A stretch of 64,000 nt of DNA from positions 80,841 to 144,840 of the forward strand of contig JAKQEQ010000181.1 in the NCBI GenBank assembly GCA_029556545.1, in the 5' to 3' direction. Shown in pieces: positions 1-64,000 of the stretch. Every line of letters begins with the position of its first letter. Position 1 is the first letter of the stretch. Source of the stretch: Candidatus Hydrogenedentota bacterium. Its GTDB lineage: Bacteria > Hydrogenedentota > Hydrogenedentia > Hydrogenedentales > JAGMZX01. The translations under genes and the position numbers were made by a program. The notes below the pieces were generated by a model. The model was not told the DNA's origin. It searched no databases and saw only the letters and a program-made list of their open reading frames with translations.

Positions 1-1
1 C

Positions 2-622
2 GCGCCCGTTGTGTACGCGCATATCGAGGCGAACCTTGCCCACGCCGAGGAAGAAATGAATGAGCGGTGCTACCGCCACTATACGGAGGGCTTCCGCGCC
101 CTGCGCAAGGTGGAGCCGGACATTGACGCGATCTGGGCAAGCGATGTGGATGGGGACGGGATCGTCGACATGCTGGACGGCGAGCCCTGGATCGCGGAAG
201 ACAAGGACGGGTTCCAGGACGGGGACGGGATACCGGAGCCCAAGCCGTACCCCGTACTCGAAGACGTGCTCTTCTGCGACAACTGCGATACGCTCTCGAA
301 GGAGGCCCAAGCCTACCTGCGCGGCGTGGCGGACATGCTCTATGACGGCTACAAGGAAGTGACGGTCGTGCTGAGCGGGCACACCTCCAGCACGGCCTCC
401 AATGAGTACAACTTGGGGCTTTCGCAACGTCGCGTCGAGGCCGTGAAGAGTTACCTGCTGGCGAACGGCGTGAAGCAGGATGTCACCTGCATCGTGACCA
501 GTCACCACGGGGAAGAAGCGCTGAAGGTCGCGCCGGACAAATCGGCGAAGGACCAGGCTTTGAACCGCCGGGTCGAGATTATGTTGGATTCCCCTGACCC
601 GGTGAGTCCTTATTGCAGATAG
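2..622 (+). CDS. OmpA-like C-terminal domain protein, 5' end cut by window
   Basis: The frame is open to the window edge, so the N-terminus is missing; about 206 residues remain. An Asp/Gly-rich stretch (DVDGDGIVDMLDG, then DKDGFQDGDG) resembles calcium-binding thrombospondin type-3 repeats. It is followed by an OmpA/MotB-type peptidoglycan-binding domain with the typical block VLSGHTSSTASNEYNLGLSQRRVEAVKSYL and a later LNRRVEI. Proteins of this kind usually tether the outer membrane to peptidoglycan. A GTG at 11 could be a start, but the sequence upstream of it stays coding-like. A stem-loop follows the stop codon. The family call is firm; the specific role is unknown. Confidence 0.8.
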   Translation, partial: APVVYAHIEANLAHAEEEMNERCYRHYTEGFRALRKVEPDIDAIWASDVDGDGIVDMLDGEPWIAEDKDGFQDGDGIPEPKPYPVLEDVLFCDNCDTLSKEAQAYLRGVADMLYDGYKEVTVVLSGHTSSTASNEYNLGLSQRRVEAVKSYLLANGVKQDVTCIVTSHHGEEALKVAPDKSAKDQALNRRVEIMLDSPDPVSPYCR

Positions 623-650
623 CCGACACTGTCGGCGGCATCAGTTCTCG

Positions 651-681
651 CGCGGGGCTACGCCAGGCGGGTAGCCCCGCG
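651..681. terminator. Stem-loop between convergent genes, possible bidirectional terminator
   Basis: A perfect 10-bp stem (CGCGGGGCTA / TAGCCCCGCG) with an 11-nt loop lies between the ends of the OmpA-like gene and the SRPBCC gene on the opposite strand. There is no clean T-tract on either side, so intrinsic termination is plausible but not proven. Confidence 0.45.
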
Positions 682-703
682 GGGGGTGTTTCAGGCGTTC
701 CTG

Positions 704-1207
704 CTACGTCGCGGAGCGGCCCCGTTTTTTTCTTGCGGCCTCTTTCTCGAAAGTGACCACGAGATTCTTGAGGTATTGATCGACGAGGCGAGTGAATTCC
801 GCGCGGACTATAGGCGCGAGTACGAGTTTCACAAGCGATGGAAGCGGCACCGTCATTGCGCCTTTGGTTTGCAGCGTAATCCGTGTGTTCTTTTCATCCA
901 GGGCCTTGAGGGTCCACTTACCGCTTACCTCCGCGTTGCCTTCGCCTTTGACGGGCGTCCATTTCACGGTCCCCTTCTCGCGGTCGCTGACGTACTTGCA
1001 AGCGTAGATCGTCTGGATGTGGTAGCGGTCGAGGCCGATCTTCTCCATCTCCCAGCGGTACTTTCCTTCGCCAATCTCGACGAGTTGATCCACCTTCGGA
1101 AAGTGACTTACCGAGCGGGGCACGTCCGCCAGAACATCGAATACCCGGTCCCGGGGGCACGCGGCCTCGAATGTGCGTTCTATTTCGAAATCCACCAGGA
1201 AGGCCAT
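704..1207 (-). CDS. SRPBCC / polyketide-cyclase-like lipid-binding protein
   Basis: A 167-residue protein covering one START/SRPBCC (Bet v1-like) domain. It opens with the strand pattern IERTFEAACPRDRVFDVLADVP. Next comes HFPKVDQLVEI, and the protein ends in the long C-terminal helix EFTRLVDQYLKNLVVTFEKEAARKK. Members bind hydrophobic ligands in a cavity; no ligand can be read from the sequence. There is no signal peptide, so it is probably cytoplasmic. The ATG lies 11 nt after the upstream gene's stop codon, so the two genes probably form an operon. Confidence 0.75.
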   Translation of the reverse strand: MAFLVDFEIERTFEAACPRDRVFDVLADVPRSVSHFPKVDQLVEIGEGKYRWEMEKIGLDRYHIQTIYACKYVSDREKGTVKWTPVKGEGNAEVSGKWTLKALDEKNTRITLQTKGAMTVPLPSLVKLVLAPIVRAEFTRLVDQYLKNLVVTFEKEAARKKRGRSAT

Positions 1208-1218
1208 TGGAAAACTCC

Positions 1219-1980
1219 CTATTTTCGCGCGGCGGCGACCTCGGCGCGCACGGCGTCATACCAGTCGAACTCGACCAGTTCTATCCCCTGGATGATGTGG
1301 GGAAAGACCTCGGGCTCCATGCTCTCGTAAAGGGCCAAGCCGCCGCGCAGCACCTCGAGGCCGAGGGCAAGCCCGGCGCATTCGCTTTCCGTGTAGAGGT
1401 CGGTGCGCCGGCGCATGAGTTCGTGGACTCGTTGCATAATTTCCGCCGACGTCCGCAGCAGCGACACCTTCGCCAACGCGTGGAAGAGACTGAGCAGATC
1501 GCGGATTAGGCGATGCACGTGCTTTTCCGGGATGTCCGTAATCAACGAGAGCATCGTAATCCGGTCCCGGGCAGCCGCGGCGGTCAGCCCGATCTTCTCA
1601 GCCTCTTTGAGCATGTACCCTTCCAGCTTGCGCGACTCGATATAGGCGTCGAAGGTGGCGCGCCCGGCGGACACCGCCGCCGGAAGCTGGCGTCCCAGCC
1701 GCCATAACGAGGTAATCGCCATGGTCACCATGGGTCGCAAACGCTTCGGAGACCGCAAGAGACGCCCAAGATGATCGAAGGCGTCGTCGAGTTGCTCGCG
1801 CCGCTCATACGGCGGATAAACGTGGTCCAGAAAGTAATCGCGGAGCGCGTCCACCGTTTCATCCGAGATCACGTCGAAAGGGGTGAACCGCCGCACACTC
1901 GCCACCTGGTAGCGCCGGCACAATTCCTCACGGTAGAAGGAGATTATGGCCTCTTTCCGATCGAAAGCTTTCTGCGGCAT
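1219..1980 (-). CDS. Conserved hypothetical protein, helical
   Basis: A 253-residue protein I do not recognise. The start is the ATG at 1980 (MPQKAFDRKEAI), chosen because AGAAGGAG lies 9 nt upstream; the frame continues further 5' but without coding character. The composition (many Leu, Arg, Glu and Ala) suggests an all-helical soluble protein, with no signal peptide or membrane span. It sits between a lipase-like gene (158 nt upstream) and the SRPBCC gene (11 nt downstream), and may share a lipid- or envelope-related role with them. That is only a guess from context. Confidence 0.65.
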   Translation of the reverse strand: MPQKAFDRKEAIISFYREELCRRYQVASVRRFTPFDVISDETVDALRDYFLDHVYPPYERREQLDDAFDHLGRLLRSPKRLRPMVTMAITSLWRLGRQLPAAVSAGRATFDAYIESRKLEGYMLKEAEKIGLTAAAARDRITMLSLITDIPEKHVHRLIRDLLSLFHALAKVSLLRTSAEIMQRVHELMRRRTDLYTESECAGLALGLEVLRGGLALYESMEPEVFPHIIQGIELVEFDWYDAVRAEVAAARK

Positions 1981-2138
1981 CGCGTTCGCAACTCCTTCTC
2001 GAAGCACCCAAAACCACCTCAGCCAGGACGTCGCGGAAACTCTATCACGTCTCGCCCGCAACACAAAAACCGCACACGAAACTTCGGTGAAGAGGATGGA
2101 AGGGACCACAGGGACTAGAGGGACAAGGGAGGCGCGTT

Positions 2139-2960
2139 TCACGCCGTGGCGGAGGCTGCCTGGCGACGCTTGCGCGACTTGCCGGTCCTGGCGCCGCGCC
2201 ATTGCTGTTCAGCGGCATCGAGCCGTTGCGCGATGACACGGTAGACTTGGGGATTCCAGACGAGCCCGATGTGCGTGCCGGCGACCTCGACGTCCGTGGC
2301 GGGGTCGTTGTTGATGCAGACGGGCCAATCCACGACGCCGTCGGTCTTGGTAAAGACGGCGGTCTGCGGGATGTTATGGGGAAAGGTATAACGCATGGTG
2401 CACGAGAATCCGCAGGCGCAGGTGGCGGTGAAACACTGCTTGCCGTAACAGGCCCGGCCGTGCACGCGGTTGCGCACGTGCTCGATAGTGCGATAGATCC
2501 ACGGATTGACGCGGATACCGCGGAACGGCGAGGCCAGCATAATGACGGACGCGACGCGGTCGGGACGCCGCGCGGCGACGCCCCGGGCCAGGACGCCGCC
2601 AAGGCTGTGGCCGACGAGATGCACGCGCTTGCCGGTATCGCTGTAAGCGCGGTTCAGGGTGCGGAGCAGGCGGTGGATGAGCAGATCGGGACATTCGGCG
2701 TTCTGACCGATACGGGACCTGTAGGCGGTGTAGCCGATGCGGCGAAGCCAGAGATGCAGTTCGATAAGGTAGAGGTCGCAACCCATGAATCCGGGCACGA
2801 CAATCACGGGCTCGCCGCGGCCGTGGGGGACGCCGAAGCCATAGTATACTGGCGCGACCTTGAGAGCGACGTAATCGACGGCGCTGAGACATTCACGCCA
2901 GAAGGAAATATCGACGCGATGGGGTTCTTCGACGGTGGCCACCGTGCCGGGATACGCCAT
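2139..2960 (-). CDS. Alpha/beta hydrolase, triacylglycerol-lipase-like
   Basis: A 273-residue alpha/beta hydrolase. The oxyanion-hole segment EPVIVVPGFMG (around residues 50-60) is followed by the nucleophile elbow GHSLGG with Ser119. Likely acid and base are in TKTDGVVDW and AGTHIGL near the C-terminus. The order PGFMG...GHSLGG resembles bacterial lipases and PGAP1-like esterases. No clear signal peptide is visible. Several cysteines (ACYGKQCFTATCACGFSC) sit before the acid residue, which is unusual. The start at 2960 is preceded by a strong AGGAGG; the frame begins earlier at 3029 without such a site. The C-terminus is basic (GKSRKRRQ). Confidence 0.8.
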   Translation of the reverse strand: MAYPGTVATVEEPHRVDISFWRECLSAVDYVALKVAPVYYGFGVPHGRGEPVIVVPGFMGCDLYLIELHLWLRRIGYTAYRSRIGQNAECPDLLIHRLLRTLNRAYSDTGKRVHLVGHSLGGVLARGVAARRPDRVASVIMLASPFRGIRVNPWIYRTIEHVRNRVHGRACYGKQCFTATCACGFSCTMRYTFPHNIPQTAVFTKTDGVVDWPVCINNDPATDVEVAGTHIGLVWNPQVYRVIAQRLDAAEQQWRGARTGKSRKRRQAASATA

Positions 2961-3081
2961 GCGGTCTGATCCTCCTGGGCCGTTCAGGACAACGCTCGCA
3001 GGGATTGTAACATAACCCGACCGCCGCAAGCGGTTTCCTTAACGGCCGTGTCGACTCGCTTGAAAGCACGGGGTAGGCCGG

Positions 3082-3111
3082 TTGACTGGATTGCCTCACA
3101 TTCGCTAAGAT
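3082..3111 (+). promoter_or_regulatory. Sigma70-type promoter of tRNA-Leu
   Basis: TTGACT and TAAGAT are separated by 18 nt, and the tRNA begins 16 nt after the -10 box. Position and spacing fit a stable-RNA promoter. Confidence 0.6.
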
Positions 3112-3126
3112 TAACGACACATTCGT

Positions 3127-3213
3127 GCCCGAGTGGTGGAATTGGCAGACACGCACGGTTCAGGTCCGTGTGCCCTTGCGGGCGTGGAGGTTCAACTCCT
3201 CTCTCGGGCACCA
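3127..3213 (+). tRNA. tRNA-Leu (anticodon CAG)
   Basis: The acceptor stem GCCCGAG (3127) pairs with CTCGGGC (3203), followed by discriminator A and an encoded CCA at 3211-3213. The anticodon arm CACGG-TTCAGGT-CCGTG places CAG at 3161-3163, reading CTG leucine codons. The length of 87 nt with a long variable arm is typical of a class II leucine tRNA. The T-arm GGAGGTTCAACTCC is intact. Confidence 0.95.
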
Positions 3214-3224
3214 GTGCAGAATAC

Positions 3225-3261
3225 AACCCCGGCGGCTGAAAACGGTCCGCCGGGGTTCTTA
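3225..3261 (+). terminator. Intrinsic terminator after tRNA-Leu
   Basis: A perfect 11-bp stem, AACCCCGGCGG / CCGCCGGGGTT, with an 11-nt loop is followed by TTCTTATT. It lies 12 nt after the tRNA 3' end. Confidence 0.75.
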
Positions 3262-3437
3262 TTGTCAAGGGAGCGCGAGTGCGAGTACGAACGTAGAGAG
3301 GACGGGGTTGCCAATGGCGTCGCGACGAACGTTGGCCGACAGTTGGCGCGGGCGCGCTCCAAAGGTATACTACGGCTGTTGTACGGAAATCGGGCGCGAC
3401 TGTGCTCAGCTGCGCGAAACCGGGAGAGCAGGCATCC

Positions 3438-4337
3438 ATGAATACACACCATCTCAATCGCCGCGAGTTCTTGAAGGGAGTAGCCACGGCCTCCGCGGCC
3501 GTCGCGCTGGCCGCCGGGAGCGGCGCGGTCCAAGCCGCCGCGTACAAGCCATTGCTGAAAGGCGTGCAACTCGGGCGGCTGCCCGAGAACGTGCCGGACC
3601 TCGAACGGTTCCGCTACGCGAAGGAACTGGGCTTCGACGGCGTGGAAGCGCCGCCCATGGCGGACCTCGATCGCGCGAAGGCGCTGGGAGACGCCGCCCG
3701 CGAGGCCGGGACGCCCATCCACTCGATTATCTACGGCGGTTGGGGCGCGCCCATGTCCGACCCGGACCCGGACAAGGTGGCGCGGGGCAAGGAGGAAATC
3801 CGGAACGCGTTGCGCTGCGCGCGGGCGATGGGCGCGGACACGGTGCTGCTTGTACCGGCGGTCGTGAACGAGCGCGTGCGCTATGGGGAAGCGTGGGAAC
3901 GTTCGCAAGAGAATATCCGCGAACTGTTGCCCGTAGCCGAGGAATTGGGCGTGGTCATCGCCGTCGAGAACGTGTGGAACAAGTTCCTGCTCAGCCCGCT
4001 CGAATTCGCGCGTTACGTCGACGAATTCGAGAGTCCGTGGCTGCAAGCCTATTTCGACGTGGGCAACGTCGTCATATTCGGTTATCCGCAGGACTGGATT
4101 CGGACCCTGGGCCCGCGCATCCGCCGTCTCCACATCAAGGACTTCAAGCGGGACGGCTACCAGTGGAGCAAGCTGCCCTACGAGGGCGACGTGGATTGGC
4201 CGGAGGTACGCAAGGCCATCGACGAAATCGGTTACGACGGGTGGGGCACCGAGGAGTTCCCCGGCGGCGACGAGGCGCACTTGCGGGAGCTTTCGCGGCG
4301 CATGACGCTGCTCGGCGAGGGCGCGCGCAAGGCGTGA
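3438..4337 (+). CDS. Tat-exported sugar phosphate isomerase/epimerase-like TIM-barrel protein
   Basis: A 299-residue protein. The N-terminus has a twin-arginine signal (NRREFLKG) and a hydrophobic Ala-rich segment ending in AVQAAA, so it is likely exported folded. The mature part is an AP-endonuclease-2-type TIM barrel, with VVIAVENVWNKF carrying the metal-ligand Glu, then YFDVGNVV, RIRRLHIKDFK and the terminal WGTEEFPGGD. This is the xylose-isomerase-like fold common in sugar-degrading planctomycete-type genomes. The substrate is unknown. ATG 3438 was preferred over 3402 because the Tat motif follows directly and GGGAGAG precedes it. Confidence 0.8.
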   Translation: MNTHHLNRREFLKGVATASAAVALAAGSGAVQAAAYKPLLKGVQLGRLPENVPDLERFRYAKELGFDGVEAPPMADLDRAKALGDAAREAGTPIHSIIYGGWGAPMSDPDPDKVARGKEEIRNALRCARAMGADTVLLVPAVVNERVRYGEAWERSQENIRELLPVAEELGVVIAVENVWNKFLLSPLEFARYVDEFESPWLQAYFDVGNVVIFGYPQDWIRTLGPRIRRLHIKDFKRDGYQWSKLPYEGDVDWPEVRKAIDEIGYDGWGTEEFPGGDEAHLRELSRRMTLLGEGARKA

Positions 4338-4491
4338 CAGGATTCGTGTTCATGAGACTGTTGCGCCGCCACGTAACGAATCGACTCGCGGATGGTATTC
4401 TCTGACGCATTGTCAGGCGTCCAAGAGCCCGTCGTTGCTGCGGTGGAGGCCGGTCTTTCGCGGCGGCGGCGGGCGTTTTCCATTCTTCCGC

Positions 4492-5712
4492 TCAAACGGA
4501 CGGCGCCTGCAGCCACAAGCAGACGGCGGCAATAGCCAGCGTGACCAAAGTGACGGGCACTCCGACGCGCGCATGGTCCAGCCACGAAACGCGCACCCCC
4601 AAACGCTCCGCCTGATCGACCACGATGATATTGGCGATGCTCCCTACGATGATGAGGTTGCCCGCCAAGGTGCTTGCCAGCGCGAGAATGGGGCCCGCCA
4701 ACGGGTGGGTTGCGGCGGGCAGCAAGAGCATTGTGGCGGGCACGTTCGAGACGAGATTGGATAGCGCCGCGGCCACGATGAACAACCATGCGGGCTGCTC
4801 GATGGGCGCGCCCGCGTCCCGCATCCAGGTCATCGTCACATCGAGCATGCCTGTCTGTTGGAAGGCGCGATTCACGACGAAGAGCCCCGCGAAGAGCACG
4901 AGCAGGTGCCAGTCGACAAGCGCAAGCATGTTGCGGGTGTGCATGCGGCGACTCGTCAGCAAGGCGCCCGCCGCCGCGAGCGCCAACACTTCTCGGGGCA
5001 AAGCGGTAAAGAAAAAGGCAACGACCAGGAGGACAAGCACCGCGAGTCCCTTGCCGCACTGCCAGCGATTGAACGTGGGCGCGTCGATCTTCGGAATGGC
5101 AAACTCGCGATGCCAGCGGCCCCGCGTCAAAGCGCAGATGATCGCCCATACCGCGACGAGCCCCAGCGCGGTGGGCGCCGCCGCGCGCGCGAAGTATCCC
5201 GCGAAGGAAAGGTTCAAGGTCTGCCCGATGAGCATGTTTTGCGGGTTGCCAATCAACGTCGCGGCGGATCCGACGTTCGCCGCGCACGCCAGCGCGAGCA
5301 GGAAGGGAAGCGGATCGAGGTTCCTACGGCGGCAGCCCTCGATGAGAATCGGCGCAACGGCAAGGCACACGATATCGTTGCACAGGAGCGCCGACAGCAG
5401 GCCGACCAGGGCCGCAAGCAGCCCCAGCAGCAGGGCGGGCTGCACGTCAATCGCGGCGATCCGGCGCGTGACCGCCGTGTAGAAACCGCCGAGCCGGAAC
5501 TGCGCGGAAACGACCATGAGCCCGAAGAGCAAGCCCATCGTCGGCACGTCCAGCGCGTCCCTGGCTTCGTCGGGCGACAACGCCCCCGCCCCGAGCAGGA
5601 TAATCGCGCCGAGGAGGGCGACGCCGGTGCGGTCAATCGCCAGTCCCGGTATGCGCCCGAGGATCATGCCGAGGTAGACGGCAATAAAGACGCCAAGAAC
5701 CAATGTATCCAT
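4492..5712 (-). CDS. SLC13/ArsB/NhaD-superfamily ion transporter
   Basis: A 406-residue membrane protein with about ten or more hydrophobic segments. Ion-transporter superfamily signatures include LLCNDIVCLAVAPIL and ANVGSAATLIGNPQNMLIG in the first half. The second half has the inverted equivalents SNLVSNVPATMLLLPA and GNLIIVGSIANIIV. These two Asn/Gly-containing hairpins are the substrate-binding repeats of ArsB- and NhaD-like carriers, so it may move arsenite, sodium/proton or dicarboxylate. The specificity cannot be read. ATG 5712 is the start where the first hydrophobic helix begins; the open frame extends to 5916 without membrane character. A second member of the superfamily lies at 21852. 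Confidence 0.8.
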   Translation of the reverse strand: MDTLVLGVFIAVYLGMILGRIPGLAIDRTGVALLGAIILLGAGALSPDEARDALDVPTMGLLFGLMVVSAQFRLGGFYTAVTRRIAAIDVQPALLLGLLAALVGLLSALLCNDIVCLAVAPILIEGCRRRNLDPLPFLLALACAANVGSAATLIGNPQNMLIGQTLNLSFAGYFARAAAPTALGLVAVWAIICALTRGRWHREFAIPKIDAPTFNRWQCGKGLAVLVLLVVAFFFTALPREVLALAAAGALLTSRRMHTRNMLALVDWHLLVLFAGLFVVNRAFQQTGMLDVTMTWMRDAGAPIEQPAWLFIVAAALSNLVSNVPATMLLLPAATHPLAGPILALASTLAGNLIIVGSIANIIVVDQAERLGVRVSWLDHARVGVPVTLVTLAIAAVCLWLQAPSV

Positions 5713-5825
5713 CGTGAGTGTGCGCTTCCGCTTCCCGAGTTTCCCCGCCACTTTGCGAGACGGGGCCGACGTGGAGCGGGCGGAGTATACCCGCACTTCC
5801 CCAGTGCCCTGCAACGCGGCGCGGC

Positions 5826-6857
5826 CTATCGCACCGCCGGACCGAATACGACGCGGAAGCCGATGAAATCGCTGCGGTGTCCGGGGGCGATCCTGCTTCG
5901 GAACGCGGATCGACAATGCTTGGATGGGAAACCCCAGGCGCCGCCCCGCAGCACGCGCAATGCGTGCGCGCCGGCGTCCTGAACGTCCACAGTCGAACCT
6001 TCAGCATAGGCTGCGTACACGTCTTCGCACCATTCCCATACGTTGCCGTGCATGTCGTGCAGACCCCACGTATTCGCGGGGAAACTGCCCACCGGCAGGG
6101 TTTTCCGCAGATCGGCGTCCGGCAGATCGTCCCCGCGGGTTGCCGGACCGCGGAAATTTGCCTGGTCAGTCGAGATGTTCTCGCCGAAGTGATACGGCGT
6201 GGTCGTGCCTGCGCGACACGCGTACTCCCACTCCACCTCGGTCGGCAGACGAAACTCCCCCTCGCGCAGCACATCGCGTGCGAGGCCGAGCTCCGACGCG
6301 CGGCCGTTCAGCGCGTCAAGGAATTCCCTGCAATTCAGCCACGAGACATTCTCGACGGGGAGTCGGGGGTCGCCTTTGAAGTAGCTCGGGTTGTTGCCCG
6401 TCACGTTTTCCCACTGGGCTTGGGTGACCTCATACTTTCCCATCCAGAATCCTTTGGCGAGAGCCACGGCGTGTTGCGTCTCGTCGTCATCCCGCCCCGC
6501 TTCGTTCGCCGGGCTGCCCATCAAGAATTCACCCGGCGGTATCCAAACCATTTCCAGCACCACATCATCGCCGAGGTCCACGGCGAAGCCGCGTATAGAT
6601 TCTGGTTCGCCCTCCGGCGCCGCGACGGCCCCCCGCTGCCGTGTCAGGGCCAGCGTGGCGGCGGCAAAGGCCAGACCGAGGGCGCCCAACAGGGCGACTA
6701 TGGCTACGGTGCGCCCGGCCACTCGCCACTTCTTATTGTCACAGGCGCGTTGGTTCACGTGCTCCGAGGCTCCTTCGTTGGGCGGTGCAACACCGAGAGG
6801 AAACAGTCTGCTTTCCGCACCACATTGGAGAAATGCAACCTCCGGGATCGAGAGCAA
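5826..6857 (-). CDS. Formylglycine-generating-enzyme (SUMF1-like) domain protein, membrane anchored
   Basis: A 343-residue protein with one N-terminal membrane span (VAIVALLGALGLAFAAATLAL) and an outside FGE-sulfatase domain. Domain blocks are WIPPGEFLMGS, FWMGKYEVTQAQWENVTGNNPS, FRLPTEVEWEYACRAGT, GLHDMHGNVWEWCEDVY and VLRGGAWG...CRSAFR...GFRVV. Such domains either oxidise the sulfatase cysteine or, more often in bacteria, serve as C-type-lectin-like modules. No sulfatase gene is nearby, so an activating role is not supported. The start is uncertain: TTG at 6857 has GAGGA close upstream; GTG at 6758 would put the membrane span nearer the N-terminus. Confidence 0.8.
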   Translation of the reverse strand: MLSIPEVAFLQCGAESRLFPLGVAPPNEGASEHVNQRACDNKKWRVAGRTVAIVALLGALGLAFAAATLALTRQRGAVAAPEGEPESIRGFAVDLGDDVVLEMVWIPPGEFLMGSPANEAGRDDDETQHAVALAKGFWMGKYEVTQAQWENVTGNNPSYFKGDPRLPVENVSWLNCREFLDALNGRASELGLARDVLREGEFRLPTEVEWEYACRAGTTTPYHFGENISTDQANFRGPATRGDDLPDADLRKTLPVGSFPANTWGLHDMHGNVWEWCEDVYAAYAEGSTVDVQDAGAHALRVLRGGAWGFPSKHCRSAFRSRIAPGHRSDFIGFRVVFGPAVR

Positions 6858-6916
6858 GTCATCCTCTTGTCCATTCCGTCCCTGCCGTGCATCCCTGCAA
6901 GTACGAGCACGAAATG

Positions 6917-8341
6917 TTATGGCGACAAGCGATGAAATATCTGCACGCCGTAGCCGGGGATGGTGTGGCGAAACGCGCTGTCTTGGAGATCCACCACGGC
7001 GCCGGTGTAGCGCTCGCGGAACGATCCGGACTGGCCGAGCAAGTCAAACCTTGCCATGTATGTCAGGGGATCGCTGCGTTCATTGACCACGATAAGCCAC
7101 CACTCGTTCTCGACGCGCTTGGGCAGGACGGTCACACCTTCGTCGTGGGAGCCGAAGGTCTCCTCAATCGTCACCCGCACGGACGCATGGGAAACATCGT
7201 GGCCGGTGATCACGGGCTGCAGGTCGTCAAGCTCCTTCACCACGGTGAGCAGGTCGCGCCAGCAAGTCGAGTCCTTCTCGATATAGGCCGTGCCCCAATA
7301 CAGGATGCCGCGCGCACCGTGGACGATGGCGTCGAAGGCCATGAACCGCGTTTCCGCAAGGGTCGGACGCCTCAACTGTTCGCGGATTTCCGGTGGTCGT
7401 TCGGGCTGGATGTCGCCCCAACCAAAACCCTGAAGCACCATCCAGACGGGCTTGCCCGGGGCGGCCTGCTGCATCCGCCGCGTGTACGCGCCGACGGAGG
7501 CGAGCGTGCGGTCGAGCAGGTCCGAGTGCCGCACGTGAGGCGACTCAGGTACGGGGTAGATATCGCAGCCCACGATGTCGGCGGCTTCATTGAAGCGCGC
7601 TAACTGGGCGACTTGATTGCGCGGGGCGTGGTTCATCCAGACCGGGTGAACCGGGTCAAGTTCTCCGAGGAGCGCGCGGCCTTTTACCATCCCCTGGTAG
7701 AGTCTTCCTGCTCGGTGCGGCGCGTTGGCCAGACCCAGCTCGGGGTGCGGGGAGTTCTGCCCCAAGGCGCGCCAGAGGTCCTCCGCCAGCTTCTCCGACG
7801 CCGCGTAACAGCCCTCCCGGTGCAGCGCGCGCGAGCGTTCAAGGTCCGCGGAAAGTTGATCGCGTTGCGTGGCGTCCTCAAGGGCGGCTATCTGCTCGGC
7901 GAGCGCCTTCGGCTCCGCCCCGCCGCGCCAAAGGAGCGCGTTGTACCACGTGTTCCAGAGCGCCTCGTCGGGCACCTCCCACACCAGCAACGCCGGATGA
8001 TCCGCGAAGCGTTCGACCATTTCCTTCAGCCCGGCGCCGCGCGCGTCGGCGTTCTCGCTCAGGTCGATGTGCGACCCCGTGTTAAGCCATGCATATACGC
8101 CGTGGGACCCGAGTCGATCCAGCGATTCCCGGCTTGCCGCCGCGTACACGAGTTTGATGCCTGCTGCCGCGGCCTCCCGCAGTACCGCGTCGTCCGTCGG
8201 GTTCTCGTAGAGTCCAAGGATGAAGAGCCGGCGACCGTCAACGAGCAGCATGCCGTCGTCGTCAAGCATCGCGGGCACGGCATGGCCGACCAAGATCGGC
8301 GTGACAGTCATGACCACGGAGAATAGAATTCTTGCAATCAT
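6917..8341 (-). CDS. Secreted glycoside-hydrolase-like TIM-barrel protein
   Basis: A 474-residue protein with an N-terminal signal peptide (MIARILFSVVMTVTPILVG, then HAVPA). The body resembles the glycosidase-type TIM barrels often annotated as hypothetical: FILGLYENPTDDAVLREAAAAGIKLVYA, HPALLVWEVPDEALW, ADIVGCDIYPVP, PVWMVLQGFGWGD, ARGILYWGT. The Glu in WEVPDE is where a catalytic acid could lie, but I cannot assign the family. The end resembles a beta-sandwich. ATG 8341 has GAGAGGAG upstream and starts directly at the signal peptide, so it is preferred over the GTG at 8377. It is 60 nt before the FGE-like gene, probably co-transcribed. Confidence 0.7.
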   Translation of the reverse strand: MIARILFSVVMTVTPILVGHAVPAMLDDDGMLLVDGRRLFILGLYENPTDDAVLREAAAAGIKLVYAAASRESLDRLGSHGVYAWLNTGSHIDLSENADARGAGLKEMVERFADHPALLVWEVPDEALWNTWYNALLWRGGAEPKALAEQIAALEDATQRDQLSADLERSRALHREGCYAASEKLAEDLWRALGQNSPHPELGLANAPHRAGRLYQGMVKGRALLGELDPVHPVWMNHAPRNQVAQLARFNEAADIVGCDIYPVPESPHVRHSDLLDRTLASVGAYTRRMQQAAPGKPVWMVLQGFGWGDIQPERPPEIREQLRRPTLAETRFMAFDAIVHGARGILYWGTAYIEKDSTCWRDLLTVVKELDDLQPVITGHDVSHASVRVTIEETFGSHDEGVTVLPKRVENEWWLIVVNERSDPLTYMARFDLLGQSGSFRERYTGAVVDLQDSAFRHTIPGYGVQIFHRLSP

Positions 8342-8686
8342 TGATCGACTCCTCTCACTCTCTGGGTTGTTCATCACGGTTCATGGTCCAGAGTATAGCC
8401 CGGCGGAACGGCGGTTGCACCATGCTCGCGAAGTGCGCATAATAAGAAATACGCCACCTCAAAAAAGACTATCAATTTTTTGTCACTCGTGCTAGAATAA
8501 AGTCAGAAGGGCAGGCCGCCCGGGTCGGAAGGCCACCCTGAGGTGTGGCATTCCGGGGGTGGCTTGTGTATTCTGGCTGTCGGTAGGCGCCAAGGTTCAG
8601 GTATCGTGCACCTGAGTATTCTTGGGAAAGGATTGATTAGCACGGGGATGGGCTCGGATGGGCCCAAAAAAAGAGGTGTATCTGTC
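8342..8686 (+). other. Intergenic region and long leader of the 1032-residue protein
   Basis: No gene is seen. Around 8437-8505 the sequence is markedly AT-rich for this window (runs of A and T, then TAGAAT near 8494), a likely promoter area, but I cannot fix a convincing -35/-10 pair. The remaining ~190 nt before the GTG start hold GC-rich hairpins, including TCAGGT-N7-ACCTGA at 8597-8615 and GGGC...GCCC around 8650-8665. I do not recognise a known riboswitch. Confidence 0.4.
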
Positions 8687-11600
8687 GTGAAAACCAAAAC
8701 TCTTGCGCAAGGGATGCTTGTGGTGGCGTTGTTGCTTGCGGTCATGCCGGGGGCGGCGCGCGCACAATGTCCCGAAAACCAGATGGACAACGATCTCCTT
8801 CTGGGCACCATGGAACTGCTGCTGAGTCAGTTCCTGATCGACCCCGACACAGGAGAGAACCTGTGGACGGGGGACATGGGCTCGACGCCCATCTGGACCA
8901 AGATACCGGGGCAGTTAGGGCCGGGCTTCCTCGGGGTCGATAACAACGGCAACGGCATCAATGACGACGATCAACTGGACATGTTGGCGGCGATCATTGA
9001 CGGCGATGATTCGGTGGTAGGCAACCTGAACCCCGCGGACGTGGCGGCGATTCGCGCGGCCTATGCCTCGAACGCCGCATACATCCAGACGGTGGAGGTA
9101 ACGCTGAACGGCGTGCGTGTGACCGCGCTTGGCGGCCTCGTGGACATTACGGAATCGATCACGACCGGTCAGACGAAGTGCGTCGACCTGCCGGTCATCG
9201 GCAACACGTGCTTTGATGTGCCGAGCTTGTGGCGGGTCAATGAGGCGGACCCGGACGACGCGCTGCTCCAGGAAGCCCATCCGTTCCTTGAGGACATGAT
9301 GGTTCAAGTCGGCGCGGGCACCGTGACCCTCGGCGACCAGTCAGGCATCGACCATCTGCAGGGCTTCATGGGGCAAGTCATGCTTGCCGTGATCAAGTAC
9401 ATCCTGCCGTCGCTGCTGTCGGACCTGAAGAGCGCGCCGATGGACGCGCCGATGGACGCGGAGAAAGGCTATACGATTCCGTGCGGCGAAATCCCAAGTT
9501 TCGACGAAACCATTCAGGTGGACCCGGTGGGCGACGTCCGTATCCGCATCAGCAACACGAACATTTGCGCGGCGTTGCAGGGTTTCATCAACAAGTTTGA
9601 CTGTCCGCCCATGACGTGTATGAGCGCCCTGCTCTCAGCGGGCGGCAACTTGAACGGCGACGGCTCGACCAACCTTGCCTCGTACAATGCGACCGGCACG
9701 CGCCAGGAGTGGCTCATGGCGGAGGACATTACGAACCCGCCGTTGCAAGTTGTGCAGCAGCCTCAGGACCACAGTTCCCTGGTGGGCCTGCCGCTTGAAC
9801 TGAGCATCGTTTACGCGGAGGGATTGCCGGGCGGCCCGGTGCAGTACAAGTGGGAAATGATCGACATCGAGGAATTCGATCCCATCGGCGGACCCGTCTC
9901 GACCGGCGCGACGTATTACGTTGAATACCCCTATGCGACCGCAAACGGGTACTATACCGTGACGATTTGTGACCCGCTCTGGACGCGTCAGTCGATGGCG
10001 GCGAACGTCTTTGTTCAGGACGTCGATTTCGCGATTTACGAACAGCCGCAGAGCGCCGTGGTCTATGAAAACAACGATCATACCTTCACCATCCGCGTTA
10101 TTGGCGGCGCGCCGCCCGTCCCTACGTATCAGTGGTACGGCGGCACGGATCCCGGATCGCTTGCGCCGCTCGAGGGCAAGACGAGTCGTGACCTGCTTCT
10201 GGAGAACCTCCAGATTGGCCAGGATGGTTACTATCAGGTCTATGTCACCGGCAACGATGGTCTTGGCAAGGGCACTGTGGTGCTGCAAAGCAACATCGCG
10301 CAGTTGCTCGTCGTCGCGGGCGGCGAAGGCGAGGGCGAAGGCGAGGGTGAAATCGAGTTCTGCACGGTCCCGTTGGACGACCAGCAACCGGTCCCGCCGT
10401 CCAGTAGCGGCGCGAGCGGCACCGCGCACCTCCTGATGAACCCCGGACTCGGGGAGTTCCGTATCGAGGTCGAGCACACGGTCGGCAGTCCGACCGCGGC
10501 TGGCATTTACGCCGGCGCGCCGGGCGCGACGGGGCCGATGATCGTCAATTTCGGCAGCGAACTGACCAGTCCTATAAGCTACGTGCTTTCGGGTCTTGAC
10601 CTGTACTACCTGGATCAAACGGAAGATGCGTACATTCAGGTGGAAAGCGTGGGATACCCGACGGGCGAGATTCGCGGTCAAGTCATTTGCGGCGGCGAAG
10701 GTGAGGGCGAAGGCGAAGGTGAGGGCGAAGGCGAAGGTGAGGGCGAAGGCGAAGGTGAGGGCGAAGGTGAAGGCGAAGGTGAAGGCGAAGGTGAAGGCGA
10801 AGGTGAAGGCGAGGGCGATCCCTGCGACCCGATTGTGTTTGCTGACCCGAACCTCGAGGCCGTGGTCCGCGCGGACCTCGGGATTCCGTCAGGCAACCTC
10901 GGACCGGCGGACGTGGCCGAGTATTATCGTCTCAACGGGCGCGAGGCGGGCATCACCAACCTGGAGGGCATCGAATGCCTCACGGCGCTGAACTACGTCA
11001 ATCTGTCGTTGAACTTTGGTCTTAGCGACATCAGCGGCTTGGCCGCCTTGAGCGCTCTCGAGGAACTGGACCTGTCCGTTTGTCCCATCAGCGACATCAG
11101 TCAGCTCGAAGGATTGACGAATCTGAATATTGTCCGGGTCATTGCGACGCAGGTCACGGACTTCAGCGCGTTCGTGAATAATCCGGGCATTGGCGCCGGG
11201 GATATCATCTACGCGGAGGGACTCACGTTCACTCCGGAACTGTGCGCGCAGGTCGTCGAATTGCGCGCCCGCGGCGTCACGGTAATTGCGGGAGACCCGG
11301 ACCCCTGTGGCGGCGAAGGCGAGGGTGAGGGCGAGGGTGAGGGTGAGGGTGAAGGCGAGGGCGAAGGTGAAGGTGAAGGCGAGGGTGAAGGCGAGGGTGA
11401 AGGCGAAGGCGAAGGTGAAGGCGAGGGTGAAGGCGAAGGTGAAGGCGAAGGCGAGGGCGATCCTTGCTTCAGCGAGTTCCATACCGCTGACCAGACCGAG
11501 GACAACATCATCGCGCTCACCGAGCTCTTGCGTGTTATCCAATTCTTCAACAGCGGCGGCTTCCACTGCGCTGACGATCCGGGTAGCACGGAAGACGGGT

Positions 11601-11785
11601 ACGTGCCCGGCACGGGCGCAAACCAGACCTGCTGTCTGCACGACAGCGACTATGCGCCGCAGGATTGGCGCATCCAGTTGACCGAACTGCTTCGTGTGAT
11701 CCAGTTCTTCAACAGCGGCGGCTATCACTACTGCCCGGATGCCGTGCCGGCGACGGAAGACGGCTTCTGCCCGGGCCAGGCGTAA
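8687..11785 (+). CDS. Large secreted mosaic protein: Ig-like, CHRD and leucine-rich domains joined by Gly-Glu linkers
   Basis: A 1032-residue exported protein. GTG 8687 is chosen because AGAGGTG lies just upstream and a signal peptide follows (MLVVALLLAVMPGAARAQ). In order: an unrecognised region to about residue 345; two Ig-like domains (about 349-440 and 449-543); a short GEGEGE linker; a CHRD-like domain (about 558-668) ending YPTGEIRGQVIC; a long Gly-Glu linker; a leucine-rich segment (about 718-848: ITNLEGIECLTALNYVNLS, ISGLAALSALEELDLS); a third Gly-Glu linker (about 875-925); and two copies of a Cys-containing motif built around LTELLRVIQFFNSGG. It is probably displayed on or outside the cell. 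A terminator follows. Confidence 0.85.
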   Translation: MKTKTLAQGMLVVALLLAVMPGAARAQCPENQMDNDLLLGTMELLLSQFLIDPDTGENLWTGDMGSTPIWTKIPGQLGPGFLGVDNNGNGINDDDQLDMLAAIIDGDDSVVGNLNPADVAAIRAAYASNAAYIQTVEVTLNGVRVTALGGLVDITESITTGQTKCVDLPVIGNTCFDVPSLWRVNEADPDDALLQEAHPFLEDMMVQVGAGTVTLGDQSGIDHLQGFMGQVMLAVIKYILPSLLSDLKSAPMDAPMDAEKGYTIPCGEIPSFDETIQVDPVGDVRIRISNTNICAALQGFINKFDCPPMTCMSALLSAGGNLNGDGSTNLASYNATGTRQEWLMAEDITNPPLQVVQQPQDHSSLVGLPLELSIVYAEGLPGGPVQYKWEMIDIEEFDPIGGPVSTGATYYVEYPYATANGYYTVTICDPLWTRQSMAANVFVQDVDFAIYEQPQSAVVYENNDHTFTIRVIGGAPPVPTYQWYGGTDPGSLAPLEGKTSRDLLLENLQIGQDGYYQVYVTGNDGLGKGTVVLQSNIAQLLVVAGGEGEGEGEGEIEFCTVPLDDQQPVPPSSSGASGTAHLLMNPGLGEFRIEVEHTVGSPTAAGIYAGAPGATGPMIVNFGSELTSPISYVLSGLDLYYLDQTEDAYIQVESVGYPTGEIRGQVICGGEGEGEGEGEGEGEGEGEGEGEGEGEGEGEGEGEGEGEGEGDPCDPIVFADPNLEAVVRADLGIPSGNLGPADVAEYYRLNGREAGITNLEGIECLTALNYVNLSLNFGLSDISGLAALSALEELDLSVCPISDISQLEGLTNLNIVRVIATQVTDFSAFVNNPGIGAGDIIYAEGLTFTPELCAQVVELRARGVTVIAGDPDPCGGEGEGEGEGEGEGEGEGEGEGEGEGEGEGEGEGEGEGEGEGEGEGEGEGDPCFSEFHTADQTEDNIIALTELLRVIQFFNSGGFHCADDPGSTEDGYVPGTGANQTCCLHDSDYAPQDWRIQLTELLRVIQFFNSGGYHYCPDAVPATEDGFCPGQA
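10321..10350 (+). repeat. Short Gly-Glu hexanucleotide repeat
   Basis: Six-base units of the GGCGAG/GGCGAA type encode a (GE)n linker between the second Ig-like and CHRD domains. Confidence 0.8.
10693..10818 (+). repeat. Gly-Glu hexanucleotide tandem repeat, linker 2
   Basis: About 21 units of GG(C/T)GA(A/G) run in tandem within the large mosaic gene, encoding alternating Gly-Glu. Synonymous third positions vary without changing the protein pattern. Such tracts are prone to length change by slippage in whole units. Confidence 0.9.
11311..11460 (+). repeat. Gly-Glu hexanucleotide tandem repeat, linker 3
   Basis: About 25 units of GG(C/T)GA(A/G) lie between the leucine-rich domain and the C-terminal duplicated motif of the mosaic protein. 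Confidence 0.9.
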
Positions 11786-11817
11786 TGCCGTAGCGCCGCA
11801 TTGTCCGCTTGAAGCGC

Positions 11818-11853
11818 GGGGCGGCCGGTCTCATGGGCCGGCCGCCCTTCTTG
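11818..11853 (+). terminator. Intrinsic terminator after the mosaic gene
   Basis: A perfect 10-bp stem, GGGCGGCCGG / CCGGCCGCCC, with a 10-nt loop is followed by TTCTTG, 33 nt after the stop codon. Confidence 0.7.
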
Positions 11854-11880
11854 TATGCACACAACGCCAGGATATAGCGT

Positions 11881-11910
11881 TTGATACAGGGGAAAGTCGT
11901 ATCCGATAAT
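11881..11910 (+). promoter_or_regulatory. Candidate sigma70-type promoter for pruA
   Basis: TTGATA and GATAAT are separated by 18 nt, about 70 nt before the pruA start and after the preceding terminator. This is a sequence match only. Confidence 0.4.
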
Positions 11911-11979
11911 GGGCGGTTCTTCTCGCACGGAAACGTCAGTGCGGGAGTGGTGGTAAGGTGATCAACGGGAGGAGCAGTC

Positions 11980-13611
11980 ATGTTCAACGGTTTCTTTCAT
12001 ATTCGGGAGCCTGGGAACGAACCTGTTCTCGGTTATGCGCCTGGTTCACCCGAGCGCGCGGCGCTGAAGGCGACGCTCGAGGAAATGCTCGCCAACCCCA
12101 TCGAGGTCCCGATGATTATCGGCGGCGAGGAGGTCCATTCGGGCAATCTGGTGGACATGCGGTGCCCGCATCGACGAGGCCACCTCCTGGGCCGGTATCA
12201 CAAAGCGAACGCGGCGCACGCGGAGCAGGCCATAGCCGCAGCGAATGAAGCGAAGCGAGAGTGGGCCGAAATGCCATGGGACAATCGGGCCACGGTGCTC
12301 CTTAAGGCCGCGGACCTTTTGGCCGGAAAGTACCGTCAGACGCTGAACGCCGCCACGATGCTGTGCATGAGCAAGACGGCCCACCAGGCGGAGATCGATT
12401 CGGCCTGCGAGTTAATCGATTTCTGGCGGTTCAATCCGTATTTCATGACCCGTATCTACGGGGAGCAGCCGGTCTCGACGCACCAGGTACTCAACTACAT
12501 GGAGCACCGTCCTCTTGAGGGGTTTGTCTTCGCGATCACACCTTTCAATTTCACCTCGATCGCGGGCAACCTGCCCACGGCGCCCGCACTCATGGGCAAT
12601 GCCGTCGTCTGGAAGCCTGCCTCTTCCGCCGTCCTGCCGACCTATTACATCATGCAGATTCTGAAAGAGGCGGGCATGCCCGACGGCGTCATCAACCTGA
12701 TTCCGGGGCCGGGTCCCGTGGTCGGGCCGCCGGTGCTCAACCACCTCGACCTTGGCGGCATTCATTTCACCGGCAGTACGCAGGTCTTTTCGACCATCTG
12801 GCTCGCGGTCGGATCGGACATCCGGAAGTACTACTCCTATCCTCGCATTGTCGGCGAAACCGGCGGCAAGGACTTCATCTTCGCGCACGCTTCAGCGGAC
12901 CTGGACGTCCTTGCCACGGGCATCATTCGCGGCGCCTTCGAATACCAGGGGCAGAAATGTTCGGCGGCCAGCCGCCTGTACGTGCCGGATACGCTATGGC
13001 CCACGCTGCGTGACCGGCTCGTCGATGACGTAGCTTCGCTCAAGACGGGCGACGTGTGCGATTTCACGAATTTCATGGGCGCCGTTATCGACGCGCAGGC
13101 GTTCAGCGGCATCAGCGGCTACATCGACTACGCGCGGAACAACTCGGGGCTCGAAATCATTACGGGCGGCGGCTACGACGACACGGAAGGCTACTTCATC
13201 CAGCCGACCATCGTACTGTCGAAGGATCCGAAGTCCAAGCTTATGTGCGAGGAGATTTTCGGCCCCGTACTTACGGTGCATGTTTATCCGGAGGCACAGT
13301 TCGAGGAGACGCTGACGCTGTGCGACGAAACCAGCCCTTACGCGCTGACCGGCGCCATCTTCGCGCAGGACCGCAAGGCGATCGTGAAGGCGACGCGGGC
13401 GCTGCGTAACGCGGCCGGCAATTTCTACATCAACGACAAGCCGACCGGGGCCGTGGTCGGGCAGCAGCCGTTTGGCGGCAGCCGCGCCTCGGGCACGAAC
13501 GACAAGGCAGGGTCGTGGATGAATCTCGAACGGTGGGTGTCGCCCCGTACCGTGAAGGAGAACTTCCTGCCGCCGACGGACTATCGTTACGGGTTCATGC
13601 GGGAACCGTGA
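11980..13611 (+). CDS. pruA: L-glutamate gamma-semialdehyde (1-pyrroline-5-carboxylate) dehydrogenase
   Basis: This 543-residue enzyme has the length of the stand-alone P5C dehydrogenase family. It oxidises glutamate semialdehyde to glutamate with NAD+, the second step of proline breakdown. The aldehyde dehydrogenase general base lies in VGETGGKDF (Glu293) and the nucleophile in GQKCSAASR (Cys327). The NAD site block ITPFNFTSIAGNLPTAPALMGN and the FTGST motif are present. The C-terminus RASGTNDKAGS is also characteristic. The RBS GGGAGGAG precedes ATG 11980. No proline dehydrogenase gene is seen beside it, so the partner must be elsewhere. Confidence 0.92.
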   Translation: MFNGFFHIREPGNEPVLGYAPGSPERAALKATLEEMLANPIEVPMIIGGEEVHSGNLVDMRCPHRRGHLLGRYHKANAAHAEQAIAAANEAKREWAEMPWDNRATVLLKAADLLAGKYRQTLNAATMLCMSKTAHQAEIDSACELIDFWRFNPYFMTRIYGEQPVSTHQVLNYMEHRPLEGFVFAITPFNFTSIAGNLPTAPALMGNAVVWKPASSAVLPTYYIMQILKEAGMPDGVINLIPGPGPVVGPPVLNHLDLGGIHFTGSTQVFSTIWLAVGSDIRKYYSYPRIVGETGGKDFIFAHASADLDVLATGIIRGAFEYQGQKCSAASRLYVPDTLWPTLRDRLVDDVASLKTGDVCDFTNFMGAVIDAQAFSGISGYIDYARNNSGLEIITGGGYDDTEGYFIQPTIVLSKDPKSKLMCEEIFGPVLTVHVYPEAQFEETLTLCDETSPYALTGAIFAQDRKAIVKATRALRNAAGNFYINDKPTGAVVGQQPFGGSRASGTNDKAGSWMNLERWVSPRTVKENFLPPTDYRYGFMREP

Positions 13612-13730
13612 TCCGAGCGGTTTCGCGCAGGCGGCGCGTTGATGACGGCAAGTTCTGATAGTAACGTGGTTTTGCTGTATATATATCGTGATTACGAGCA
13701 CGAAGGCGAATGGAGACTCGGGAGGGTTAC

Positions 13731-14474
13731 ATGGTTGACGCGGGCGTTGGGTCGGTACGGCGGTTTTACATCATCAGTTGCCACGTCCTCTGGCGCGAAT
13801 TGTGCCATTTCGCCGCCGTGTCGAGGAACGTCTTCGAATTGAAGTTTCTCGAACAGGGACTCCATAACACGCCGGACGTCCTGCGCACGTCGCTGCAAGC
13901 GGCCATCGACGAGACGCCGGACCGCTGCGAGGCGGTGTTGATCGGCTACGGGTTGTGCAGCAACGGCATTGTGGGCATTGTGGCGCGGGACAAGCCCCTT
14001 GTCGTGATGCGGGGCCACGATTGCATCACGTTTCTTCTCGGATCGAAGGATCGGTATCGCGAATATTTCGATGCCCACCCCGGCACCTACTGGTATAGCC
14101 CCGGCTGGATCGACACGCACACGCAGCCGGGACAGGAACGCTACGAGCGCCTGCGCCGCCAGTACGTCGAGATGTACGGCGAGGACAACGCCGAGTACCT
14201 CATGGAGACCGAGCAAGGCTGGTTCCAGAAGTACAACAACGCCGCCTACGTGGACTTGGGCTTCGGCGATTCGGAGGAGTACCAGCGATACACCCGTGCA
14301 TGCGCCGAATGGCTGCAATGGAACTGCGACATGCTGCAGGGCGACCCGCTCCTCGTGGTCGACTTTCTCGAGGGCCGCTGGGATGAGGAGGACTTCCTCG
14401 TCGTCCCGCCGGGACACGAGATCATCGCGTCGCACGATGAACGCATCATCGCGGCACGGGCGTCTCGCCCGTGA
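13731..14474 (+). CDS. DUF1638 domain protein with repeat-derived C-terminal tail
   Basis: A 247-residue protein of the DUF1638 family, recognised by IISCHVLWRELCHFA near the N-terminus, VLIGYGLCSNGIVGI and LVVMRGHDCITFLLGS. Conserved Cys and His residues suggest a metal or corrinoid role; the family often occurs near corrinoid methyltransferase genes, but its function is not established. ATG 13731 is chosen because GGGAGG precedes it. The last residues, AARASRP plus the stop codon, are encoded by a palindromic element shared with two other genes here, so the native end is probably near HDERIIA. Confidence 0.8.
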   Translation: MVDAGVGSVRRFYIISCHVLWRELCHFAAVSRNVFELKFLEQGLHNTPDVLRTSLQAAIDETPDRCEAVLIGYGLCSNGIVGIVARDKPLVVMRGHDCITFLLGSKDRYREYFDAHPGTYWYSPGWIDTHTQPGQERYERLRRQYVEMYGEDNAEYLMETEQGWFQKYNNAAYVDLGFGDSEEYQRYTRACAEWLQWNCDMLQGDPLLVVDFLEGRWDEEDFLVVPPGHEIIASHDERIIAARASRP

Positions 14475-14513
14475 TTGAATCCGCCTTCGGCGGACATGGG
14501 CAGGATGCCCATG
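14455..14513. repeat. Composite palindromic element (families A and B) at a gene end
   Basis: Family A palindrome CACGGGCGTCTCGCCCGTG (14455-14473) supplies the final codons and stop of the DUF1638 gene. After 21 nt comes family B, CATGGGCAGGATGCCCATG (14495-14513). The same A-then-B order recurs at 17189-17235. Confidence 0.9.
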
Positions 14514-14620
14514 CCACGTCGAAGGCGGCGCGGGCCGCGCTCGCAACCTGTGTTATAATCCGGTGAATGCCCCGGCGGGCGCATATTTGGAGTCTAGCAA
14601 CCGCGAGAGGAGTTGGAACG

Positions 14621-15553
14621 ATGTCATCGCTGACACGAAGAGACTTCTTGCATCAAACGGCGATTACAGCGGGCGCCCTGTCGATGGGCTGGGGCGCGTC
14701 GTTCGCTCAGGAAGCAGGGCCGGCGGATATGGCCATCGCCCGATGGGCTGGCGCAACAGGCGCCGAGGCGCCGCTTGCCGACATGGCCGTGAAACTGACC
14801 GAACAGGCCATTGCGGCGATCGGCGGGATAGGACGCTTCGTGCGCCGGGGCGACGTGGTCTGGGTCAAGCCAAACATTGCTTGGGACCGCACCCCCGAGC
14901 AGGCCGCGAACACGAACCCCGACGTGGTGAAGACGCTGGTGCGGTTGTGCCTCGAAGCAGGGGCGAAGACGGTCAAAGTGGGCGATAACCCTTGCGATCG
15001 CGCGGAAAGCACGTATGTGAAGAGCGGGATCGCGGCCGCGGCGCGTGAAGCCGGGGCGGAAGTCGAGTTTCTCGACCGATCCCGCTTCCGCACCGTCGCC
15101 GTCGGCGGCGACCGGCTCAAGGAAATACCCATCTACCCCGGTTTTCTTGATGCCGATCTCGTGATCAACGTTCCAGTAGCAAAACACCATCGCGCGACCA
15201 CCGTTACCTTGTGCATGAAGAACTACATGGGCGTGGTCGAGGAACGTCGCAAGTTCCATCAGGACCTGCCCGCCACCATCCGCGATATCACGGCGTATAT
15301 GAAGCCGCGGCTTTGCGTGCTCGACGCCTTGCGCGTGCTCACGGGCAACGGCCCGACGGGCGGCGACCTGGCCGATGTGAAGGCCGCGAACCTGATCGCC
15401 GCGGGCGTGGATATTGTCGCGCTCGACGCTTTCGGTTCGGAATTGCTCGGCCATAAGCCGGAGGATATCGGCACGGTGAAGGCCGGATTCGACGCCGGGC
15501 TCGGGCGGATGGACTACCGGAGTCTCGCCCTCAAGGAGTTGGAGGTCGTGTGA
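14621..15553 (+). CDS. DUF362 domain protein with Tat signal
   Basis: A 310-residue protein. The N-terminus carries a twin-arginine signal (LTRRDFLHQTAITAG). The rest is a DUF362 domain: WVKPNIAWDR, TLVRLCLEAGAKTVKVGDNPCD, DLVINVPVAKHH, TLCMKNYMGVVEERR and CVLDALRVLTGNGPTGGD. DUF362 proteins often occur with or fused to ferredoxin domains and are suspected of redox or cofactor roles; the activity is unknown. ATG 14621 has GAGAGGAG upstream. The stop codon overlaps the start of the polyferredoxin gene (GTGA), so the two are translated together and probably work together outside the cytoplasmic membrane. Confidence 0.85.
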   Translation: MSSLTRRDFLHQTAITAGALSMGWGASFAQEAGPADMAIARWAGATGAEAPLADMAVKLTEQAIAAIGGIGRFVRRGDVVWVKPNIAWDRTPEQAANTNPDVVKTLVRLCLEAGAKTVKVGDNPCDRAESTYVKSGIAAAAREAGAEVEFLDRSRFRTVAVGGDRLKEIPIYPGFLDADLVINVPVAKHHRATTVTLCMKNYMGVVEERRKFHQDLPATIRDITAYMKPRLCVLDALRVLTGNGPTGGDLADVKAANLIAAGVDIVALDAFGSELLGHKPEDIGTVKAGFDAGLGRMDYRSLALKELEVV

Positions 15554-17208
15554 GGCTGAAGCGGCCGCGTTCGTGGGTGCAGTGGCTGCGGCGGCTGTGC
15601 CAGGCGCTGTTCCTGGCGCTTTTCTTGTGGTTCGTGCTGATCGCGCGTTTCCGCGCGAGCGAGGACGGGCCGGGTCTCATTCGCTTCTTCTTCGAACTGG
15701 ACCCCCTCGTCGTGGTGGCGACGTTTCTTTCGACCCACACCCTTGTGCGCGGGGCTCTTCTCGCGCTTGCCGTGATCATCGCCACCATGGTGCTCGGGCG
15801 CGTCTTTTGCGGTTGGGTCTGCCCGCTCGGCGCGGTACACGCCCTCGCGAGCGCGTGCCGTCCGCGGCGCAAAGGCAGGAAAGACTTCGAGTCCCGGTCT
15901 CCGTGGCAGCGCGGCAAGTACTTCGCCCTCGTGGCGCTGCTGGTCATGGCGCTTTTCGGCGTGCAGTGGACGGGCATCTTTGACCCCATCCCGCTGCTCT
16001 ACCGCAGCGTGGCCACCGCGGTCCTCCCCGCGACCCAATACGCGGTCCAGGAACCGGCCACCGCAATCTACAAGGCCGACCCGAAAATCGGCGGCTTTCA
16101 CCTCACGTCGATCTCAGAACCGGTTTACGAATTCTCGCGGGACGCGATATTCCGCGTCGAGCGCCAAAGCTTCCTCCAGAGCACGGGCATCGCGTTCCTG
16201 TTCATCGGGATTGTGGCGCTGAATTTCGTGCGCCCGCGCTTCTGGTGCCGCTATGTCTGCCCGCTGGGCGGCCTGCTCGGACTGATCGCGGGGCGGCCCG
16301 TGCTGCGCCTGCACAACGATGAGAGCGCGTGTACGAACTGCGGCAAGTGCAACCTGGCGTGCCCCGCCGCCGCGCAGCCGGATCAGCGCGGCAAATGGCT
16401 GCCCTCCGAGTGCTACGGCTGTTGGAACTGCGTCGCGGCCTGCGAGGGCCACGCCATCGCCTTCAAGTGGGAATCCCCGTTCCGCAAGCCCAACGCGGGC
16501 GCGGTGGACTTCTCGCGCCGCGCCACGCTTGCCGCAGGCGTCACCGGCGTCGCCTCGCTGCTGGCGCTGCGCCTGCCGCCCCCGGCCCGCAACCAGCAGC
16601 CGCTTCCCGCGCTGCTGATCCGCCCGCCGGGCGCGCGCGAGGAACGGGCGTTCCTGCAGCGGTGCATTCAGTGCGGCCTCTGCATGCGCGCGTGCCCGAC
16701 GAATGGGTTGCAGCCCTGCGGGCTCGAAGCGGGCCTCGAAGCGCTGTGGACGCCGAAACTCGTGCCCAAGATCGGCTATTGCCAGTTCAATTGCGCGCTA
16801 TGCGGCCAGGTCTGCCCGACGGAGGCGATCCAGCCGATGCCATTGGTCGAGAAGCAGACACTCAAGATCGGCCTCGCCGTCTTCGACACGTCGCGTTGTC
16901 TGCCGCACAACTACGGGCGCGAGTGCATCGTTTGCGAGGAACACTGCCCGCTACCGAAGAAGGCGATCTACCTCATTAATAAAGACGTTTTGTTGCACGA
17001 CGGCTCGACCAAGCAGATCAAGCAGCCGTTTGTCGATCCGGACCTGTGCATCGGCTGCGGCATATGCGAGTGGTCGTGCGTATACCGCGACCAGGCGGCC
17101 ATCCGCGTCGTCGCCGCCAACGAAGCGCGAAATACCTACAACCAGCCCATCCTGCCGGACTACGGGGGTATGGATAGGTATGCGGTGGCACGGGCGTCCC
17201 GCCCGTGA
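15550..17208 (+). CDS. Membrane polyferredoxin (NapH/MauN-like 4Fe-4S protein)
   Basis: A 552-residue protein starting at the GTG of a GTGA overlap with the DUF362 gene. The N-terminal half has membrane spans (FLALFLWFVLIARF, LLALAVIIATMVLG, YFALVALLVMALFGV, GIAFLFIGIVAL) with the juxtamembrane motifs FCGWVCPLGAVH and CRYVCPLGG, as in NapH. Then come iron-sulfur clusters at C261 (CTNCGKCNLACP), C288 (CYGCWNCVAAC), C372 (CIQCGLCMRACP), C415 (CALCGQVCP), C459 (CIVCEEHCP) and C500 (CIGCGICEWSC). It likely passes electrons across or along the membrane to the exported DUF362 partner. The last residues VARASRP come from a palindromic element shared with other genes. Confidence 0.88.
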   Translation: MRLKRPRSWVQWLRRLCQALFLALFLWFVLIARFRASEDGPGLIRFFFELDPLVVVATFLSTHTLVRGALLALAVIIATMVLGRVFCGWVCPLGAVHALASACRPRRKGRKDFESRSPWQRGKYFALVALLVMALFGVQWTGIFDPIPLLYRSVATAVLPATQYAVQEPATAIYKADPKIGGFHLTSISEPVYEFSRDAIFRVERQSFLQSTGIAFLFIGIVALNFVRPRFWCRYVCPLGGLLGLIAGRPVLRLHNDESACTNCGKCNLACPAAAQPDQRGKWLPSECYGCWNCVAACEGHAIAFKWESPFRKPNAGAVDFSRRATLAAGVTGVASLLALRLPPPARNQQPLPALLIRPPGAREERAFLQRCIQCGLCMRACPTNGLQPCGLEAGLEALWTPKLVPKIGYCQFNCALCGQVCPTEAIQPMPLVEKQTLKIGLAVFDTSRCLPHNYGRECIVCEEHCPLPKKAIYLINKDVLLHDGSTKQIKQPFVDPDLCIGCGICEWSCVYRDQAAIRVVAANEARNTYNQPILPDYGGMDRYAVARASRP

Positions 17209-17235
17209 TTGAGGAACATGGGCAAGATGCCCATG
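17189..17235. repeat. Composite palindromic element (families A and B)
   Basis: Family A CACGGGCGTCCCGCCCGTG (17189-17207) covers the final codons and stop of the polyferredoxin gene. Family B CATGGGCAAGATGCCCATG (17217-17235) follows. The order and orientation match the copy at 14455. Confidence 0.9.
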
Positions 17236-17275
17236 CCACTCCCTCTCTCGGGGAGCGGGAGTTGGAGGGAACGCG

Positions 17276-17313
17276 CCTCGGGGGCGGACGGGTCGGAGCG
17301 TCCGCCCCCGAGG
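17276..17313. terminator. Strong stem-loop between convergent polyferredoxin and dnaK genes
   Basis: A perfect 15-bp stem, CCTCGGGGGCGGACG / CGTCCGCCCCCGAGG, with an 8-nt loop lies between two convergent genes. It lacks a T-tract. It may terminate both transcripts or protect their 3' ends. Confidence 0.5.
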
Positions 17314-17347
17314 ATGATCTATGTTCACCGCCGGTACTTCCGACGGA

Positions 17348-19276
<1,929 letters not shown>

Positions 19277-19727
19277 GATGCATTACCTCCTTCATGCGGC
19301 GTTCGCGGATCGCCGCGATGCTTTTCACGCAGAGAGGGGCAACTCGCATGCCAAGAATAGCGCGCATGCGGTACGCGTGTGGCTGCGGGCGGATTGGATT
19401 TGTAACTGGTTGATAGGACAAGTGTTGTGCACTCAGATTCAGGACACGCGACGAGTGACGACTTTCTTGCAGCGGCGCAGTCGTTTCACAATGCAACGCT
19501 TCAGAATGATTCAATCCGCTGAAGTGTGGGCGGTAAACCCGCGACGGGAGGGGGAGGAACTCAGGTGGCACACGGGGGATTCGATTATGATCGGGAGATC
19601 GATTACGATTACGAAAACGAGTACGAGTACGAGGAAGGGTAGGAGGTGGGGCGTACCGCCCCATGTTTCCTTGATTCTCACCGCAGCCCTCGCCCGCCGG
19701 GAGAGGGAGCATACGGGAGGACGGTTC
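19277..19727. other. Intergenic region between divergent dnaK and ceramidase-like genes
   Basis: About 450 bp with no convincing gene; the long plus-strand frame crossing it is dnaK antisense. No CIRCE inverted repeat is present. It contains a direct-repeat tract of GATTACGA/GAGTACGA units (19578-19640) and a GC-rich segment (19681-19710) resembling the family C palindrome. Promoters for both genes should lie here, but I could not identify them firmly. Confidence 0.5.
19578..19640. repeat. Degenerate GATTACGA-type tandem tract
   Basis: Six-base units GATTAC/GAATAC/GAGTAC repeat imperfectly, giving alternating acidic and Tyr codons (DYDYENEYEYE) in one frame and a Val/Ile/Leu-rich pattern on the other strand. 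No start codon or RBS supports translation. Confidence 0.6.
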
Positions 19728-21101
19728 ATGCGCAGGATACTGACCTTATCGACAGTGGCGCTGCTGCTCTCGAGCGCCGGGATCGGGGGCGAGCTTGCGG
19801 CGGGGGGGGCGAAGGCGGTCATCACGCCAGCCTTGGACCCGCCGCTGATCGGGGTAATGGGCGAAGCGCTGGAAGGGGTCGAGACGGACATCTATGCGCG
19901 GGTGCTGACGTTGTATGACGGCGCGACACGGCTGGTCATCGTCACCTATGACCTGAACTGCCTCGACGTGGCGACGCCGATCCTGCGGGCGCGGTGCCGC
20001 GACGAGTTGGGCATCGATCCGGCGTGCCTCATTCTCCTGGCCACGCACAACCATGCCGCGCCGATTCAGATCGTACCGGGCAATTTCGCTTATGGCCGCC
20101 GTCTCGCGGAGATCATTTTCGGGCTGATCCAGGAGGCCATTGCGAGTGAATCGGGACCGGCGTGGCTTCGTTTTGGCTTCGGGCACGGGTATTTCCTTGT
20201 GAGCGTGGGCAATGCGCCCACGGACTATGAGGTGCAGGTGCTGGAGGTGCGGCGCAACGACGCCCCGTTCGCGGTGCTTTTCAATCACCCGACGCACATC
20301 GTGCAAATCTCGAAGACGAAGATCGACGCGGGGCACGCCGGTTTCGCCGTGGACGCGCTCGAGCGGCGCATGCCGGGCGTCATGGCCATGTACGCCGACG
20401 CCTGCGGCGGGAACCAGTTCACGCGCAAGGGCATGTTCCGTCCGCGCGACGAGGTCGAGGCGCTGGGTAACGAACTGGCGAACGTGGTGTCGGCGGTTCT
20501 TGACAAGCCGCTCGAGGACGTTACCGGCCCGCTACGGGCGACCCTCGATGTGATCCCGCTGCCCCTCGACAAACCGCTGCCTTACGAAGAAGCCAAGAAA
20601 CTCGCCCTGCACTTCCCGACAGGCATCGGGCTTGTTCCGTATCCACATCCGCATCGCGAGTCGAATTGGGTGCGCTCGCTTCTTCGCTATTATGAGGAGG
20701 GCCTGTCCTTCCCGACGAAGACCACCGACATGGTCTGCACCGACGACGCGTTTCTGGTTCCGGAATTGGACGAGGCGCGCGCGTTTCCGTGCCGCTATGA
20801 GGAGACCATCGTGGCGACCATCGGGCCGCTGGTCTTCGTGGCAATGCAGGGCGAGGTCTGCGCGCCTATCGGCGCGCGGATCAAGGATACGTTCCGGCAC
20901 GAGCGGCCCATCATGGTTTTCGGGTACATGGGCGAGCACAATCTCTATATTCCGACCCGTGAAATCGTGCGGCTCAAGGTCTACCAGGCGAAGGTGCTAC
21001 AGATTCAATACGCCAGCCCCGTGCCGTGGTCGCCCAACGTCGAGGACGCGATGGTAACCGCCGTGCGCGGCATGGTCCGCCGCGTGATTGCGTCGCCGTA
21101 A
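19728..21101 (+). CDS. Neutral/alkaline ceramidase-like secreted protein
   Basis: A 457-residue protein with a signal peptide (MRRILTLSTVALLLSSAG). The body matches the N-terminal catalytic domain of neutral ceramidases and related hydrolases: KAVITPALDPPLIGVMGEALEGVETDIYARVLTLYDG, VIVTYDLNCLD, LLATHNHAAP (metal-binding His pair), LFNHPTHIVQ, MYADACGGNQ and ATIGPLVFVAMQGEVCAPIG. Many bacterial members are annotated only as neutral/alkaline non-lysosomal ceramidase-like, and their substrates are unknown. ATG 19728 has GGGAGG 7 nt upstream; the frame open from 18396 is a shadow of dnaK. The gene is followed by the DUF502/transporter pair. Confidence 0.78.
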   Translation: MRRILTLSTVALLLSSAGIGGELAAGGAKAVITPALDPPLIGVMGEALEGVETDIYARVLTLYDGATRLVIVTYDLNCLDVATPILRARCRDELGIDPACLILLATHNHAAPIQIVPGNFAYGRRLAEIIFGLIQEAIASESGPAWLRFGFGHGYFLVSVGNAPTDYEVQVLEVRRNDAPFAVLFNHPTHIVQISKTKIDAGHAGFAVDALERRMPGVMAMYADACGGNQFTRKGMFRPRDEVEALGNELANVVSAVLDKPLEDVTGPLRATLDVIPLPLDKPLPYEEAKKLALHFPTGIGLVPYPHPHRESNWVRSLLRYYEEGLSFPTKTTDMVCTDDAFLVPELDEARAFPCRYEETIVATIGPLVFVAMQGEVCAPIGARIKDTFRHERPIMVFGYMGEHNLYIPTREIVRLKVYQAKVLQIQYASPVPWSPNVEDAMVTAVRGMVRRVIASP

Positions 21102-21210
21102 TGGTGCGGTCAGCGGCGCGCGATTTGATCGGTTTCGCGTCTCCCGCGTTCATCATGCTATGCTGTAGCCGATCCCGTAATCGCGTCCATATGCCTTGGT
21201 TCTCCCGGCC

Positions 21211-21855
21211 ATGAAATCGGAAAACGCACTTCAAAGCATCCGCAAGCGCTTGGTGTCCGGACTGCTCGTCGTCGTGCCAGCGGGCATAACGTTGCTGATT
21301 CTGGCCTTTCTGTACGATGTGACCATCGGCATGATCATGCCCGCCGCGCAAGGGCTCTTGGGGACCATGCCCTATCCGCTAATGGCGCTTTTTTCTCTGC
21401 TGGTATTGCTGTTAACGCTATACGGGGTTGGGACATTGGCGTCTCACGTGGTCGGTCGTAGGCTGATCCATATCGCGGAAAGGATGGTTGACCAGATTCC
21501 CTTTGTGAAGACGGTGTACTCGGTCTCGAAGCAGCTTATCGACCTGTTTCTCAAGCAGGAGTCGAGCAACAGCCAACAAGTCGTGCTTGTTGAATTTCCG
21601 GGGCCCGGGTTGCGGGCGCTGGGGTTCGTCACCGGCACAATCATCGGCCCGGATGAACGCGCGTACTACAAAGTATTCATTCCCACGACACCCAACCCGA
21701 CGACCGGATTTCTGGAACTCGTGCCGGTGGACACGACACCCGTGTTGCGCATCACGATGGAGGAGGCGGTTTCGTTGGTCATGTCCGGTGGACTGCTGGG
21801 GCCGGAGCGTCTGACGGCCCGCCCGCCCGATACGCGAGGTCCGGCTCTCCCATGA
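21211..21855 (+). CDS. DUF502 family membrane protein
   Basis: A 214-residue protein of the DUF502 family. It has two N-terminal membrane spans (RLVSGLLVVVPAGITLLILAFLYD and LMALFSLLVLLLTLYGVGTLASHVVG). The conserved soluble part follows: DQIPFVKTVYSVSKQLIDLF, VVLVEFPGPGLRALGFVTG and VFIPTTPNPTTGFLELVP. The function is not established; membership is clear. The stop overlaps the next gene's start (ATGA), so it is translationally coupled to the ion transporter and may modulate it. The start is ATG 21211; a TTG at 21196 is the alternative. Confidence 0.85.
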   Translation: MKSENALQSIRKRLVSGLLVVVPAGITLLILAFLYDVTIGMIMPAAQGLLGTMPYPLMALFSLLVLLLTLYGVGTLASHVVGRRLIHIAERMVDQIPFVKTVYSVSKQLIDLFLKQESSNSQQVVLVEFPGPGLRALGFVTGTIIGPDERAYYKVFIPTTPNPTTGFLELVPVDTTPVLRITMEEAVSLVMSGGLLGPERLTARPPDTRGPALP

Positions 21856-23120
21856 ACCAGCACGTTCTTGCTCTGGGGGTGTTCATCGTTGCGTACCTGC
21901 TTTTCGTTGTTCTGCCGCGCTATCGAAGCCTCGTGGCGGCGGTGGCGGGCTGCGTGCTCGTGGTGACGGGCGGACTTTCCCCTCGGGAGGCGCTGGTTGC
22001 GGTCAACTGGAACGTCATGGGCATCTTTGTGGGCACACTCATGGTGGCGGACGTATTCATCGAGAGTCGCTTCCCGGCGTGGTTCGCGGAATTCATCGTG
22101 AACCGCGCCCGGAACACGGCGTGGGCGATCCTGTTTATTTGCATGATGACGGGGGTCATTTCGGCGTTTGTAGAGAATGTGGCTACGGTGCTCGTTGTGG
22201 CGCCCGTCGCGCTTTCGCTCTCCCGGAAACTCCGCCTTGATCCCAGAAGCATCCTGATTGCCGTCGCCATCAGCAGCAACCTGCAAGGCACGGCGACGCT
22301 GATTGGCGATCCGCCCAGCATGCTCCTTGGCGGTTACGCAAAGATGACCTTCATCGATTTCTTTGTCTATGAAGGAAGACCGAGCATATTCTTCGCGGTG
22401 GAATTGGGCGCGGCCGCCTCGTTTTTCGTACTCTTTTTCATCTTCCGCCGTTACACTCAGAAAGTGGCGTTACAGCCCGTCGAAGAGGTACGGTCCTGGC
22501 TGCCCCCGGTGCTGCTTCTTGTCCTGATCGCCGCGCTCGCAATGTCCTCCTTTTTCGACACGGGGTTCTCGTTTCTCGCCGGCGGTATCTGCATGATCTT
22601 TGGCGTCGCCATGCTTCTCTGGCAAACGCGCCTGCGCGGCGCGCACACGCTGGCTTCCCTGCGCAGGCTGGACTGGGACACAACGTTCTTCCTGATGGGG
22701 ATTTTCGTCATAGTCGAGGGGTTGACAACGGCAGGTTGGATTGACGTTATCTCCGGAGCCTTCTCGCGGGCAGCAGGAGAAGACGTGTTGTTGGGTTACA
22801 CGGGGCTGATCCTCTTCGCTATTTTCGTCAGCGCCTTCGTTGACAATGTTCCGTTTCTGGCCGCCATGCTACCGGTCGCTCAGAACATGGCGAAATCGCT
22901 CGATGTAGCGCCCTCGCTTCTGCTCTTCGGCCTACTAATCGGCGCGAGCCTCGGCGGCAACATCACCCCCATCGGGGCGTCAGCAAACATCGTCGCCTGC
23001 GGCCTCTCAAAGCAGGCGGGCTACCCGGTCACATTCCGCGAATTTGCCAGGATATCCGTCCCCTTCACGATTGCCGCGGTGGCCCCGGCCGCGATTCTCT
23101 TGTGGATTGTATGGCGGTAA
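21852..23120 (+). CDS. SLC13/ArsB/NhaD-superfamily ion transporter
   Basis: A 422-residue polytopic carrier in the same superfamily as the protein at 4492. The two conserved half-repeats are AFVENVATVLVVAPVAL with NLQGTATLIGDPPSMLLGGY, and AFVDNVPFLAAMLPVAQ with GASLGGNITPIGASANIV. The Asn-Val/Pro and Gly-Asn elements form the ion/substrate sites in this superfamily; an NhaD-like sodium/proton or anion role is possible. ATG 21852 overlaps the DUF502 stop by 4 nt. The protein ends at TIAAVAPAAILLWIVWR in the last span. Substrate unknown. Confidence 0.85.
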   Translation: MNQHVLALGVFIVAYLLFVVLPRYRSLVAAVAGCVLVVTGGLSPREALVAVNWNVMGIFVGTLMVADVFIESRFPAWFAEFIVNRARNTAWAILFICMMTGVISAFVENVATVLVVAPVALSLSRKLRLDPRSILIAVAISSNLQGTATLIGDPPSMLLGGYAKMTFIDFFVYEGRPSIFFAVELGAAASFFVLFFIFRRYTQKVALQPVEEVRSWLPPVLLLVLIAALAMSSFFDTGFSFLAGGICMIFGVAMLLWQTRLRGAHTLASLRRLDWDTTFFLMGIFVIVEGLTTAGWIDVISGAFSRAAGEDVLLGYTGLILFAIFVSAFVDNVPFLAAMLPVAQNMAKSLDVAPSLLLFGLLIGASLGGNITPIGASANIVACGLSKQAGYPVTFREFARISVPFTIAAVAPAAILLWIVWR

Positions 23121-23159
23121 CGCATCTCCGGCGCAACGGCGATTGCGTTGAAAAGGCGA

Positions 23160-24509
23160 CTAGCGTTCATTGGCGCGGCGCAGGCGGTCGCTCAGCGTGA
23201 CGACGATGTTGATGAGCAAACGCAGGGAGACTTCACGCGGCATGATGCTCCAGATGATTTCCTCGCTGAGCGCGAGAAGGCTTGTTGTTTCGCGAGTACG
23301 GACGGCCGCGCTGCGGGGGGCGTCGCTCAGGAGCGCCATCTCGCCCACCATGTCGCCTCGGCCAAGTACGGCAATCACGCGGTCGCCGTCGTAGACCTCG
23401 ACGTTGCCCCCGAGAATGACGTACATCTTGTCGCCGGGGTCGCCCTTCTGAAACAGCACGTGGCCGGCCTCGTACTCCTCGGTCATGCCGCGCGCGAAAA
23501 TCCTGGCCACGTCCTCGGAATCAATCCCGCGGAACAGTTCGACGCGACGCGCGATCATGCTGTACGTATCGCGCATGCTGTCCATCATCACGCCGGCCAG
23601 TTCCTGCATGATGCCCGAGGTCTGGGCATCCTGGCCACGGTCGAGGCCGGCCGCCGGGCCGCCGGTTTCCCCGGCTGCGTCCCGTTCGTGGTCCGAGGTT
23701 ACCGGCGACGCATCGGTGTCCTCTTCGCCGGGCGCGGCGCCGGGAAATGCATCCGCGATGACGGCTTCGTGGTCGAAGGGCTGATCTTCCGACACGATCT
23801 CGAGCGCCTCGGGGATGTCTTCCTCGGGAGGCTCTGGCTCAGGCTCGGGCGCGGGAGATTCCACGGACGGGGCCGGGGCGGGGCGTTCGATGTGCAGTCC
23901 CAGGCTCGAAGCCGTCAATTCGGCGGGCCCCGAGGAGGACTCCTCGGCGAAGACCTTTTCCGAAACCAGGACAAAGTGCTTGTACGCGCAGAGTATGGGC
24001 TTGATGCGCAGGTTCGGGCAGAGTTCCCGGACTTTTTCGAGGGCTTCCGCGTTGAGCGGATTGACCATGGCGACGGTAAGGTTCTGGCCGAGGCGGTCGA
24101 TGGGCAGCACGCGGTATTGGAGGCAGACTTCCTTGGGCAGGAGTCTCACCACCTCCTTGTCGACCAGGTAATCCAGCAGGCTGAGGTGCGGGATTTTGCA
24201 GTATTTTGCGAGAAAAGACGTGAGCGAGTGTTCGTCGAGAATGCCGTCCCGCACCAGGATTTCGCCCAGAAACTCCCCCGTCTCGGCCTGTCTCCGAAGC
24301 GCCTGGTCCACTTGTTCGCGCGTGACTTTCCCCGCCTCGTAGAGGACATCGGCGAGACTGCGTCGCGGCGGCAATCCCTCCTGGGCCGCCGGGCGGGGCG
24401 CAGGCGGGGACTTAACAGCCGGCGCGATACGCGGCGGCGACGCGGCGGGAGCGGGCGAGGCGGTGTTTTCCTCGCTCTTGGAGCCTTTTGTCCAGCGAAG
24501 CATCAGCAT
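23160..24509 (-). CDS. GspE N-terminal (MshEN-type) domain plus cyclic-nucleotide-binding domain protein
   Basis: A 449-residue soluble protein. After a Pro/Ala-rich N-terminus comes a T2SS-ATPase N-terminal module (about residues 50-190: LADVLYEAGKVTREQVDQAL, GEFLGEILVRDGILDEHSLTSFLAKYCKIPHLSLLDY, LPIDRLGQNLTVAMVNPLN). A long acidic low-complexity linker follows. The C-terminal third is a cAMP-type binding fold (FRGIDSEDVARIFARGMTEEYEAGHVLFQKGDPGDKMYVILGGNVEVY, LGRGDMVGEMALLSDAPRSAAVRT). MshEN domains can bind c-di-GMP and cNMP domains bind cyclic nucleotides, so it may integrate two messengers. It has no ATPase and no DNA-binding domain. The start may be ATG 24509 or 24503. Confidence 0.8.
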   Translation of the reverse strand: MLMLRWTKGSKSEENTASPAPAASPPRIAPAVKSPPAPRPAAQEGLPPRRSLADVLYEAGKVTREQVDQALRRQAETGEFLGEILVRDGILDEHSLTSFLAKYCKIPHLSLLDYLVDKEVVRLLPKEVCLQYRVLPIDRLGQNLTVAMVNPLNAEALEKVRELCPNLRIKPILCAYKHFVLVSEKVFAEESSSGPAELTASSLGLHIERPAPAPSVESPAPEPEPEPPEEDIPEALEIVSEDQPFDHEAVIADAFPGAAPGEEDTDASPVTSDHERDAAGETGGPAAGLDRGQDAQTSGIMQELAGVMMDSMRDTYSMIARRVELFRGIDSEDVARIFARGMTEEYEAGHVLFQKGDPGDKMYVILGGNVEVYDGDRVIAVLGRGDMVGEMALLSDAPRSAAVRTRETTSLLALSEEIIWSIMPREVSLRLLINIVVTLSDRLRRANER

Positions 24510-24679
24510 ATCCCAGGCAGCCGCGTGTTTGCGTGCCGCCTTTCATGGCATAGTAGCACCCGACTTCGAGGGGCATCAAGGCACACCGGTCATTTTCGGA
24601 GCGGTCAGAGGCACAAACGACTGAGACGACAAGAGGGATGGGTCCGAGCCGGCCTTGATCGCAGCGCCCGTAAGGACAT

Positions 24680-24703
24680 GGCCCACGGGCGGAACGCCCG
24701 GGC
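24680..24703. repeat. Diverged family A palindrome
   Basis: GGCCCACGGGCGGAACGCCCG followed by GGCC: an imperfect inverted repeat related to the CACGGGCG/CGCCCGTG element, here in noncoding DNA. Confidence 0.6.
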
Positions 24704-24714
24704 CACGGCAGAGG

Positions 24715-24918
24715 CTAGGAGACGGAAGCTCCAGGACGCACCGTGACGGCGCGCGGCGTCGCACGCCGCACGAGTTTGGCGAGGCGCTTCCAGACCGAGG
24801 CGACAGCGCGCGGCGGCCGCGAGCGCGGGCGCGATGGTGCGGGTTCTTCGCAGTAGCTTGATTTCATGACCTCGAGCATCACCACCACGGTGAGCGGGTC
24901 GAAGCTACCGATATACAT
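24715..24918 (-). CDS. Possible small protein, 67 residues
   Basis: ATG 24918 is preceded by ATAAGGAATGGAAC, giving an AAGGAA ribosome site at suitable distance. The product starts MYIGSFDPLTVVVMLEVMKSS with a short hydrophobic stretch and then becomes strongly basic (SRPRSRPPRAV, WKRLAKLVRR). I do not recognise it. It lies alone downstream of the giant subtilase gene, on the same strand, and could be a chance ORF. Confidence 0.3.
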   Translation of the reverse strand: MYIGSFDPLTVVVMLEVMKSSYCEEPAPSRPRSRPPRAVASVWKRLAKLVRRATPRAVTVRPGASVS

Positions 24919-25117
24919 GTTCCATTCCTTATATGATGCTTGCATGCGACAAACGGGCGCGGGCCCGTGGGCGTTGCCGCCATGAAGGGTTCGTTTCTCC
25001 CAGCACGCCGTTATGCACATCGCCCCTGGCTTGTGCGTCGGAGTTAAATGGCGCTCGGCGCGGCAGGATTGACGCGAATAACACGAAGGGGCGGCTTGCT
25101 TATTCCCGTGGGCCGAT

Positions 25118-28100
25118 TCAGGAGACGGGTTCGTCGTCCAAGGCCGCTTCCGCGGTGGATACGGCCTCCCGCAGGGCTTGCAGCTTATCCGCCAGCGCCG
25201 GGGCATGCTTCTTGATTGCGGCGTCCAAGGCGTCAAGAACCTTGGCGTCCCACACGTACCAGCCGGCCTGCCCGCCCTCAGGGGCGTATCGCCGCAGCAC
25301 TACCGCACCGTCCACCACGATTTCGGGTACATTCTCGCTGATCAGGCGCACGGCGAGCGTTGTCTCCTCCTCAACCGTCGATGTGGTTCCCGGTATCCTC
25401 CAGGCGAGATCAAGCCCTTCGAAGATCGCATTGTACACTTCCCCCGCCGCATCGAGAACCGGTTCCAGCGCGTCGGCGTCGTCGCCGGCGCGCGCGCGCA
25501 ACGCCGCCAGTTCCCTGGCGCGGTCCGAGTCCGGGTGGCGCAGTTTGTCCGCTTCCGCGACGTTGCCCTTGCTCAGCAACGCTAGCCAGCCCGCCGCTAC
25601 AGCCGTCGGCTGGTTGCGGTCCAGCGCGGCGGCGCGTTCGGGTGTTTCGGCCGGGGGACTGCCAAACGGGCCGACGACGCCGATTTCGTCCATGCGGGCT
25701 TCGTAATTGTCCCGAAGGACCGCCAATCGGTCAGCAAGTTCCGGCGTGCTCTCGACCGCGCGGAGCAGGAGTCGGTGGACCACTTCGCCGTTCCAGACGT
25801 GCCAGCCCGCAGTGGCCGGGTCGTCGCTTGCGACCTGCCGAATTTCGAGGATCGTTTCGAGGGCAAGATCCGGCTGTTTTGCGCTCTTGAAAGCCACCAG
25901 GACATTGCCGACGCCGTCCGTTTCGGTGACTTCGCCTACGTCGGGCTGCAATTCCAGAGTTTCAAACGCGAGTTGCCCGATGCGGGCGAGATATTGGGTG
26001 TAATCCTGGAGGTCCTCTTTGTCCCGAGTCTGGAGAAACCGCCATTTCTTGCCCAAGACCGAATCAGGATGGGCAAGCCGCATAGCCGCGTCGATATCGC
26101 TGCCCCGCGTGTGGCGGAGGAATAGCGCGGCACATTCCGCAGGCGAGGCCATGGCCAGCGCGCGATCCCGTTCTTCGGCCTGCTCCACCATGGCAAGGAG
26201 CCGCGCGTTCAGTTCCGCGCGCATCGCAGCGAGTTGATCCGCCAAATCGGGTGAGGCGGCCTCGGCGGCGGCGACAAAGGTATTCATCCCATCCTCAAAG
26301 AGATACCAGGCAACGCCCGGTTTGTCCGGAAGCCCCGCCTGCTTCATGATCATGACCCCTTCGTGCGCGAAATCGCTTTTCTTCGCACTCTTGAAGGTCA
26401 CGGGAATCTTAACCGTCTCGCCGTCAACGACTTCCTCGCCGTACGACGCCTCGATGGCGAGCGCCTCCTGTACTGCTTGCATTGAGCTTCCCAGGTACTC
26501 GGCAAACAATTCAAATCGCTCGCGTTGCTGCTCTTCGATTCTACGGAGACTCCGGCCGTTTTCCGATTCGGGATGGTATAGGGCGAGCAACCCGTTCATA
26601 TCGCCCGATAACACGTAGTTCACGGCCGCGCGCGCCACAGCAAGCGGGGTTGACTGGTCCGCCGCCGGTGATATCTCTTGGGCGTTGGAGGCGATCAACA
26701 CCAGCGCAAAACAGACACAAACCATCACATATCGCCACAAAACGCCATATTGCAACAATGCGCGTCTTTTCCGCAGCAGCAGAAGGGCAAAGGCGCAGCA
26801 TGCCAGAATCGCGGCGTTGCCGAAGGCGGCGGCGCGGCGCGAGTCCTGCCGTGGCGGGGCATCGCGGGTTTCGAGGGTTGCGAAAGTTCCGGCGGGCACG
26901 AGCAGGCCGGTAACGGTGAAGTCGTCCACGCCCGCGAGGATATCGCTGCTCTTTGCCGTGCCGCGATGGCCGCGGTCTCCGCCGCCGGGATCGCTCTCGC
27001 AGGAGTTCAGGCGCGCCCTCACCCAATAATGGTAATACTTGAACGTGATTTGGGTTTGCGGCTTGCTGAAACAGCCGCCGGGGTCGACGGTGGTGACGTC
27101 GGGGGCCGCGGCGGTCGTATCCTGGAAGGTCGTATCGGTAATCCAACCGGAAACATCCGTGGCGGCGGCGCTGTCCTCCGTTGTGCCCTGGAGCACCTGG
27201 TACTGCACGCCGGTTCCCGCGACGGCGTCCCACGTGATGACGACATGCGCGGCCACCGTACCGTCGGATGCGTTCACGTTTGAAGGCGCGGCAAGCGGCG
27301 CACAGACATAGGTTCCGGTGCGCGTGGCCGTGACGCCGCCGATGACATCGACGCTGATGTCCGCCGGTGTCGTCCAGGCCTCCACGTCAAGAAACGAAAC
27401 CGTGTGCGGGCCGAGGCTCAATCCCGCCGCCGTATCGCCGCTGTTTCGCCACGCGCCGCCGTCGACGCGCCATTTCGCGCCCGCGGCGCGCGCGGCCTGG
27501 GGCTCGATGGTGACGCGAATGCCGCCGACGAGGAGTTCGGGTATGGTAAAGGATCGCCACTCGGACGCCGCGAAGTACTGCTGGCCAACGGTTTCGCCGA
27601 TAGACCAATAGTACACTTCGACGATCCCCAATACGGTTTGTATCTGGTTCCAGTCCTCTCTTGCGATAGCGATGCTGCCGCCGGTTACGGCCGAAACGGC
27701 CACACTCTGCGGCGTGGCGCTCGTGGCAAAAGCGATGGCGAGCCCCGTGCATACGCCCGAGGTCGTCCAGGCGAACGTGGCAGGCAGGCTAATTCCCGCG
27801 CCCGCCACCGGTTGGGTCAGCGTAGCGGCGCAGTCCTCCTCCCCTTCTCCTTCTCCTTCTCCTTCCCCTTCTCCTTCCCCTTCTCCTTCGCCCTCGCCTT
27901 CGGCCCCGCTAACGGTGAGGCAGATGTCATCGACGAAGAAGCTTGCACCCGCCGGCGTCCCCGACGTGGAACTCAAGAGTGCGATGGTGTGGGTCTGGCC
28001 GTCGGCGAATGGGCTGACGTCGAGAATGACTTCCTGGTACGTGTCGCCATAGGTCATATCGTTCTCGCGGACTTCAAAGACTTGGGTCTGGTCGATGATG

Positions 28101-29938
28101 ATGCGGAGGTAGTCCGCGCCGTTCCCGGAGCGATCGGCAATGGCCAGCCAGAACGAGAGCGTGGCGGCGGCGGCTTGGGGCATCGCGATCTCCTGCACGA
28201 GTTCGCCTTCCTCCTGCATGCCGGGGATGCCTCCGAACCAAGCCCAATACGTGCCGGTCCGCGGCGCGCCGTCCGCGCCGCACAGGGCGATGCTGCAGAT
28301 CGGGCTGTCAAAGTTGGTCGAGCTTTCGATCCATTGCGAATTGGGCGTGCCCAGTTCGAATCCGCCGTCCTGCAGCACGTTGCCGGGGCAGGGGTCTTCG
28401 ACCACGGCGATGGCGTCGATGGCGGCCTGCAAATTGATACGCGGCTTGTTCACCGCGGGCGACGCCTTGGGGTCCGAGACGAGCGCGCCTGTGGTCGTCA
28501 GCAGCGTGCGGACCTGGGCGGGCGTGAGGAACGCGCCGGTCTTGGCCTTGGCCGCCTGTTGGAGGCACGCGCTGGCACCGGCCACGTAAGGGGATGCCGC
28601 CGAGGTACCGCCGAACGACTCGTAGAACCCGCTGGTCGTGTAGCCGCCCGTGCCGACGATGTCCGGCGCGTGGCAGGCGTGGCTCGGCGCGAATACATCC
28701 ATGAGGGTCGCGCTGTTCGAGTAGAGCGTGACCTGCCCGGTCAGGGCCGTCTGCGACGCGGCCCCCTGGTCAGGAGGACACTCGGGGGTTGGTGTCGGAT
28801 TCAGGCAGGAGTCCATTGAAATACAGGTGGAGACCGTGTTGAGGTCCGCGTCCCACAGCGCACCCACGGCGATAACGTTGGACAAGCAGGCCGGCAGTGC
28901 GACGGCGTTGCAGAAGCCCTCGTTGCCTGTCGCGGCGACCACGGTGATGCCGGCGTTGATCAGGTTGGCGACCATGGTGCTCCACGACGCGGACGCGCCG
29001 TCGCACGCGCTGAAGAATTGACCCGCGCCCAAGCTCATGTTGGCCACGAGGATAGGATGCGTCGGACTGTCGTTCTTGTGCGTGATGCACCAGTCCAGCG
29101 CGGCCAGGATGTCGTCGTCCCACTGCGCGCCGTCGGCTGTCTGCGCGACTTTGAGCGCGTATATTTTGGCGTTGTACGCGACGCCGCCGATATAGTCGTC
29201 GATATCCGCCAGCGCGCCGGCGGCAATCCCGGCCACGGGGGTTCCGTGCGAAAGGACGCTATTGCTCCCGTTCGGGAAGGGGTCGCTGTCTTCATCGGCA
29301 AAATCATAGCCGCCGATGATCTTGGAATTTGGGAATCCACCGCCGCCCAGTTGCGGATGGGTGTAGTCGAAGGCGGCATCGATGATCGCGATGGCGACGC
29401 CCTGGCCGTTGTACGTGCCGCGCACCGCGGAGGCGTTGATCATCGGGATTCCCTGGCGCAGAAACGGTTCACGCTGTTGCACGGGCTCGATGCTCGCGAC
29501 GTTGTCGTCGGCGAGAAGGGCGGCCAATGCCTCGGCGCTGAGTTCGACGGAAAAGGCGGGAATGTTGTCATACAGACGCCGGATACGATGTTCGGCCCGG
29601 CCAAGCCGCCCGAGCACGACGGACTGTGCGCGCCACACGGCGTCGCGTCGCGCCGCCGCGGCCCCGGCGTTGTCCCAATCCACCTTGCCGGCGTTTGCCT
29701 CCGGTTCTCGCAGGACGACCATGACCCGCGTCAAGGATTCGCCCGCTTTCAAGGGCGCGTATATCAGGTCCGGTTGACGCATGCAGGCGGCGGTGTCGGG
29801 CGTTCCCGTGAAAGCCTCGCCTACGGCAAGATGCCGCCATGACTCGCCGTCGGACTGCGCGACGGCTACGACGGCGCCAGTCGACAAGACCACTGCGAGC
29901 GCCCACGCAATCGCGAAACGCCTCGTCCCTCGTTCCAT
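25118..29938 (-). CDS. Giant S8 subtilisin-like protease with Gly-Glu linker, internal hydrophobic hairpin and three C-terminal repeats
   Basis: A 1606-residue exported protein with a signal peptide (RRFAIAWALAVVLSTGAVVAVAQ). The subtilase triad is visible: Asp187 (IAIIDAAFDYTHP), His231 (LSHGTPVAGIAAG) and Ser446 (GGTSAASPYVAGA). Then come a jelly-roll-like domain, a Gly-Glu linker (about 680-700), a PEGA-like module (AKWRVDGGAWRNSG), a fibronectin-type segment, and a membrane span (NAAILACCAFALLLL) followed by RKRR near residue 1055. A second span beginning at Met1072 looks like a fresh signal peptide. Three tandem repeats of about 150 residues fill the rest. The RBS AGGAGG precedes ATG 29938. 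It may be a natural fusion of two genes. Confidence 0.85.
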   Translation of the reverse strand: MERGTRRFAIAWALAVVLSTGAVVAVAQSDGESWRHLAVGEAFTGTPDTAACMRQPDLIYAPLKAGESLTRVMVVLREPEANAGKVDWDNAGAAAARRDAVWRAQSVVLGRLGRAEHRIRRLYDNIPAFSVELSAEALAALLADDNVASIEPVQQREPFLRQGIPMINASAVRGTYNGQGVAIAIIDAAFDYTHPQLGGGGFPNSKIIGGYDFADEDSDPFPNGSNSVLSHGTPVAGIAAGALADIDDYIGGVAYNAKIYALKVAQTADGAQWDDDILAALDWCITHKNDSPTHPILVANMSLGAGQFFSACDGASASWSTMVANLINAGITVVAATGNEGFCNAVALPACLSNVIAVGALWDADLNTVSTCISMDSCLNPTPTPECPPDQGAASQTALTGQVTLYSNSATLMDVFAPSHACHAPDIVGTGGYTTSGFYESFGGTSAASPYVAGASACLQQAAKAKTGAFLTPAQVRTLLTTTGALVSDPKASPAVNKPRINLQAAIDAIAVVEDPCPGNVLQDGGFELGTPNSQWIESSTNFDSPICSIALCGADGAPRTGTYWAWFGGIPGMQEEGELVQEIAMPQAAAATLSFWLAIADRSGNGADYLRIIIDQTQVFEVRENDMTYGDTYQEVILDVSPFADGQTHTIALLSSTSGTPAGASFFVDDICLTVSGAEGEGEGEGEGEGEGEGEGEGEEDCAATLTQPVAGAGISLPATFAWTTSGVCTGLAIAFATSATPQSVAVSAVTGGSIAIAREDWNQIQTVLGIVEVYYWSIGETVGQQYFAASEWRSFTIPELLVGGIRVTIEPQAARAAGAKWRVDGGAWRNSGDTAAGLSLGPHTVSFLDVEAWTTPADISVDVIGGVTATRTGTYVCAPLAAPSNVNASDGTVAAHVVITWDAVAGTGVQYQVLQGTTEDSAAATDVSGWITDTTFQDTTAAAPDVTTVDPGGCFSKPQTQITFKYYHYWVRARLNSCESDPGGGDRGHRGTAKSSDILAGVDDFTVTGLLVPAGTFATLETRDAPPRQDSRRAAAFGNAAILACCAFALLLLRKRRALLQYGVLWRYVMVCVCFALVLIASNAQEISPAADQSTPLAVARAAVNYVLSGDMNGLLALYHPESENGRSLRRIEEQQRERFELFAEYLGSSMQAVQEALAIEASYGEEVVDGETVKIPVTFKSAKKSDFAHEGVMIMKQAGLPDKPGVAWYLFEDGMNTFVAAAEAASPDLADQLAAMRAELNARLLAMVEQAEERDRALAMASPAECAALFLRHTRGSDIDAAMRLAHPDSVLGKKWRFLQTRDKEDLQDYTQYLARIGQLAFETLELQPDVGEVTETDGVGNVLVAFKSAKQPDLALETILEIRQVASDDPATAGWHVWNGEVVHRLLLRAVESTPELADRLAVLRDNYEARMDEIGVVGPFGSPPAETPERAAALDRNQPTAVAAGWLALLSKGNVAEADKLRHPDSDRARELAALRARAGDDADALEPVLDAAGEVYNAIFEGLDLAWRIPGTTSTVEEETTLAVRLISENVPEIVVDGAVVLRRYAPEGGQAGWYVWDAKVLDALDAAIKKHAPALADKLQALREAVSTAEAALDDEPVS
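27838..27900 (-). repeat. Gly-Glu hexanucleotide tandem repeat in the subtilase gene
   Basis: About ten units of the GGNGAA type on the minus strand encode (GE)n followed by EEDCAATLTQP. It is the same linker type as in the mosaic protein at 8687, using mainly GGAGAA/GGGGAA codons here. Confidence 0.85.
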
Positions 29939-30127
29939 GAAATCGCCTCCTATGTTTCTTGGCGGTGCAACCCGACCGAGCTGCCCCTCGCCTTGCGACA
30001 TGTCACAATCATACCACGCGCGCCCCCGGCGGCGTAACGGCGGAACGCGCCGGAAGAGGCGCTGTATGCGTGCCGGATGGCGCCGCGGCGGCGAAGCCAT
30101 GATTGCCTACGCGCACGAGCGGGTCGA

Positions 30128-30499
30128 TCATAGGCTGAACCGCGTTACGTCCATCTTTGGCCTTCCGAAATTGCGGAGCAGACATGTCCGGAGTCCGGTG
30201 GCTTTGAGATAGTTGAGGCACTGGGCGGTATGCAAGTTATCCAGGACCTTGACGGCTTTGAGTTCGACAAGCAGGGTGTCTTCGACCAGCAAATCCACGA
30301 TGAAATCGCCAACTATCGCGCCATCGTAGCGCACGGTAACGGGGTACTGCTGCTCGACACGGACCCTATTCTTCCGCAGTTCATGAACGGGCGCGTTCTC
30401 ATAGGCCTTTTCGAGAAACCCGGCGCCGAGGGTGTTGGACACCGTTAATGCGCAGCCGATAACGCGTTGCGTCAGTGGATCGTGGTCTTGATGTTCCAT
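30128..30499 (-). CDS. GxxExxY protein
   Basis: A 123-residue protein with the defining GxxExxY motif (GFLEKAYENA) and a PD-(D/E)XK-nuclease-like core: GAIVGDFIVDLLVEDTLLVELKAV carries the Asp and ELK residues expected of this fold. The function is unknown; such genes are common in environmental genomes, usually solitary. The ATG at 30499 is preceded by AAAGGAAG; the longer frame to 30643 runs through a flanking repeat and is not credible. The gene begins less than 100 nt from an inverted repeat (30594-30643). Confidence 0.85.
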   Translation of the reverse strand: MEHQDHDPLTQRVIGCALTVSNTLGAGFLEKAYENAPVHELRKNRVRVEQQYPVTVRYDGAIVGDFIVDLLVEDTLLVELKAVKVLDNLHTAQCLNYLKATGLRTCLLRNFGRPKMDVTRFSL

Positions 30500-30589
30500 G
30501 GCTTCCTTTCCTTTCGGTTCTATGGACGCATGATGCCATGCCGCAGCCGGGCGGCGCAGGGCTGTTGAAAGATAGAGCCATCGATGGAC

Positions 30590-30663
30590 AGCGATGAACA
30601 CCGATGAAATCCGGATGATAAGCAAGAGCATATCGGTGTTCATCCGTGTTCATCGGTGGTTCC
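30590..30663. repeat. Inverted repeat beside the GxxExxY gene
   Basis: ATGAACACCGAT (30594-30605) is repeated inverted as ATCGGTGTTCAT (30632-30643), and a further GTGTTCATCGGTGG follows. From memory, similar ATCGGTGTTCATC tracts flank GxxExxY genes in other genomes; only the repeat itself is visible here. Confidence 0.7.
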
Positions 30664-30747
30664 GGTGCGTCGGTCCACGCGGCCTTGTCTTATCAAGCCA
30701 TTTCGCCGGTTTGGCCGCACGCTTCATCAGCGCTATACTTCTCGCTC

Positions 30748-31359
30748 ATGCGACACCCAAGAAGTGTGCGGCGCAAGCTGCTGCAAATCCTGTACGGTCA
30801 TTACATGAGCGACCCGCTCGATGTGCTGGGTCCGGAGGTGTTTCTCGAAGAGGGAGGCATGACGCGCCAGGAACTGGGCGTAAACATGCACTACCTCGCG
30901 GACCGGGGCTTCGTGGAAATGATGATCGGCTATAACCCGCCGCTTTTCGCGGGGGTCCGCATCCGCCCGGAAGGCATCGACCTTGTCGAGAACCACTTCG
31001 AATTCAATCTGCGGTTTCCGCCGGGCATCGACGAACTCGAAAAAGGACTGGCCGAGATGCCGGTGCTCGTCGAGCGCCTCGTCGAGCAAGCGGATCTCTC
31101 GCCCCTCGATGGCGAACTGCGGCGTCGGCTGCAACGCGATGTTCAGTACCTGCGCGATGAGGTCGCGCGGCCCCTCGCGCTGTGGCGTCCCCACGTTATC
31201 CGCGCGGTTCTTGACTGGATCGCGGAGCCCTTCGAGGACCCGGCGGCCAACCTTCCCGCCCTTCCGCGCCTGAAGGAGGTCCTGCTCGAAGAACTTGCGG
31301 GCCGTGGCGGCGGGGCGGGGAGATCGGACGGATCGGACGGATCGGTCGGATCAGACTGA
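30748..31359 (+). CDS. Hypothetical protein with winged-helix-like N-terminus and repeat-derived tail
   Basis: A 203-residue protein I do not recognise with certainty. The N-terminal part (RRKLLQILYGHYMSDPLDVLG, GGMTRQELGVNMHYLADRGFVEMMIGYNPPLFAGVRIRPEGIDLVE) looks like a winged-helix DNA-binding fold. It is followed by a helical region (LEKGLAEMPVLVERLVEQADL, LQRDVQYLRDEVARPLALW). No signal peptide is seen. The C-terminus GRSDGSDGSVGSD and the stop codon are encoded by a GATCGGACG tandem repeat, so the native end is probably near LEELAGRGG. The RBS is weak. Confidence 0.6.
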   Translation: MRHPRSVRRKLLQILYGHYMSDPLDVLGPEVFLEEGGMTRQELGVNMHYLADRGFVEMMIGYNPPLFAGVRIRPEGIDLVENHFEFNLRFPPGIDELEKGLAEMPVLVERLVEQADLSPLDGELRRRLQRDVQYLRDEVARPLALWRPHVIRAVLDWIAEPFEDPAANLPALPRLKEVLLEELAGRGGGAGRSDGSDGSVGSD

Positions 31360-31372
31360 TCGGACGGATCGG
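31320..31372. repeat. GATCGGACG tandem repeat overlapping a gene end
   Basis: Nine-base units GATCGGACG/GATCGGTCG/GATCAGACT repeat about six times, supplying the SDGSDGS tail and stop of the preceding gene. A related tract lies at 58697-58740 in noncoding DNA. Confidence 0.75.
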
Positions 31373-31452
31373 GTTTGGGGTGACTCGCGGAACTTGGTTC
31401 GACTAACATGAGGCGAAGGCGTGGCAGGGGCGGATTGCTCATGAGGGAAGAA

Positions 31453-31503
31453 CATGGGCAAGATGCCCATGCCACGAGGAAGAGCATGGGCAGGATGCCC
31501 ATG
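31453..31503. repeat. Two tandem copies of the family B palindrome
   Basis: CATGGGCAAGATGCCCATG (31453-31471) and CATGGGCAGGATGCCCATG (31485-31503), both followed by CCACG, sit just upstream of the URO-D-like gene. Confidence 0.9.
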
Positions 31504-31524
31504 CCACGCGGATGGAACTGCACC

Positions 31525-32601
31525 ATGGCATTGACGGAACGCGAGAATTATCTGCGAAACGCCTCATTCCAGCACCCGGAGTACATGCCGGTAAACCTGG
31601 GCATATCGCCGGCGTCGTGGGACCAGTGGCGCGAGTCGATGGAGGAGGTCGTCGTGCGGCATCCGCGGATCTGGCCGGATTTCCGGAAAGGCCAGGTGGA
31701 CTGGGATAACGTGGATTTCGGGCCGGCGTATACGGCGGGACAGCCGTTTCGCGATGCCTGGGGCTGTGTCTGGGAAACGAGCACGAACGGCATCGAGGGG
31801 GTGGTGATCGAGCATCCGCTGGACACGTGGGACAAGTGGGACCAGTGGCGCGCGCCGAACCCGCTCGAAACGGCGGACCGCGGTCCCGTGGACTGGGAGG
31901 CCGCGCGTCGGAACGTGGCGGATCGCCGCGCGAAGGGGCTGCTGAGCGAGGGTGGCCTGCCCCACGGGTTCCTCTTCATGCGGCTGACGTATCTGCGCGG
32001 GTTCGAGAACATGATGGTCGACATGGCCACCGAGGAACCCATGCTCTGGAGGCTGATCGACGCGCTGTACGAACACAACCGCGTGCTCGTCGAGCAAAAC
32101 CTCGCCATAGACGTGGACGTGATCACCCTCGGCGAAGATCTGGGCGCGCAGACGGCCCCGATCATCGGCCCCGAGATGTTTCACAAGTATTGTACGCCGA
32201 CTTATGAAAAGCTGATCCGGCCCTGCCGCGAGAAGGGCCGGCACGTCATGCTCCACAGCGACGGCTATATCATGGATCTCATCGACGAACTGCTCTTCGC
32301 GGGCGTCACCATCCTGAATCCGCAGGACCTGTGCAACGGGATCGACAACTTGCGACGTGAACTCAAGGGCCGGGTGTGCATCCGCCTCGACGTGGACCGG
32401 CAGACCACGGTTCCCTACGGTACGCCGCAGGAAATCCACGAACTCATCGAGGAGGAGGTGCGCACGCTCGGCGCGCCGGAGGGCGGCCTTGAACTCATCG
32501 TGGGCGTCTACCCGCCGACAACGCCGGAGAACGTCCACGCCCTTGCGTGCGCCTTCGAGGAATTCCAGACCTATTGGTTCGACGGCCGCGGCAAGGCGTA
32601 A
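31525..32601 (+). CDS. Uroporphyrinogen decarboxylase-like (URO-D superfamily) protein
   Basis: A 358-residue URO-D-fold protein: FQHPEYMPVNLGISPASW, FRDAWGCVWETS, FLFMRLTYLRGFENMMVDMATE, DVDVITLGEDLGAQTAPIIGPEMFHKYCTPTYEKLIRPCREKGRHVMLHSDGYI and TILNPQDLCNGIDNLRRELKGR. True HemE has a short N-terminal Arg-rich motif that I do not see, so this is more likely one of the URO-D-like proteins related to corrinoid methyltransferases or of unknown role in sugar-degrading genomes. ATG 31525 is chosen because the sequence before it is repeat. It ends 21 nt from the convergent Gfo/Idh gene. Confidence 0.78.
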   Translation: MALTERENYLRNASFQHPEYMPVNLGISPASWDQWRESMEEVVVRHPRIWPDFRKGQVDWDNVDFGPAYTAGQPFRDAWGCVWETSTNGIEGVVIEHPLDTWDKWDQWRAPNPLETADRGPVDWEAARRNVADRRAKGLLSEGGLPHGFLFMRLTYLRGFENMMVDMATEEPMLWRLIDALYEHNRVLVEQNLAIDVDVITLGEDLGAQTAPIIGPEMFHKYCTPTYEKLIRPCREKGRHVMLHSDGYIMDLIDELLFAGVTILNPQDLCNGIDNLRRELKGRVCIRLDVDRQTTVPYGTPQEIHELIEEEVRTLGAPEGGLELIVGVYPPTTPENVHALACAFEEFQTYWFDGRGKA

Positions 32602-32622
32602 GGATGCCGCGCGCGCAGCCGA

Positions 32623-33864
32623 TCAGCAGAGCACTTCCGCGCCGCGTCCCTGGGCGATGAGCGACGTGTAGGTCTTGAGTTCGGCCTGGGTCTTGGCGTC
32701 GGTGAGGTCGATGGTCCGGCGTTGCTCGGCGGCGAGGTAGCCCCCCTGGCACAGTTTGGTTATTTCGAGCCCGTACTCGAAATTGAGGAGGGCGTCCTTG
32801 CCTTGGCGGAACGCGGCCACGGCGTCCTTGATTTCATCGACGTAGCCGTAGAGGTCGGCCTCGTTGTACTGGACAGCAAGCAGGCCGCGGGAGGCGGTGG
32901 ATTTCTCGAGGGCGGTTTCGGCGTCGGCGGCGGCTTCCGCGGCCTCGTCGCCGATGAAGACTTCGAGCGAAGACCGCAGCGTGTTGATCTCGAAGGCGTA
33001 GCCGGGCCCGAGGCCGTCCATGCACAGCCGCAGCCCTTGCTTGTCATACATCCACGAGTTCGTGAACTGCGCCTTGACCAACTGGCCGGACTCGGGGTTC
33101 TTGAAGGTGACGATGCCGGTGCAGAAGTCCTCGGCGGGGACCTTGGCGTAGTCCACGCCCATTTTCTGAAGTAGTTTGGCGCGGTTCGCGGGGACGCCCC
33201 ACTTGAGAAGCGCGGTCTCGGCCTGTACGGCGACCGGTTCAAGGAACGTGACGGGCTTCCCGACGGGGTTGAGGACGTACCAGCTTACAGCGATGCTGTG
33301 GCAGCCCATGTCGGAAAGGACGCCGCCGCCCTGACGGGTCGGGTCCCAGAACCAAGGCTCGTGGGGTCCGGCGTGTTCTTCGGCGCTGCGCGCGAGGGCG
33401 AGCGGTCCCATCGACCGCTGTTGCGGCGCGAGTTGGGTTAATGCGGCGCGAATGGCCTTCATGTGAATCTGGTTCTCGAAATAGGCGGTGGGCAGTTTCG
33501 TGGACTTCGCGAGGCGGACCAGTTCCTCCGCCTCGGCGACGGTGCGTCCCAGGGGCTTCTCGACGATGACGCCCTTCAGCGCCGCGCCGGCCTTTACCGC
33601 GTCCGCGACGGCCTGCATGATCTCGATGCGGGCGAAGTTGGGCGCGAAGATGCACACGGCGTCAACGTGGTCGCAGAGGTCCTTGACGCCCGGGTATACC
33701 GCGCACTCGCCCACGCCGATGCTCTTCGCGAACGCGGAGAGTTCTTCCGAGCCCTTGAGCGCGTAGACGCCGGCGAGTTCGACGTCGCGAACGTACTGCA
33801 TGGCCGTGGCCTGGAATTTCGAGATGAATCCCGCGCCGATGAATCCCAGTTTGAATGTACTCAT
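32623..33864 (-). CDS. Gfo/Idh/MocA family oxidoreductase
   Basis: A 413-residue NAD(P)-dependent oxidoreductase. The Rossmann motif LGFIGAGFISKFQA is at the N-terminus, followed by DAVCIFAPNFARIEIM and the family motif VIVEKPLGRTVAEAEEL with the catalytic-region Lys. The C-terminal alpha/beta domain contains WFWDPTRQGGGVLSDMGCHSIAVSWYVL, with the metal/substrate His. Members oxidise or epimerise sugars and inositols; the substrate is unknown. There is no Tat signal. GAGAGGAG lies upstream of ATG 33864. It is divergent from the sodium symporter at 34196, which could import its substrate. Confidence 0.85.
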   Translation of the reverse strand: MSTFKLGFIGAGFISKFQATAMQYVRDVELAGVYALKGSEELSAFAKSIGVGECAVYPGVKDLCDHVDAVCIFAPNFARIEIMQAVADAVKAGAALKGVIVEKPLGRTVAEAEELVRLAKSTKLPTAYFENQIHMKAIRAALTQLAPQQRSMGPLALARSAEEHAGPHEPWFWDPTRQGGGVLSDMGCHSIAVSWYVLNPVGKPVTFLEPVAVQAETALLKWGVPANRAKLLQKMGVDYAKVPAEDFCTGIVTFKNPESGQLVKAQFTNSWMYDKQGLRLCMDGLGPGYAFEINTLRSSLEVFIGDEAAEAAADAETALEKSTASRGLLAVQYNEADLYGYVDEIKDAVAAFRQGKDALLNFEYGLEITKLCQGGYLAAEQRRTIDLTDAKTQAELKTYTSLIAQGRGAEVLC

Positions 33865-33967
33865 GGGTCAATTCTCCTCTCGGGCGTGACCGCGCGGGCC
33901 GCCCGATGTTCCCCGGACTTCGAGGGCATTATAGGCGAAGGGGGTCGGGGCGGACAATTGTTGGGGA

Positions 33968-33997
33968 GGGTTTAGGGTTTAGGGTTTAGGGTTTGGG
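33968..33997 (+). repeat. Telomere-like GGGTTTA tract, potential G-quadruplex
   Basis: GGG followed by three TTTAGGG units and TTTGGG: five GGG runs separated by 3-4 nt, immediately preceded by GGGGA. The pattern satisfies the usual G-quadruplex rule on the plus strand. Confidence 0.85.
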
Positions 33998-34013
33998 CGC
34001 GTCGAAACGTGGT

Positions 34014-34106
34014 CAATCGGGCATGCCGAGAGGTGCTGTCCCGAAAACCCTTTCGACTCGCCTGGATTCTGCAAGGCGTTGCCGCAATCGGGCATGCCGA
34101 GAGGTG
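34014..34106 (+). repeat. Two perfect 22-bp direct repeats
   Basis: The segment beginning CAATCGGGCATGCCGAGAGG occurs at 34014-34035 and again at 34085-34106. Each copy is followed a few bases later by CGAAAACC. The spacing is 71 nt start to start. Confidence 0.85.
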
Positions 34107-34195
34107 GAAACGCGAAAACCTTGAACCGTCGGCGGCAAGTTGATAGTCTCAGACGCCTTTGGCCGCAGGGTGCGGAAACCATACGGGGAGTAGTC

Positions 34196-35860
34196 ATGGT
34201 TGGATTCACGGTTATTGACTGGGTCATTCTTGTAGTCTATTTTCTCTCGATGGCGGCAATTGGGCCGTTGGTGGCGCACCGGGGGCGATCGACGGAGGGG
34301 TATTTTCTTGGCAACCGGTCGTACCCGGGGTGGCTTATCGGGCTGTCCATGTTTGCTACATCAATTAGTTCTATAACATTTGTAGCCTATCCCGCGGATG
34401 CGTACAAGACGGCCTATATTCGCTTCCTGCCGTGCCTGATGCTGCCGCTCGGGGTGTGGCTCGCGTCCTTGATGTTCCTCCCCTACTATCGCCGTGCGCG
34501 GGTCGTATCGGCCTTCGAGTACCTGGAGGCGCGCTTCGGACCGGGCACGCGCCTGTACGCTTCCTCGATGTTCGTCGTGGGGCAGGTAATCCGCGTGAGT
34601 CTGATCCTGTACCTGGTGGCGGTGCTCGTCCATAAGATGACCAATTTCGATCCGTATCTCTGCATCCTGATCGGCGGCGTGGTGACCTCGTTCTACACGG
34701 TGACCGGCGGGATCGAGGCGGTGATCTGGACGGACTTCATCCAGTCGTTTCTGCTGTGGGCCGGCGGCTTCATCATCCTCTTCGTGATCATTTTCAGCAT
34801 CGACGGCGGCTTCAGCACAATCATCACGGAAGCCTGGAACGACGGAAAATTCATGCTGGGGGACCTGAACACGGCGACGGGCACGCTCGAACCCGCGCCG
34901 TGGGGTTTCTCGCTTACGGAGAAGACGGTGGTGATGATGCTGCTCATCGGGTTGAACGGCTGGCTGACGGAGTACAGCAGCAACCAGAACGTGATTCAGA
35001 AATACTGCGCATCGAAGAACCCGAAAGAGGCGACCCGCGCCATCTGGATATGTTGCCTGTGCAGCGTGCCGACGTGGGGCTTCTTCATGCTGTTGGGCAC
35101 GTGCCTATATGTGTTCTTCAAGTTTCAGGTCCCGCCCGAGCTGCGGGAAGCCTGGCCGCACGTGATCGGCGCGGGTGACCCGGACGCCGTGGCGATGCTG
35201 ACGGGGCCGCAAAAGAGCGAGGGGATTCTCCCCCACTTCGTGGTGCACTACCTTCCGGCGGGCGTGTCGGGGCTCGTGATTGCGGGCGTGCTGGCCGCGG
35301 CGATGTCGTCCCTATCGTCGAGCATCAACGCGGTCTCGGCTGTAAGCATCGTGGATATCTATAAGCGTCGTCTCGTGCCGGGCCGATCCGATCGGCACTA
35401 CGTTATTGTGGCCAAGCTAATTGCGCTGACGTGCTCGGTGCTGATGTTGCTCGGGGCGTTCCTGCTGATGAAGGCGGACAGCAAGACCCTGCAAGACACG
35501 GCGACGAAGATCGGGGCGCTCACCGGCGGCGGGTTGCTCGGTTTATACGTGCTCGGATTCATGACGCGGCGCGGCGACGGGCGCGCAATCGCGACGGGCA
35601 TCATCTGCATGCTCGTGTTCTCGGCGTACATCATGGCTTGCGAGTTAAGCTGGCTGCGTCCCGGCATGTTCACCTACCTGGGTCTTGGCGAGAGTGTGGC
35701 GGAGCGCATCGCCAAGCCGATTGACACGTACTACGCGGGGCTGTTGGGGAATCTGATCATGTTCTTTGTGGGTTACGGGTTGGCGCGTCTGATCGGCAGT
35801 CCCCAACGGGACTTGACGAACTTGACGGTCTGGACGCAAGATGGCGCGCCGGTGGATTAA
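34196..35860 (+). CDS. Sodium:solute symporter (SSS family)
   Basis: A 554-residue symporter with about 13 hydrophobic segments. Family signatures: EGYFLGNRSYPGWLIGLSMFATSISSITFVAYPADAYK, VVSAFEYLEARFGPGTRLYAS, GIEAVIWTDFIQSFLL, TEYSSNQNVIQKYCASKNPKEATRAIW and GLVIAGVLAAAMSSLSSSINAVSAV (sodium-site Ser residues). It imports an organic solute with Na+; the substrate is unknown, but the divergent Gfo/Idh neighbour suggests a sugar, polyol or acid. ATG 34196 has GGGGAG upstream and begins at the first span. A MerR regulator follows 23 nt downstream and may be co-transcribed. Confidence 0.9.
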   Translation: MVGFTVIDWVILVVYFLSMAAIGPLVAHRGRSTEGYFLGNRSYPGWLIGLSMFATSISSITFVAYPADAYKTAYIRFLPCLMLPLGVWLASLMFLPYYRRARVVSAFEYLEARFGPGTRLYASSMFVVGQVIRVSLILYLVAVLVHKMTNFDPYLCILIGGVVTSFYTVTGGIEAVIWTDFIQSFLLWAGGFIILFVIIFSIDGGFSTIITEAWNDGKFMLGDLNTATGTLEPAPWGFSLTEKTVVMMLLIGLNGWLTEYSSNQNVIQKYCASKNPKEATRAIWICCLCSVPTWGFFMLLGTCLYVFFKFQVPPELREAWPHVIGAGDPDAVAMLTGPQKSEGILPHFVVHYLPAGVSGLVIAGVLAAAMSSLSSSINAVSAVSIVDIYKRRLVPGRSDRHYVIVAKLIALTCSVLMLLGAFLLMKADSKTLQDTATKIGALTGGGLLGLYVLGFMTRRGDGRAIATGIICMLVFSAYIMACELSWLRPGMFTYLGLGESVAERIAKPIDTYYAGLLGNLIMFFVGYGLARLIGSPQRDLTNLTVWTQDGAPVD

Positions 35861-35883
35861 GCCCGCGCGATCGAGAGGGCGCG

Positions 35884-36270
35884 ATGCGCGTCAGAATCGA
35901 CCCCGATACGCCGAAGATCGACCCGAAGCGGAACTACCGTATTTCGGAGGTCAGCGCATTGGTGCGCGTGCCGGTGCATGTGATCCGGTACTGGGAGAAA
36001 CTGATCCCGGAATTGGCGCCGCCCCGCAACGCAGCGAGAAAGCGCTGCTACAAGGCGAAGGAGATCGAGCGCATTCTTTTGGTGCGCCAATACATCCGCA
36101 GCGAAGGGCTCTCTCCCGAGGCCGCGCGCACGAAATTGGTGCAGGTTATCGAGGGCGGGCGGCCGCCGCAGTCGCGGCAGGAAGTGATCGAGCTTCTGGA
36201 TCAACTCGCGGAGGAAGTGCGCGCGGCGATTACCGTGCTCGACCGGGTGCGTCAATCGGACGCTACGTGA
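35884..36270 (+). CDS. MerR family transcriptional regulator
   Basis: A 128-residue regulator. The helix-turn-helix and wing are YRISEVSALVRVPVHVIRYWEKLIPELAPPRNAARKRCYKAKEIERILLVRQYI. A short coiled region follows (RQEVIELLDQLAEEVRAAITVLDRV). The long HxIRYWEK/RKRCY pattern resembles the MerR subgroup seen beside HU/ribosomal genes in many bacteria, with no effector-binding domain or metal-binding Cys cluster. GAGAGGGCGCG precedes the ATG. The gene overlaps the convergent beta-helix gene by 8 nt. Confidence 0.85.
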   Translation: MRVRIDPDTPKIDPKRNYRISEVSALVRVPVHVIRYWEKLIPELAPPRNAARKRCYKAKEIERILLVRQYIRSEGLSPEAARTKLVQVIEGGRPPQSRQEVIELLDQLAEEVRAAITVLDRVRQSDAT

Positions 36271-38647
36271 CGAGCCGCCGGCGCGTGGATGCCGCCAACA
36301 GCGCCAACAAGACACCGGCAAACACGAACGCGTCCGCGCTCAGAACCCTCACCCTGCCCTCTCCCACGGGGAGAGGGATCGCGCCGCAGCCCAGGAGGGA
36401 CATGCCCTTGTCCAGTCTGAAGGGCATGAAGTCGACCGGCCCGAACATCTTCGCGGCGATGGCCTCGTACGTGTAAAGGCCCCAGTCGTTATTCTCGGCG
36501 GGCACGGTGACATTGGTCAGGTTCACGACGAAATGGCCCACCACGCCGCGGAAACGGTTGTCGCCCGCGCCCGAGACGCCCCTCCGACCCAGCACGGGCA
36601 CGCGCGCTGGGGCGGCTTGCTTCCGATTCGGCAGGTTTACGAGGACGGCGTCCCCGCGAATCCCCTCGAAGGTCGTGCGCTCAATGCGCAACGCGCTTTC
36701 AAGGGTCTGTACGCCCGTGTGCACGCGCCGGATGCGGGAATCGAAGATCGAGCCCGGGGCGGCGCCGTCGCCACGCACGGACACGCCAATCGAGAAGAGG
36801 CTGTCGTTGCCGTCGATTGTGACACGCTCGACGCGGGCGGTAACGGACTGCATGCTGACGAGAATGCCGAGCGCCACCTGCAAGGGTGGGAAAGAGACGC
36901 GGCACTCGCGCAGGGTCGCGCCGTCGTCCATCTCGACGACGACGTGCCGCGGGTCCGAGGCGTCATAGTGGCGGATTTCGGTCTGGTCCGCGCCGCCGCC
37001 GGCAAGCGCTACGCCCGGGGGCAGTACGACGGCTTCCTCGTACAAGCCCGGGCTCACGTGAATGGCGCGGGTATTACCGAACGCGCGGGCGGTCGCGGTC
37101 GCCTTGGCAATCGTGAGGAACGGCGCGTCGGCGTTCCCCGGATTCTCGTCGCTGCCGTCCTTCGCCACGAAGAACTCGCGCTGCGGGTCTTCCGGGTCGG
37201 TCGGATCGGTATCCAAGGCGAATTCTTGCGCGTTGGTCAGGCCGTCCCCGTCGAGGTCTGTCTCGCCATCCGCCGGGTCGGCGGGATCGAACCCGAAGAA
37301 TTCCTCCCAGTCATCCTCCATTCCATCGCCATCGACATCGAAAAACTCAGCCGCGCCGATGTCGAAGGTGGGTCCGACGGGCCTCGGGAAACCGCGAAAA
37401 TCCGTGTCCACGCCGTCCACGTCCGTGCCCTGATCGATGAGCGGCGAATCAGGCAACGGACGGAAGTCGCCGTTGTCGGGGTCGCGATAACCGGGCCTTA
37501 CGTCGAGATTGCCCTCGCCGGGATAGCCTGCTTCAACATTTGAGTAAGACACGTTCGCGGGCTGTACGCCGAGGTTCAGGACGGATGCGGGCGCATTCCC
37601 CCAGAAGTCCGAATTCACGGCCAGAATGTTGCCGCCGTTGCTCACCACCGCCGCCGAATCCGTCTGGGCCGCGTTTTTCCAGACCGTACAGTGGTATAAC
37701 TCAACTTGGTGCAGCGTGAAGACCGCGCCGCCTGCGCGGGTCGCCCGGTTATCCCGGAAAATGGCGTTTTGCAGGCGCACGACGCCGCTCCAGTTCGCCA
37801 CCGCGCCACCGTCCGTCTGCGCGAGGTTGCCGGTAAAGAACACGCGGTTCATTTCCGCAGTGCCCTGAAAGTTTACCCAGAAAGCGCCGCCGTCGCGATT
37901 GAGGGCGCGGTTATTCTCGAAGCGGCAGTCTTCGAATGTGATTGTTCCTTCGTACAGCGTCACGGCGCCGCCCCCGAACGCGTTGTTGCCCTCGAAGACA
38001 CAGCCCAGGTATGTCGTGTCGCCCTCGTCGAAGACCGCGCCGCCGGTGCTGCTCGCCGCATTGTTGCGAAAGACGGCGTCGCGCAGGACGAGTTCTCCGC
38101 CGTCCAGATGGGCCACCGCACCGCCGAAGACCGCCTCGTTCGCCTCGAAGAGGCAATCGACCACGCGCATGGACGCGCTTTGAAGCAGCAAGCCGCCGCC
38201 GTAGCTGCCGGGCACGCCGCCCGCCGCCGCGCGCCCGCCGCGAATGGTGAAGCCGTCTATCAGGGCGTCATTGGCGCCCACTACGACGTGAACGGCCTGG
38301 TTGCCGAGGCGCGCGACCGCGCCGTCGATCACCGTCGGGCGCGCGGCGGGATCCCGCTGATCGCGGGCGGTTTCGTCGCCGGCGAATCCGCCGTAGAGCG
38401 TCACGCCTTCGCGGAGCGTGAGCGCGCCGTCCAAGGCATTGCGCCACTCGTCGTACAGACCCGCGGCAACCCAGACTTCGTCGCCGGGCGCCGCCGCGTC
38501 CACGGCGGCCTGAAGCGTCAGGAACGCACTGTCCCAGGCCGTGCCGTCTTCGTTCCCGGAGGTATTGGCGCGGTCCACGTAGACGACCGCGCCCCATGAG
38601 GGGGCGGCGCAGAAAAGGCTGACAAGCAGCACCCTGGATACGACCAT
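36263..38647 (-). CDS. Secreted right-handed beta-helix protein with C-terminal membrane anchor
   Basis: A 794-residue surface protein with a signal peptide (VVSRVLLVSLFCAAPSWGAVVYVD). The first half is a parallel beta-helix of the polymorphic-outer-membrane/pectate-lyase type, full of short turns such as FENNRALNRDGGAFWVN and FRDNRATRAGGAVFTLH. A calcium-binding EF-like stretch follows (DVDGDGMEDDWEEFFGFDPADPADGETDLDGDGLTNAQEF). Then a second, DUF1565-type beta-helix begins at FFVAKDGSDENPGNADAPFLTI. The end has a hydrophobic segment (AFVFAGVLLALLAAS) and RRR, resembling a sorting or anchor signal. Just before it, IPLPVGEGRVRVL is encoded by a family C palindrome. RBS AAGGAG, start ATG 38647. 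Confidence 0.83.
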   Translation of the reverse strand: MVVSRVLLVSLFCAAPSWGAVVYVDRANTSGNEDGTAWDSAFLTLQAAVDAAAPGDEVWVAAGLYDEWRNALDGALTLREGVTLYGGFAGDETARDQRDPAARPTVIDGAVARLGNQAVHVVVGANDALIDGFTIRGGRAAAGGVPGSYGGGLLLQSASMRVVDCLFEANEAVFGGAVAHLDGGELVLRDAVFRNNAASSTGGAVFDEGDTTYLGCVFEGNNAFGGGAVTLYEGTITFEDCRFENNRALNRDGGAFWVNFQGTAEMNRVFFTGNLAQTDGGAVANWSGVVRLQNAIFRDNRATRAGGAVFTLHQVELYHCTVWKNAAQTDSAAVVSNGGNILAVNSDFWGNAPASVLNLGVQPANVSYSNVEAGYPGEGNLDVRPGYRDPDNGDFRPLPDSPLIDQGTDVDGVDTDFRGFPRPVGPTFDIGAAEFFDVDGDGMEDDWEEFFGFDPADPADGETDLDGDGLTNAQEFALDTDPTDPEDPQREFFVAKDGSDENPGNADAPFLTIAKATATARAFGNTRAIHVSPGLYEEAVVLPPGVALAGGGADQTEIRHYDASDPRHVVVEMDDGATLRECRVSFPPLQVALGILVSMQSVTARVERVTIDGNDSLFSIGVSVRGDGAAPGSIFDSRIRRVHTGVQTLESALRIERTTFEGIRGDAVLVNLPNRKQAAPARVPVLGRRGVSGAGDNRFRGVVGHFVVNLTNVTVPAENNDWGLYTYEAIAAKMFGPVDFMPFRLDKGMSLLGCGAIPLPVGEGRVRVLSADAFVFAGVLLALLAASTRRRLVT
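36344..36377. repeat. Family C palindrome within the beta-helix gene
   Basis: ACCCTCACCCTG followed by CCCTCTCCC-AC-GGGGAGAGGG. It is read in frame on the minus strand as IPLPVGEGRVRVL. Confidence 0.85.
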
Positions 38648-38845
38648 GCGGAAATCTCCTTGTCTTCGCGGCGCGAGGTCCGCCGCGGCGGACACACAAG
38701 CGCCTATGACGATAACACAAAGTGCGCCTGCTTTAATCTCGGCGCGGGCGTCCCGGACGGAATTGCGCTCCCGCGTCTTAATCGGGCACTATGCCGCCAA
38801 CGTGGCGCGCGAAGCCGCAGTGGCGCGTCATTCGTGGAGGAGTCC

Positions 38846-39805
38846 ATGCCCGTGGCCCGTCTTGACGTCGTAGTGACCGCGTACAACCGCGCCGATTTCC
38901 TTGATCGCTGCCTGTCGTCGGTGCTGGCCTCGGCGAGCGACACGATCGACGTGCGGGTCATCGTGATGGACAACGGATCGACCGACGGCACGGCGGAGAC
39001 GGCGGCGGCCTTCGGGGAGCGGATTCGCGTATTGCGCACGTCGGACAACCGCCCCATCGTCGAGGTCCTCAACCGCGGCCTGGATGCCGCAATCGAAGAC
39101 CGGCCCGACTGCATATTGGTGATGAATGACGACACGGAATTCGCGCCGGGCGCCATCGAGCGGCTCATGAGCGCCGCCGAGGCGCACCCGAACAGCGTCA
39201 TGACGCCGCTGCAACTGAATTATCGCGAACCGGGCAGGATCGATGACAACGCCTACCGACACGTCGCCGCGGTGCGCGATTTGATCGAGGACGCGGTCGT
39301 GGGCCGCCCGCTGCGGCAGACGTATCCGTTGCCGACGATCATCGGGGCGGCCATGTTCGCGCGGCGAGAGGTATGGGAGGCCGTCGGCGGGTTCGACCCC
39401 TTGTTCTGGTTTTACGGCGTGGACGACGATGTGTGCGCGCGGGCGCGGTGGATCGGGTACGAGGTGCTGTTGGTCCCTCAGGCGCATCTTTTTCACGCGC
39501 ACGGCAAGCTCGACGTCCCGCCGGCTTCGCCGGACCCCGCCGCCGTCTTGCGCAAGTGGCGCAACGAAACGCAGGCGCGGTATCTCTTTGTGCTGAAAGA
39601 CCCGAATCACCGATTCGCGGTCAATGTGGCACGCGCCCTCGGCGCCATACTGAAGACCAGCGTGGCCTGCCTCTTCGCAGCGTGGCCCCGGGGCGCGTGG
39701 GAGGCTCTGACCATCGGCGGGCATTGCCTCGCGCGACTGCGGCGTATCGCCCGGACGCGTAAGTTGCATTTCGATCCGGCCCGCCGTCGCAAGCCGGGCG
39801 CATGA
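38846..39805 (+). CDS. Family 2 glycosyltransferase
   Basis: A 319-residue GT-A fold enzyme: LDVVVTAYNRADFLDRCLSSVLAS at the nucleotide-sugar end, VRVIVMDNGSTDGTAET, the metal-binding DxD-like DCILVMNDDTEFAPGA, and the acceptor region GAAMFARREVWEAVGGFDPLFWFYGVDDDVCARARWIGYEVLLVP. It adds a sugar, probably in polysaccharide or glycolipid synthesis. No transmembrane segment is obvious, though LGAILKTSVACLFAAWP is hydrophobic. GGAGGAG directly precedes ATG 38846; upstream in-frame sequence to 38660 is not credible. Two group-4 glycosyltransferases lie on the opposite strand at 42690-45019. Confidence 0.88.
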   Translation: MPVARLDVVVTAYNRADFLDRCLSSVLASASDTIDVRVIVMDNGSTDGTAETAAAFGERIRVLRTSDNRPIVEVLNRGLDAAIEDRPDCILVMNDDTEFAPGAIERLMSAAEAHPNSVMTPLQLNYREPGRIDDNAYRHVAAVRDLIEDAVVGRPLRQTYPLPTIIGAAMFARREVWEAVGGFDPLFWFYGVDDDVCARARWIGYEVLLVPQAHLFHAHGKLDVPPASPDPAAVLRKWRNETQARYLFVLKDPNHRFAVNVARALGAILKTSVACLFAAWPRGAWEALTIGGHCLARLRRIARTRKLHFDPARRRKPGA

Positions 39806-39922
39806 GGGGCGCGCCGGCGCGGCACCTTGACGAAGGCTGCGGAAAACCTGTATGAAGTCCGGCGGGCACGGGGGGAAAGCGCAAGGTATTGCCTTGTCGG
39901 ATCGCAAGAGGATGCGTGCAGT

Positions 39923-40381
39923 ATGAACAAGACGACGGTGGTAGGCGCGGCGCTGGTCTCGTGTATTTTGACGGGGGCGCTGGTCGGCGTTGGCGGCTAC
40001 ACGTTCATCTATGCGAAGGGCGCTTCGTACATGACGAACGACCCCGCGGCCTGCGCCAACTGCCACATCATGCGCGATCACTACGACGCATGGCTCAAGT
40101 CGAGCCATCACGCGGTGGCGGTCTGCAACGACTGTCACACGCCGCACGATTTCTTCGGGAAGTATTACACCAAGGCGCGCAACGGGTATCATCACTCGTG
40201 GGCGTTCACAACGGGCTGGTTCCATGAGCCGATCCAGATAACGCCGGTAAACCGGGAGATTACGGAAGCGGCGTGTCGCTACTGTCACCAGGATATCGTT
40301 GACGCGATGGATTCGGATTTCGCGCACGCGGGCGCGCTGTCGTGCATCTCGTGCCATCGTTATGTCGGACATATGAAGTAG
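39923..40381 (+). CDS. nrfH: Cytochrome c nitrite reductase small subunit NrfH
   Basis: A 152-residue tetraheme membrane cytochrome of the NapC/NrfH family. One N-terminal span (VVGAALVSCILTGALVGVGGYTFIY) is followed by four heme sites: CANCH (from C44), CNDCH, CRYCH and CISCH. YMTNDPAACANCHIM with its Met matches the NrfH first-heme environment. It takes electrons from quinol and passes them to NrfA, encoded 20 nt downstream. ATG 39923 is preceded by AAGAGGA at slightly long spacing. Confidence 0.92.
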   Translation: MNKTTVVGAALVSCILTGALVGVGGYTFIYAKGASYMTNDPAACANCHIMRDHYDAWLKSSHHAVAVCNDCHTPHDFFGKYYTKARNGYHHSWAFTTGWFHEPIQITPVNREITEAACRYCHQDIVDAMDSDFAHAGALSCISCHRYVGHMK

Positions 40382-40401
40382 CCGGAAAAAGGAGTGCAGT
40401 C

Positions 40402-41841
40402 GTGAGGGAGTCGAAAAACGCAGCGAGAAACGGCGACGGCGGGCAGCGGCGATTGCTGCGGCTGCTTGCGGTCGCCATTGTGGTAACCGGCCTGATCGCG
40501 TTCGCGGTGACGGCGTTGCTCGTGAACATCTTCGAGCGGAAGCAGGAGGCGCGCAACCCGTTCTTTCGCGTGGTCGCATTGACGGACGACACGGAGGACC
40601 CGGTGGTCTGGGGCAAGAATTTTCCGCAGCAGTTCGACATGTACAGCCGCACGGTGGACATGGTGCGGACGCGCTACGGCGGCAGCGAGGCGCTGCCGCG
40701 CACGCCTACGGACGCCGACCCGCGTTCCGTAGTGGCGCAGTCCAAGATCGAGGAGGACCCGCGGCTGAAGCGGATGTGGGCGGGGTATGCCTTCGCCATC
40801 GACTTCCGGGAGGAACGGGGCCATGCTTACATGTTGGAGGACCAGACCTTCACGCAGCGTCACCAGAAGCCGCAGCCGGGCACATGCCTGCACTGCCACG
40901 CCTCGGTGTACACGGCCTATAAGCGGTTGGGCAACGGCGACATCGTGCGCGGCTTCGAGAAGATCAATCCGATGCCCTACGCCGAGGCGCGCGCGCTGGT
41001 CGAGCACCCGGTGACGTGCATCGACTGCCACGATCCGGACACGATGCAACTGCGCGTGACACGACCCGCCTTCATGGAGGGTATGCGCGCGTGGAAGGCG
41101 TCGCAGGGTATTCCCGACTACGACGTCAACAGGATGGCCACGCGCCAGGAGATGCGCGCGTTTGTCTGCGGCCAGTGCCACGTCGAGTACTATTTCAAGG
41201 GCGACGAGAAGCGTCTCACCTATCCGTGGTTCAACGGGTTGCTGGCCGACGCGGCGCTCGCATATTACGACGAAGTGGGATTCGCGGACTGGACGCACGC
41301 CGAGACGGGCGCGCCCATGCTCAAGGCGCAGCATCCCGAGTTCGAGACGTGGAACCAGGGCATTCATGCGCGTTCGGGCGTTGCGTGCGCGGATTGCCAT
41401 ATGCCCTATATCCGCGTCGGCGCGATGAAGATCAGCGATCATCACGTGCGCAGCCCGCTCCTCAACATCAGCAACGCGTGTCAGACCTGCCACAAGCTGC
41501 CGGAGGAGGAATTGCGCGAGCGCGCGGAGAATATCCAGTCGAAGACCTTCGAGATGCGGAATATGGCGATGGACGCCCTGATGGCGTTTATCGACGCCAT
41601 CAAGGAAGCGCAGGAGGCGGGCGTGCCGGAGGAGAATCTGGTCGAGGCGCGCGACTATCAGCGGAGGGCTACTTTCCTCATCGACTTCGTCGAGGCCGAG
41701 AACTCGACCGGCTTCCATGCGCCGCAGGAGGCCGCCCGGATCCTCTTCAAGGCGATGGACCACCTGCGGCACGGGCACATCGCGCTGAGCGCGCCGCCCG
41801 CGCCGACGATCGTGAGTTCGGCGGTCCACGAGACGCCGTGA
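40402..41841 (+). CDS. nrfA: Ammonia-forming cytochrome c nitrite reductase NrfA (all-CxxCH type)
   Basis: A 479-residue pentaheme enzyme that reduces nitrite to ammonium in the periplasm with six electrons. An N-terminal span (LLAVAIVVTGLIAFAVTALLV) anchors it. Heme sites: CLHCH (C162), CIDCH (C206), CGQCH (C256), CADCH (C329) and CQTCH (C360). The catalytic-pocket region YFKGDEKRLTYPW and calcium-site region LKAQHPEFETWNQGIHARSGVACADCHMPY are conserved. The first, catalytic heme has CLHCH instead of the classical CxxCK with lysine ligand, a variant known in some NrfA lineages. GTG 40402 is the start: AAGGAG lies upstream. Confidence 0.9.
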   Translation: MRESKNAARNGDGGQRRLLRLLAVAIVVTGLIAFAVTALLVNIFERKQEARNPFFRVVALTDDTEDPVVWGKNFPQQFDMYSRTVDMVRTRYGGSEALPRTPTDADPRSVVAQSKIEEDPRLKRMWAGYAFAIDFREERGHAYMLEDQTFTQRHQKPQPGTCLHCHASVYTAYKRLGNGDIVRGFEKINPMPYAEARALVEHPVTCIDCHDPDTMQLRVTRPAFMEGMRAWKASQGIPDYDVNRMATRQEMRAFVCGQCHVEYYFKGDEKRLTYPWFNGLLADAALAYYDEVGFADWTHAETGAPMLKAQHPEFETWNQGIHARSGVACADCHMPYIRVGAMKISDHHVRSPLLNISNACQTCHKLPEEELRERAENIQSKTFEMRNMAMDALMAFIDAIKEAQEAGVPEENLVEARDYQRRATFLIDFVEAENSTGFHAPQEAARILFKAMDHLRHGHIALSAPPAPTIVSSAVHETP

Positions 41842-41844
41842 GCC

Positions 41845-42678
41845 ATGGCCGCGTTTTCCTCGATCGCTCCCTTTTATGACGCGCTCGCCGACAAGGCGGG
41901 GCGGCTCGAACGGGAAGGGCCGGTCTTGCGGCGCGTGCTCGACGCGGCGGCCGGGCGGCGGGTCCTGGACCTTGCCTGCGGCACGGGGCTGCATGCGCTT
42001 TTCCTCGCTGAGGCGGGGGCGGCGGTCACGGCGATCGATGTGAGCGCGGCCATGATCGATTACGCTTGCCGCGTGCGGCCACACCCGAAGATAACGTATC
42101 GCGTGCGCGATATGCGCGATGCCGAGGGCGGCCCTTACGACCTCGCGTTGTGTCTCGGAAACTCGCTATCCCTTCTGGCCGACGAAGACCACCTAAAGGC
42201 GGTATTCGCTCGATTGCGCCTGGTGCTCGCACCGGGCGGTCTGTTCCTCGCGCACGTGCTGAACTACGCCGCCGCGGTCGCGCAGGAGGCGCGACATCGC
42301 GTAGAGCGCGCTGTCGTCGAGGACATGCCGGTCGTCGCTGTGAAGAACCTGGTTCCTGACGGCGCGCACACGTTTCTGAGCCTGAGTTTCTTTTTCGAGA
42401 CGCGTGAGGAAGCGGAGGAAGACCTTCGGTCGGGCACCCTCTCCCCGAGGGAGAGGGTTGGGGTGAGGGTTGAAGACGACGGGCGGGACGCCCGTGCCCC
42501 GTGGACGGGGATTGCCGAGACGGCCGTGCTGCGTAACTGGAGCGTCGAAGACCTCACGCGCGCGGCGCGGCGATACGGTCTTGTTGCCCGCGATATTTTC
42601 GGCGCGTTTGATGGCCGTTCTTACGAACCGGAGACTTCGCCGGACCTCTTGGTATTGTTCGCCGCCGAGACGCGGTGA
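41845..42678 (+). CDS. SAM-dependent class I methyltransferase with in-frame repeat insert
   Basis: A 277-residue methyltransferase. SAM-binding motifs: VLDLACGTGLHALFLAEAGAAVTAIDVSAAMI, then YDLALCLGNSLSLL and LVLAPGGLFLAHVLN. The substrate is unknown. It starts 3 nt after the nrfA stop codon, so it is probably co-transcribed. Between SFFFETREEAEEDL and GIAETAVLRNW an insert of about 25 residues (GTLSPRERVGVRV, then EDDGRDARAPW) is encoded by two adjacent palindromic elements. It would sit in a loop between beta strands of the C-terminal sheet. No frameshift results. Confidence 0.85.
   Translation: MAAFSSIAPFYDALADKAGRLEREGPVLRRVLDAAAGRRVLDLACGTGLHALFLAEAGAAVTAIDVSAAMIDYACRVRPHPKITYRVRDMRDAEGGPYDLALCLGNSLSLLADEDHLKAVFARLRLVLAPGGLFLAHVLNYAAAVAQEARHRVERAVVEDMPVVAVKNLVPDGAHTFLSLSFFFETREEAEEDLRSGTLSPRERVGVRVEDDGRDARAPWTGIAETAVLRNWSVEDLTRAARRYGLVARDIFGAFDGRSYEPETSPDLLVLFAAETR
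42436..42495. repeat. Family C and family A palindromes inserted side by side in the methyltransferase gene
   Basis: Family C (CCCTCTCCCCGAGGGAGAGG with a GGTGAGGG tail, 42436-42470) is followed by a family A core (ACGGGCGGGACGCCCGT, 42479-42495). Both are read through in frame. Confidence 0.88.
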
Positions 42679-42689
42679 ACCACGTCGCT

Positions 42690-43901
42690 CTACGCGATCG
42701 CTCTTTCATAGGCGGCCACCGTTTCTTGGGCCGCTCTTTCCCAGGAGAACAGCGCGGCGCGGGCGAGTCCTTTCTCGCGAAGCGTGTCGCGCAGCACGGC
42801 ATCCGCCGCGATTTGGCGCATGGCGTCGGCGAGGGCACCGACGTCGTCCGGCGTGACTGTGATCGCCGCGTCACCGACTATCTCCGGCAGACTCGACGTG
42901 CTCGAAGTGATCACGGGCGCGCCGCACGCCATCGCTTCGAGGGGCGGCCACCCGAACCCTTCGAAAAGACTCGGCCAGACGAAGGCCGTGGCGGTGCTCA
43001 ACAGCGCGGGCAGGTGTTCGTCCGCGACGTAGCCGGGAAGACGGACGCGCTCGCGGTGCGGCGACCGCGCCGCGGCGTCGCTCACCGGTCCCGTTTTCCA
43101 GCCTTCGCGCCCGGCGATGACGAGGTCGCAGTCGGTGTCCTTGGCGATGGCGGACCAAGCCTCGATGATGCGCGGCACGTTCTTGCGCGGTTCGAGGGTG
43201 CCGACGTAGAGGAAGAATCGTTCGGGAAGCCCGTAGGTCGTCCGCGCGATGGCGCGGGCCTCTTCCGATGCGGGTCGGAACACCCGCGACAGCCCGTTAT
43301 GCACCACGTCGATGCGGTCCGCGGGTAATCCCAGCCACTGCTGTAGTTCATCCGCAGTATGCTGGGACACGGCGATCACGCGCCGGGCGCGCCGCGCGGC
43401 ATACGGCGCCGCCGCCCGGTAGTACCAGGCGCGGCTTACGGAAAACCACTCGGGATGGTGCAGGAAGCTCAGGTCGTGCATGGTAAGCACGGCGTTGCGC
43501 GGCATGGGCAGCGCGCCGACGTTCGCGGTGAAGTGCACCAGGTCCGCGCGGTAACGACGCGCCAGACGCGGCAGGGTCACGTGCATGGCGTAGACCTTGA
43601 GAAACCGGGGACTGGCACAAGCGGGTCTTCGAGACGTGCCTGTCCCCGATCCCCAGGAGGAGACCTTCGATCGGTCGGGTGGCTCGGTCAGGAGACCGGC
43701 CGCAACAAGGGTGTTGGGGACAGGCACGTCTCCCCCGCGAAGCGCGGGGTCGCTTGTGCCAGTCCCCGGTGCAGTGCCCGGTCCGACGACATGCAGTTCC
43801 AAATCCGCATCGAGCGCGGCGAGCGCGGGGATCAGTTCCTCGACGTAGCGGCCCGTGCCGCTGCGATTGCCCGCCTGGAGTGCATCGATGACTACGCGCA
43901 T
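42690..43901 (-). CDS. Group-4 (GT-B) glycosyltransferase with in-frame inverted-repeat insert
   Basis: A 403-residue GT4 enzyme: MRVVIDALQAGNRSGTGRYVEELIPAL at the N-terminus; VLTMHDLSFLHHPEWFS; VIAVSQHTADEL; and donor-binding blocks FFLYVGTLEPRKNVPRIIEAW, RVRLPGYVADEHLPALLSTATAFVWPSLFEGFGWPPLEAMACGAPVITS. It probably adds mannose or a related sugar to a surface glycan. Between ADLELHVVG and VTLPRLARRYRADLVHF lies an insert of about 55-60 residues (GTAPGTGTSDPALRGG ... SGTGTSRRPACASPRFLK) encoded by a nested inverted repeat (43604-43770). ATG 43901 overlaps the upstream glycosyltransferase by 10 nt. Confidence 0.88.
   Translation of the reverse strand: MRVVIDALQAGNRSGTGRYVEELIPALAALDADLELHVVGPGTAPGTGTSDPALRGGDVPVPNTLVAAGLLTEPPDRSKVSSWGSGTGTSRRPACASPRFLKVYAMHVTLPRLARRYRADLVHFTANVGALPMPRNAVLTMHDLSFLHHPEWFSVSRAWYYRAAAPYAARRARRVIAVSQHTADELQQWLGLPADRIDVVHNGLSRVFRPASEEARAIARTTYGLPERFFLYVGTLEPRKNVPRIIEAWSAIAKDTDCDLVIAGREGWKTGPVSDAAARSPHRERVRLPGYVADEHLPALLSTATAFVWPSLFEGFGWPPLEAMACGAPVITSSTSSLPEIVGDAAITVTPDDVGALADAMRQIAADAVLRDTLREKGLARAALFSWERAAQETVAAYERAIA
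43604..43770. repeat. Nested inverted-repeat element inside a glycosyltransferase gene
   Basis: The outer arms ACCGGGGACTGGCACAAGCG (43604-43623) and its exact complement (43751-43770) are 20 bp each. The inner arms GAGACGTGCCTGTCCCC (43631-43647) and its complement (43716-43732) are 17 bp each. The core includes GGAGACCTTCGATCGG and CAGGAGACCGGCC, also found at 62769-62855. Confidence 0.92.
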
Positions 43902-45019
43902 GAGGCGACTCTCCGATAGACTTCGAGGGTCCTCCGCGCCGTTTCCCGCCATGAGAACCGTTTCGCCTGTTCGCGGCCGAGCGCCCGCATACGGTCCCGC
44001 AACGCCGCGTCGCCGAGTACTTCGCTTATGGTCGCCGCGATAGATTCCGGCGACTCCGGGTCCGCGTAGCGGGCCGCATCGCCGCCCGCCTCGGGCAAGG
44101 CCGCGCGCCGGGTCGTGATCACGGGGCAGCCGCAAGCCATCGCCTCGATCACCGGCAGCCCGAACCCTTCATGAAACGACGGCAGCACGAAGGCGTCCGC
44201 GGCGGCATAGAACGCGGGCAGCGCGGCGTGGGACGGGACGTAGCCCAGCCACGTGACGCGGTCGGCGATGCCCAGCCGCCCAGCAATTGCGGGAACCGGC
44301 TCCGGTTGCCATCCGGCGCGACCGAGGAGCACGAGGCGATGCGGAAGATCGTTGCGCACGCGGGCAAAGGCTTCGAGGAGTCCTGTAACGTTCTTGCGCG
44401 GTTCGATGGCGCCGACGAAAAGGACGAACGGGCCGGACACGCCGAATTCCTCGCGCACTCGGCGCGCGGCCTCCTCGCGCGGCGGCGCGGCGAACGCCTC
44501 GTCCACCGCGCCATAGGTCACGGTGACTTTCGCTTCGGGAACGCCCAGGAGTTCCACGATGTCCCGCTTGCTCGCTTCCGAGCAGGTCAGAACGGCGTCG
44601 GCTTCGCGGGCGAATCGTGGCACGTGCCGCGCGAAGGGCCCCACAATCTTCGGACTGCACCACTGGGGCGCGCGCAGAAACGCCAAGTCGTAGATCGTGA
44701 GCACGCGCCGCGCGCGCCGCGTCGGCGGAAGGAAATAGTTCGTGGCGTGGAATACATCGACCCCGCCAAGCACGGTGTCCACGCGCGGCAACCCCGCCAC
44801 GTTCCAGAGTTGATACAACACCCGCGTCGGCACGGGCAACCGCCGCACCGGACACGCCGCCACGTCGGCGACCGCGCGGAGGGCGCGCAAGCCGGTCGCC
44901 AGACCCGCTAAACGGTCTTCTCCGAGCATCGGCAACAGTGCGCGCAGGAGATAGGCCGTGAAGTGGCCCACGCCCGTTCGATCGCCCGTAAGCGGCGTCA
45001 AGTCCATGCCCACGCGCAT
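43892..45019 (-). CDS. Group-4 (GT-B) glycosyltransferase
   Basis: A 375-residue GT4 enzyme paralogous to its downstream neighbour. MRVGMDLTPLTGDRTGVGHFTAYLLRAL, VFHATNYFLPP, VLTIYDLAFLRAPQW, AVLTCSEASKRDIVE, PFVLFVGAIEPRKNVTGLLEAFA and VTWLGYVPSHAALPAFYAAADAFVLPSFHEGFGLPVIEAMACGCPVITT give the full donor and acceptor domains. It lacks the insert present in the neighbour, which helps define that insert. The two overlap by 10 nt and were probably formed by duplication. AGGGAACC precedes ATG 45019. The likely role is exopolysaccharide or O-antigen assembly. Confidence 0.9.
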   Translation of the reverse strand: MRVGMDLTPLTGDRTGVGHFTAYLLRALLPMLGEDRLAGLATGLRALRAVADVAACPVRRLPVPTRVLYQLWNVAGLPRVDTVLGGVDVFHATNYFLPPTRRARRVLTIYDLAFLRAPQWCSPKIVGPFARHVPRFAREADAVLTCSEASKRDIVELLGVPEAKVTVTYGAVDEAFAAPPREEAARRVREEFGVSGPFVLFVGAIEPRKNVTGLLEAFARVRNDLPHRLVLLGRAGWQPEPVPAIAGRLGIADRVTWLGYVPSHAALPAFYAAADAFVLPSFHEGFGLPVIEAMACGCPVITTRRAALPEAGGDAARYADPESPESIAATISEVLGDAALRDRMRALGREQAKRFSWRETARRTLEVYRRVASCA

Positions 45020-45230
45020 TCTGGTTCCCTAAGGCGGTCCGGCTCAATGAGCTTCAGTGATGCTTCCGACACAATCGATTATGACACGCGTCCAGCACGG
45101 GATGCGAGTCGGCGCATTCTATCCGCGGACCGGCGGGTGGGGCCTGGCCGGAGTATGTCTATGATTATAACTCTTTATATCATAGCGACTTACGTTCCTA
45201 TTTGGAAGTGAAGGCATTGTGGTGACGTTC

Positions 45231-45259
45231 TTGACACGGGCATGATCTTATGTTACACT
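45231..45259 (+). promoter_or_regulatory. Sigma70-type promoter of the hrcA operon
   Basis: TTGACA (45231-45236) and TACACT (45254-45259) with 17-nt spacing. The expected transcription start falls just before or at the beginning of the CIRCE operator. Confidence 0.8.
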
Positions 45260-45267
45260 GCGGTCTG

Positions 45268-45294
45268 TTAGCACTCTTTGTCAATGAGTGCTAA
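45268..45294 (+). promoter_or_regulatory. CIRCE operator (HrcA binding site)
   Basis: A perfect consensus inverted repeat TTAGCACTC-N9-GAGTGCTAA, 8 nt downstream of the -10 box and 15 nt upstream of the hrcA start. HrcA bound here would block transcription of hrcA-grpE-dnaK-dnaJ at normal temperature. Confidence 0.97.
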
Positions 45295-45309
45295 GACGCG
45301 GAGACGGCT

Positions 45310-46365
45310 ATGGCCCCGACGCCCCGAGAATTGACGCAACGCGAGGCGCTGATCCTCCATGCCGTGGTGCAGACGTACGTATCCACGGCGGAGCCGGTCG
45401 GATCGCGGACCATCGTCAAGCGGTTCGACATGGACATCAGCCCGGCGACGGTGCGCAACGTCATGGCGGACCTGGAGGAACGGGCCTACCTACAGCAGTT
45501 GCACACGAGTTCGGGCCGCGTGCCGACGGACAAGGGGTATCGGTATTACGTGGACCATTTGATGGAGGTGCAGGCGCTGACGCAGTCCGAGCGCGACCAC
45601 ATCGAGCAGGACCTGTCGCGGCGTCTGGACGACGCGGACGCGGTGCTGCGGCAGACAAGCCACTTGCTGGCGCTGGTCTCGCACCAGACGGGGGTGGCCG
45701 AGGGGCCGAACGAACATGACGCACGAGTACGCCGGCTCGAATTGCTGCCGGTATCCTCGACGCACGTCGCGTTGCTGATTGTGGATAATTTTTCGCGGGT
45801 GCACACGCTGACGGTGGACATGGGCGAGTCGCTTTCAGACGGCGACATGCTCGGGCTGGTGCGATTCCTGAACGAACAGTTGAGGGACATCTCACTTGCC
45901 GCGCTGGCGGCCATGTTGCGGCAACGGATGCGCGAGTACCTCGAAGAACAGCGCCGTATGGCGGAGCGGGCGCTGCGCCTCTTGCAGCTGCTCCCGGCGC
46001 AGCCGCACGGCCAGTTGTTTCTCGAGGGCGCGACGCAGTTGTTCGAGCAACCGGAGTTTCGCGACGTGGTGCGTGCGCGGGAAGTGCTCGACCTCTTCGA
46101 GGAGCGGCACCGGCTGGCCGAACTGTTGCGGGCGCGCGTCAACGAGGAGAGCGGCCCGGGCGCGTGCGTGCTCATCGGCGCGGAAAGCCGGGAGCAGGGC
46201 ATGGACGAAATCAGCGTGGTGGCGTCGCCGTACCGGATCGGCGATGAAACCGTTGGAATGATAGGCGTACTCGGGCCGCGGCGGATGCCGTATCCGCGGC
46301 TTACGGCGCTGGTGGACTACACGGCGGAGATGGTGGGCAAACTGCTTACGCGGCTCAGTCGCTGA
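45310..46365 (+). CDS. hrcA: Heat-inducible transcription repressor HrcA
   Basis: A 351-residue repressor of full length. The N-terminal winged helix has LTQREALILHAVVQTYVSTAEPVGSRTIVKRFDMDISPATVRNVMADLEERAYLQQLHTSSGRVPTDKGYRYYVD, the HrcA signature. The C-terminal dimerisation part includes ALLIVDNFSRVHTLTVDMGE and EISVVASPYRIGDETVGMIGVLGPRRMPYPRLTALVDYTAEMV. It binds the CIRCE site just upstream and thus represses its own operon; refolding by chaperones normally restores activity. It is the first gene of the operon. Confidence 0.97.
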   Translation: MAPTPRELTQREALILHAVVQTYVSTAEPVGSRTIVKRFDMDISPATVRNVMADLEERAYLQQLHTSSGRVPTDKGYRYYVDHLMEVQALTQSERDHIEQDLSRRLDDADAVLRQTSHLLALVSHQTGVAEGPNEHDARVRRLELLPVSSTHVALLIVDNFSRVHTLTVDMGESLSDGDMLGLVRFLNEQLRDISLAALAAMLRQRMREYLEEQRRMAERALRLLQLLPAQPHGQLFLEGATQLFEQPEFRDVVRAREVLDLFEERHRLAELLRARVNEESGPGACVLIGAESREQGMDEISVVASPYRIGDETVGMIGVLGPRRMPYPRLTALVDYTAEMVGKLLTRLSR

Positions 46366-46374
46366 ACAGGACGT

Positions 46375-46397
46375 GGCATGGGCGTCCCGCCCGCGTG
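46375..46397. repeat. Family A-like palindrome between hrcA and grpE
   Basis: GGCATGGGCGTCCCGCCCGCGTG, a variant of the family A element, starts 9 nt after the hrcA stop codon in the spacer before grpE. Confidence 0.8.
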
Positions 46398-46429
46398 AGA
46401 GACATGGTCATGGTGCGCGATTGGAAGTC

Positions 46430-47086
46430 ATGACAACGAAGAAGACAGAAAAGACGGAACTCGAGAGGAAGTTGGAGGCGGAACTCGCGGCGCGCGAGCA
46501 GCAGCGGCGGGAGGAGCCCTCACCCGAACCCTCACCCGAGCCCTCTCCCTCGGGGAGAGGGAGTGAGGCGCCGTCCGTCGAGGAATTGCTCGATACGGCG
46601 GTCGCGGAACGGGATACCTGGAAGGACCAATGTCTCCGTGCGCGCGCCGACCTTGACAACTATCGCAAGCGCACGGCGCGCGAGATGGAGCGGGTGCGCA
46701 AGACGGCGTCGGAAGACCTGGTCCGCGATCTGTTGCCGGTGATCGACAACCTCGAGCGCGCGCTGGCGCATGCGCCGGACGCGACGGACGGTTTCGTGCA
46801 GGGCGTACAGATGGTACACAAGCAACTGTGCGAGGCGCTGGCGTCGCGAGGCGTGGAGCCGATTCCGTCCCACGGTGAAGCCTTCGATCCGCATGTGCAC
46901 GAGGCGCTGGCGCAACAGCCGTCGGACGAGTTTCCAGCGGACACGGTGATGGAGGAATGGCAGCGCGGCTATCGCATGGGCGAATTGCTGCTGCGCCCGT
47001 CGCGCGTGGTGGTCAGCAGCGGGCCGGCGCGGGACGCGGCGGATGCGACGGCCGAAGCCACGGAAGAACAGCAGAGTGAAACCTAA
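46430..47086 (+). CDS. grpE: Nucleotide exchange factor GrpE
   Basis: A 218-residue cochaperone that releases ADP from DnaK. The helical stalk (VAERDTWKDQCLRARADLDNYRKRTAREMERVRKTASEDLVRDLLPVIDNLERAL) and the beta-wing end (PIPSHGEAFDPHVHEALAQQPSDEFPADTVMEEWQRGYRMGELLLRPSRVVVS) are intact. In the disordered N-terminal part, PSPEPSPEPSPSGRGS is encoded by a family C palindrome. The start is uncertain: ATG 46430 is used because earlier in-frame codons fall in the repeat. It lies between hrcA and dnaK in the CIRCE operon. Confidence 0.95.
   Translation: MTTKKTEKTELERKLEAELAAREQQRREEPSPEPSPEPSPSGRGSEAPSVEELLDTAVAERDTWKDQCLRARADLDNYRKRTAREMERVRKTASEDLVRDLLPVIDNLERALAHAPDATDGFVQGVQMVHKQLCEALASRGVEPIPSHGEAFDPHVHEALAQQPSDEFPADTVMEEWQRGYRMGELLLRPSRVVVSSGPARDAADATAEATEEQQSET
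46517..46567. repeat. Family C palindrome within grpE
   Basis: CCCTCACCCGAA and CCCTCACCCGAG precede the palindrome CCCTCTCCCTCGGGGAGAGG. It is the reverse-oriented relative of the copy in the methyltransferase gene (42436) with one extra CCCTCACCCGA unit. Confidence 0.88.
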
Positions 47087-47131
47087 CGTCCCCGGCGGGA
47101 CGCGGCATAGACGAAGGAGGTCAGAGACGTC

Positions 47132-49096
47132 ATGGGCAAGGTAATCGGCATCGACTTGGGCACCACGAACTCGTGCGTCGCCGTGATGGAAAGCGGCGAG
47201 CCGGTCGTCATCGCGAACGCGGAAGGTTCGCGCACGACGCCGTCCATGGTGGCGTTCACGCGGGACGGGGAGCGGCTCGTCGGCGCAGCGGCGAAACGGC
47301 AGGCGGTCACGAACCCGCAGAACACGGTTTTCTCGATCAAGCGGTTCATGGGCCGCCGTCACTCGGAGGTGGCCGAAGAAGAGAAGATGGTGCCGTACAA
47401 GGTCACGTCCACGCCGTCGGGCGACTGCCAGGTCGAGGTATCGGGCAAGACGTATCGCCCGCCGGAAATTTCGGCGATGATCCTCCAGAAGATGCGGGAG
47501 ACCGCGGAGAGCTACCTCGGGAGCAAGGTCGAGAAGGCGGTTGTCACCGTGCCCGCGTATTTCAACGATGCGCAGCGGCAGGCCACGAAGGACGCGGGCC
47601 GCATCGCGGGCCTCGACGTGTTGCGCATCATCAACGAGCCCACGGCCGCGGCGCTGGCGTATGGTCTGGACCGCAAGAAGGATGAAAAGGTGGCGGTTTA
47701 CGACCTTGGCGGCGGGACGTTCGACATCTCGATCCTCGCCATCGGCGACGACAGCTTCGAGGTGCTCTCGACGAACGGCGATACGCACCTTGGCGGCGAC
47801 AACTTCGATCAGCGGATCATCGACTGGCTCGCGGAGGAGTTCCTGCGCGACAGCGGCATCGATCTGCGCAAGGACCCGATGGCGTTGCAGCGGCTCAAAG
47901 AGGCCGGCGAAAAGGCGAAGTGCGAACTCTCGACGACGCTTTCGACGGACGTGAACCTGCCGTTTGTCACGGCGGACGCCTCGGGGCCGAAACACCTGAA
48001 TTACACGTTGACGCGCGCGAAGCTCGAACAGTTGTGCGACGATCTGCTCCAGCGCACAAAGAATCCGTGTTACCGCGCCATCGAGGACGCGAATGTGCGG
48101 CCTTCGGATATCGACGAGGTAATCCTCGTCGGCGGCATGACGCGCATGCCGGCCGTGGGCGCGATCGTGAAGGAAATCTTCGGCAAGGAACCGCACCGGG
48201 GTGTAAATCCCGACGAGGTGGTCGCGGTCGGCGCGGCGATCCAGGCGGGGGTGCTCGCGGGGGAGGTCAAGGATCTGCTCCTGCTCGACGTGACGCCGCT
48301 GTCGCTCGGCATCGAGACGCTCGGCGGCGTGTGCACGCGCCTGATCGAGCGCAACACGACCATCCCGGTGACCAAGCGCCAGGTCTTCTCGACGGCGGCG
48401 GACAGCCAAACCGCGGTGACCATTCACGTGCTACAGGGCGAACGGGAGATGGCGTCGAATAACCGGACGCTGGGCAGGTTCAACTTGGAGGGCATCCCCC
48501 CCGCGCCGCGCGGCATCCCGCAAATCGAGGTGTCTTTCGACATCGACGCGGACGGCATCCTGCACGTGTCCGCCAAGGACCTCGGCACGGGCAAGGAGCA
48601 GAGAATCCGTATCGAGTCCTCGAGCGGCTTGAACGAGAGCGAAATCCAGAACATGGTGAAGGACGCGGAGCAGCACCAGGAAGAGGACAAGCGGAAGAAG
48701 CGGGAAGTCGAGGTGCGTAATAACGCGGACGCCCTGCTCTACGCCTCGGAGAAGAGCTTGCGCGAGCACGGCGACAAGGTCGGCGAGGAGGAGAAGTCGC
48801 GCGTAAACGCGGCCATCGAGAAACTGCGCAAGACCCTCGAGGGCGGCGACGCCGACGCCATCGAAGCGGACATGAACGCGCTGACCCAGGCGTCGCATAA
48901 GCTCGCCGAGGCGATTTACGCCGACGCGGCGGCGCGGCAACAGGCGGCGGGCGCGGGCGCGGAGACGGGACACGCCGCAGGGCCGGAATTCGTCGACCCG
49001 AGCGGCGGCGACGGCGGAAGAAAGGCGTCGGGGAACGACGCGGTTGACGCGGATTTCACGGTCGTGGACGACGACGATAAGAACAAGAAGGGCTGA
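47132..49096 (+). CDS. dnaK: Hsp70 chaperone DnaK, heat-shock operon copy
   Basis: A full-length 654-residue Dna[112 protein letters not shown] and the C-terminal [12 protein letters not shown] are all present. The RBS GGAGG lies 10 nt upstream of ATG 47132. As the third gene of the CIRCE operon it should be heat-induced and work with the adjacent GrpE and DnaJ. A second dnaK without cochaperones lies at 17348. Confidence 0.98.
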
Positions 49097-49142
49097 TTAG
49101 ACGAACACGTCCGATTCAGGTTGAGAATGGATTTTCTTGACT

Positions 49143-50255
49143 ATGCCGCAACGCGATCCATATGAGGTGCTTGGCGTCTCGCGGGAAGCCTCGCAGGAGG
49201 AAATCCGGAAGGCGTACCTCAAGCTCGCGCACAAGTACCATCCGGACAAGACCGGCGGGGACAAGCAGGCCGAGGAAAAGCTCAAGGAGATAAACGCGGC
49301 CTACGACATCCTGAAGAACCCGGAGAAGCGCGCAAAGTACGACCGTTTCGGCACGGCGGACGGCCAGCCGTTCACCGGCGGCTTCGAGGGCTTCGGCGGT
49401 TTCGGCGGGGGCGAATCGCCTTTCGACGACTTCTTCGACATGCTGTTCGGAAAGGGCGGCCGGCGCGGCGGCGCACCCCGGCCCCAGCAGGGCAACGACC
49501 TCGAACTGCGCCTGAACGTCTCGCTGAAGGAGGCGGCCGCGGGCGTCAAGAAGACGGTCCGCTTTTCGCGCATGGAGAATTGCGACGAATGCCGGGGCAC
49601 GGGCGCGGCCGCCGGGTCGCGCCCCGAGGCGTGTTCGCAGTGCCAGGGGACCGGTCAGGTCCGCGTGGCCCACGGGTTCTTCAGCGTCTCGCGCACGTGC
49701 CCGCGCTGCGGCGGGGCGGGCAGCGTCATCGGGAAACCGTGCCGGCGCTGCAGCGGCAAGGCGCGCGTCAAGGTCAGCCGCGAGATCAGCGTGGACGTGC
49801 CGGCGGGCGTGGACACCGGGTCGCGCCTGCGCATCCAGGGCGAAGGCGAACCGGGTTTGAACGGCGGCCCGCGCGGCGACTTGTACATCTACATGGAGGT
49901 CGCGCCGCACCCGGTGTTTCGCCGCGAAGGCGCGAACATCTACTGCGAAGCGCCCATCACGATTACCCAGGCGGCGCTCGGGGCCGCCATCCGGGTGCCG
50001 ACGCTGGAGGGCGAGGCGGAGTTGCGCATCCCGGCCGGCACGCAGTCCGGAACCAACCTGCGCCTGCGGGGACACGGCCTGCCGGACCTGCGCGGCTACC
50101 AGCACGGCGACCAGATCGTGCGCGTGGTCATCGAGACGCCCAGCAAGATCAGCCGCCGCCAGCGTGAGTTGCTCGAGGAACTCGAGGCCCTCTCGAACCC
50201 CAAGAACTACCCGCAACAGGCGGCATTCAACGAGAAGACCCGGCAGTATTCGTGA
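49143..50255 (+). CDS. dnaJ: Hsp40 cochaperone DnaJ
   Basis: A 370-residue type I DnaJ. The J-domain (DPYEVLGVSREASQEEIRKAYLKLAHKYHPDKTGGDK) contains HPD. A Gly/Phe-rich segment (GGFEGFGGFGGGESPFDDFF) follows. The zinc-finger domain has four repeats: CDECRGTG, CSQCQGTG, CPRCGGAG and CRRCSGKA; the last deviates from CxxCxGxG. The C-terminal substrate-binding domains end in KTRQYS. It stimulates DnaK ATPase and delivers substrates. ATG 49143 has no strong RBS, and the frame also holds a TTG at 49137. A family A palindrome begins 3 nt after its stop codon. Confidence 0.96.
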   Translation: MPQRDPYEVLGVSREASQEEIRKAYLKLAHKYHPDKTGGDKQAEEKLKEINAAYDILKNPEKRAKYDRFGTADGQPFTGGFEGFGGFGGGESPFDDFFDMLFGKGGRRGGAPRPQQGNDLELRLNVSLKEAAAGVKKTVRFSRMENCDECRGTGAAAGSRPEACSQCQGTGQVRVAHGFFSVSRTCPRCGGAGSVIGKPCRRCSGKARVKVSREISVDVPAGVDTGSRLRIQGEGEPGLNGGPRGDLYIYMEVAPHPVFRREGANIYCEAPITITQAALGAAIRVPTLEGEAELRIPAGTQSGTNLRLRGHGLPDLRGYQHGDQIVRVVIETPSKISRRQRELLEELEALSNPKNYPQQAAFNEKTRQYS

Positions 50256-50256
50256 A

Positions 50257-51525
50257 TCACGGGCGGGACGCCCGTGCCACCCACCGCAACGTGTCCAGGA
50301 TGATGGCGGCGGCCTCGGGGATCGGGTCGCTCAGGCGCGGCAGGAATAGGGTGCGGCGCTGCGCCAGTTCCGCGTTCGGGAAGTCGCCCTGCCGGTACCC
50401 GCGATAACCCTCGCTCGCGCACACGGGCCCGCGGTTGCGCGTGAAGATATCGAATCCCTTCGCGAACAGGGGCAGGTCATGCAGGTTCGGATAAGGCGAC
50501 AGGGTTGCTTGCAGGCCGCGCGCGTTCAGCGCCGCGACATACGCCTCCGTGGGCACGCCCATCACGCCCGGCTCATGGATGACCGGGAAACCGTAGAAGC
50601 CGCCGCGCTCGACGCCCTCATACACTTTCACAGGCCGCAGGCCGGGGATTGGTGAAAGCCCGGCTTCGACCGATTCGATGAATTCGCGGCGGCGGTGGTT
50701 CAGTTCCGGGAGCTTGTCGAGTTGCGCGGCGGCGATGCCGATGCCGAGCGGATGGGCGCGGAACTTCATGCCTAACCCGAGTGGCTGATGTTCCGCGTAG
50801 CGCGTGCTGACGAGGTCGATCCCGGCGATACGGTTCACCTGCCCGACGAGACAGGCCCGCTCGAACAGGTCCGTATCGTCCGTGGTGAGGACGCCCCCCT
50901 CCCCCGCGCTCACGGCCTTCGATCCTTGCAGGCTCCAGCACCCGGCCTTGCCCATGCCGCCGCACATCCGGCCTCGGTACCGCGCGCCGTGCGCGTGGGA
51001 GCAGTCCTCGATGACGGGAATGCCGGTCTCCTCGCCGATGCGAAGGAGGGCGTCCATGTCGCACACGTTGCCCCACAGATGCACCGCGCAAATACAGCGG
51101 GTACGGTCGGTAATCTTGGCGCGCGCGTCCTTGGGGTCGATCATCAAGCTATCCGGGTCCACGTCGCAGAAGACGGGCCGCGCCCCGAGCAGCAGCGCGG
51201 GCGCGATGGTGCATATCCACGTATTGACGGGGCAGATCACCTCGTCGCCGGGCCCGACGCCGAGCCCGAAATAGGCGGAGTACAATGCGGACGTGCCGTT
51301 CATCACCGTCAGCGCATAGCGCGATCCTATCCAGTCGCGCCAGCGATCCTCGAACGCGCGCACCACGGGCGTCCCCCCCGAAAGCTCGTTGCGCGCGGTC
51401 ATCTCCGCGACGATGGCGACTTCTTCGTCCGTAATCTGACGCCAGCGGTCCAACTCGGGCAAGGCCGCGCCCGCGGTCTGCACAAACGCGCGCGGCTTGA
51501 AGGGATCATACTTGTCGTGCGGCAT
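50257..51525 (-). CDS. DegT/DnrJ/EryC1/StrS family PLP aminotransferase
   Basis: A 422-residue sugar-aminotransferase-type enzyme. GTPVVRAFEDRWRDWIGSRYALTVMNGTSALYSAYFGLGVGPGDEVICPVNTWICTIAPALLLGARPVFCDVD is the fold-type I N-terminus. EDCSHAHGARYRGRMCGGMGKAGCWSLQGSKAVSAGEGG gives the PLP Lys203. Such enzymes aminate keto-sugars for surface glycans or antibiotics; some relatives act as dehydratases. The C-terminal WVARASRP is supplied by a family A palindrome. It lies last in a long minus-strand run after thiL and nnrD. Confidence 0.88.
   Translation of the reverse strand: MPHDKYDPFKPRAFVQTAGAALPELDRWRQITDEEVAIVAEMTARNELSGGTPVVRAFEDRWRDWIGSRYALTVMNGTSALYSAYFGLGVGPGDEVICPVNTWICTIAPALLLGARPVFCDVDPDSLMIDPKDARAKITDRTRCICAVHLWGNVCDMDALLRIGEETGIPVIEDCSHAHGARYRGRMCGGMGKAGCWSLQGSKAVSAGEGGVLTTDDTDLFERACLVGQVNRIAGIDLVSTRYAEHQPLGLGMKFRAHPLGIGIAAAQLDKLPELNHRRREFIESVEAGLSPIPGLRPVKVYEGVERGGFYGFPVIHEPGVMGVPTEAYVAALNARGLQATLSPYPNLHDLPLFAKGFDIFTRNRGPVCASEGYRGYRQGDFPNAELAQRRTLFLPRLSDPIPEAAAIILDTLRWVARASRP
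50258..50276. repeat. Family A palindrome between convergent dnaJ and DegT genes
   Basis: CACGGGCGGGACGCCCGTG lies 3 nt after the dnaJ stop codon and encodes, on the minus strand, the last residues (ARASRP) of the DegT aminotransferase. Confidence 0.92.
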
Positions 51526-51558
51526 GATGCGATTCCCTCTTCCGGCAATCTGCGGCGC

Positions 51559-52536
51559 TCAGCGACGAAAATGTTGAAAACCGAGACGGGTCAGGGTCAC
51601 GCCGGCGACCCGGATCCCTTTGGGCGCGTCCGTGAACTGTCCCACGACGGTGATGGGCACGTCAAACGCGGACCGAAACGCCGCGATCACCTGGTGATGC
51701 GCCGCGCCGTCAATGGCCACGGCCAACTCGTAGTCCTCGCCGCCCGCTATCGCGAGATCGCGCGGCGATATGCCCAACGCGTCGCGATGCGCTTCGAGCG
51801 CGGGCGCGATGGGCAGCGCGTTCGGGTCGATATCGAGTCCCAGGTCACCCGCCGCCGCGACATGGCCCGCGTCCTGCGCCAGCCCGTCGCTCACGTCGAT
51901 TATGGCATGCACCTCGTCACGACGGGCCAGCCAGCGCCCCTCCTCGAGTCGGGGCATCGGGCGGAGATGCGCCGCCACCAGGGGCGGGGCGGCCACGTGC
52001 GCCCCGAGCGCAAGCAACCCGGCCGCGGAACAGCCGGGATACCCCGTGACCGCCAGGACGTCGCCGGGGCGCGCGCCGCGCCGCAGCCGGTAGTTGCCCT
52101 TGACGGCTTCGCCGATCACCACGATGTCCAACACGATGCGCGCCAGGGACTGCGTCGTATCGCCGCCGATGATCGCCGCGCCGCAGGCTTCGACCGCCTG
52201 CCGAATCCCGCCGTACAGCGCCTCGACTGCCTCCGCCTCCGTGTCCACGGGACACGCCAGCGTCACGAGCACGAATCGTGCTTCGCCGCCCATCGCGGCG
52301 ATATCGCTGAGCGCGGCGGCGGCGGCCTTCCAGCCAATGTCCGCGGGAGACGCGGTGCGCCGGGAGAAATGCACCTCCTCGATCGCCGCGTCCGTTGAAA
52401 TCAGCAGGATACGGTCTCCCACGCGCACGACCGCGCAGTCGTCTCCCACGCCCTGCAGGACGTCCTCGGACAGCGGCAGTCCGCGGGTCAGGCGCTCGAT
52501 CAGCCCGAATTCTCCGAGATCGCGCAATGTGGTCAT
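51559..52536 (-). CDS. thiL: Thiamine-monophosphate kinase ThiL
   Basis: A 325-residue PurM-fold kinase that phosphorylates thiamine monophosphate to the active diphosphate, using ATP. Motifs: LGEFGLIERLTRGLP, GVGDDCAVVRVGD (metal/ATP), ISTDAAIEEVHFSRRTASPADIGWKAAAAALSDIAAMGG (characteristic VDxxxxGxHF-type block), IIGGDTTQS, DVSDGLAQDAGH and GGEDYELAVAID. ATG 52536 is chosen over 52602 because GAGGAAG lies just upstream. It is between nnrD and the DegT gene, with short gaps, and is probably co-transcribed. Confidence 0.92.
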   Translation of the reverse strand: MTTLRDLGEFGLIERLTRGLPLSEDVLQGVGDDCAVVRVGDRILLISTDAAIEEVHFSRRTASPADIGWKAAAAALSDIAAMGGEARFVLVTLACPVDTEAEAVEALYGGIRQAVEACGAAIIGGDTTQSLARIVLDIVVIGEAVKGNYRLRRGARPGDVLAVTGYPGCSAAGLLALGAHVAAPPLVAAHLRPMPRLEEGRWLARRDEVHAIIDVSDGLAQDAGHVAAAGDLGLDIDPNALPIAPALEAHRDALGISPRDLAIAGGEDYELAVAIDGAAHHQVIAAFRSAFDVPITVVGQFTDAPKGIRVAGVTLTRLGFQHFRR

Positions 52537-52614
52537 GAATCTTCCTCGATGACACGCAAGGCCGTCACTGGACAATATGGACGCAATGGACGGCATGGAC
52601 ACTTCGCGCAGCCT

Positions 52615-53508
52615 CTAGTCTCTAGACTCCAGCCTCTCGTCTTCCACCGCGCGCCACGCGTCCGGAATCGCCTGGATCACATCGCTCGCGATCATGCCGC
52701 GCGCCGTCCTGCGCGCCGCGGCAATGTCGCCGGCGAGCCCATGTACATACACGCCGAGGCACGCCGCCTCGAACGGGGCCACGCGCTGCGCAAGCAAACC
52801 GCCGATGACGCCCGAGAGCACGTCGCCCGTCCCGCCGGTTCCCAGGCCGGAATTGCCCGTCGGGTTCACATACAGCGCGCCGTCGGGCGCGGCAATCACG
52901 GAACGCCGCCCTTTCAGAACCACGACGCAGTCGTAGCGCTTCGCGAAATGCGCCGCCGCGCCTTCCCGGTCCTCCTGGACCGCCCGCGTCGTCACGCCGG
53001 CGAGCCGGGCCATCTCGCCAGGGTGCGGCGTCACAACGCATGGCGCGCTCTTCGCTTCGAGCACGTGGACCGCCTCGCTAAGCGCGTTCAATCCGTCCGC
53101 GTCCACCAGCAGCGGAACCGGACACCGCTCGACGCACGCATGGACAAAGCGCGTCGTCTCCGGGTGTCGGGAAAGTCCCGGCCCGAGGACCACGGCCTCC
53201 TTCGAGGCCGCAAACGCCATTGCCGGGGGGACCGCCGCCTCCGAGAACGTCTCCGTCTCCGTTGCCGGCAGGGGGAGGCTCATCGTCTCGAGCAGCCCGG
53301 CGGCGACCGCGTCCGCGAGCGGATGCGGCACGCCCAGCGTCACGAGGCCCACGCCGGAGCGATAGGCCGCCATGCACGTCAGCTTCGCCGCGCCCGTAAA
53401 CCCGCGCGACCCGGCGAGGACGAACAAATGCCCGAACGTGCCCTTGTGCCCGTCCTCGAGGCGGGGCGGCAGCCACGCCCGTACAGTCGCCGCATCGAGT
53501 TCCGCCAT
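52615..53508 (-). CDS. nnrD: ADP-dependent NAD(P)H-hydrate dehydratase (C-terminal YjeF type)
   Basis: A 297-residue ribokinase-fold repair enzyme that dehydrates NADHX/NADPHX back to NAD(P)H using ADP or ATP. HKGTFGHLFVLAGSRGFTGAAKLTCMAAYRSGVGLVTLGVP is the family N-terminus, with VVLGPGLSR, LVDADGLNAL, CVVTPHPGEMARL and NPTGNSGLGTGGTGDVLSGVIGGLLAQ. The N-terminal epimerase domain of bifunctional YjeF is absent here, so the epimerase must be elsewhere or lacking. It lies 63 nt downstream of the response-regulator gene and 78 nt before thiL. Confidence 0.92.
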   Translation of the reverse strand: MAELDAATVRAWLPPRLEDGHKGTFGHLFVLAGSRGFTGAAKLTCMAAYRSGVGLVTLGVPHPLADAVAAGLLETMSLPLPATETETFSEAAVPPAMAFAASKEAVVLGPGLSRHPETTRFVHACVERCPVPLLVDADGLNALSEAVHVLEAKSAPCVVTPHPGEMARLAGVTTRAVQEDREGAAAHFAKRYDCVVVLKGRRSVIAAPDGALYVNPTGNSGLGTGGTGDVLSGVIGGLLAQRVAPFEAACLGVYVHGLAGDIAAARRTARGMIASDVIQAIPDAWRAVEDERLESRD

Positions 53509-53571
53509 AGGGAGACACCTCCGCGCCGCATCGTATTCCGCCGCGCAACGCCGTTCAAGCAGCGCACGCTC

Positions 53572-54258
53572 TCAACCATCGTAGCGGTAGCCGACGCCGT
53601 GGACGGTCAGAATGATGGCCGGTTCCTTGGGGTCGCGCTCGATGCGCTTACGCAGTTGCGAAATATGCTGGTCCAGGGCGCGGCTGTTCGGGAAGTAGTC
53701 GCGTCCCCACCCGTGGTCCAGCAGCGTGTTGCGGTCGAGCACGCGGCCCTTGTTGCGATGGAACAATTCGAGGAGCCGCACGTCGCGCAGGCTGAGGTCG
53801 ATAACCTGCTTCCCGCGCCGCGCGCGCAGCTCCGCCGGCAAGACCTCAAGGTCCAGCATGCGGAACGGCGGCGACTGCGTCTCCGGCCCGCGCGCGGCCA
53901 TGGCCCGCCGCGTGACCGCGCGGATCCGCGCGACGACTTCGCGCACGCCGAACGGCTTCATGATGAAGTCGTCGCCGCCGAGCTCGAGCCCGAGCACCTT
54001 ATCCACTTCTTCCGACTTGGCGCTGATGAAGACGATCGGAATCCTCGGGTTGAGTTTGCGAACGGCGCGGCACACGTCGTACCCGTTGATTTTCGGCATC
54101 ATGATGTCGAGACAAATAAAGTCCGGCGCTTCCGAGCGGAAGAGGTCGAGGGCCTCCTGTCCGTCGCGCGCGGGCAGCGGCGCATAGCCCTCGCGCGTGA
54201 GCACTTCCATCAATCCGTTTCGGATGTTCTCGTCATCTTCCGCCACCAGGACCTTCAT
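53572..54258 (-). CDS. OmpR/PhoB-type response regulator
   Basis: A 228-residue two-component regulator. The receiver domain has the acidic pair EDD (residues 7-9), phosphoacceptor Asp51 (DFICLDIMMPKINGYD) and the conserved VFISAKSEEVDKVLGLELGGDDFIMKPFG with Ser and Lys. The C-terminal winged helix follows (VIDLSLRDVRLLELFHRNKGRVLDRNTLLDHGWGRDYFPNSRALDQHISQLRKRIERD). It overlaps the histidine kinase gene by 4 nt (ATGA) and is its partner. Target genes are unknown; the neighbouring VWA gene is a candidate. Confidence 0.95.
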   Translation of the reverse strand: MKVLVAEDDENIRNGLMEVLTREGYAPLPARDGQEALDLFRSEAPDFICLDIMMPKINGYDVCRAVRKLNPRIPIVFISAKSEEVDKVLGLELGGDDFIMKPFGVREVVARIRAVTRRAMAARGPETQSPPFRMLDLEVLPAELRARRGKQVIDLSLRDVRLLELFHRNKGRVLDRNTLLDHGWGRDYFPNSRALDQHISQLRKRIERDPKEPAIILTVHGVGYRYDG

Positions 54259-55895
54259 GTCGCCACTCCTCGGGCTACGGGCGCATGCAGTCGCAGTTCA
54301 AAGACCGCGCCGCCGTCGCCGTGAATCACGCGCAGGTCGCCGCCGTGCAGCCGCGCGAGTTCGCGCGAGAGCGCAAGGCCGATGCCGGTGCCCGTGACGC
54401 CGTCCGATATCTTGTTGCTCAGCCGATAGAACGGCTGGAAAATCCGCTCGTACTCGCCGTTCGGGATACCCGGCCCTCGGTCTTCCACCGTCAATATCGC
54501 CATGTCTCCGTCGCGACACAGACGCATGCCGAGATAGCCTCCGTCGGCGGCGTACTTCTCCACATTATTGATGAGATTGTTCAGAATCTGTTCGAGGGCG
54601 TCCGCGTCAAATGCCGCCTGATCGCCGTCGGCGCACTCGAAGCAGACTTTCATGCCTCGCGCTTCGAGGGCGGGCCGGGCGCGTTCGAGCACGGCGCGCA
54701 CCGTTTTCTCGATGCATCCGGGTTTCGGATGCAACGCCAAGGCGCGCCGCTGCCTCCGGCTGAACGTCAGGATGTTCCCGATGAGACGGCTCAAGCGCTG
54801 GCTTTCGGAGACGATGACGCCGAGCGAGCGCGCGGCGCGCGGATCGCCGGCGAGTTCATCTTCAAGCAGTTCGGCGTACATGCGGATGTTCGTCAGGGGT
54901 GTCTTCAGTTCGTGCGACACTTGATTGACAAAGGTGACACGCCGCGCGGCTTCGCGCATCTCGCGCGAACTCTCACGGTAGAGATACAGGGCGAGGCCCG
55001 CCAGCGCGATGGATATGGCCGCGCCGCCCGCCGCAAGGTTGAACCACACGGCCCGTCCCCCCGCAGCGGCGAGCATATCGGGCGGGCCGTAATAGTTCAG
55101 CGTCCAGGCGCTCAAGGGTGGGCTGAGCGGCAGCGTGTACACCGGCCGCGCCTCGTCGCGGGATTCGTAATTGCCCCACTGGTAAAGCGTGTTCCCGTGG
55201 GAATCCGTGAGCACGATGCGTTCCGAGGCGGCTTCCTCGGGCGCGGTGTCGGGCAGCACGCCGACGATGTCGGCAATCAGGCGCATGCGTTCGAGTTCGA
55301 TTCCCACCGTATGCCCTTGTCCGTCGCGCCACCAGAAGATAAAGTTGAGTCCGTCGCTCCAGTGCCACGTGTACCAGCCGCTGGCAAGCCGCAAGCCGCC
55401 GCTGTCGAGCGGCGTCTGCTGAAACGGCGTCGCGTCCGGGGAAGGATCCATCGCGGGCGTGTCACCGGGAGAGGCGATCGCGTCCGGCGGATGAAACAGC
55501 GGATCACGGCTTCGCCACAATTCCGTGGTCCGCTGAAAGAACTCGCGGTCCTTCGTGGAACTCTCCGCGGAAAGCTTCGGGAACATCAGCATGCCGTCGT
55601 CTCCGATGACAAAGAGCTGACGCACCAGTCCCGTGGCCGTCAACGCATCGGACACCTTCCCCGTCTCGGCCTCATCCCAGGAATACTCGGTGAAGGGGCG
55701 GATGTGCGCCTGCAAGAACTCGCGGACCTGATCATCGACGGCGACCAGCCGCGCCGCCACGAGATCGCGCCAGCGGTGCGCGGCAATCTCCCGGTCGTCG
55801 CGCGCGATGCGCGCCCCGAGCACGGTCAGCAGCGCGACGGGGGCGACGACCAGGAGCACCAGCACAAGGATCAACCGAGGTTTCACGCGATTCAC
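54255..55895 (-). CDS. Membrane sensor histidine kinase
   Basis: A 546-residue kinase. An N-terminal span (LILVLVLLVVAPVALLTVLG), a large extracytoplasmic sensor region (about residues 30-270) and a second span (LAAGGAAISIALAGLALYLY) lead to the dimerisation domain. Its phosphoacceptor is His328 (FVNQVSHELKTPLTNIRMYAELL). The ATPase domain has N-box ILNNLINNVEKYA, G1 ILTVEDRGPGIP and G2 GTGIGLALSREL. The sensor region contains a Pro/Asp-rich stretch (PPDAIASPGDTPAMDPSPDATP). The signal is unknown. It lies 23 nt downstream of the VWA gene and overlaps the response regulator, an operon arrangement. Confidence 0.93.
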   Translation of the reverse strand: MNRVKPRLILVLVLLVVAPVALLTVLGARIARDDREIAAHRWRDLVAARLVAVDDQVREFLQAHIRPFTEYSWDEAETGKVSDALTATGLVRQLFVIGDDGMLMFPKLSAESSTKDREFFQRTTELWRSRDPLFHPPDAIASPGDTPAMDPSPDATPFQQTPLDSGGLRLASGWYTWHWSDGLNFIFWWRDGQGHTVGIELERMRLIADIVGVLPDTAPEEAASERIVLTDSHGNTLYQWGNYESRDEARPVYTLPLSPPLSAWTLNYYGPPDMLAAAGGRAVWFNLAAGGAAISIALAGLALYLYRESSREMREAARRVTFVNQVSHELKTPLTNIRMYAELLEDELAGDPRAARSLGVIVSESQRLSRLIGNILTFSRRQRRALALHPKPGCIEKTVRAVLERARPALEARGMKVCFECADGDQAAFDADALEQILNNLINNVEKYAADGGYLGMRLCRDGDMAILTVEDRGPGIPNGEYERIFQPFYRLSNKISDGVTGTGIGLALSRELARLHGGDLRVIHGDGGAVFELRLHAPVARGVAT

Positions 55896-55918
55896 CGCCT
55901 CTTCTTGGCGTATCTATT

Positions 55919-57277
55919 CTACTCGACGTAGCCGAGCGACTGCAGTTGCTGGGCATTCTGGTATTCGACCATGACTTTACGCCGTTCCCGCCATGCCCCG
56001 TCATCCAGATGATCCAAGTCCTTCATGGTTTCGAGGCCGTCCACCCGCAGTTGCTCGGACTTGAAACGCGTCGCGTTGTCCACGTACCAGGGAATATTCT
56101 CCGAGAGCGTGCGGCGTGCCTCCTCGATCTTGCCTTGATCGCGGAGAACGCGCGCCGCCTCGTTCCGTTCCGCGCCAATCTGCCGCACGACGGAAACCAT
56201 GACATTCGCGTCCGTATGGCGGTCCACTTCGTCGTCGGAATCCGAGTACCGGGCGGCGAGGCGGTCCTTGTGGCGTTCGGTCTTGCGCGAGATGAGATTG
56301 AGGCAGCGGGAGGTCACTTCTCCGACGTTGATTTCCTCTCCGGCGGCGCGGGCCGGAAGTTCGATCTCGACGATAACGTACTTGTCCTGGTTGCTGAACA
56401 GTTGTCCGAAGTCCACGGTGACACGCTGTCCCTCGACGGTACCCTCGCGCCCAAGGACGCGCACGGGCCGCACCCCCGACGCGCAATCGAGGGCTGCCGT
56501 GGCATCCTGCGCGACGGCGGTAAGTACGTCGCCGAATTCGAGGCTGAACTTCTTGGCGAGGTCACCGGCTTCCGCGGCGAAGAGATGGCTGCCGTTGCTG
56601 CGGCGCGCCAGCAGGACCATGAGGTCTTCGTTGTAATCGAGCCCGAGGCCGATGGTCGTCACGGTAATCCCCGAGCGAAAGAGGGACGCGCCGAGTTCTC
56701 CCAGGTTCTCTGGCGCGCTGGGTCCCACGTTCGCGAGGCCGTCAGAGAGCAGCACGACGCGATTCACGCGCTCCTTGTCCAAGAACTTGCGCACTTCGGC
56801 GGCGCCCTTGCTCACGCCCGCGAAGAGGGCCGTGTTCCCGCCCGCGCGAAGGCGGCGAATGGCGTCGGTAATGGTCTCGCGGTCCGAGACTTTGGTCGCC
56901 GGGACCAGCACCGAGACGGTCGTGTCATACGCTATGACGGACACGACATCCCGCGGGTTGAGGCGGTCGAGGACCATGATCGCCGCGTCCTTCGCCCGGT
57001 CGATTTTTTCGCCGGCCATGGAGCCCGACTTGTCCAGCACGATGGCGACGTTCACCGGCGGACGCTCGCCAGGCTCGATGTCAAAACCGCGCAAACGCAC
57101 TTTGACGTATGCCGTCCGCGGTGCTCCCGCCTTCACCACCGGCGTACTGAGCCCCGCCTCCATCTCGATTTCCCGGGAGTGCGCGACGGCGCCCGCGCAC
57201 GCCAGGATCAGCGCGCCTATGACGTATTGCGCCGCACTCGACCGCGACAACTGTCCGTTCAGACCCTTGATTCTCAT
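55919..57277 (-). CDS. Exported von Willebrand factor type A domain protein
   Basis: A 452-residue protein with a signal peptide (AAQYVIGALILACAGAVAHS). The VWA domain holds the MIDAS motif DKSGS (Asp82, Ser84, Ser86), then GGNTALFAGVSKG and VVLLSDGLANVGP. The C-terminal part is a beta-rich region (FSNQDKYVIVEIELPARAAGEEINVGEV) and a helical tail (RNEAARVLRDQGKIEEARRTL). It binds a protein partner or metal outside the cytoplasm; the partner is unknown. ATG 57277 is chosen because GGAGGA lies upstream. It is 23 nt before the kinase gene and may be part of the same sensing system. Confidence 0.88.
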   Translation of the reverse strand: MRIKGLNGQLSRSSAAQYVIGALILACAGAVAHSREIEMEAGLSTPVVKAGAPRTAYVKVRLRGFDIEPGERPPVNVAIVLDKSGSMAGEKIDRAKDAAIMVLDRLNPRDVVSVIAYDTTVSVLVPATKVSDRETITDAIRRLRAGGNTALFAGVSKGAAEVRKFLDKERVNRVVLLSDGLANVGPSAPENLGELGASLFRSGITVTTIGLGLDYNEDLMVLLARRSNGSHLFAAEAGDLAKKFSLEFGDVLTAVAQDATAALDCASGVRPVRVLGREGTVEGQRVTVDFGQLFSNQDKYVIVEIELPARAAGEEINVGEVTSRCLNLISRKTERHKDRLAARYSDSDDEVDRHTDANVMVSVVRQIGAERNEAARVLRDQGKIEEARRTLSENIPWYVDNATRFKSEQLRVDGLETMKDLDHLDDGAWRERRKVMVEYQNAQQLQSLGYVE

Positions 57278-57393
57278 GGCATCGTCCTCCGTTTCCGGGG
57301 TTTCGCCGATGCGGCGCCCCGCGACTGCCCCCAGTGTGCCTTGCGGCCGAAGGCGAAGGGTCAACGCGGGGCAAAATACTTGTAAGAAATTCG

Positions 57394-58623
57394 TCAGAAC
57401 AAGGCGCGCACGCGGATAGTCTCCGGGAGCGCGGCGAGGCGGCGTATCATCGCGCGTGTGGCGGTCTTGTCGATGTCCACGATCAGGTAGCCGACGTCTT
57501 CATGGGTGCGCAGGTGCTGCGCCGCGACATTGATCCCGGCCTCGCCAAAGATCGCGTTCACGTTCTGCAGGACGCCGGGGACGTTCTGGTGGATATGGAG
57601 GATGCGGTGGTGATGCAGCAGTTCGGGCAAGAGCACGTTCGGGAAGTTGACCGCGCCCTCTGTCGAACCGTTGTTCGTAAATCGGATCAGCTTCCCGGAC
57701 ACCTCGATCCCGATGTTGCGCTGGGCCTCCTGGGTCGATCCGCCGATGTGCGGCGTAAGGATGACGTTCGGCAATCCCTGCAAGGGCGTGATAAAGGGGT
57801 CGGCGGCGGAACTCGGCTCCTCGGGGAACACGTCGATGGCCGCTCCCGCGATTCGCTTCGCGACCAGGGCCGCGCGCAGGGCCTCGATATCCACCACGAA
57901 GCCCCGGCTGGTGTTGATGAGATACGCCCCTGTCTTCATCCAACCGATTTCGGACGCGCCGATCAGGCCCGCGTTGTCCGGGTCGCCGGGCACATGGACG
58001 GTGACCACGTCGCTGCGTTCGAGCAGGTCGCGCAGGTCCGCCGTGCGCGTCGCGTTCCCGAGGGCGAGCCTGTCCGCCACGTCGTGAAATAACACCCGCA
58101 TGCCCAACGCCTCGGCAAGAATGGACACCTGGCTGCCGATGTGGCCGTAGCCGACGATGCCGAGGGTCTTGCCCCGCACCTCGACGCTGCCGTGTGCGCT
58201 CTTGTCCCACACGCCGTCGTGCGCGGCGCGGACCTTGTCGTGCAGGTTGCGAAACAGCATCAGAATGTCCGCGATCACGAGTTCGGCGACGCTGCGCGTA
58301 TTCGCGTGGGGGGCGTTGAAGACGGGGATGCCCATAGAGCGCGCGACGGACGAGGCAATCTGGTTCGTGCCGATGCAAAACGCGCCGATGGCGAGCAGGC
58401 GGCGCGCCTTCTTGAGGACCCGATCCGTGAGATAGGTCTTTGATCGTATCCCGATGAGGTGGTAATCGGCGATGCACTCGACCAGTTCCGCCTCGTCCAG
58501 CGCGCGTTTCGCCGTTTCCACCGCGAACGTTTCCTCGCGCAAGCGCGCTACCGCGTCAGGATGGACACCCTCCAACAAGAGCACGCGAATTTTTTGCTTC
58601 GGAAAGGAAGTCTCGACGGTCAT
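57394..58623 (-). CDS. serA: D-3-phosphoglycerate dehydrogenase
   Basis: A 409-residue enzyme of the E. coli SerA length class. It oxidises 3-phosphoglycerate at the first step of serine synthesis with NAD+. The substrate-binding segment is IGIRSKTYLTDRVLKKARRLLAIGAFCIGTNQI, the Rossmann motif is LGIVGYGHIGSQVSILAEALGMRVLFHD, and the catalytic Arg/Glu/His lie in LINTSRGFVVDIEAL, DVFPEEP and LTPHIGGSTQEAQ. The C-terminal ACT domain (RILHIHQNVPGVLQNVNAIFGEAGINVAAQHLRT) is the serine feedback site. Confidence 0.95.
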   Translation of the reverse strand: MTVETSFPKQKIRVLLLEGVHPDAVARLREETFAVETAKRALDEAELVECIADYHLIGIRSKTYLTDRVLKKARRLLAIGAFCIGTNQIASSVARSMGIPVFNAPHANTRSVAELVIADILMLFRNLHDKVRAAHDGVWDKSAHGSVEVRGKTLGIVGYGHIGSQVSILAEALGMRVLFHDVADRLALGNATRTADLRDLLERSDVVTVHVPGDPDNAGLIGASEIGWMKTGAYLINTSRGFVVDIEALRAALVAKRIAGAAIDVFPEEPSSAADPFITPLQGLPNVILTPHIGGSTQEAQRNIGIEVSGKLIRFTNNGSTEGAVNFPNVLLPELLHHHRILHIHQNVPGVLQNVNAIFGEAGINVAAQHLRTHEDVGYLIVDIDKTATRAMIRRLAALPETIRVRALF

Positions 58624-58753
58624 GCCGTAACTCCGAACTCGGCGCCGGGATCAAACGGCGCGGATCATACGCGGGTTCCGGGGGCGGCAACAAGACGCGG
58701 AACCGATCCGACAGATTGGACAGATCGGACAAGTCTGACGCGTGCGGCGGCCG

Positions 58754-59635
58754 TCACGAGTGGGGTTGATCCGAGGTGTCCGGCGGCGCGCCCTCGCCGG
58801 GCTCGGGCGTCGTTTCCGACCCGGCGGGATTGTCCGACGGGTTCGCGCCCGCGGCTGCGGGCGTTCCCTCCGCGCGGTAGAAGGGGTCCCGATCGGCAGC
58901 GAAATCCTCCGCCACGTCCTCCTCGGCGGTGCGGTCCTCGAGGGCGTACAGGCGGGCCACGTCCGTGGCGGCCATCTGCCCGAAACGGGTGAGCGGGGCT
59001 CGATTCATGAGGTTGCGCAACAACGTGAGCGCCGTGGCGCGCTCCCCGAGATTGACTTCGTGCATCTTCGCCAATTGATACGTGGCCTCGGCCCAGACGT
59101 TGCGGTTCTCGGGGAACCGCGCGGCGATTTCCTCGAGCAACAGGCCCGCTTCGACAAATCGGTCCACTGACTTGAGCAGTCGCACGGCCTCGAACAGCGC
59201 CGCCGCCGCGTTGCTCTGATAGCGACGGTAGAGTTGGACCGCGCCGTCGATGTCGCCGCGGAGCGCCATTCGGCGCGCCTGCGCGAACTCGGAGGGGTCC
59301 TCGATTCGGGCGCTGAACGGCCCGATGCGGTCGATGCCGCGCACGGCCAGGGAATCAATCACCGAGTAGGCGTAATAGATGATGGGCGGAATGAACAGCA
59401 GCAGACACCACATCAAGACGGGCAATCTGCGCACGACGGGCGTGTTCTCGTAGAACGAGAGCGATACGAGCAGACACACTGCGGACGCGATCAGCCACAT
59501 GATCGCCGCCACAGTCGGCGGCGTCGCGTTCCGCTCTCGCGACCACCGCTCGCGGATCGCGTAGTTGAGCAGGCACAGGGTCAGGCTGATTGCCGCGAGC
59601 ACCAGGAACTCCGGCACTTTCACGTAATAAAGCAT
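58754..59635 (-). CDS. Membrane protein with C-terminal TPR-like domain
   Basis: A 293-residue protein I cannot name. Three N-terminal membrane spans (FLVLAAISLTLCLLNYAI, AAIMWLIASAVCLLVSLSF, LPVLMWCLLLFIPPIIYYAYSVID) are followed by a helical repeat region typical of TPR folds. Its segments are AQARRMALRGDIDGAVQLYRRYQSNAAAALFEAVRLLKSVDRFVEAGLLLEEIAARFPENRNVWAEATYQLAKMHEVNLGERATALTLLRNLMNRAP. The end is an acidic Pro-rich tail. It may scaffold a complex at the cytoplasmic face. It opens the minus-strand run that continues to DegT. Confidence 0.7.
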   Translation of the reverse strand: MLYYVKVPEFLVLAAISLTLCLLNYAIRERWSRERNATPPTVAAIMWLIASAVCLLVSLSFYENTPVVRRLPVLMWCLLLFIPPIIYYAYSVIDSLAVRGIDRIGPFSARIEDPSEFAQARRMALRGDIDGAVQLYRRYQSNAAAALFEAVRLLKSVDRFVEAGLLLEEIAARFPENRNVWAEATYQLAKMHEVNLGERATALTLLRNLMNRAPLTRFGQMAATDVARLYALEDRTAEEDVAEDFAADRDPFYRAEGTPAAAGANPSDNPAGSETTPEPGEGAPPDTSDQPHS

Positions 59636-60006
59636 CTACGAATCCACTCCCTCCCACGCCATCCTCTTCGTTCACACGGGACGCGGCATCCAGGCCGCTC
59701 GCGTGTCAGTATATGACTTATTCCACAGGGGGTCAAACCCTTTTCTCGGGAGCCCCCGGGCCGGGGACTTAACGCTGGATTGACTTCGCCGTCGTGATGT
59801 AGCACCATGATGCCCTTGGAGGCCAACAATGGGGTCGAAACGGGCGGGCTCTTCAGTCCGTGGTTACGGGCCGACCGGTCCATTTTCAGCCGTTTCCAAG
59901 GGTTTTCGCGCGAAAAGACGCTTTTGGGCCCGGCGGGCGCGACCGTTCGGACCGGGCAGGGCCTTTCCCCGCGAATAGCACGTTTCAGACATACGAGGAG
60001 TTGAGC
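59636..60006. other. Intergenic region upstream of the GspE-type ATPase gene
   Basis: About 370 bp with no gene. It contains the 14-bp perfect palindrome TTTTCGCGCGAAAA at 59903-59916, about 90 nt before the ATPase start, a candidate operator, and several GC-rich inverted repeats (CCCGGGCCGGGG near 59755; GGGCCCGGCGGGCGC near 59927). I could not identify a confident promoter. Confidence 0.5.
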
Positions 60007-61272
60007 ATGGCCAAACCCGCCGTCGTGGAAGAGGCGCAGATTCATGCAATCCCTTTGAAGGACATTCAGGCATGCGTGCTCGCGGCCATCGAGACGAAGG
60101 ACGATACTGGCGTCGGCGACGCCGTGGACGTCATGCTCAGCCAGGCGGCGTACCACAACGCGAGCGACGTACACCTCGAACCGTGGAGCGATTACCTCTC
60201 CCTGCGGTACCGTCTTGATGGCATTCTGCAGGACGTAGCGCTGGCGCCGCGCGCGTACCAGGCGAAGATCATCGCGCGGATCAAGGTATTGTCCGAGTTG
60301 GTCGTGTATCGCAAGGACGTGCCGCAGGACGGGCGGATTGACGCGGAGAAGACCTCGTGCGGGCGGCCCATGCGCGTGTCAACGGTGCCGACGATCAAGG
60401 GCGAGAGCACGGTAATCCGGCTGCTGGGCGATTTGCAGGAGTTGCTGACGCTGGATGCACTCGGCTTTCAGCCGCTCGTGGTGGAGGCGCTGCGCGAGAA
60501 CATCACGCGGTCCCAGGGGACGCTCCTACTCACGGGACCGAGTTCGAGCGGCAAGACCACGACAATTTATGGGCTCCTTCGCGAGATGATGGCCATGCAG
60601 AAGAACACGACGAACATCGTGACCATCGAGGACCCGGTCGAATACAGCATGGACAAGATCTCGCAGATTCAGGTTAACCCGCACGTCGATTTTACGTTTG
60701 CGAACGCGCTGCGCTCGATCTTGCGGCAGGACCCGGAAGTCATCATGGTCGGCGAAATTCGCGATCTCGAGACCGCGAAAATGGCCGTGCAGGCCGGCCT
60801 GACGGGCCACTATGTCATCAGCACCATCCACAGCGGCACGGCAGCCGGGGTGTTCACGCGGTTGCTCGATATGGGTATCGAGCCGTTTCTCGTCGCGTCT
60901 TCCGTGACGGGCGTGCTGGCCCAGCGGCTCGTGCGCCTGAATTGCCCGGACTGCACCGAGCCTTATGCACCGGATCGGTTCATCCTCGAACGCTTCGGAC
61001 GCCCGGACGAAGCGCAGCGCTACTTCCGGGGGCGCGGCTGTGAGCGGTGCCAAAACATCGGCTATCGCAGTCGCGCGGCCATCGGCGAACTGCTCGTGGT
61101 GAATCAGGAATTGTCCGAGTTGGTCTTGCAGCGGCCGACAACGGCCCGCCTCCAGACGGCCGCCGTGGCGCACGGCATGGAAACCATCGAGGAAGACGGC
61201 TTCAAGAAGGCGCGGAAAGGCATCACGACGGTCGAGGAACTCCTGCGGGTCCTGCCCACGCCGCTCGGGTAA
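60007..61272 (+). CDS. GspE/PilB-family secretion or pilus ATPase lacking the N-terminal module
   Basis: A 421-residue hexameric ATPase. N2-type domain: AAYHNASDVHLEPWSDYLSLRYRLDGILQDV. Core: Walker A GPSSSGKTTTIYGLL (Lys183), Asp box IVTIEDPVEYSMDKISQIQVNP, Walker B LRQDPEVIMVGEIRDLETAKMAVQAGLTGHYVISTIHS. The zinc-binding pair (CPDC...CERC) and YRSRAAIGELL mark it as GspE/PilB-like rather than PilT. Full-length family members carry an extra N-terminal (GspE-N) module of about 150 residues, missing here. ATG 60007 has GAGGAG upstream. It would power a type II secretion or type IV pilus machine encoded elsewhere. Confidence 0.9.
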   Translation: MAKPAVVEEAQIHAIPLKDIQACVLAAIETKDDTGVGDAVDVMLSQAAYHNASDVHLEPWSDYLSLRYRLDGILQDVALAPRAYQAKIIARIKVLSELVVYRKDVPQDGRIDAEKTSCGRPMRVSTVPTIKGESTVIRLLGDLQELLTLDALGFQPLVVEALRENITRSQGTLLLTGPSSSGKTTTIYGLLREMMAMQKNTTNIVTIEDPVEYSMDKISQIQVNPHVDFTFANALRSILRQDPEVIMVGEIRDLETAKMAVQAGLTGHYVISTIHSGTAAGVFTRLLDMGIEPFLVASSVTGVLAQRLVRLNCPDCTEPYAPDRFILERFGRPDEAQRYFRGRGCERCQNIGYRSRAAIGELLVVNQELSELVLQRPTTARLQTAAVAHGMETIEEDGFKKARKGITTVEELLRVLPTPLG

Positions 61273-61293
61273 TCGGATCAGCCACCGGGGTCG

Positions 61294-63117
61294 TTACTCG
61301 CGGCAGTCCGCTTCGGGAATCAGTTCTACGTCAATCCAGCCGCGGACGGAGTTGAGCAGGCGCACGCGCGCCGCGCCGCGCAGGTCCTCCCTGCGAAAAC
61401 GCGCCTCGCGAATGCGGCCTTCCGCGAGAAGCCGCGCGCGCATGGTCCCCGGCAGCAAGCCGCATTCGACGGGGGGCGTCCACGAGACGCCGTCCAGATC
61501 GAGGACCAGATTGGCGATGGTGCTCTCGGTCAACTCGCCGCGTCCATTCCAGAGAATCACGTCGTCGCAGTTGGACCGAGCGGCCCGGGCCGCCTCGTAC
61601 ACCGCGCGGCGCGTCGTCTTGTGGTAAAGGAATACGTCGTTAGCGTCCACCGGCGTTGCCGCGAGCCCGATGCGCAACACGCGCGGCGCATCCAGCGGGC
61701 GCGTTTCAACCGAGGGGACGGCGCTTCGGTCAACGAGCAATCGCACGCGTGCGGGGCGGGGCGCGTCCCGCACGGCGTCGTACAGCGCGGCGAGGACGGC
61801 GTCGCGCCGAAACGGGAAGCCGAAGTACTCGGCGCTGGCGGCGAGCCGGTCGAGGTGTTCCGCGAGCAGGTGGAACTCGCCGTCCCAACGGAGGGTCTCG
61901 AGCAGGGCGAATTCGGGTCGATCATGGTGCAGGAGGGCCGCTTTCGCAAGGCATTCCTGGTATTCGCTCTCGGCGCGGGCATCCCATGTGATACCCCCGC
62001 CAACGTGGTAGGACGCCGTATGGTCCCGCGTATCGACCGTGACTGTGCGAATCGCCACGTTGAACGTCGCGCGCCGGCCAGGCGCGCACCAGCCGACGGC
62101 GCCGCAGTAGACCCCGCGCGGATGGGGCTCAAGCGCGCGGATGATCTTCGTGGTTTGAATCTTCGGCGCGCCCGTCACGGAACCACACGGGAAAAGCGCC
62201 TCGAATATGCGCGGGAGCGGCGCGGTGGTGCGCGACGTAACCGTCGAGGTCATCTGCCAGACCGTTTCGTAACGCTCGATGTCGAAGAGACGCGCGACGC
62301 CAACGGACCCGGTCTCGCTAATGCGGCCCATGTCGTTGCGGAGCAGGTCGACGATCATGACGTTTTCGGCCTGTTCTTTCGCGGAGGCGCGCAACTCGGC
62401 GGCGAAGGCCCGGTCCTCTTCGGTCCAGCGTCCCCGGGGCCGGGTGCCCTTCATGGGCCGCGTCGTGAGGCGGTCGCCGTCGAGCGCGAAGAACAGTTCC
62501 GGGGACAGCGACAGGACGCGGAAGCGGCCCGCGTCCACGTAGGCGCTGTGGGCCGTGCGCTGCGCCGCGAGCAGATGATCGAACCAGGCCAGGGAATCGC
62601 CCGCGAAGGATGCGCGTAACGGGAAGGTGTAGTTGACTTGATAGGTGTCGCCCGCTGCGATGTGGTCGCGAATCCGCGCAATCGCGGCAAGGTAATCGGC
62701 CTCGGATAGCAGCGGCGTCCACGGACCGATCCGCCAGGCGCTCTGGCCGAGGGATTGGGGCGGTTCTTGGAGACCTTCGGTCGGGACGGTGGCGCGGTCC
62801 CAGCCTTCGCGAAGCGCTTCGGCGTGGCAAGCAGGAGACCGGCCACCACGGGGACTCTCATAAAGGCCGAACCACAACAGCGGCATGTCCGGGAGCGGTG
62901 CGTGGGCGGCTAGCGCGGAGTCGAACGCGGGGGCGGCCTCGTAGGCGATGAAGCCCGCCGCCCAGAGCCCGGCATCCACCGCTGCCGCGATGCGCTCCAA
63001 GGCGGAGGCCACGTCCTCGACACGCATGGCCTGCTCGACGCGCACCGGGCGCGCAAAATACAGCGGCGGGTCCGCGGCAGGGAGTGACACAAGCCCGAAT
63101 TGGTCCGGGACGCGCAC
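61294..63117 (-). CDS. pabBC: Bifunctional PabB-PabC: aminodeoxychorismate synthase component I fused to lyase
   Basis: A 607-residue fusion making 4-aminobenzoate for folate. The PabB part carries GDTYQVNYTFPLRASF, RTAHSAYVDAGRFRVLSLSPELFFALDGDRLTTRPMKGTRPRG, ENVMIVDLLRNDMGRI and FPCGSVTGAPKIQT. The C-terminal part is a type IV PLP aminotransferase-fold lyase (LLETLRWDGEFHLLAEHLDRLAASAEYFGFPF, FLYHKTTRRAVYEAAR, LWNGRGELTESTIANLVLD, CGLLPGTMRARLL). GTG 63117 is chosen because GGAGGAG lies 7-8 nt upstream; upstream in-frame sequence is repeat-derived. An in-frame insert of about 30 residues (SPRGGRSPACHAEALREG... to TEGLQEPP) sits near residue 90. Confidence 0.92.
   Translation of the reverse strand: MRVPDQFGLVSLPAADPPLYFARPVRVEQAMRVEDVASALERIAAAVDAGLWAAGFIAYEAAPAFDSALAAHAPLPDMPLLWFGLYESPRGGRSPACHAEALREGWDRATVPTEGLQEPPQSLGQSAWRIGPWTPLLSEADYLAAIARIRDHIAAGDTYQVNYTFPLRASFAGDSLAWFDHLLAAQRTAHSAYVDAGRFRVLSLSPELFFALDGDRLTTRPMKGTRPRGRWTEEDRAFAAELRASAKEQAENVMIVDLLRNDMGRISETGSVGVARLFDIERYETVWQMTSTVTSRTTAPLPRIFEALFPCGSVTGAPKIQTTKIIRALEPHPRGVYCGAVGWCAPGRRATFNVAIRTVTVDTRDHTASYHVGGGITWDARAESEYQECLAKAALLHHDRPEFALLETLRWDGEFHLLAEHLDRLAASAEYFGFPFRRDAVLAALYDAVRDAPRPARVRLLVDRSAVPSVETRPLDAPRVLRIGLAATPVDANDVFLYHKTTRRAVYEAARAARSNCDDVILWNGRGELTESTIANLVLDLDGVSWTPPVECGLLPGTMRARLLAEGRIREARFRREDLRGAARVRLLNSVRGWIDVELIPEADCRE
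62769..62855. repeat. Repeat-like insert within pabBC sharing blocks with the glycosyltransferase insert
   Basis: Blocks GGAGACCTTCGGTCGG and CAGGAGACCGGCC, separated by about 50 nt including CTTCGCGAAG, match blocks at 43657-43701. The segment interrupts the PabB N-terminal domain in frame. Confidence 0.65.
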
Positions 63118-63169
63118 TGCGGGTCTCCTCCGTCCATTCCCGTGGGATGAGCATCTTACCCGTGTCAAT

Positions 63170-63188
63170 CGCGGGTGGGACGCCCGTG
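63170..63188. repeat. Family A palindrome between tatD and pabBC
   Basis: CGCGGGTGGGACGCCCGTG lies just 3' of the tatD stop (minus strand) and upstream of the pabBC start. Read on the minus strand it again gives MARASHP, but outside the likely coding region. Confidence 0.88.
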
Positions 63189-63192
63189 CCAC

Positions 63193-63957
63193 TCAAGCGA
63201 CACGAAACAGCCGGCGGGCGTTGTCCGCGGTGCGGGCCGCGATTTCCTCCGGCGACACCCCGTGGACGCCCGCCAGGGTCTCCACCGTATACCGCACGTG
63301 CGCCGGTTCGCAACGCTTGCCGCGCACGGGCTGCGGCGCGAGATACGGGGCGTCGGTTTCGACCAGAAGGCGGTCCAGCGGTGTCGCCGCGGCAGCTTCG
63401 CGCAGCCTCGTCGCCTTCGGGAACGTCACGTTACCCGCGAAAGAAATGTACAGGCCCAAGTCGACGCACTGCCGCGCAAAGGGCGTGTCGCCGCCGAAGC
63501 AGTGCATGACGATGCCGGGAAGCCGGTTCGTATACGGACGCAAGATCGCGAGGGCGTCTGCGTCGGCTTCGCGATTGTGGATTACCACGGGCAGTTGGAG
63601 TGTTGCGGCCAGTTCCAGTTGGTGCTCGAACGCCGCGACCTGCGCCGGGCGCGGCGAGTACTCGTTGAAATAATCGAGACCGATTTCGCCGATGGCGACG
63701 ACGCCGGGCCGGGAGGCCAGTTCGCGCAATACGGCGCGTGCCGCGTCGTCGGCGTGCACGGCGTTGTACGGGTGCAGCCCGACGGTGGCGAAGACCCGGG
63801 GCCCCGTAAGGTCCGCCGCGCGCCGGCTGTTTTCGAGGTCGTCGCCGATCACCACCAGCCACTCGACACATTCGAGCGCGCGCGCGATAACGAGATCGCG
63901 GTCTTCGTCAAACCGCGCGTCCTGCAAGTGACAATGCGAATCCACCAAGCGCATCAT
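63193..63957 (-). CDS. tatD: TatD family metal-dependent hydrolase
   Basis: A 254-residue TIM-barrel metallohydrolase. Metal ligands appear in DSHCHLQDARFDEDRD (HxH), GEIGLDYF (Glu), VVIHNREADADAL (His), IVMHCFGGD (His) and LLVETDAPYLAPQPVRGKRCEPAHV (Asp). The family includes TatD and YcfH DNases with 3'-exonuclease or deoxyribonuclease activity; the exact substrate here is unknown. The RBS is weak upstream of ATG 63957; ATG 63954 is equally possible. The gene sits close to the window edge, with pabBC immediately downstream. Confidence 0.92.
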   Translation of the reverse strand: MMRLVDSHCHLQDARFDEDRDLVIARALECVEWLVVIGDDLENSRRAADLTGPRVFATVGLHPYNAVHADDAARAVLRELASRPGVVAIGEIGLDYFNEYSPRPAQVAAFEHQLELAATLQLPVVIHNREADADALAILRPYTNRLPGIVMHCFGGDTPFARQCVDLGLYISFAGNVTFPKATRLREAAAATPLDRLLVETDAPYLAPQPVRGKRCEPAHVRYTVETLAGVHGVSPEEIAARTADNARRLFRVA

Positions 63958-64000
63958 GGACGGCCGAAATTTGGATTGGACCCGCCGCCGCCGAAGCCGC

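What the first reader, a model, noticed from the sequence alone, without database searches (positions are those of the whole stretch)
14455..50276. One palindrome family supplies the same C-terminal tail to three unrelated proteins
The sequence shows the DUF1638 protein (14474), the membrane polyferredoxin (17208) and the DegT aminotransferase (50257, minus strand) all ending in ARASRP plus stop. In each case the codons and TGA are the palindrome CACGGGCG-TCT/CCC-CGCCCGTG. Further copies sit at 46375, 63170 and 24680. This looks like a short mobile or amplifying element that inserts near stop codons and replaces gene ends. It is read in a frame that ends within the element, so insertion always gives a tidy stop. 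If selected, this is a standard tail module; if not, it shows strong insertion bias.
Basis: partly seen in the sequence, partly recalled or inferred. Interest (0 to 1): 0.72.

Follow-up and report, generated by a model that had tools for sequence, protein, structure and literature searches.

The report
REP palindromes supply three stop codons
A common kind of tiny mobile DNA palindrome (a REP element) has landed in the ends of three unrelated genes and happens to give each the same last six amino acids and stop codon; this is a by-product of how such elements scatter, not a designed protein tail.

Summary
Three genes in the window (DUF1638, polyferredoxin, DegT aminotransferase) end ...ARASRP* inside copies of one palindrome. 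The palindrome is a REP element: foot GTGG, core GGCAYGGGC-NNNNN-GCCCRTG, often paired with an inverted partner (REPIN/BIME). The genome holds 57 exact and 146 general copies; the reversed-pattern control gives 0. In a same-genus genome and others of the order, REP-associated tyrosine transposase (RAYT) genes lie between copies of this same REP. A REPIN in the methionine synthase gene is missing from five relatives, so the element moves. Sites are enriched near stop codons: 38 of 102, against 3.8 for random placement. Usually the native stop lies 2-18 nt before the element. Only 6 of 55 ORF-read copies use the frame that ends in TGA, no more than the 1/6 expected by chance. Another 29 of 102 sites sit inside called ORFs and are read through. 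Orthologues lack the tail and have variable ends. So the shared tail is a by-product of REP spread, neither a selected module nor an element that "always" makes a tidy stop. REPs supplying stop codons were reported before (PMC3733652). Verdict: a new member of a known kind.

The parts
14451..14473 (+). REP unit (foot degenerate, GCGG...); supplies ARASRP and the TGA at 14472-14474 to the DUF1638 gene
14495..14517 (-). inverted partner unit (GTGGCATGGGCATCCTGCCCATG); with 14451 forms a REPIN of 67 bp
   Evidence: RNA fold -46.5 kcal/mol, z -6.0
17185..17207 (+). REP unit GTGGCACGGGCGTCCCGCCCGTG; supplies VARASRP and the TGA at 17206-17208 to the polyferredoxin gene
17217..17239 (-). inverted partner unit (GTGGCATGGGCATCTTGCCCATG); REPIN 17185-17239
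   Evidence: RNA fold -37.9 kcal/mol, z -4.7
50258..50280 (-). single REP unit; supplies VARASRP and the TGA (50257-50259) to the DegT aminotransferase gene; the convergent + gene stops at 50255
46373..46395 (+). REP unit 7 nt after the hrcA stop; no effect on the protein
24684..24706 (-). diverged REP unit, intergenic
31423..31507 (.). cluster of three units (one degenerate, two AT-type) in an intergenic gap
42478..42500 (-). diverged REP unit inside ORF 41845-42678, read through as DGRDARAP
63144..63192 (.). decayed REPIN just after the stop of the minus-strand gene 63193-63957
13710..14474 (+). DUF1638 (PF07796) gene, end encoded by REP
15577..17208 (+). membrane polyferredoxin (NapH/NapG-like 4Fe-4S) gene, end encoded by REP
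50257..51525 (-). DegT/DnrJ/EryC1 aminotransferase gene, end encoded by REP

Best explanation
The palindrome is a REP element of the tagged kind: foot GTGG and a stem-loop GGCAYGGGC-NNNNN-GCCCRTG, usually in inverted pairs (REPIN/BIME), spread within genomes of this lineage by a REP-associated tyrosine transposase (RAYT/TnpA-REP). RAYT acts on the folded single strand next to the tag (inferred from PMC8266576, not shown here). Copies persist where they do least harm, mainly just downstream of stop codons and also in tolerant stretches of proteins. When a copy lands in the last codons of a gene in forward frame 0, the unit reads GTG-GCA-CGG-GCG-TCN-CGC-CCG-TGA, so the gene gains VARASRP and a stop. 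The three identical tails are three such landings. Shown here: copy number, tag, pairing, a moved copy, RAYT association in relatives, gene-end enrichment, frame usage and tail-less orthologues. Inferred: the transposition chemistry, and purifying selection as the cause of the placement.
For: 57 exact and 146 general copies in G000, 0 control. GTGG foot in 113 of 128 units. 42 of 102 sites are one convergent pair (counted). RAYTs lie between or beside the same REPs in G001 (same genus), G052, G032 and G029. A 57-nt in-frame REPIN in the G000 methionine synthase gene is absent from five relatives, including G001 at 85% identity. 38 of 102 sites lie at a gene end against a mean of 3.8 at random. 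Frame 0 is used by 6 of 55 ORF-read units. No orthologue of the three proteins carries the tail. An independent genome, G016, has VARASRP*/VARTSRP* ends on two unrelated genes. Literature: REP termini often give stop codons to flanking ORFs and O. terrae GTAG-20 REPs carry GTGG (PMC3733652).
Against: The assembly of G000 has no RAYT flanked by this REP; its closest homologue (41%, C9:25921-26442) has no REP beside it. The assembly is 96% complete and the G001 gene lies near a contig end, so a gap may hide it, but that is not shown. Downstream synteny with G001 is broken at all three tailed genes, so these three sites have no clean empty-site counterpart. Gene calls come from my own codon-based caller.
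Confidence: 0.93

Rival explanations
1. The ARASRP tail is a selected C-terminal module (for example a stability or localisation signal) and the palindrome is kept for its coding sense.
For: Identical peptide on three unrelated proteins in one window, six in the sampled genome and two more in G016.
Against: The frame is not preferred (6 of 55, chance 1/6). The host proteins share no function: DUF1638, polyferredoxin, aminotransferase, RlmN-like radical SAM, NuoF-like, glycosyltransferases, DUF4838. Relatives of the three window proteins lack the tail.
Confidence: 0.02
2. The copies near stop codons are kept because the hairpin in the 3' end of the mRNA works as RNA: stabilising the transcript, stalling ribosomes at the stop (E. 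coli REPs within 15 nt of the stop lower translation) or ending transcription.
For: Stops concentrate 2-18 nt before the foot. REPINs fold very stably as RNA, z -4.7 to -6.0. In E. [quoted passage not shown]).
Against: No run of T follows the units at the window sites examined, so they do not look like intrinsic terminators. 28% of sites are inside called ORFs, and 10 of 73 extragenic sites are in divergent gaps. Placement alone is explained by avoiding promoters and coding sequence. Not exclusive of the main explanation: it may be a secondary effect.
Confidence: 0.3
3. Chance: GC-rich palindromes at gene ends in a GC-rich genome.
For: The genome is GC-rich and short palindromes occur by chance (mean 2.8 hits with up to 3 mismatches in shuffles).
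Against: 146 copies against 0 for the reversed pattern genome-wide, a conserved foot, inverted pairing and RAYT association.
Confidence: 0.005

Closest known systems
GTAG-tagged REPs of Di Nocera et al. 2013 (PMC3733652), in particular the GTGG-tagged GTAG-20 family of Opitutus terrae
   Same: Short stem-loop with a GTRG-like tag at one end, inverted dimers, high copy number, close to 3' ends of ORFs, some inside ORFs, termini that supply stop codons.
   Different: The stem and loop sequence could not be compared (figure not held). There the stop comes from the TAG of the tag; here the tag is GTGG and the stop is TGA at the other end of the unit.
REPINs of Bertels and Rainey 2011 (PMC3116915)
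   Same: Two inverted REPs with a spacer form one hairpin; clusters beside RAYT genes.
   Different: Shorter unit (about 52-67 bp); more copies inside ORFs than the extragenic description.
REPtrons: RAYT/TnpA-REP with cognate REP (PMC2817692, PMC8266576)
   Same: In G001, G052, G032 and G029 a RAYT is flanked by copies of this REP type.
   Different: The pairing was not found in the assembly of G000 itself. Chemistry not tested. Tag GTGG instead of GTAG.
Rickettsia palindromic elements (RPE), cited in PMC3733652
   Same: Palindromic units inserted in frame within genes that likely encode functional proteins.
   Different: No sequence relation tested; the units here carry a GTGG tag and are tied to RAYTs.

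Membership tests
REP (repetitive extragenic palindrome), GTAG-like tagged | 20-40 nt palindrome in high copy number | tested here: met
   57 exact and 146 general copies, control 0
REP (repetitive extragenic palindrome), GTAG-like tagged | conserved GTRG-type tetranucleotide at the 5' foot | tested here: met
   GTGG in 113 of 128 units; GTGG is on record for O. terrae GTAG-20
REP (repetitive extragenic palindrome), GTAG-like tagged | mainly outside genes | tested here: met
   73 of 102 sites extragenic, while 81% of random positions are intragenic
REPIN/BIME | two REPs in inverted orientation with a short spacer, forming one hairpin | tested here: met
   42 of 102 sites are one convergent pair; folds
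REPIN/BIME | mobility within the genome | tested here: met
   methionine synthase insertion absent from five relatives; only one clean site examined
REPtron (RAYT plus cognate REP in one genome) | RAYT gene flanked by the same REP, in this genome | tested here: not met
   closest homologue in G000 is 41% identical and has no REP beside it
REPtron (RAYT plus cognate REP in one genome) | RAYT gene flanked by the same REP, in relatives | tested here: met
   G001, G052, G032, G029
REPtron (RAYT plus cognate REP in one genome) | RAYT cleaves and joins the single-stranded REP next to the tag | not testable with these tools
   needs purified protein

The most novel reading that the evidence does not exclude
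REPINs of this lineage act as a peptide-insertion system: about a quarter of the sampled sites are read through inside called ORFs, even in core enzymes (methionine synthase, MeaB-mutase fusion, a TPP enzyme), with the GTGVPPV and HGQDAHAT frames commonest, and a part of these insertions, like the gene-end copies, is kept because it changes expression or the protein.
Probability: 0.1. Interest if true: 0.5.

Novelty: new member of a known kind. Interest (0 to 1): 0.22.

Why it matters
It shows how a neutral repeat can make unrelated proteins end alike, which could mislead searches for shared C-terminal signals. It adds a REP sequence family with RAYT partners in an uncultured lineage, and one clean, datable insertion inside methionine synthase. 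The biology itself (REPs close to stops, stops supplied by REPs, REPs inside ORFs) was already described.

Tried and rejected
One request failed for region length and one for query length. A cognate RAYT in G000 was sought with Pfam, with the NCBIfam model and with the G001 protein: five Y1/RAYT-like genes, none beside this REP; one (L035) is flanked by a different REP, GTTCCCAAGTACAACTTGGGAAC. Empty sites at the three tailed genes: conservation with G001 stops at or just before the element because downstream synteny is lost, so methionine synthase was used instead; the MeaB-mutase site could not be aligned cleanly. No Rfam family matches the window. Terminator reading rejected: no T run after the units examined, and none of the terminator-like sites found falls on them. 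A bias of the element towards the stop side within one-direction gaps is only suggestive (33 against 19, p = 0.07).

Full report
What is there. The window holds exact copies of CACGGGCG-NNN-CGCCCGTG at 14455-14473, 17189-17207 and 50258-50276. The DUF1638 gene, the polyferredoxin gene and, on the minus strand, the DegT aminotransferase gene end in them as ARASRP*.

The unit and its partner. With neighbouring bases the unit is GTGG-CAYGGGC-NNNNN-GCCCRTG, and it is often followed, after a short spacer, by an inverted second unit, as in 17185-17239. 42 of 102 sampled sites are exactly one such convergent pair (counted). The foot is GTGG in 113 of 128 units. The pairs fold strongly (z -4.7 and -6.0). 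The genome has 57 exact and 146 general copies, while the reversed pattern has none. The same-genus genome G001 has 62, and other members of the order have from 0 to 54. One exact composite form occurs in named genomes recorded as Lentisphaerae, Sumerlaeota, Kiritimatiellae, Opitutia, PVC and Acidobacteria.

It moves. In the G000 gene for methionine synthase (L130) a 57-nt REPIN adds 19 residues in frame (...REVARGTGVPPVSEDHGQDAHATWDGRP...). Five relatives, G001 at 85% identity among them, lack it at that position. RAYT genes in G001, G052, G032 and G029 lie between or beside copies of this REP type. G000 itself has no RAYT so placed; its closest homologue is 41% identical and has no REP beside it. 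It may be lost or lie in a gap of the draft assembly; that is open.

Where it sits. I called genes with a codon-based caller that gives a clean tiling of the window and classified 102 sites with 156 units. 38 sites have a stop codon within -30 to +20 nt of an element edge, against a mean of 3.8 and a maximum of 10 in 500 random placements. In the usual case the stop lies 2-18 nt before the foot and the protein is untouched. 29 sites lie inside called ORFs and are read through. Of 55 units read by an ORF, 6 are in the forward frame that ends in TGA (VARASRP*), 49 in the other five frames; chance would give 1/6, so there is no excess of tidy stops (p = 0.36). Of 57 exact units, 6 supply the stop. 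In the independent genome G016 two of seven ORF-read units do so, on genes of other families; in G047 no unit is read by an ORF.

Orthologues. Close and distant relatives of the three proteins end without ARASRP, at variable lengths and with variable sequence; in G001 the ends are AVPDGAEADKRAG*, GGAYG* and NACALPGSCPPPPS*. Conservation with G001 stops at or just before the element, but downstream synteny is lost as well, so these sites do not give a clean footprint. The tail sits on ends that are free to vary.

Mechanism. Most likely RAYT spreads the REPIN through single-stranded DNA, using the tag beside the hairpin, as shown in vitro for other RAYTs (PMC8266576); this step is inferred. Selection then removes harmful copies, so that those in promoters and most coding sequence go and those just behind stop codons remain; also inferred. 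A copy that falls into the last codons in frame 0 gives the shared tail. A role of the hairpin in mRNA is possible as an added effect: E. coli REPs within 15 nt of the stop are reported to lower translation (PMC12306157).

What is known. Di Nocera et al. (PMC3733652) report tagged REPs in the PVC superphylum and elsewhere, GTGG tags in O. terrae, positions within 20 bp of ORF ends, REPs inside ORFs, and REP termini that often provide the stop codon. REPINs and RAYT pairing are known from PMC3116915 and PMC2817692. What differs here is the sequence family and that the stop is TGA at the far side of the unit, not the TAG of the tag. I file it as a REP/REPIN family, new member of a known kind; the claim of a full REP-RAYT pair within this genome is not met.

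Noticed in passing
L130 (G000:C96), aa 133-151 of the methionine synthase; L008, L125 and others: 29 of 102 REP sites lie inside called ORFs and are read through, in core enzymes too, giving GTGVPPV-, HGQDAHAT- or WHGRPAR-type peptides. The methionine synthase case is confirmed by five relatives; the others rest on gene calls.
   Followed up: partly
L075 (G001:C80), 1-1173 minus strand: A RAYT gene and its flanking REP arrays are read in one continuous open frame with neighbouring sequence, near the contig end.
   Followed up: partly
L035 (G000:C36:37864-41094): A second REP family, GTTCCCAAGTACAACTTGGGAAC, flanks another RAYT of the same genome; similar repeats flank RAYTs in G029 and G047 (L063, L077, L078).
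   Followed up: no
window 31423-31507: Three units in a row, two of them direct copies of the AT-type unit, in a gap of about 165 bp.
   Followed up: no
L053-L061: The same composite 23 + 23 nt REPIN occurs exactly in genomes recorded under several phyla, which suggests transfer or a shared RAYT type.
   Followed up: no

Follow-up and report, generated by a model that had tools for sequence, protein, structure and literature searches.

The systems closest to the locus analysed here are the TIRYTs, the REPs and the RPEs. In TIRYTs (TIRtrons), Y1 transposase genes are flanked by inverted repeats, some of which share the motif GGGGWSAS (PMC3733652). The intragenic REPs of O. terrae and others are palindromes, often dimers, that lie in frame and add 20-30 or more residues to the encoded proteins (PMC3733652). 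As for RPEs, the available portion of the review PMC10969869 ties no transposase to them. In the literature on Hydrogenedentes repeats, the matching titles and abstract openings mention no dispersed palindromes.

The window, by which we mean the whole 64-kb stretch of DNA analysed, comes from a metagenome-assembled genome (MAG) of Candidatus Hydrogenedentota (6.1 Mb, 195 contigs). An earlier note on this DNA had described a block of nested inverted repeats translated within a GT4 gene, and the frame indeed proved intact: the block (43604-43770, approximately residues 44-100 of the product) lies in a minus-strand ORF of 403 codons (42690-43901; protein P0001, 403 aa) with matches to GT4-type glycosyltransferase domains. 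Among named sequences, this protein is matched best by those of Candidatus Hydrogenedentota MAGs, and GT4 homologues were present in all 60 genomes searched. The GT4 paralogue immediately upstream (43892-45019, minus strand, 375 aa) lacks the insert, as had been pointed out, and was used as a control.

The arms were likewise as first described. The outer pair (43604-43623 and 43751-43770, 20 nt) is 100% complementary, and the inner pair (43631-43647 and 43716-43732) is perfect over 17 bp and complementary at 88% when extended to 24 nt. Four occurrences of the core 12-mers were counted in the window, every one inside the block; none of 100 dinucleotide shuffles of the window reached that number. 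Judged from the copies elsewhere in the genome, a unit properly consists of an outer arm and the inner arm next to it, and the block is made up of two separate imperfect palindromes, inverted to each other, that enclose an unrelated repeat. Unit A (43607-43647, minus strand, 41-bp type) reads GGGGACAGGCACGTCTCGAAGACCCGCTTGTGCCAGTCCCC on that strand, has the ends GGGGACTGGCAC..GTGCCTGTCCCC, and is bordered at its A-side end by an unpaired GATC tag (43648-43651, minus strand). Unit B (43716-43767, plus strand, 52-bp type), with the ends GGGGACAGGCAC..GTGCCAGTCCCC, is inverted relative to unit A and contains an extra inner hairpin, CCCCGCGAAGCGCGGGG. Between them lies the second dispersed repeat, GGAGACC..GGTCAGGAGACCGGCCRCAACA (about 43656-43710, plus strand), which is unrelated to the palindromes and has its own copies elsewhere in the genome. 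Within a unit the outer arms are paired throughout but for one mismatch at the centre, A.A (or T.T), and this mismatch lends the unit its polarity. The block looks nested because two palindromes of the same family sit in inverted orientation.

Unit A and the middle repeat recur together on contig C87 as a 107-bp block that is 93% identical; only these two such mosaics were seen. At another locus (L144, G000:C134:195089-199000) the middle repeat forms a head-to-tail tandem with a period of ~51 bp, and a further repeat, GGAAATCGGTGGCTGTCCCCTATTTTGC, seen in L030, is close to these tandem copies.

The genome search for the arms that the earlier note had proposed returned many other copies. We found 46 complete exact units in the genome itself, where a reversed-pattern control gave none, and BLAST of the block gave 64 matches. 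The units fall mainly into types of 41, 49 and 52 bp that vary in their inner parts, and mostly occur alone, scattered over ~50 places. The A-side end carries GGGGACAG, which fits the published TIRYT motif GGGGWSAS. On the A strand, 41 of the 46 units genome-wide have a T at -2, and in 19 the GGGGAC is directly preceded by GATC; the opposite flank is hardly conserved, making the GATC-like tag one-sided. A GT[AG]G head was absent from the four bases before all 46 units. At L107 (G000:C25:39854-39894) a near-perfect direct repeat of ~59 bp brackets the unit, an arrangement that resembles duplication of a stretch of target DNA, the unit marking the junction.

Exact units were present in just 3 of 59 relatives' genomes (two in the congener G001, one each in G056 and G059), and the family has therefore expanded in the lineage of the window. 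The majority of units are extragenic, as scored by codon usage trained in this analysis and with a coding fraction of 88% assumed in the test for intragenic depletion; such a bias is as expected if selection usually removes intragenic copies.

Five genes in the genome encode Y1 transposases (PF01797, Y1_Tnp), all above the Pfam cut-off. One of these, the C101 transposase (ORF of 234 aa), is immediately flanked by one unit on each side, with two further units downstream, one of them close and the other 1.3 kb away; among the other four, only the C36 gene has a unit within 1 kb. An HVH motif is visible in the C101 sequence, and the protein scored 71.8 bits (E = 5e-20) against the NCBIfam model for REP-associated tyrosine transposases, below the model's cut-off of 80. 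Of 68 genomes from the phylum, 50 contain homologues. At 30 homologous loci, the density of GGGAC[AT]GNC repeats is 3.8 per kb up to 300 bp from the transposase ORF and 0.29 per kb beyond that distance, a 13-fold difference, and at 18 of these loci the repeats flank the transposase on both sides; the repeat variant near the transposase differs species by species. Given this association, the units are most likely spread by the genome's own RAYT/TIRYT-type (IS200-like) Y1 transposase.

We compared the GT4 locus of the window with 19 loci from relatives. Related GT4 proteins might have shared the insert, a possibility the earlier note had raised against its own reading, but it was absent from all 19, whose proteins are mostly 360-376 aa long. 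The expected gain of some 55-60 residues was correct for the inserted DNA (167 bp, ~56 codons) and too large for the protein, which is 32 residues longer than the orthologue in G001, because ~80 bp of variable host linker in that orthologue has no counterpart in the window's gene. DNA was therefore replaced and not merely added. Host sequence was likewise replaced in an alpha/beta hydrolase gene and in a Gfo/Idh-type gene, the latter having lost a conserved MKDFTPPP-like stretch. In G001 (L183, G001:C94), the orthologue of a radical SAM gene has a different palindrome, GCACGGGCGTCCCGCCCGTGC, in the linker that holds a unit in the window's genome, which suggests that this linker tolerates repeats.

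In-frame read-through was observed for 10 units in 8 genes: those for the GT4 protein (two units), the alpha/beta hydrolase (two units), an Ig-like surface protein, a molybdopterin/Fe-S oxidoreductase, a glycoside-hydrolase-like protein, the Gfo/Idh protein, the radical SAM protein and a probable PAP2 phosphatase, the last being the weakest of the eight by coding score. Except for GT4, these names are tentative and come from our reading of the sequences. The peptides encoded by the units (GTGTS.., GLAQAS.., GQARLED.., GDRHVS..) come from several frames. We considered a single conserved peptide or frame of the kind known from RPEs and rejected it; since the units are read in several frames, there is no conserved encoded peptide. 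All six frames are open in 43 of the 46 units, compared with 21% of random segments of the window.

Several further repeats within genes were seen. In the alpha/beta hydrolase gene (L119, G000:C87:67958-68059) the two units are in tandem, each followed by GACTTACCC, and an MMPL-like transporter gene contains a diverged mosaic. In the window, a methyltransferase ORF (41845-42678) reads in frame through another two palindromes, CTCTCCCCGAGGGAGAG and ACGGGCGGGACGCCCGTG, at 42437-42515, and the palindrome CTCTCCCTCGGGGAGAG with a short repeat encoding SPEPSPEPSP lies at 46500-46560 inside grpE (46373-47086).

An AlphaFold model of the GT4 protein, built with an alignment of 16 sequences, had a mean pLDDT of 83, and the only values under 50 were those of the inserted stretch, residues 43-97; this drop may partly reflect the lack of homologues and is expected for any segment that is an orphan in the alignment. 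The ~56 encoded residues probably form a disordered loop without a function of its own.

The earlier note had likened the block to a miniature inverted-repeat element, and its mobile-element-like, bounded character held up. Were the block one genuine MITE, bounded by nested inverted termini, moved by a DDE transposase and duplicating its target site on insertion, the arms, the length and the inverted symmetry would agree. However, the dispersed units are local palindromes, mostly solitary, the middle repeat is an independent one that is found alone elsewhere, and the target-site duplications that were to be looked for are not in excess over the 46 units (6 bp or more at 1 unit, compared with 2.19 in shuffled pairings). 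We therefore consider one nested MITE very unlikely, the structure being two local palindromes around another repeat. Slimmer still is the chance of an assembly artefact in which repeats were misjoined within the gene. A dispersed repeat in a metagenome-assembled genome of 195 contigs invites that suspicion, but the two halves of the GT4 protein find their matches in the same single orthologues without a change of frame, and in-frame read-through is also seen at seven other genes.

It was also proposed that the mRNA would form a long hairpin, and a strong one is predicted (MFE -122.8 kcal/mol, z = -10.9). A functional RNA element, in which this hairpin causes ribosome pausing, terminates transcription or is excised, would account for so stable a fold. 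Any pair of inverted palindromes is expected to give a hairpin, however, and the strength of the predicted fold follows from the inversion and is no demonstration of function. The same repeats are mostly extragenic and occur in unrelated genes on either strand, the sampled relatives do without the insert, and an Rfam search of the region matched no family. The reading frame is open with the insert retained, and removal at the RNA level is therefore not needed. A role as an RNA element thus appears improbable to us.

We consider it highly probable, instead, that the block is a BIME-like mosaic of small non-autonomous palindromes of the REP/TIR class, likely mobilised by a Y1 (HUH) transposase and tolerated in a linker of the GT4 protein. 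A RAYT/TIRYT-type Y1 (HUH) transposase that is itself flanked by the same repeats would spread the units, and two inverted units around an unrelated repeat would have entered the variable linker of the N-terminal domain, between the strand at residues 35-39 and the next helix, replacing ~80 bp of linker. Replacement of host DNA is not a clean transposition footprint, and a further step, for example repair or later deletion, is needed. Survival of the GT4 gene would be explained by the near lack of stop codons in any frame of the units, by a net change in length that is divisible by three and by a linker tolerant of changes in length and sequence. Selection would then keep the GT4 frame, with selfish mobile DNA tolerated in the loop, presumably translated and neutral.

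Extended by GGGGATC, the 41-bp unit measures 48 bp, or 16 codons, and might be a translation-tolerant form shaped for life inside genes. Of the 41-bp type, 7 of 11 units lie inside genes, compared with 3 of the 35 others (Fisher p = 0.0006, for a comparison picked after the data had been seen), and we regard the idea as improbable. If it were true, a translation-tolerant palindrome would let a Y1 transposase rewrite protein loops.

The locus offers a compact case for how selfish repeats lengthen proteins, with families with and without the insert and a likely transposase at hand. It also advises caution, in that orthologues from MAGs can differ by repeat-encoded loops that are probably functionless.

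Compared with TIRYTs, the likenesses are a PF01797 transposase, that of C101, flanked on both sides by inverted repeats, a repeat end (GGGGACAG) that agrees with GGGGWSAS, and dispersed copies, here 46 units, some TIRYT families being dispersed, self-complementary and moderately abundant (PMC3733652). Unlike the TIRYTs of Di Nocera et al. (2013, PMC3733652), the repeats here belong to Candidatus Hydrogenedentota, carry a GATC-like tag and include at least 10 units in frame within genes. With the REPs, BIMEs and RAYTs (Nunvar et al., 2010, PMC2817692) and the REPINs (Bertels and Rainey, 2011, PMC3116915) they share short, imperfect, dispersed palindromes tagged at one end, inverted and in mosaics, that adjoin an IS200/IS605-like transposase gene. 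They differ from REPs and REPINs in lacking the GT[AG]G head, in being mostly single and not REPIN doublets, and in numbering ~50 copies and not hundreds; in contrast to GTAG REP/RAYT systems, the tag is GATC or a variant and the C101 transposase scores below the NCBIfam cut-off for REP transposases. The intragenic REPs of O. terrae belong to another repeat family and phylum, whereas the GT4 block includes a third, unrelated repeat and replaces host linker. RPEs, as far as the available portion of the review describes them (PMC10969869), are likewise in-frame palindromic selfish DNA in unrelated protein genes (here 10 units in 8 genes), but they encode a conserved peptide, whereas several frames are in use among the units here. 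REPs and RPEs that undergo translation have been described before (PMC3733652, PMC10969869), and what is new here is another example and not a new kind of element, one that extends translated, transposase-linked palindromes to Candidatus Hydrogenedentota.
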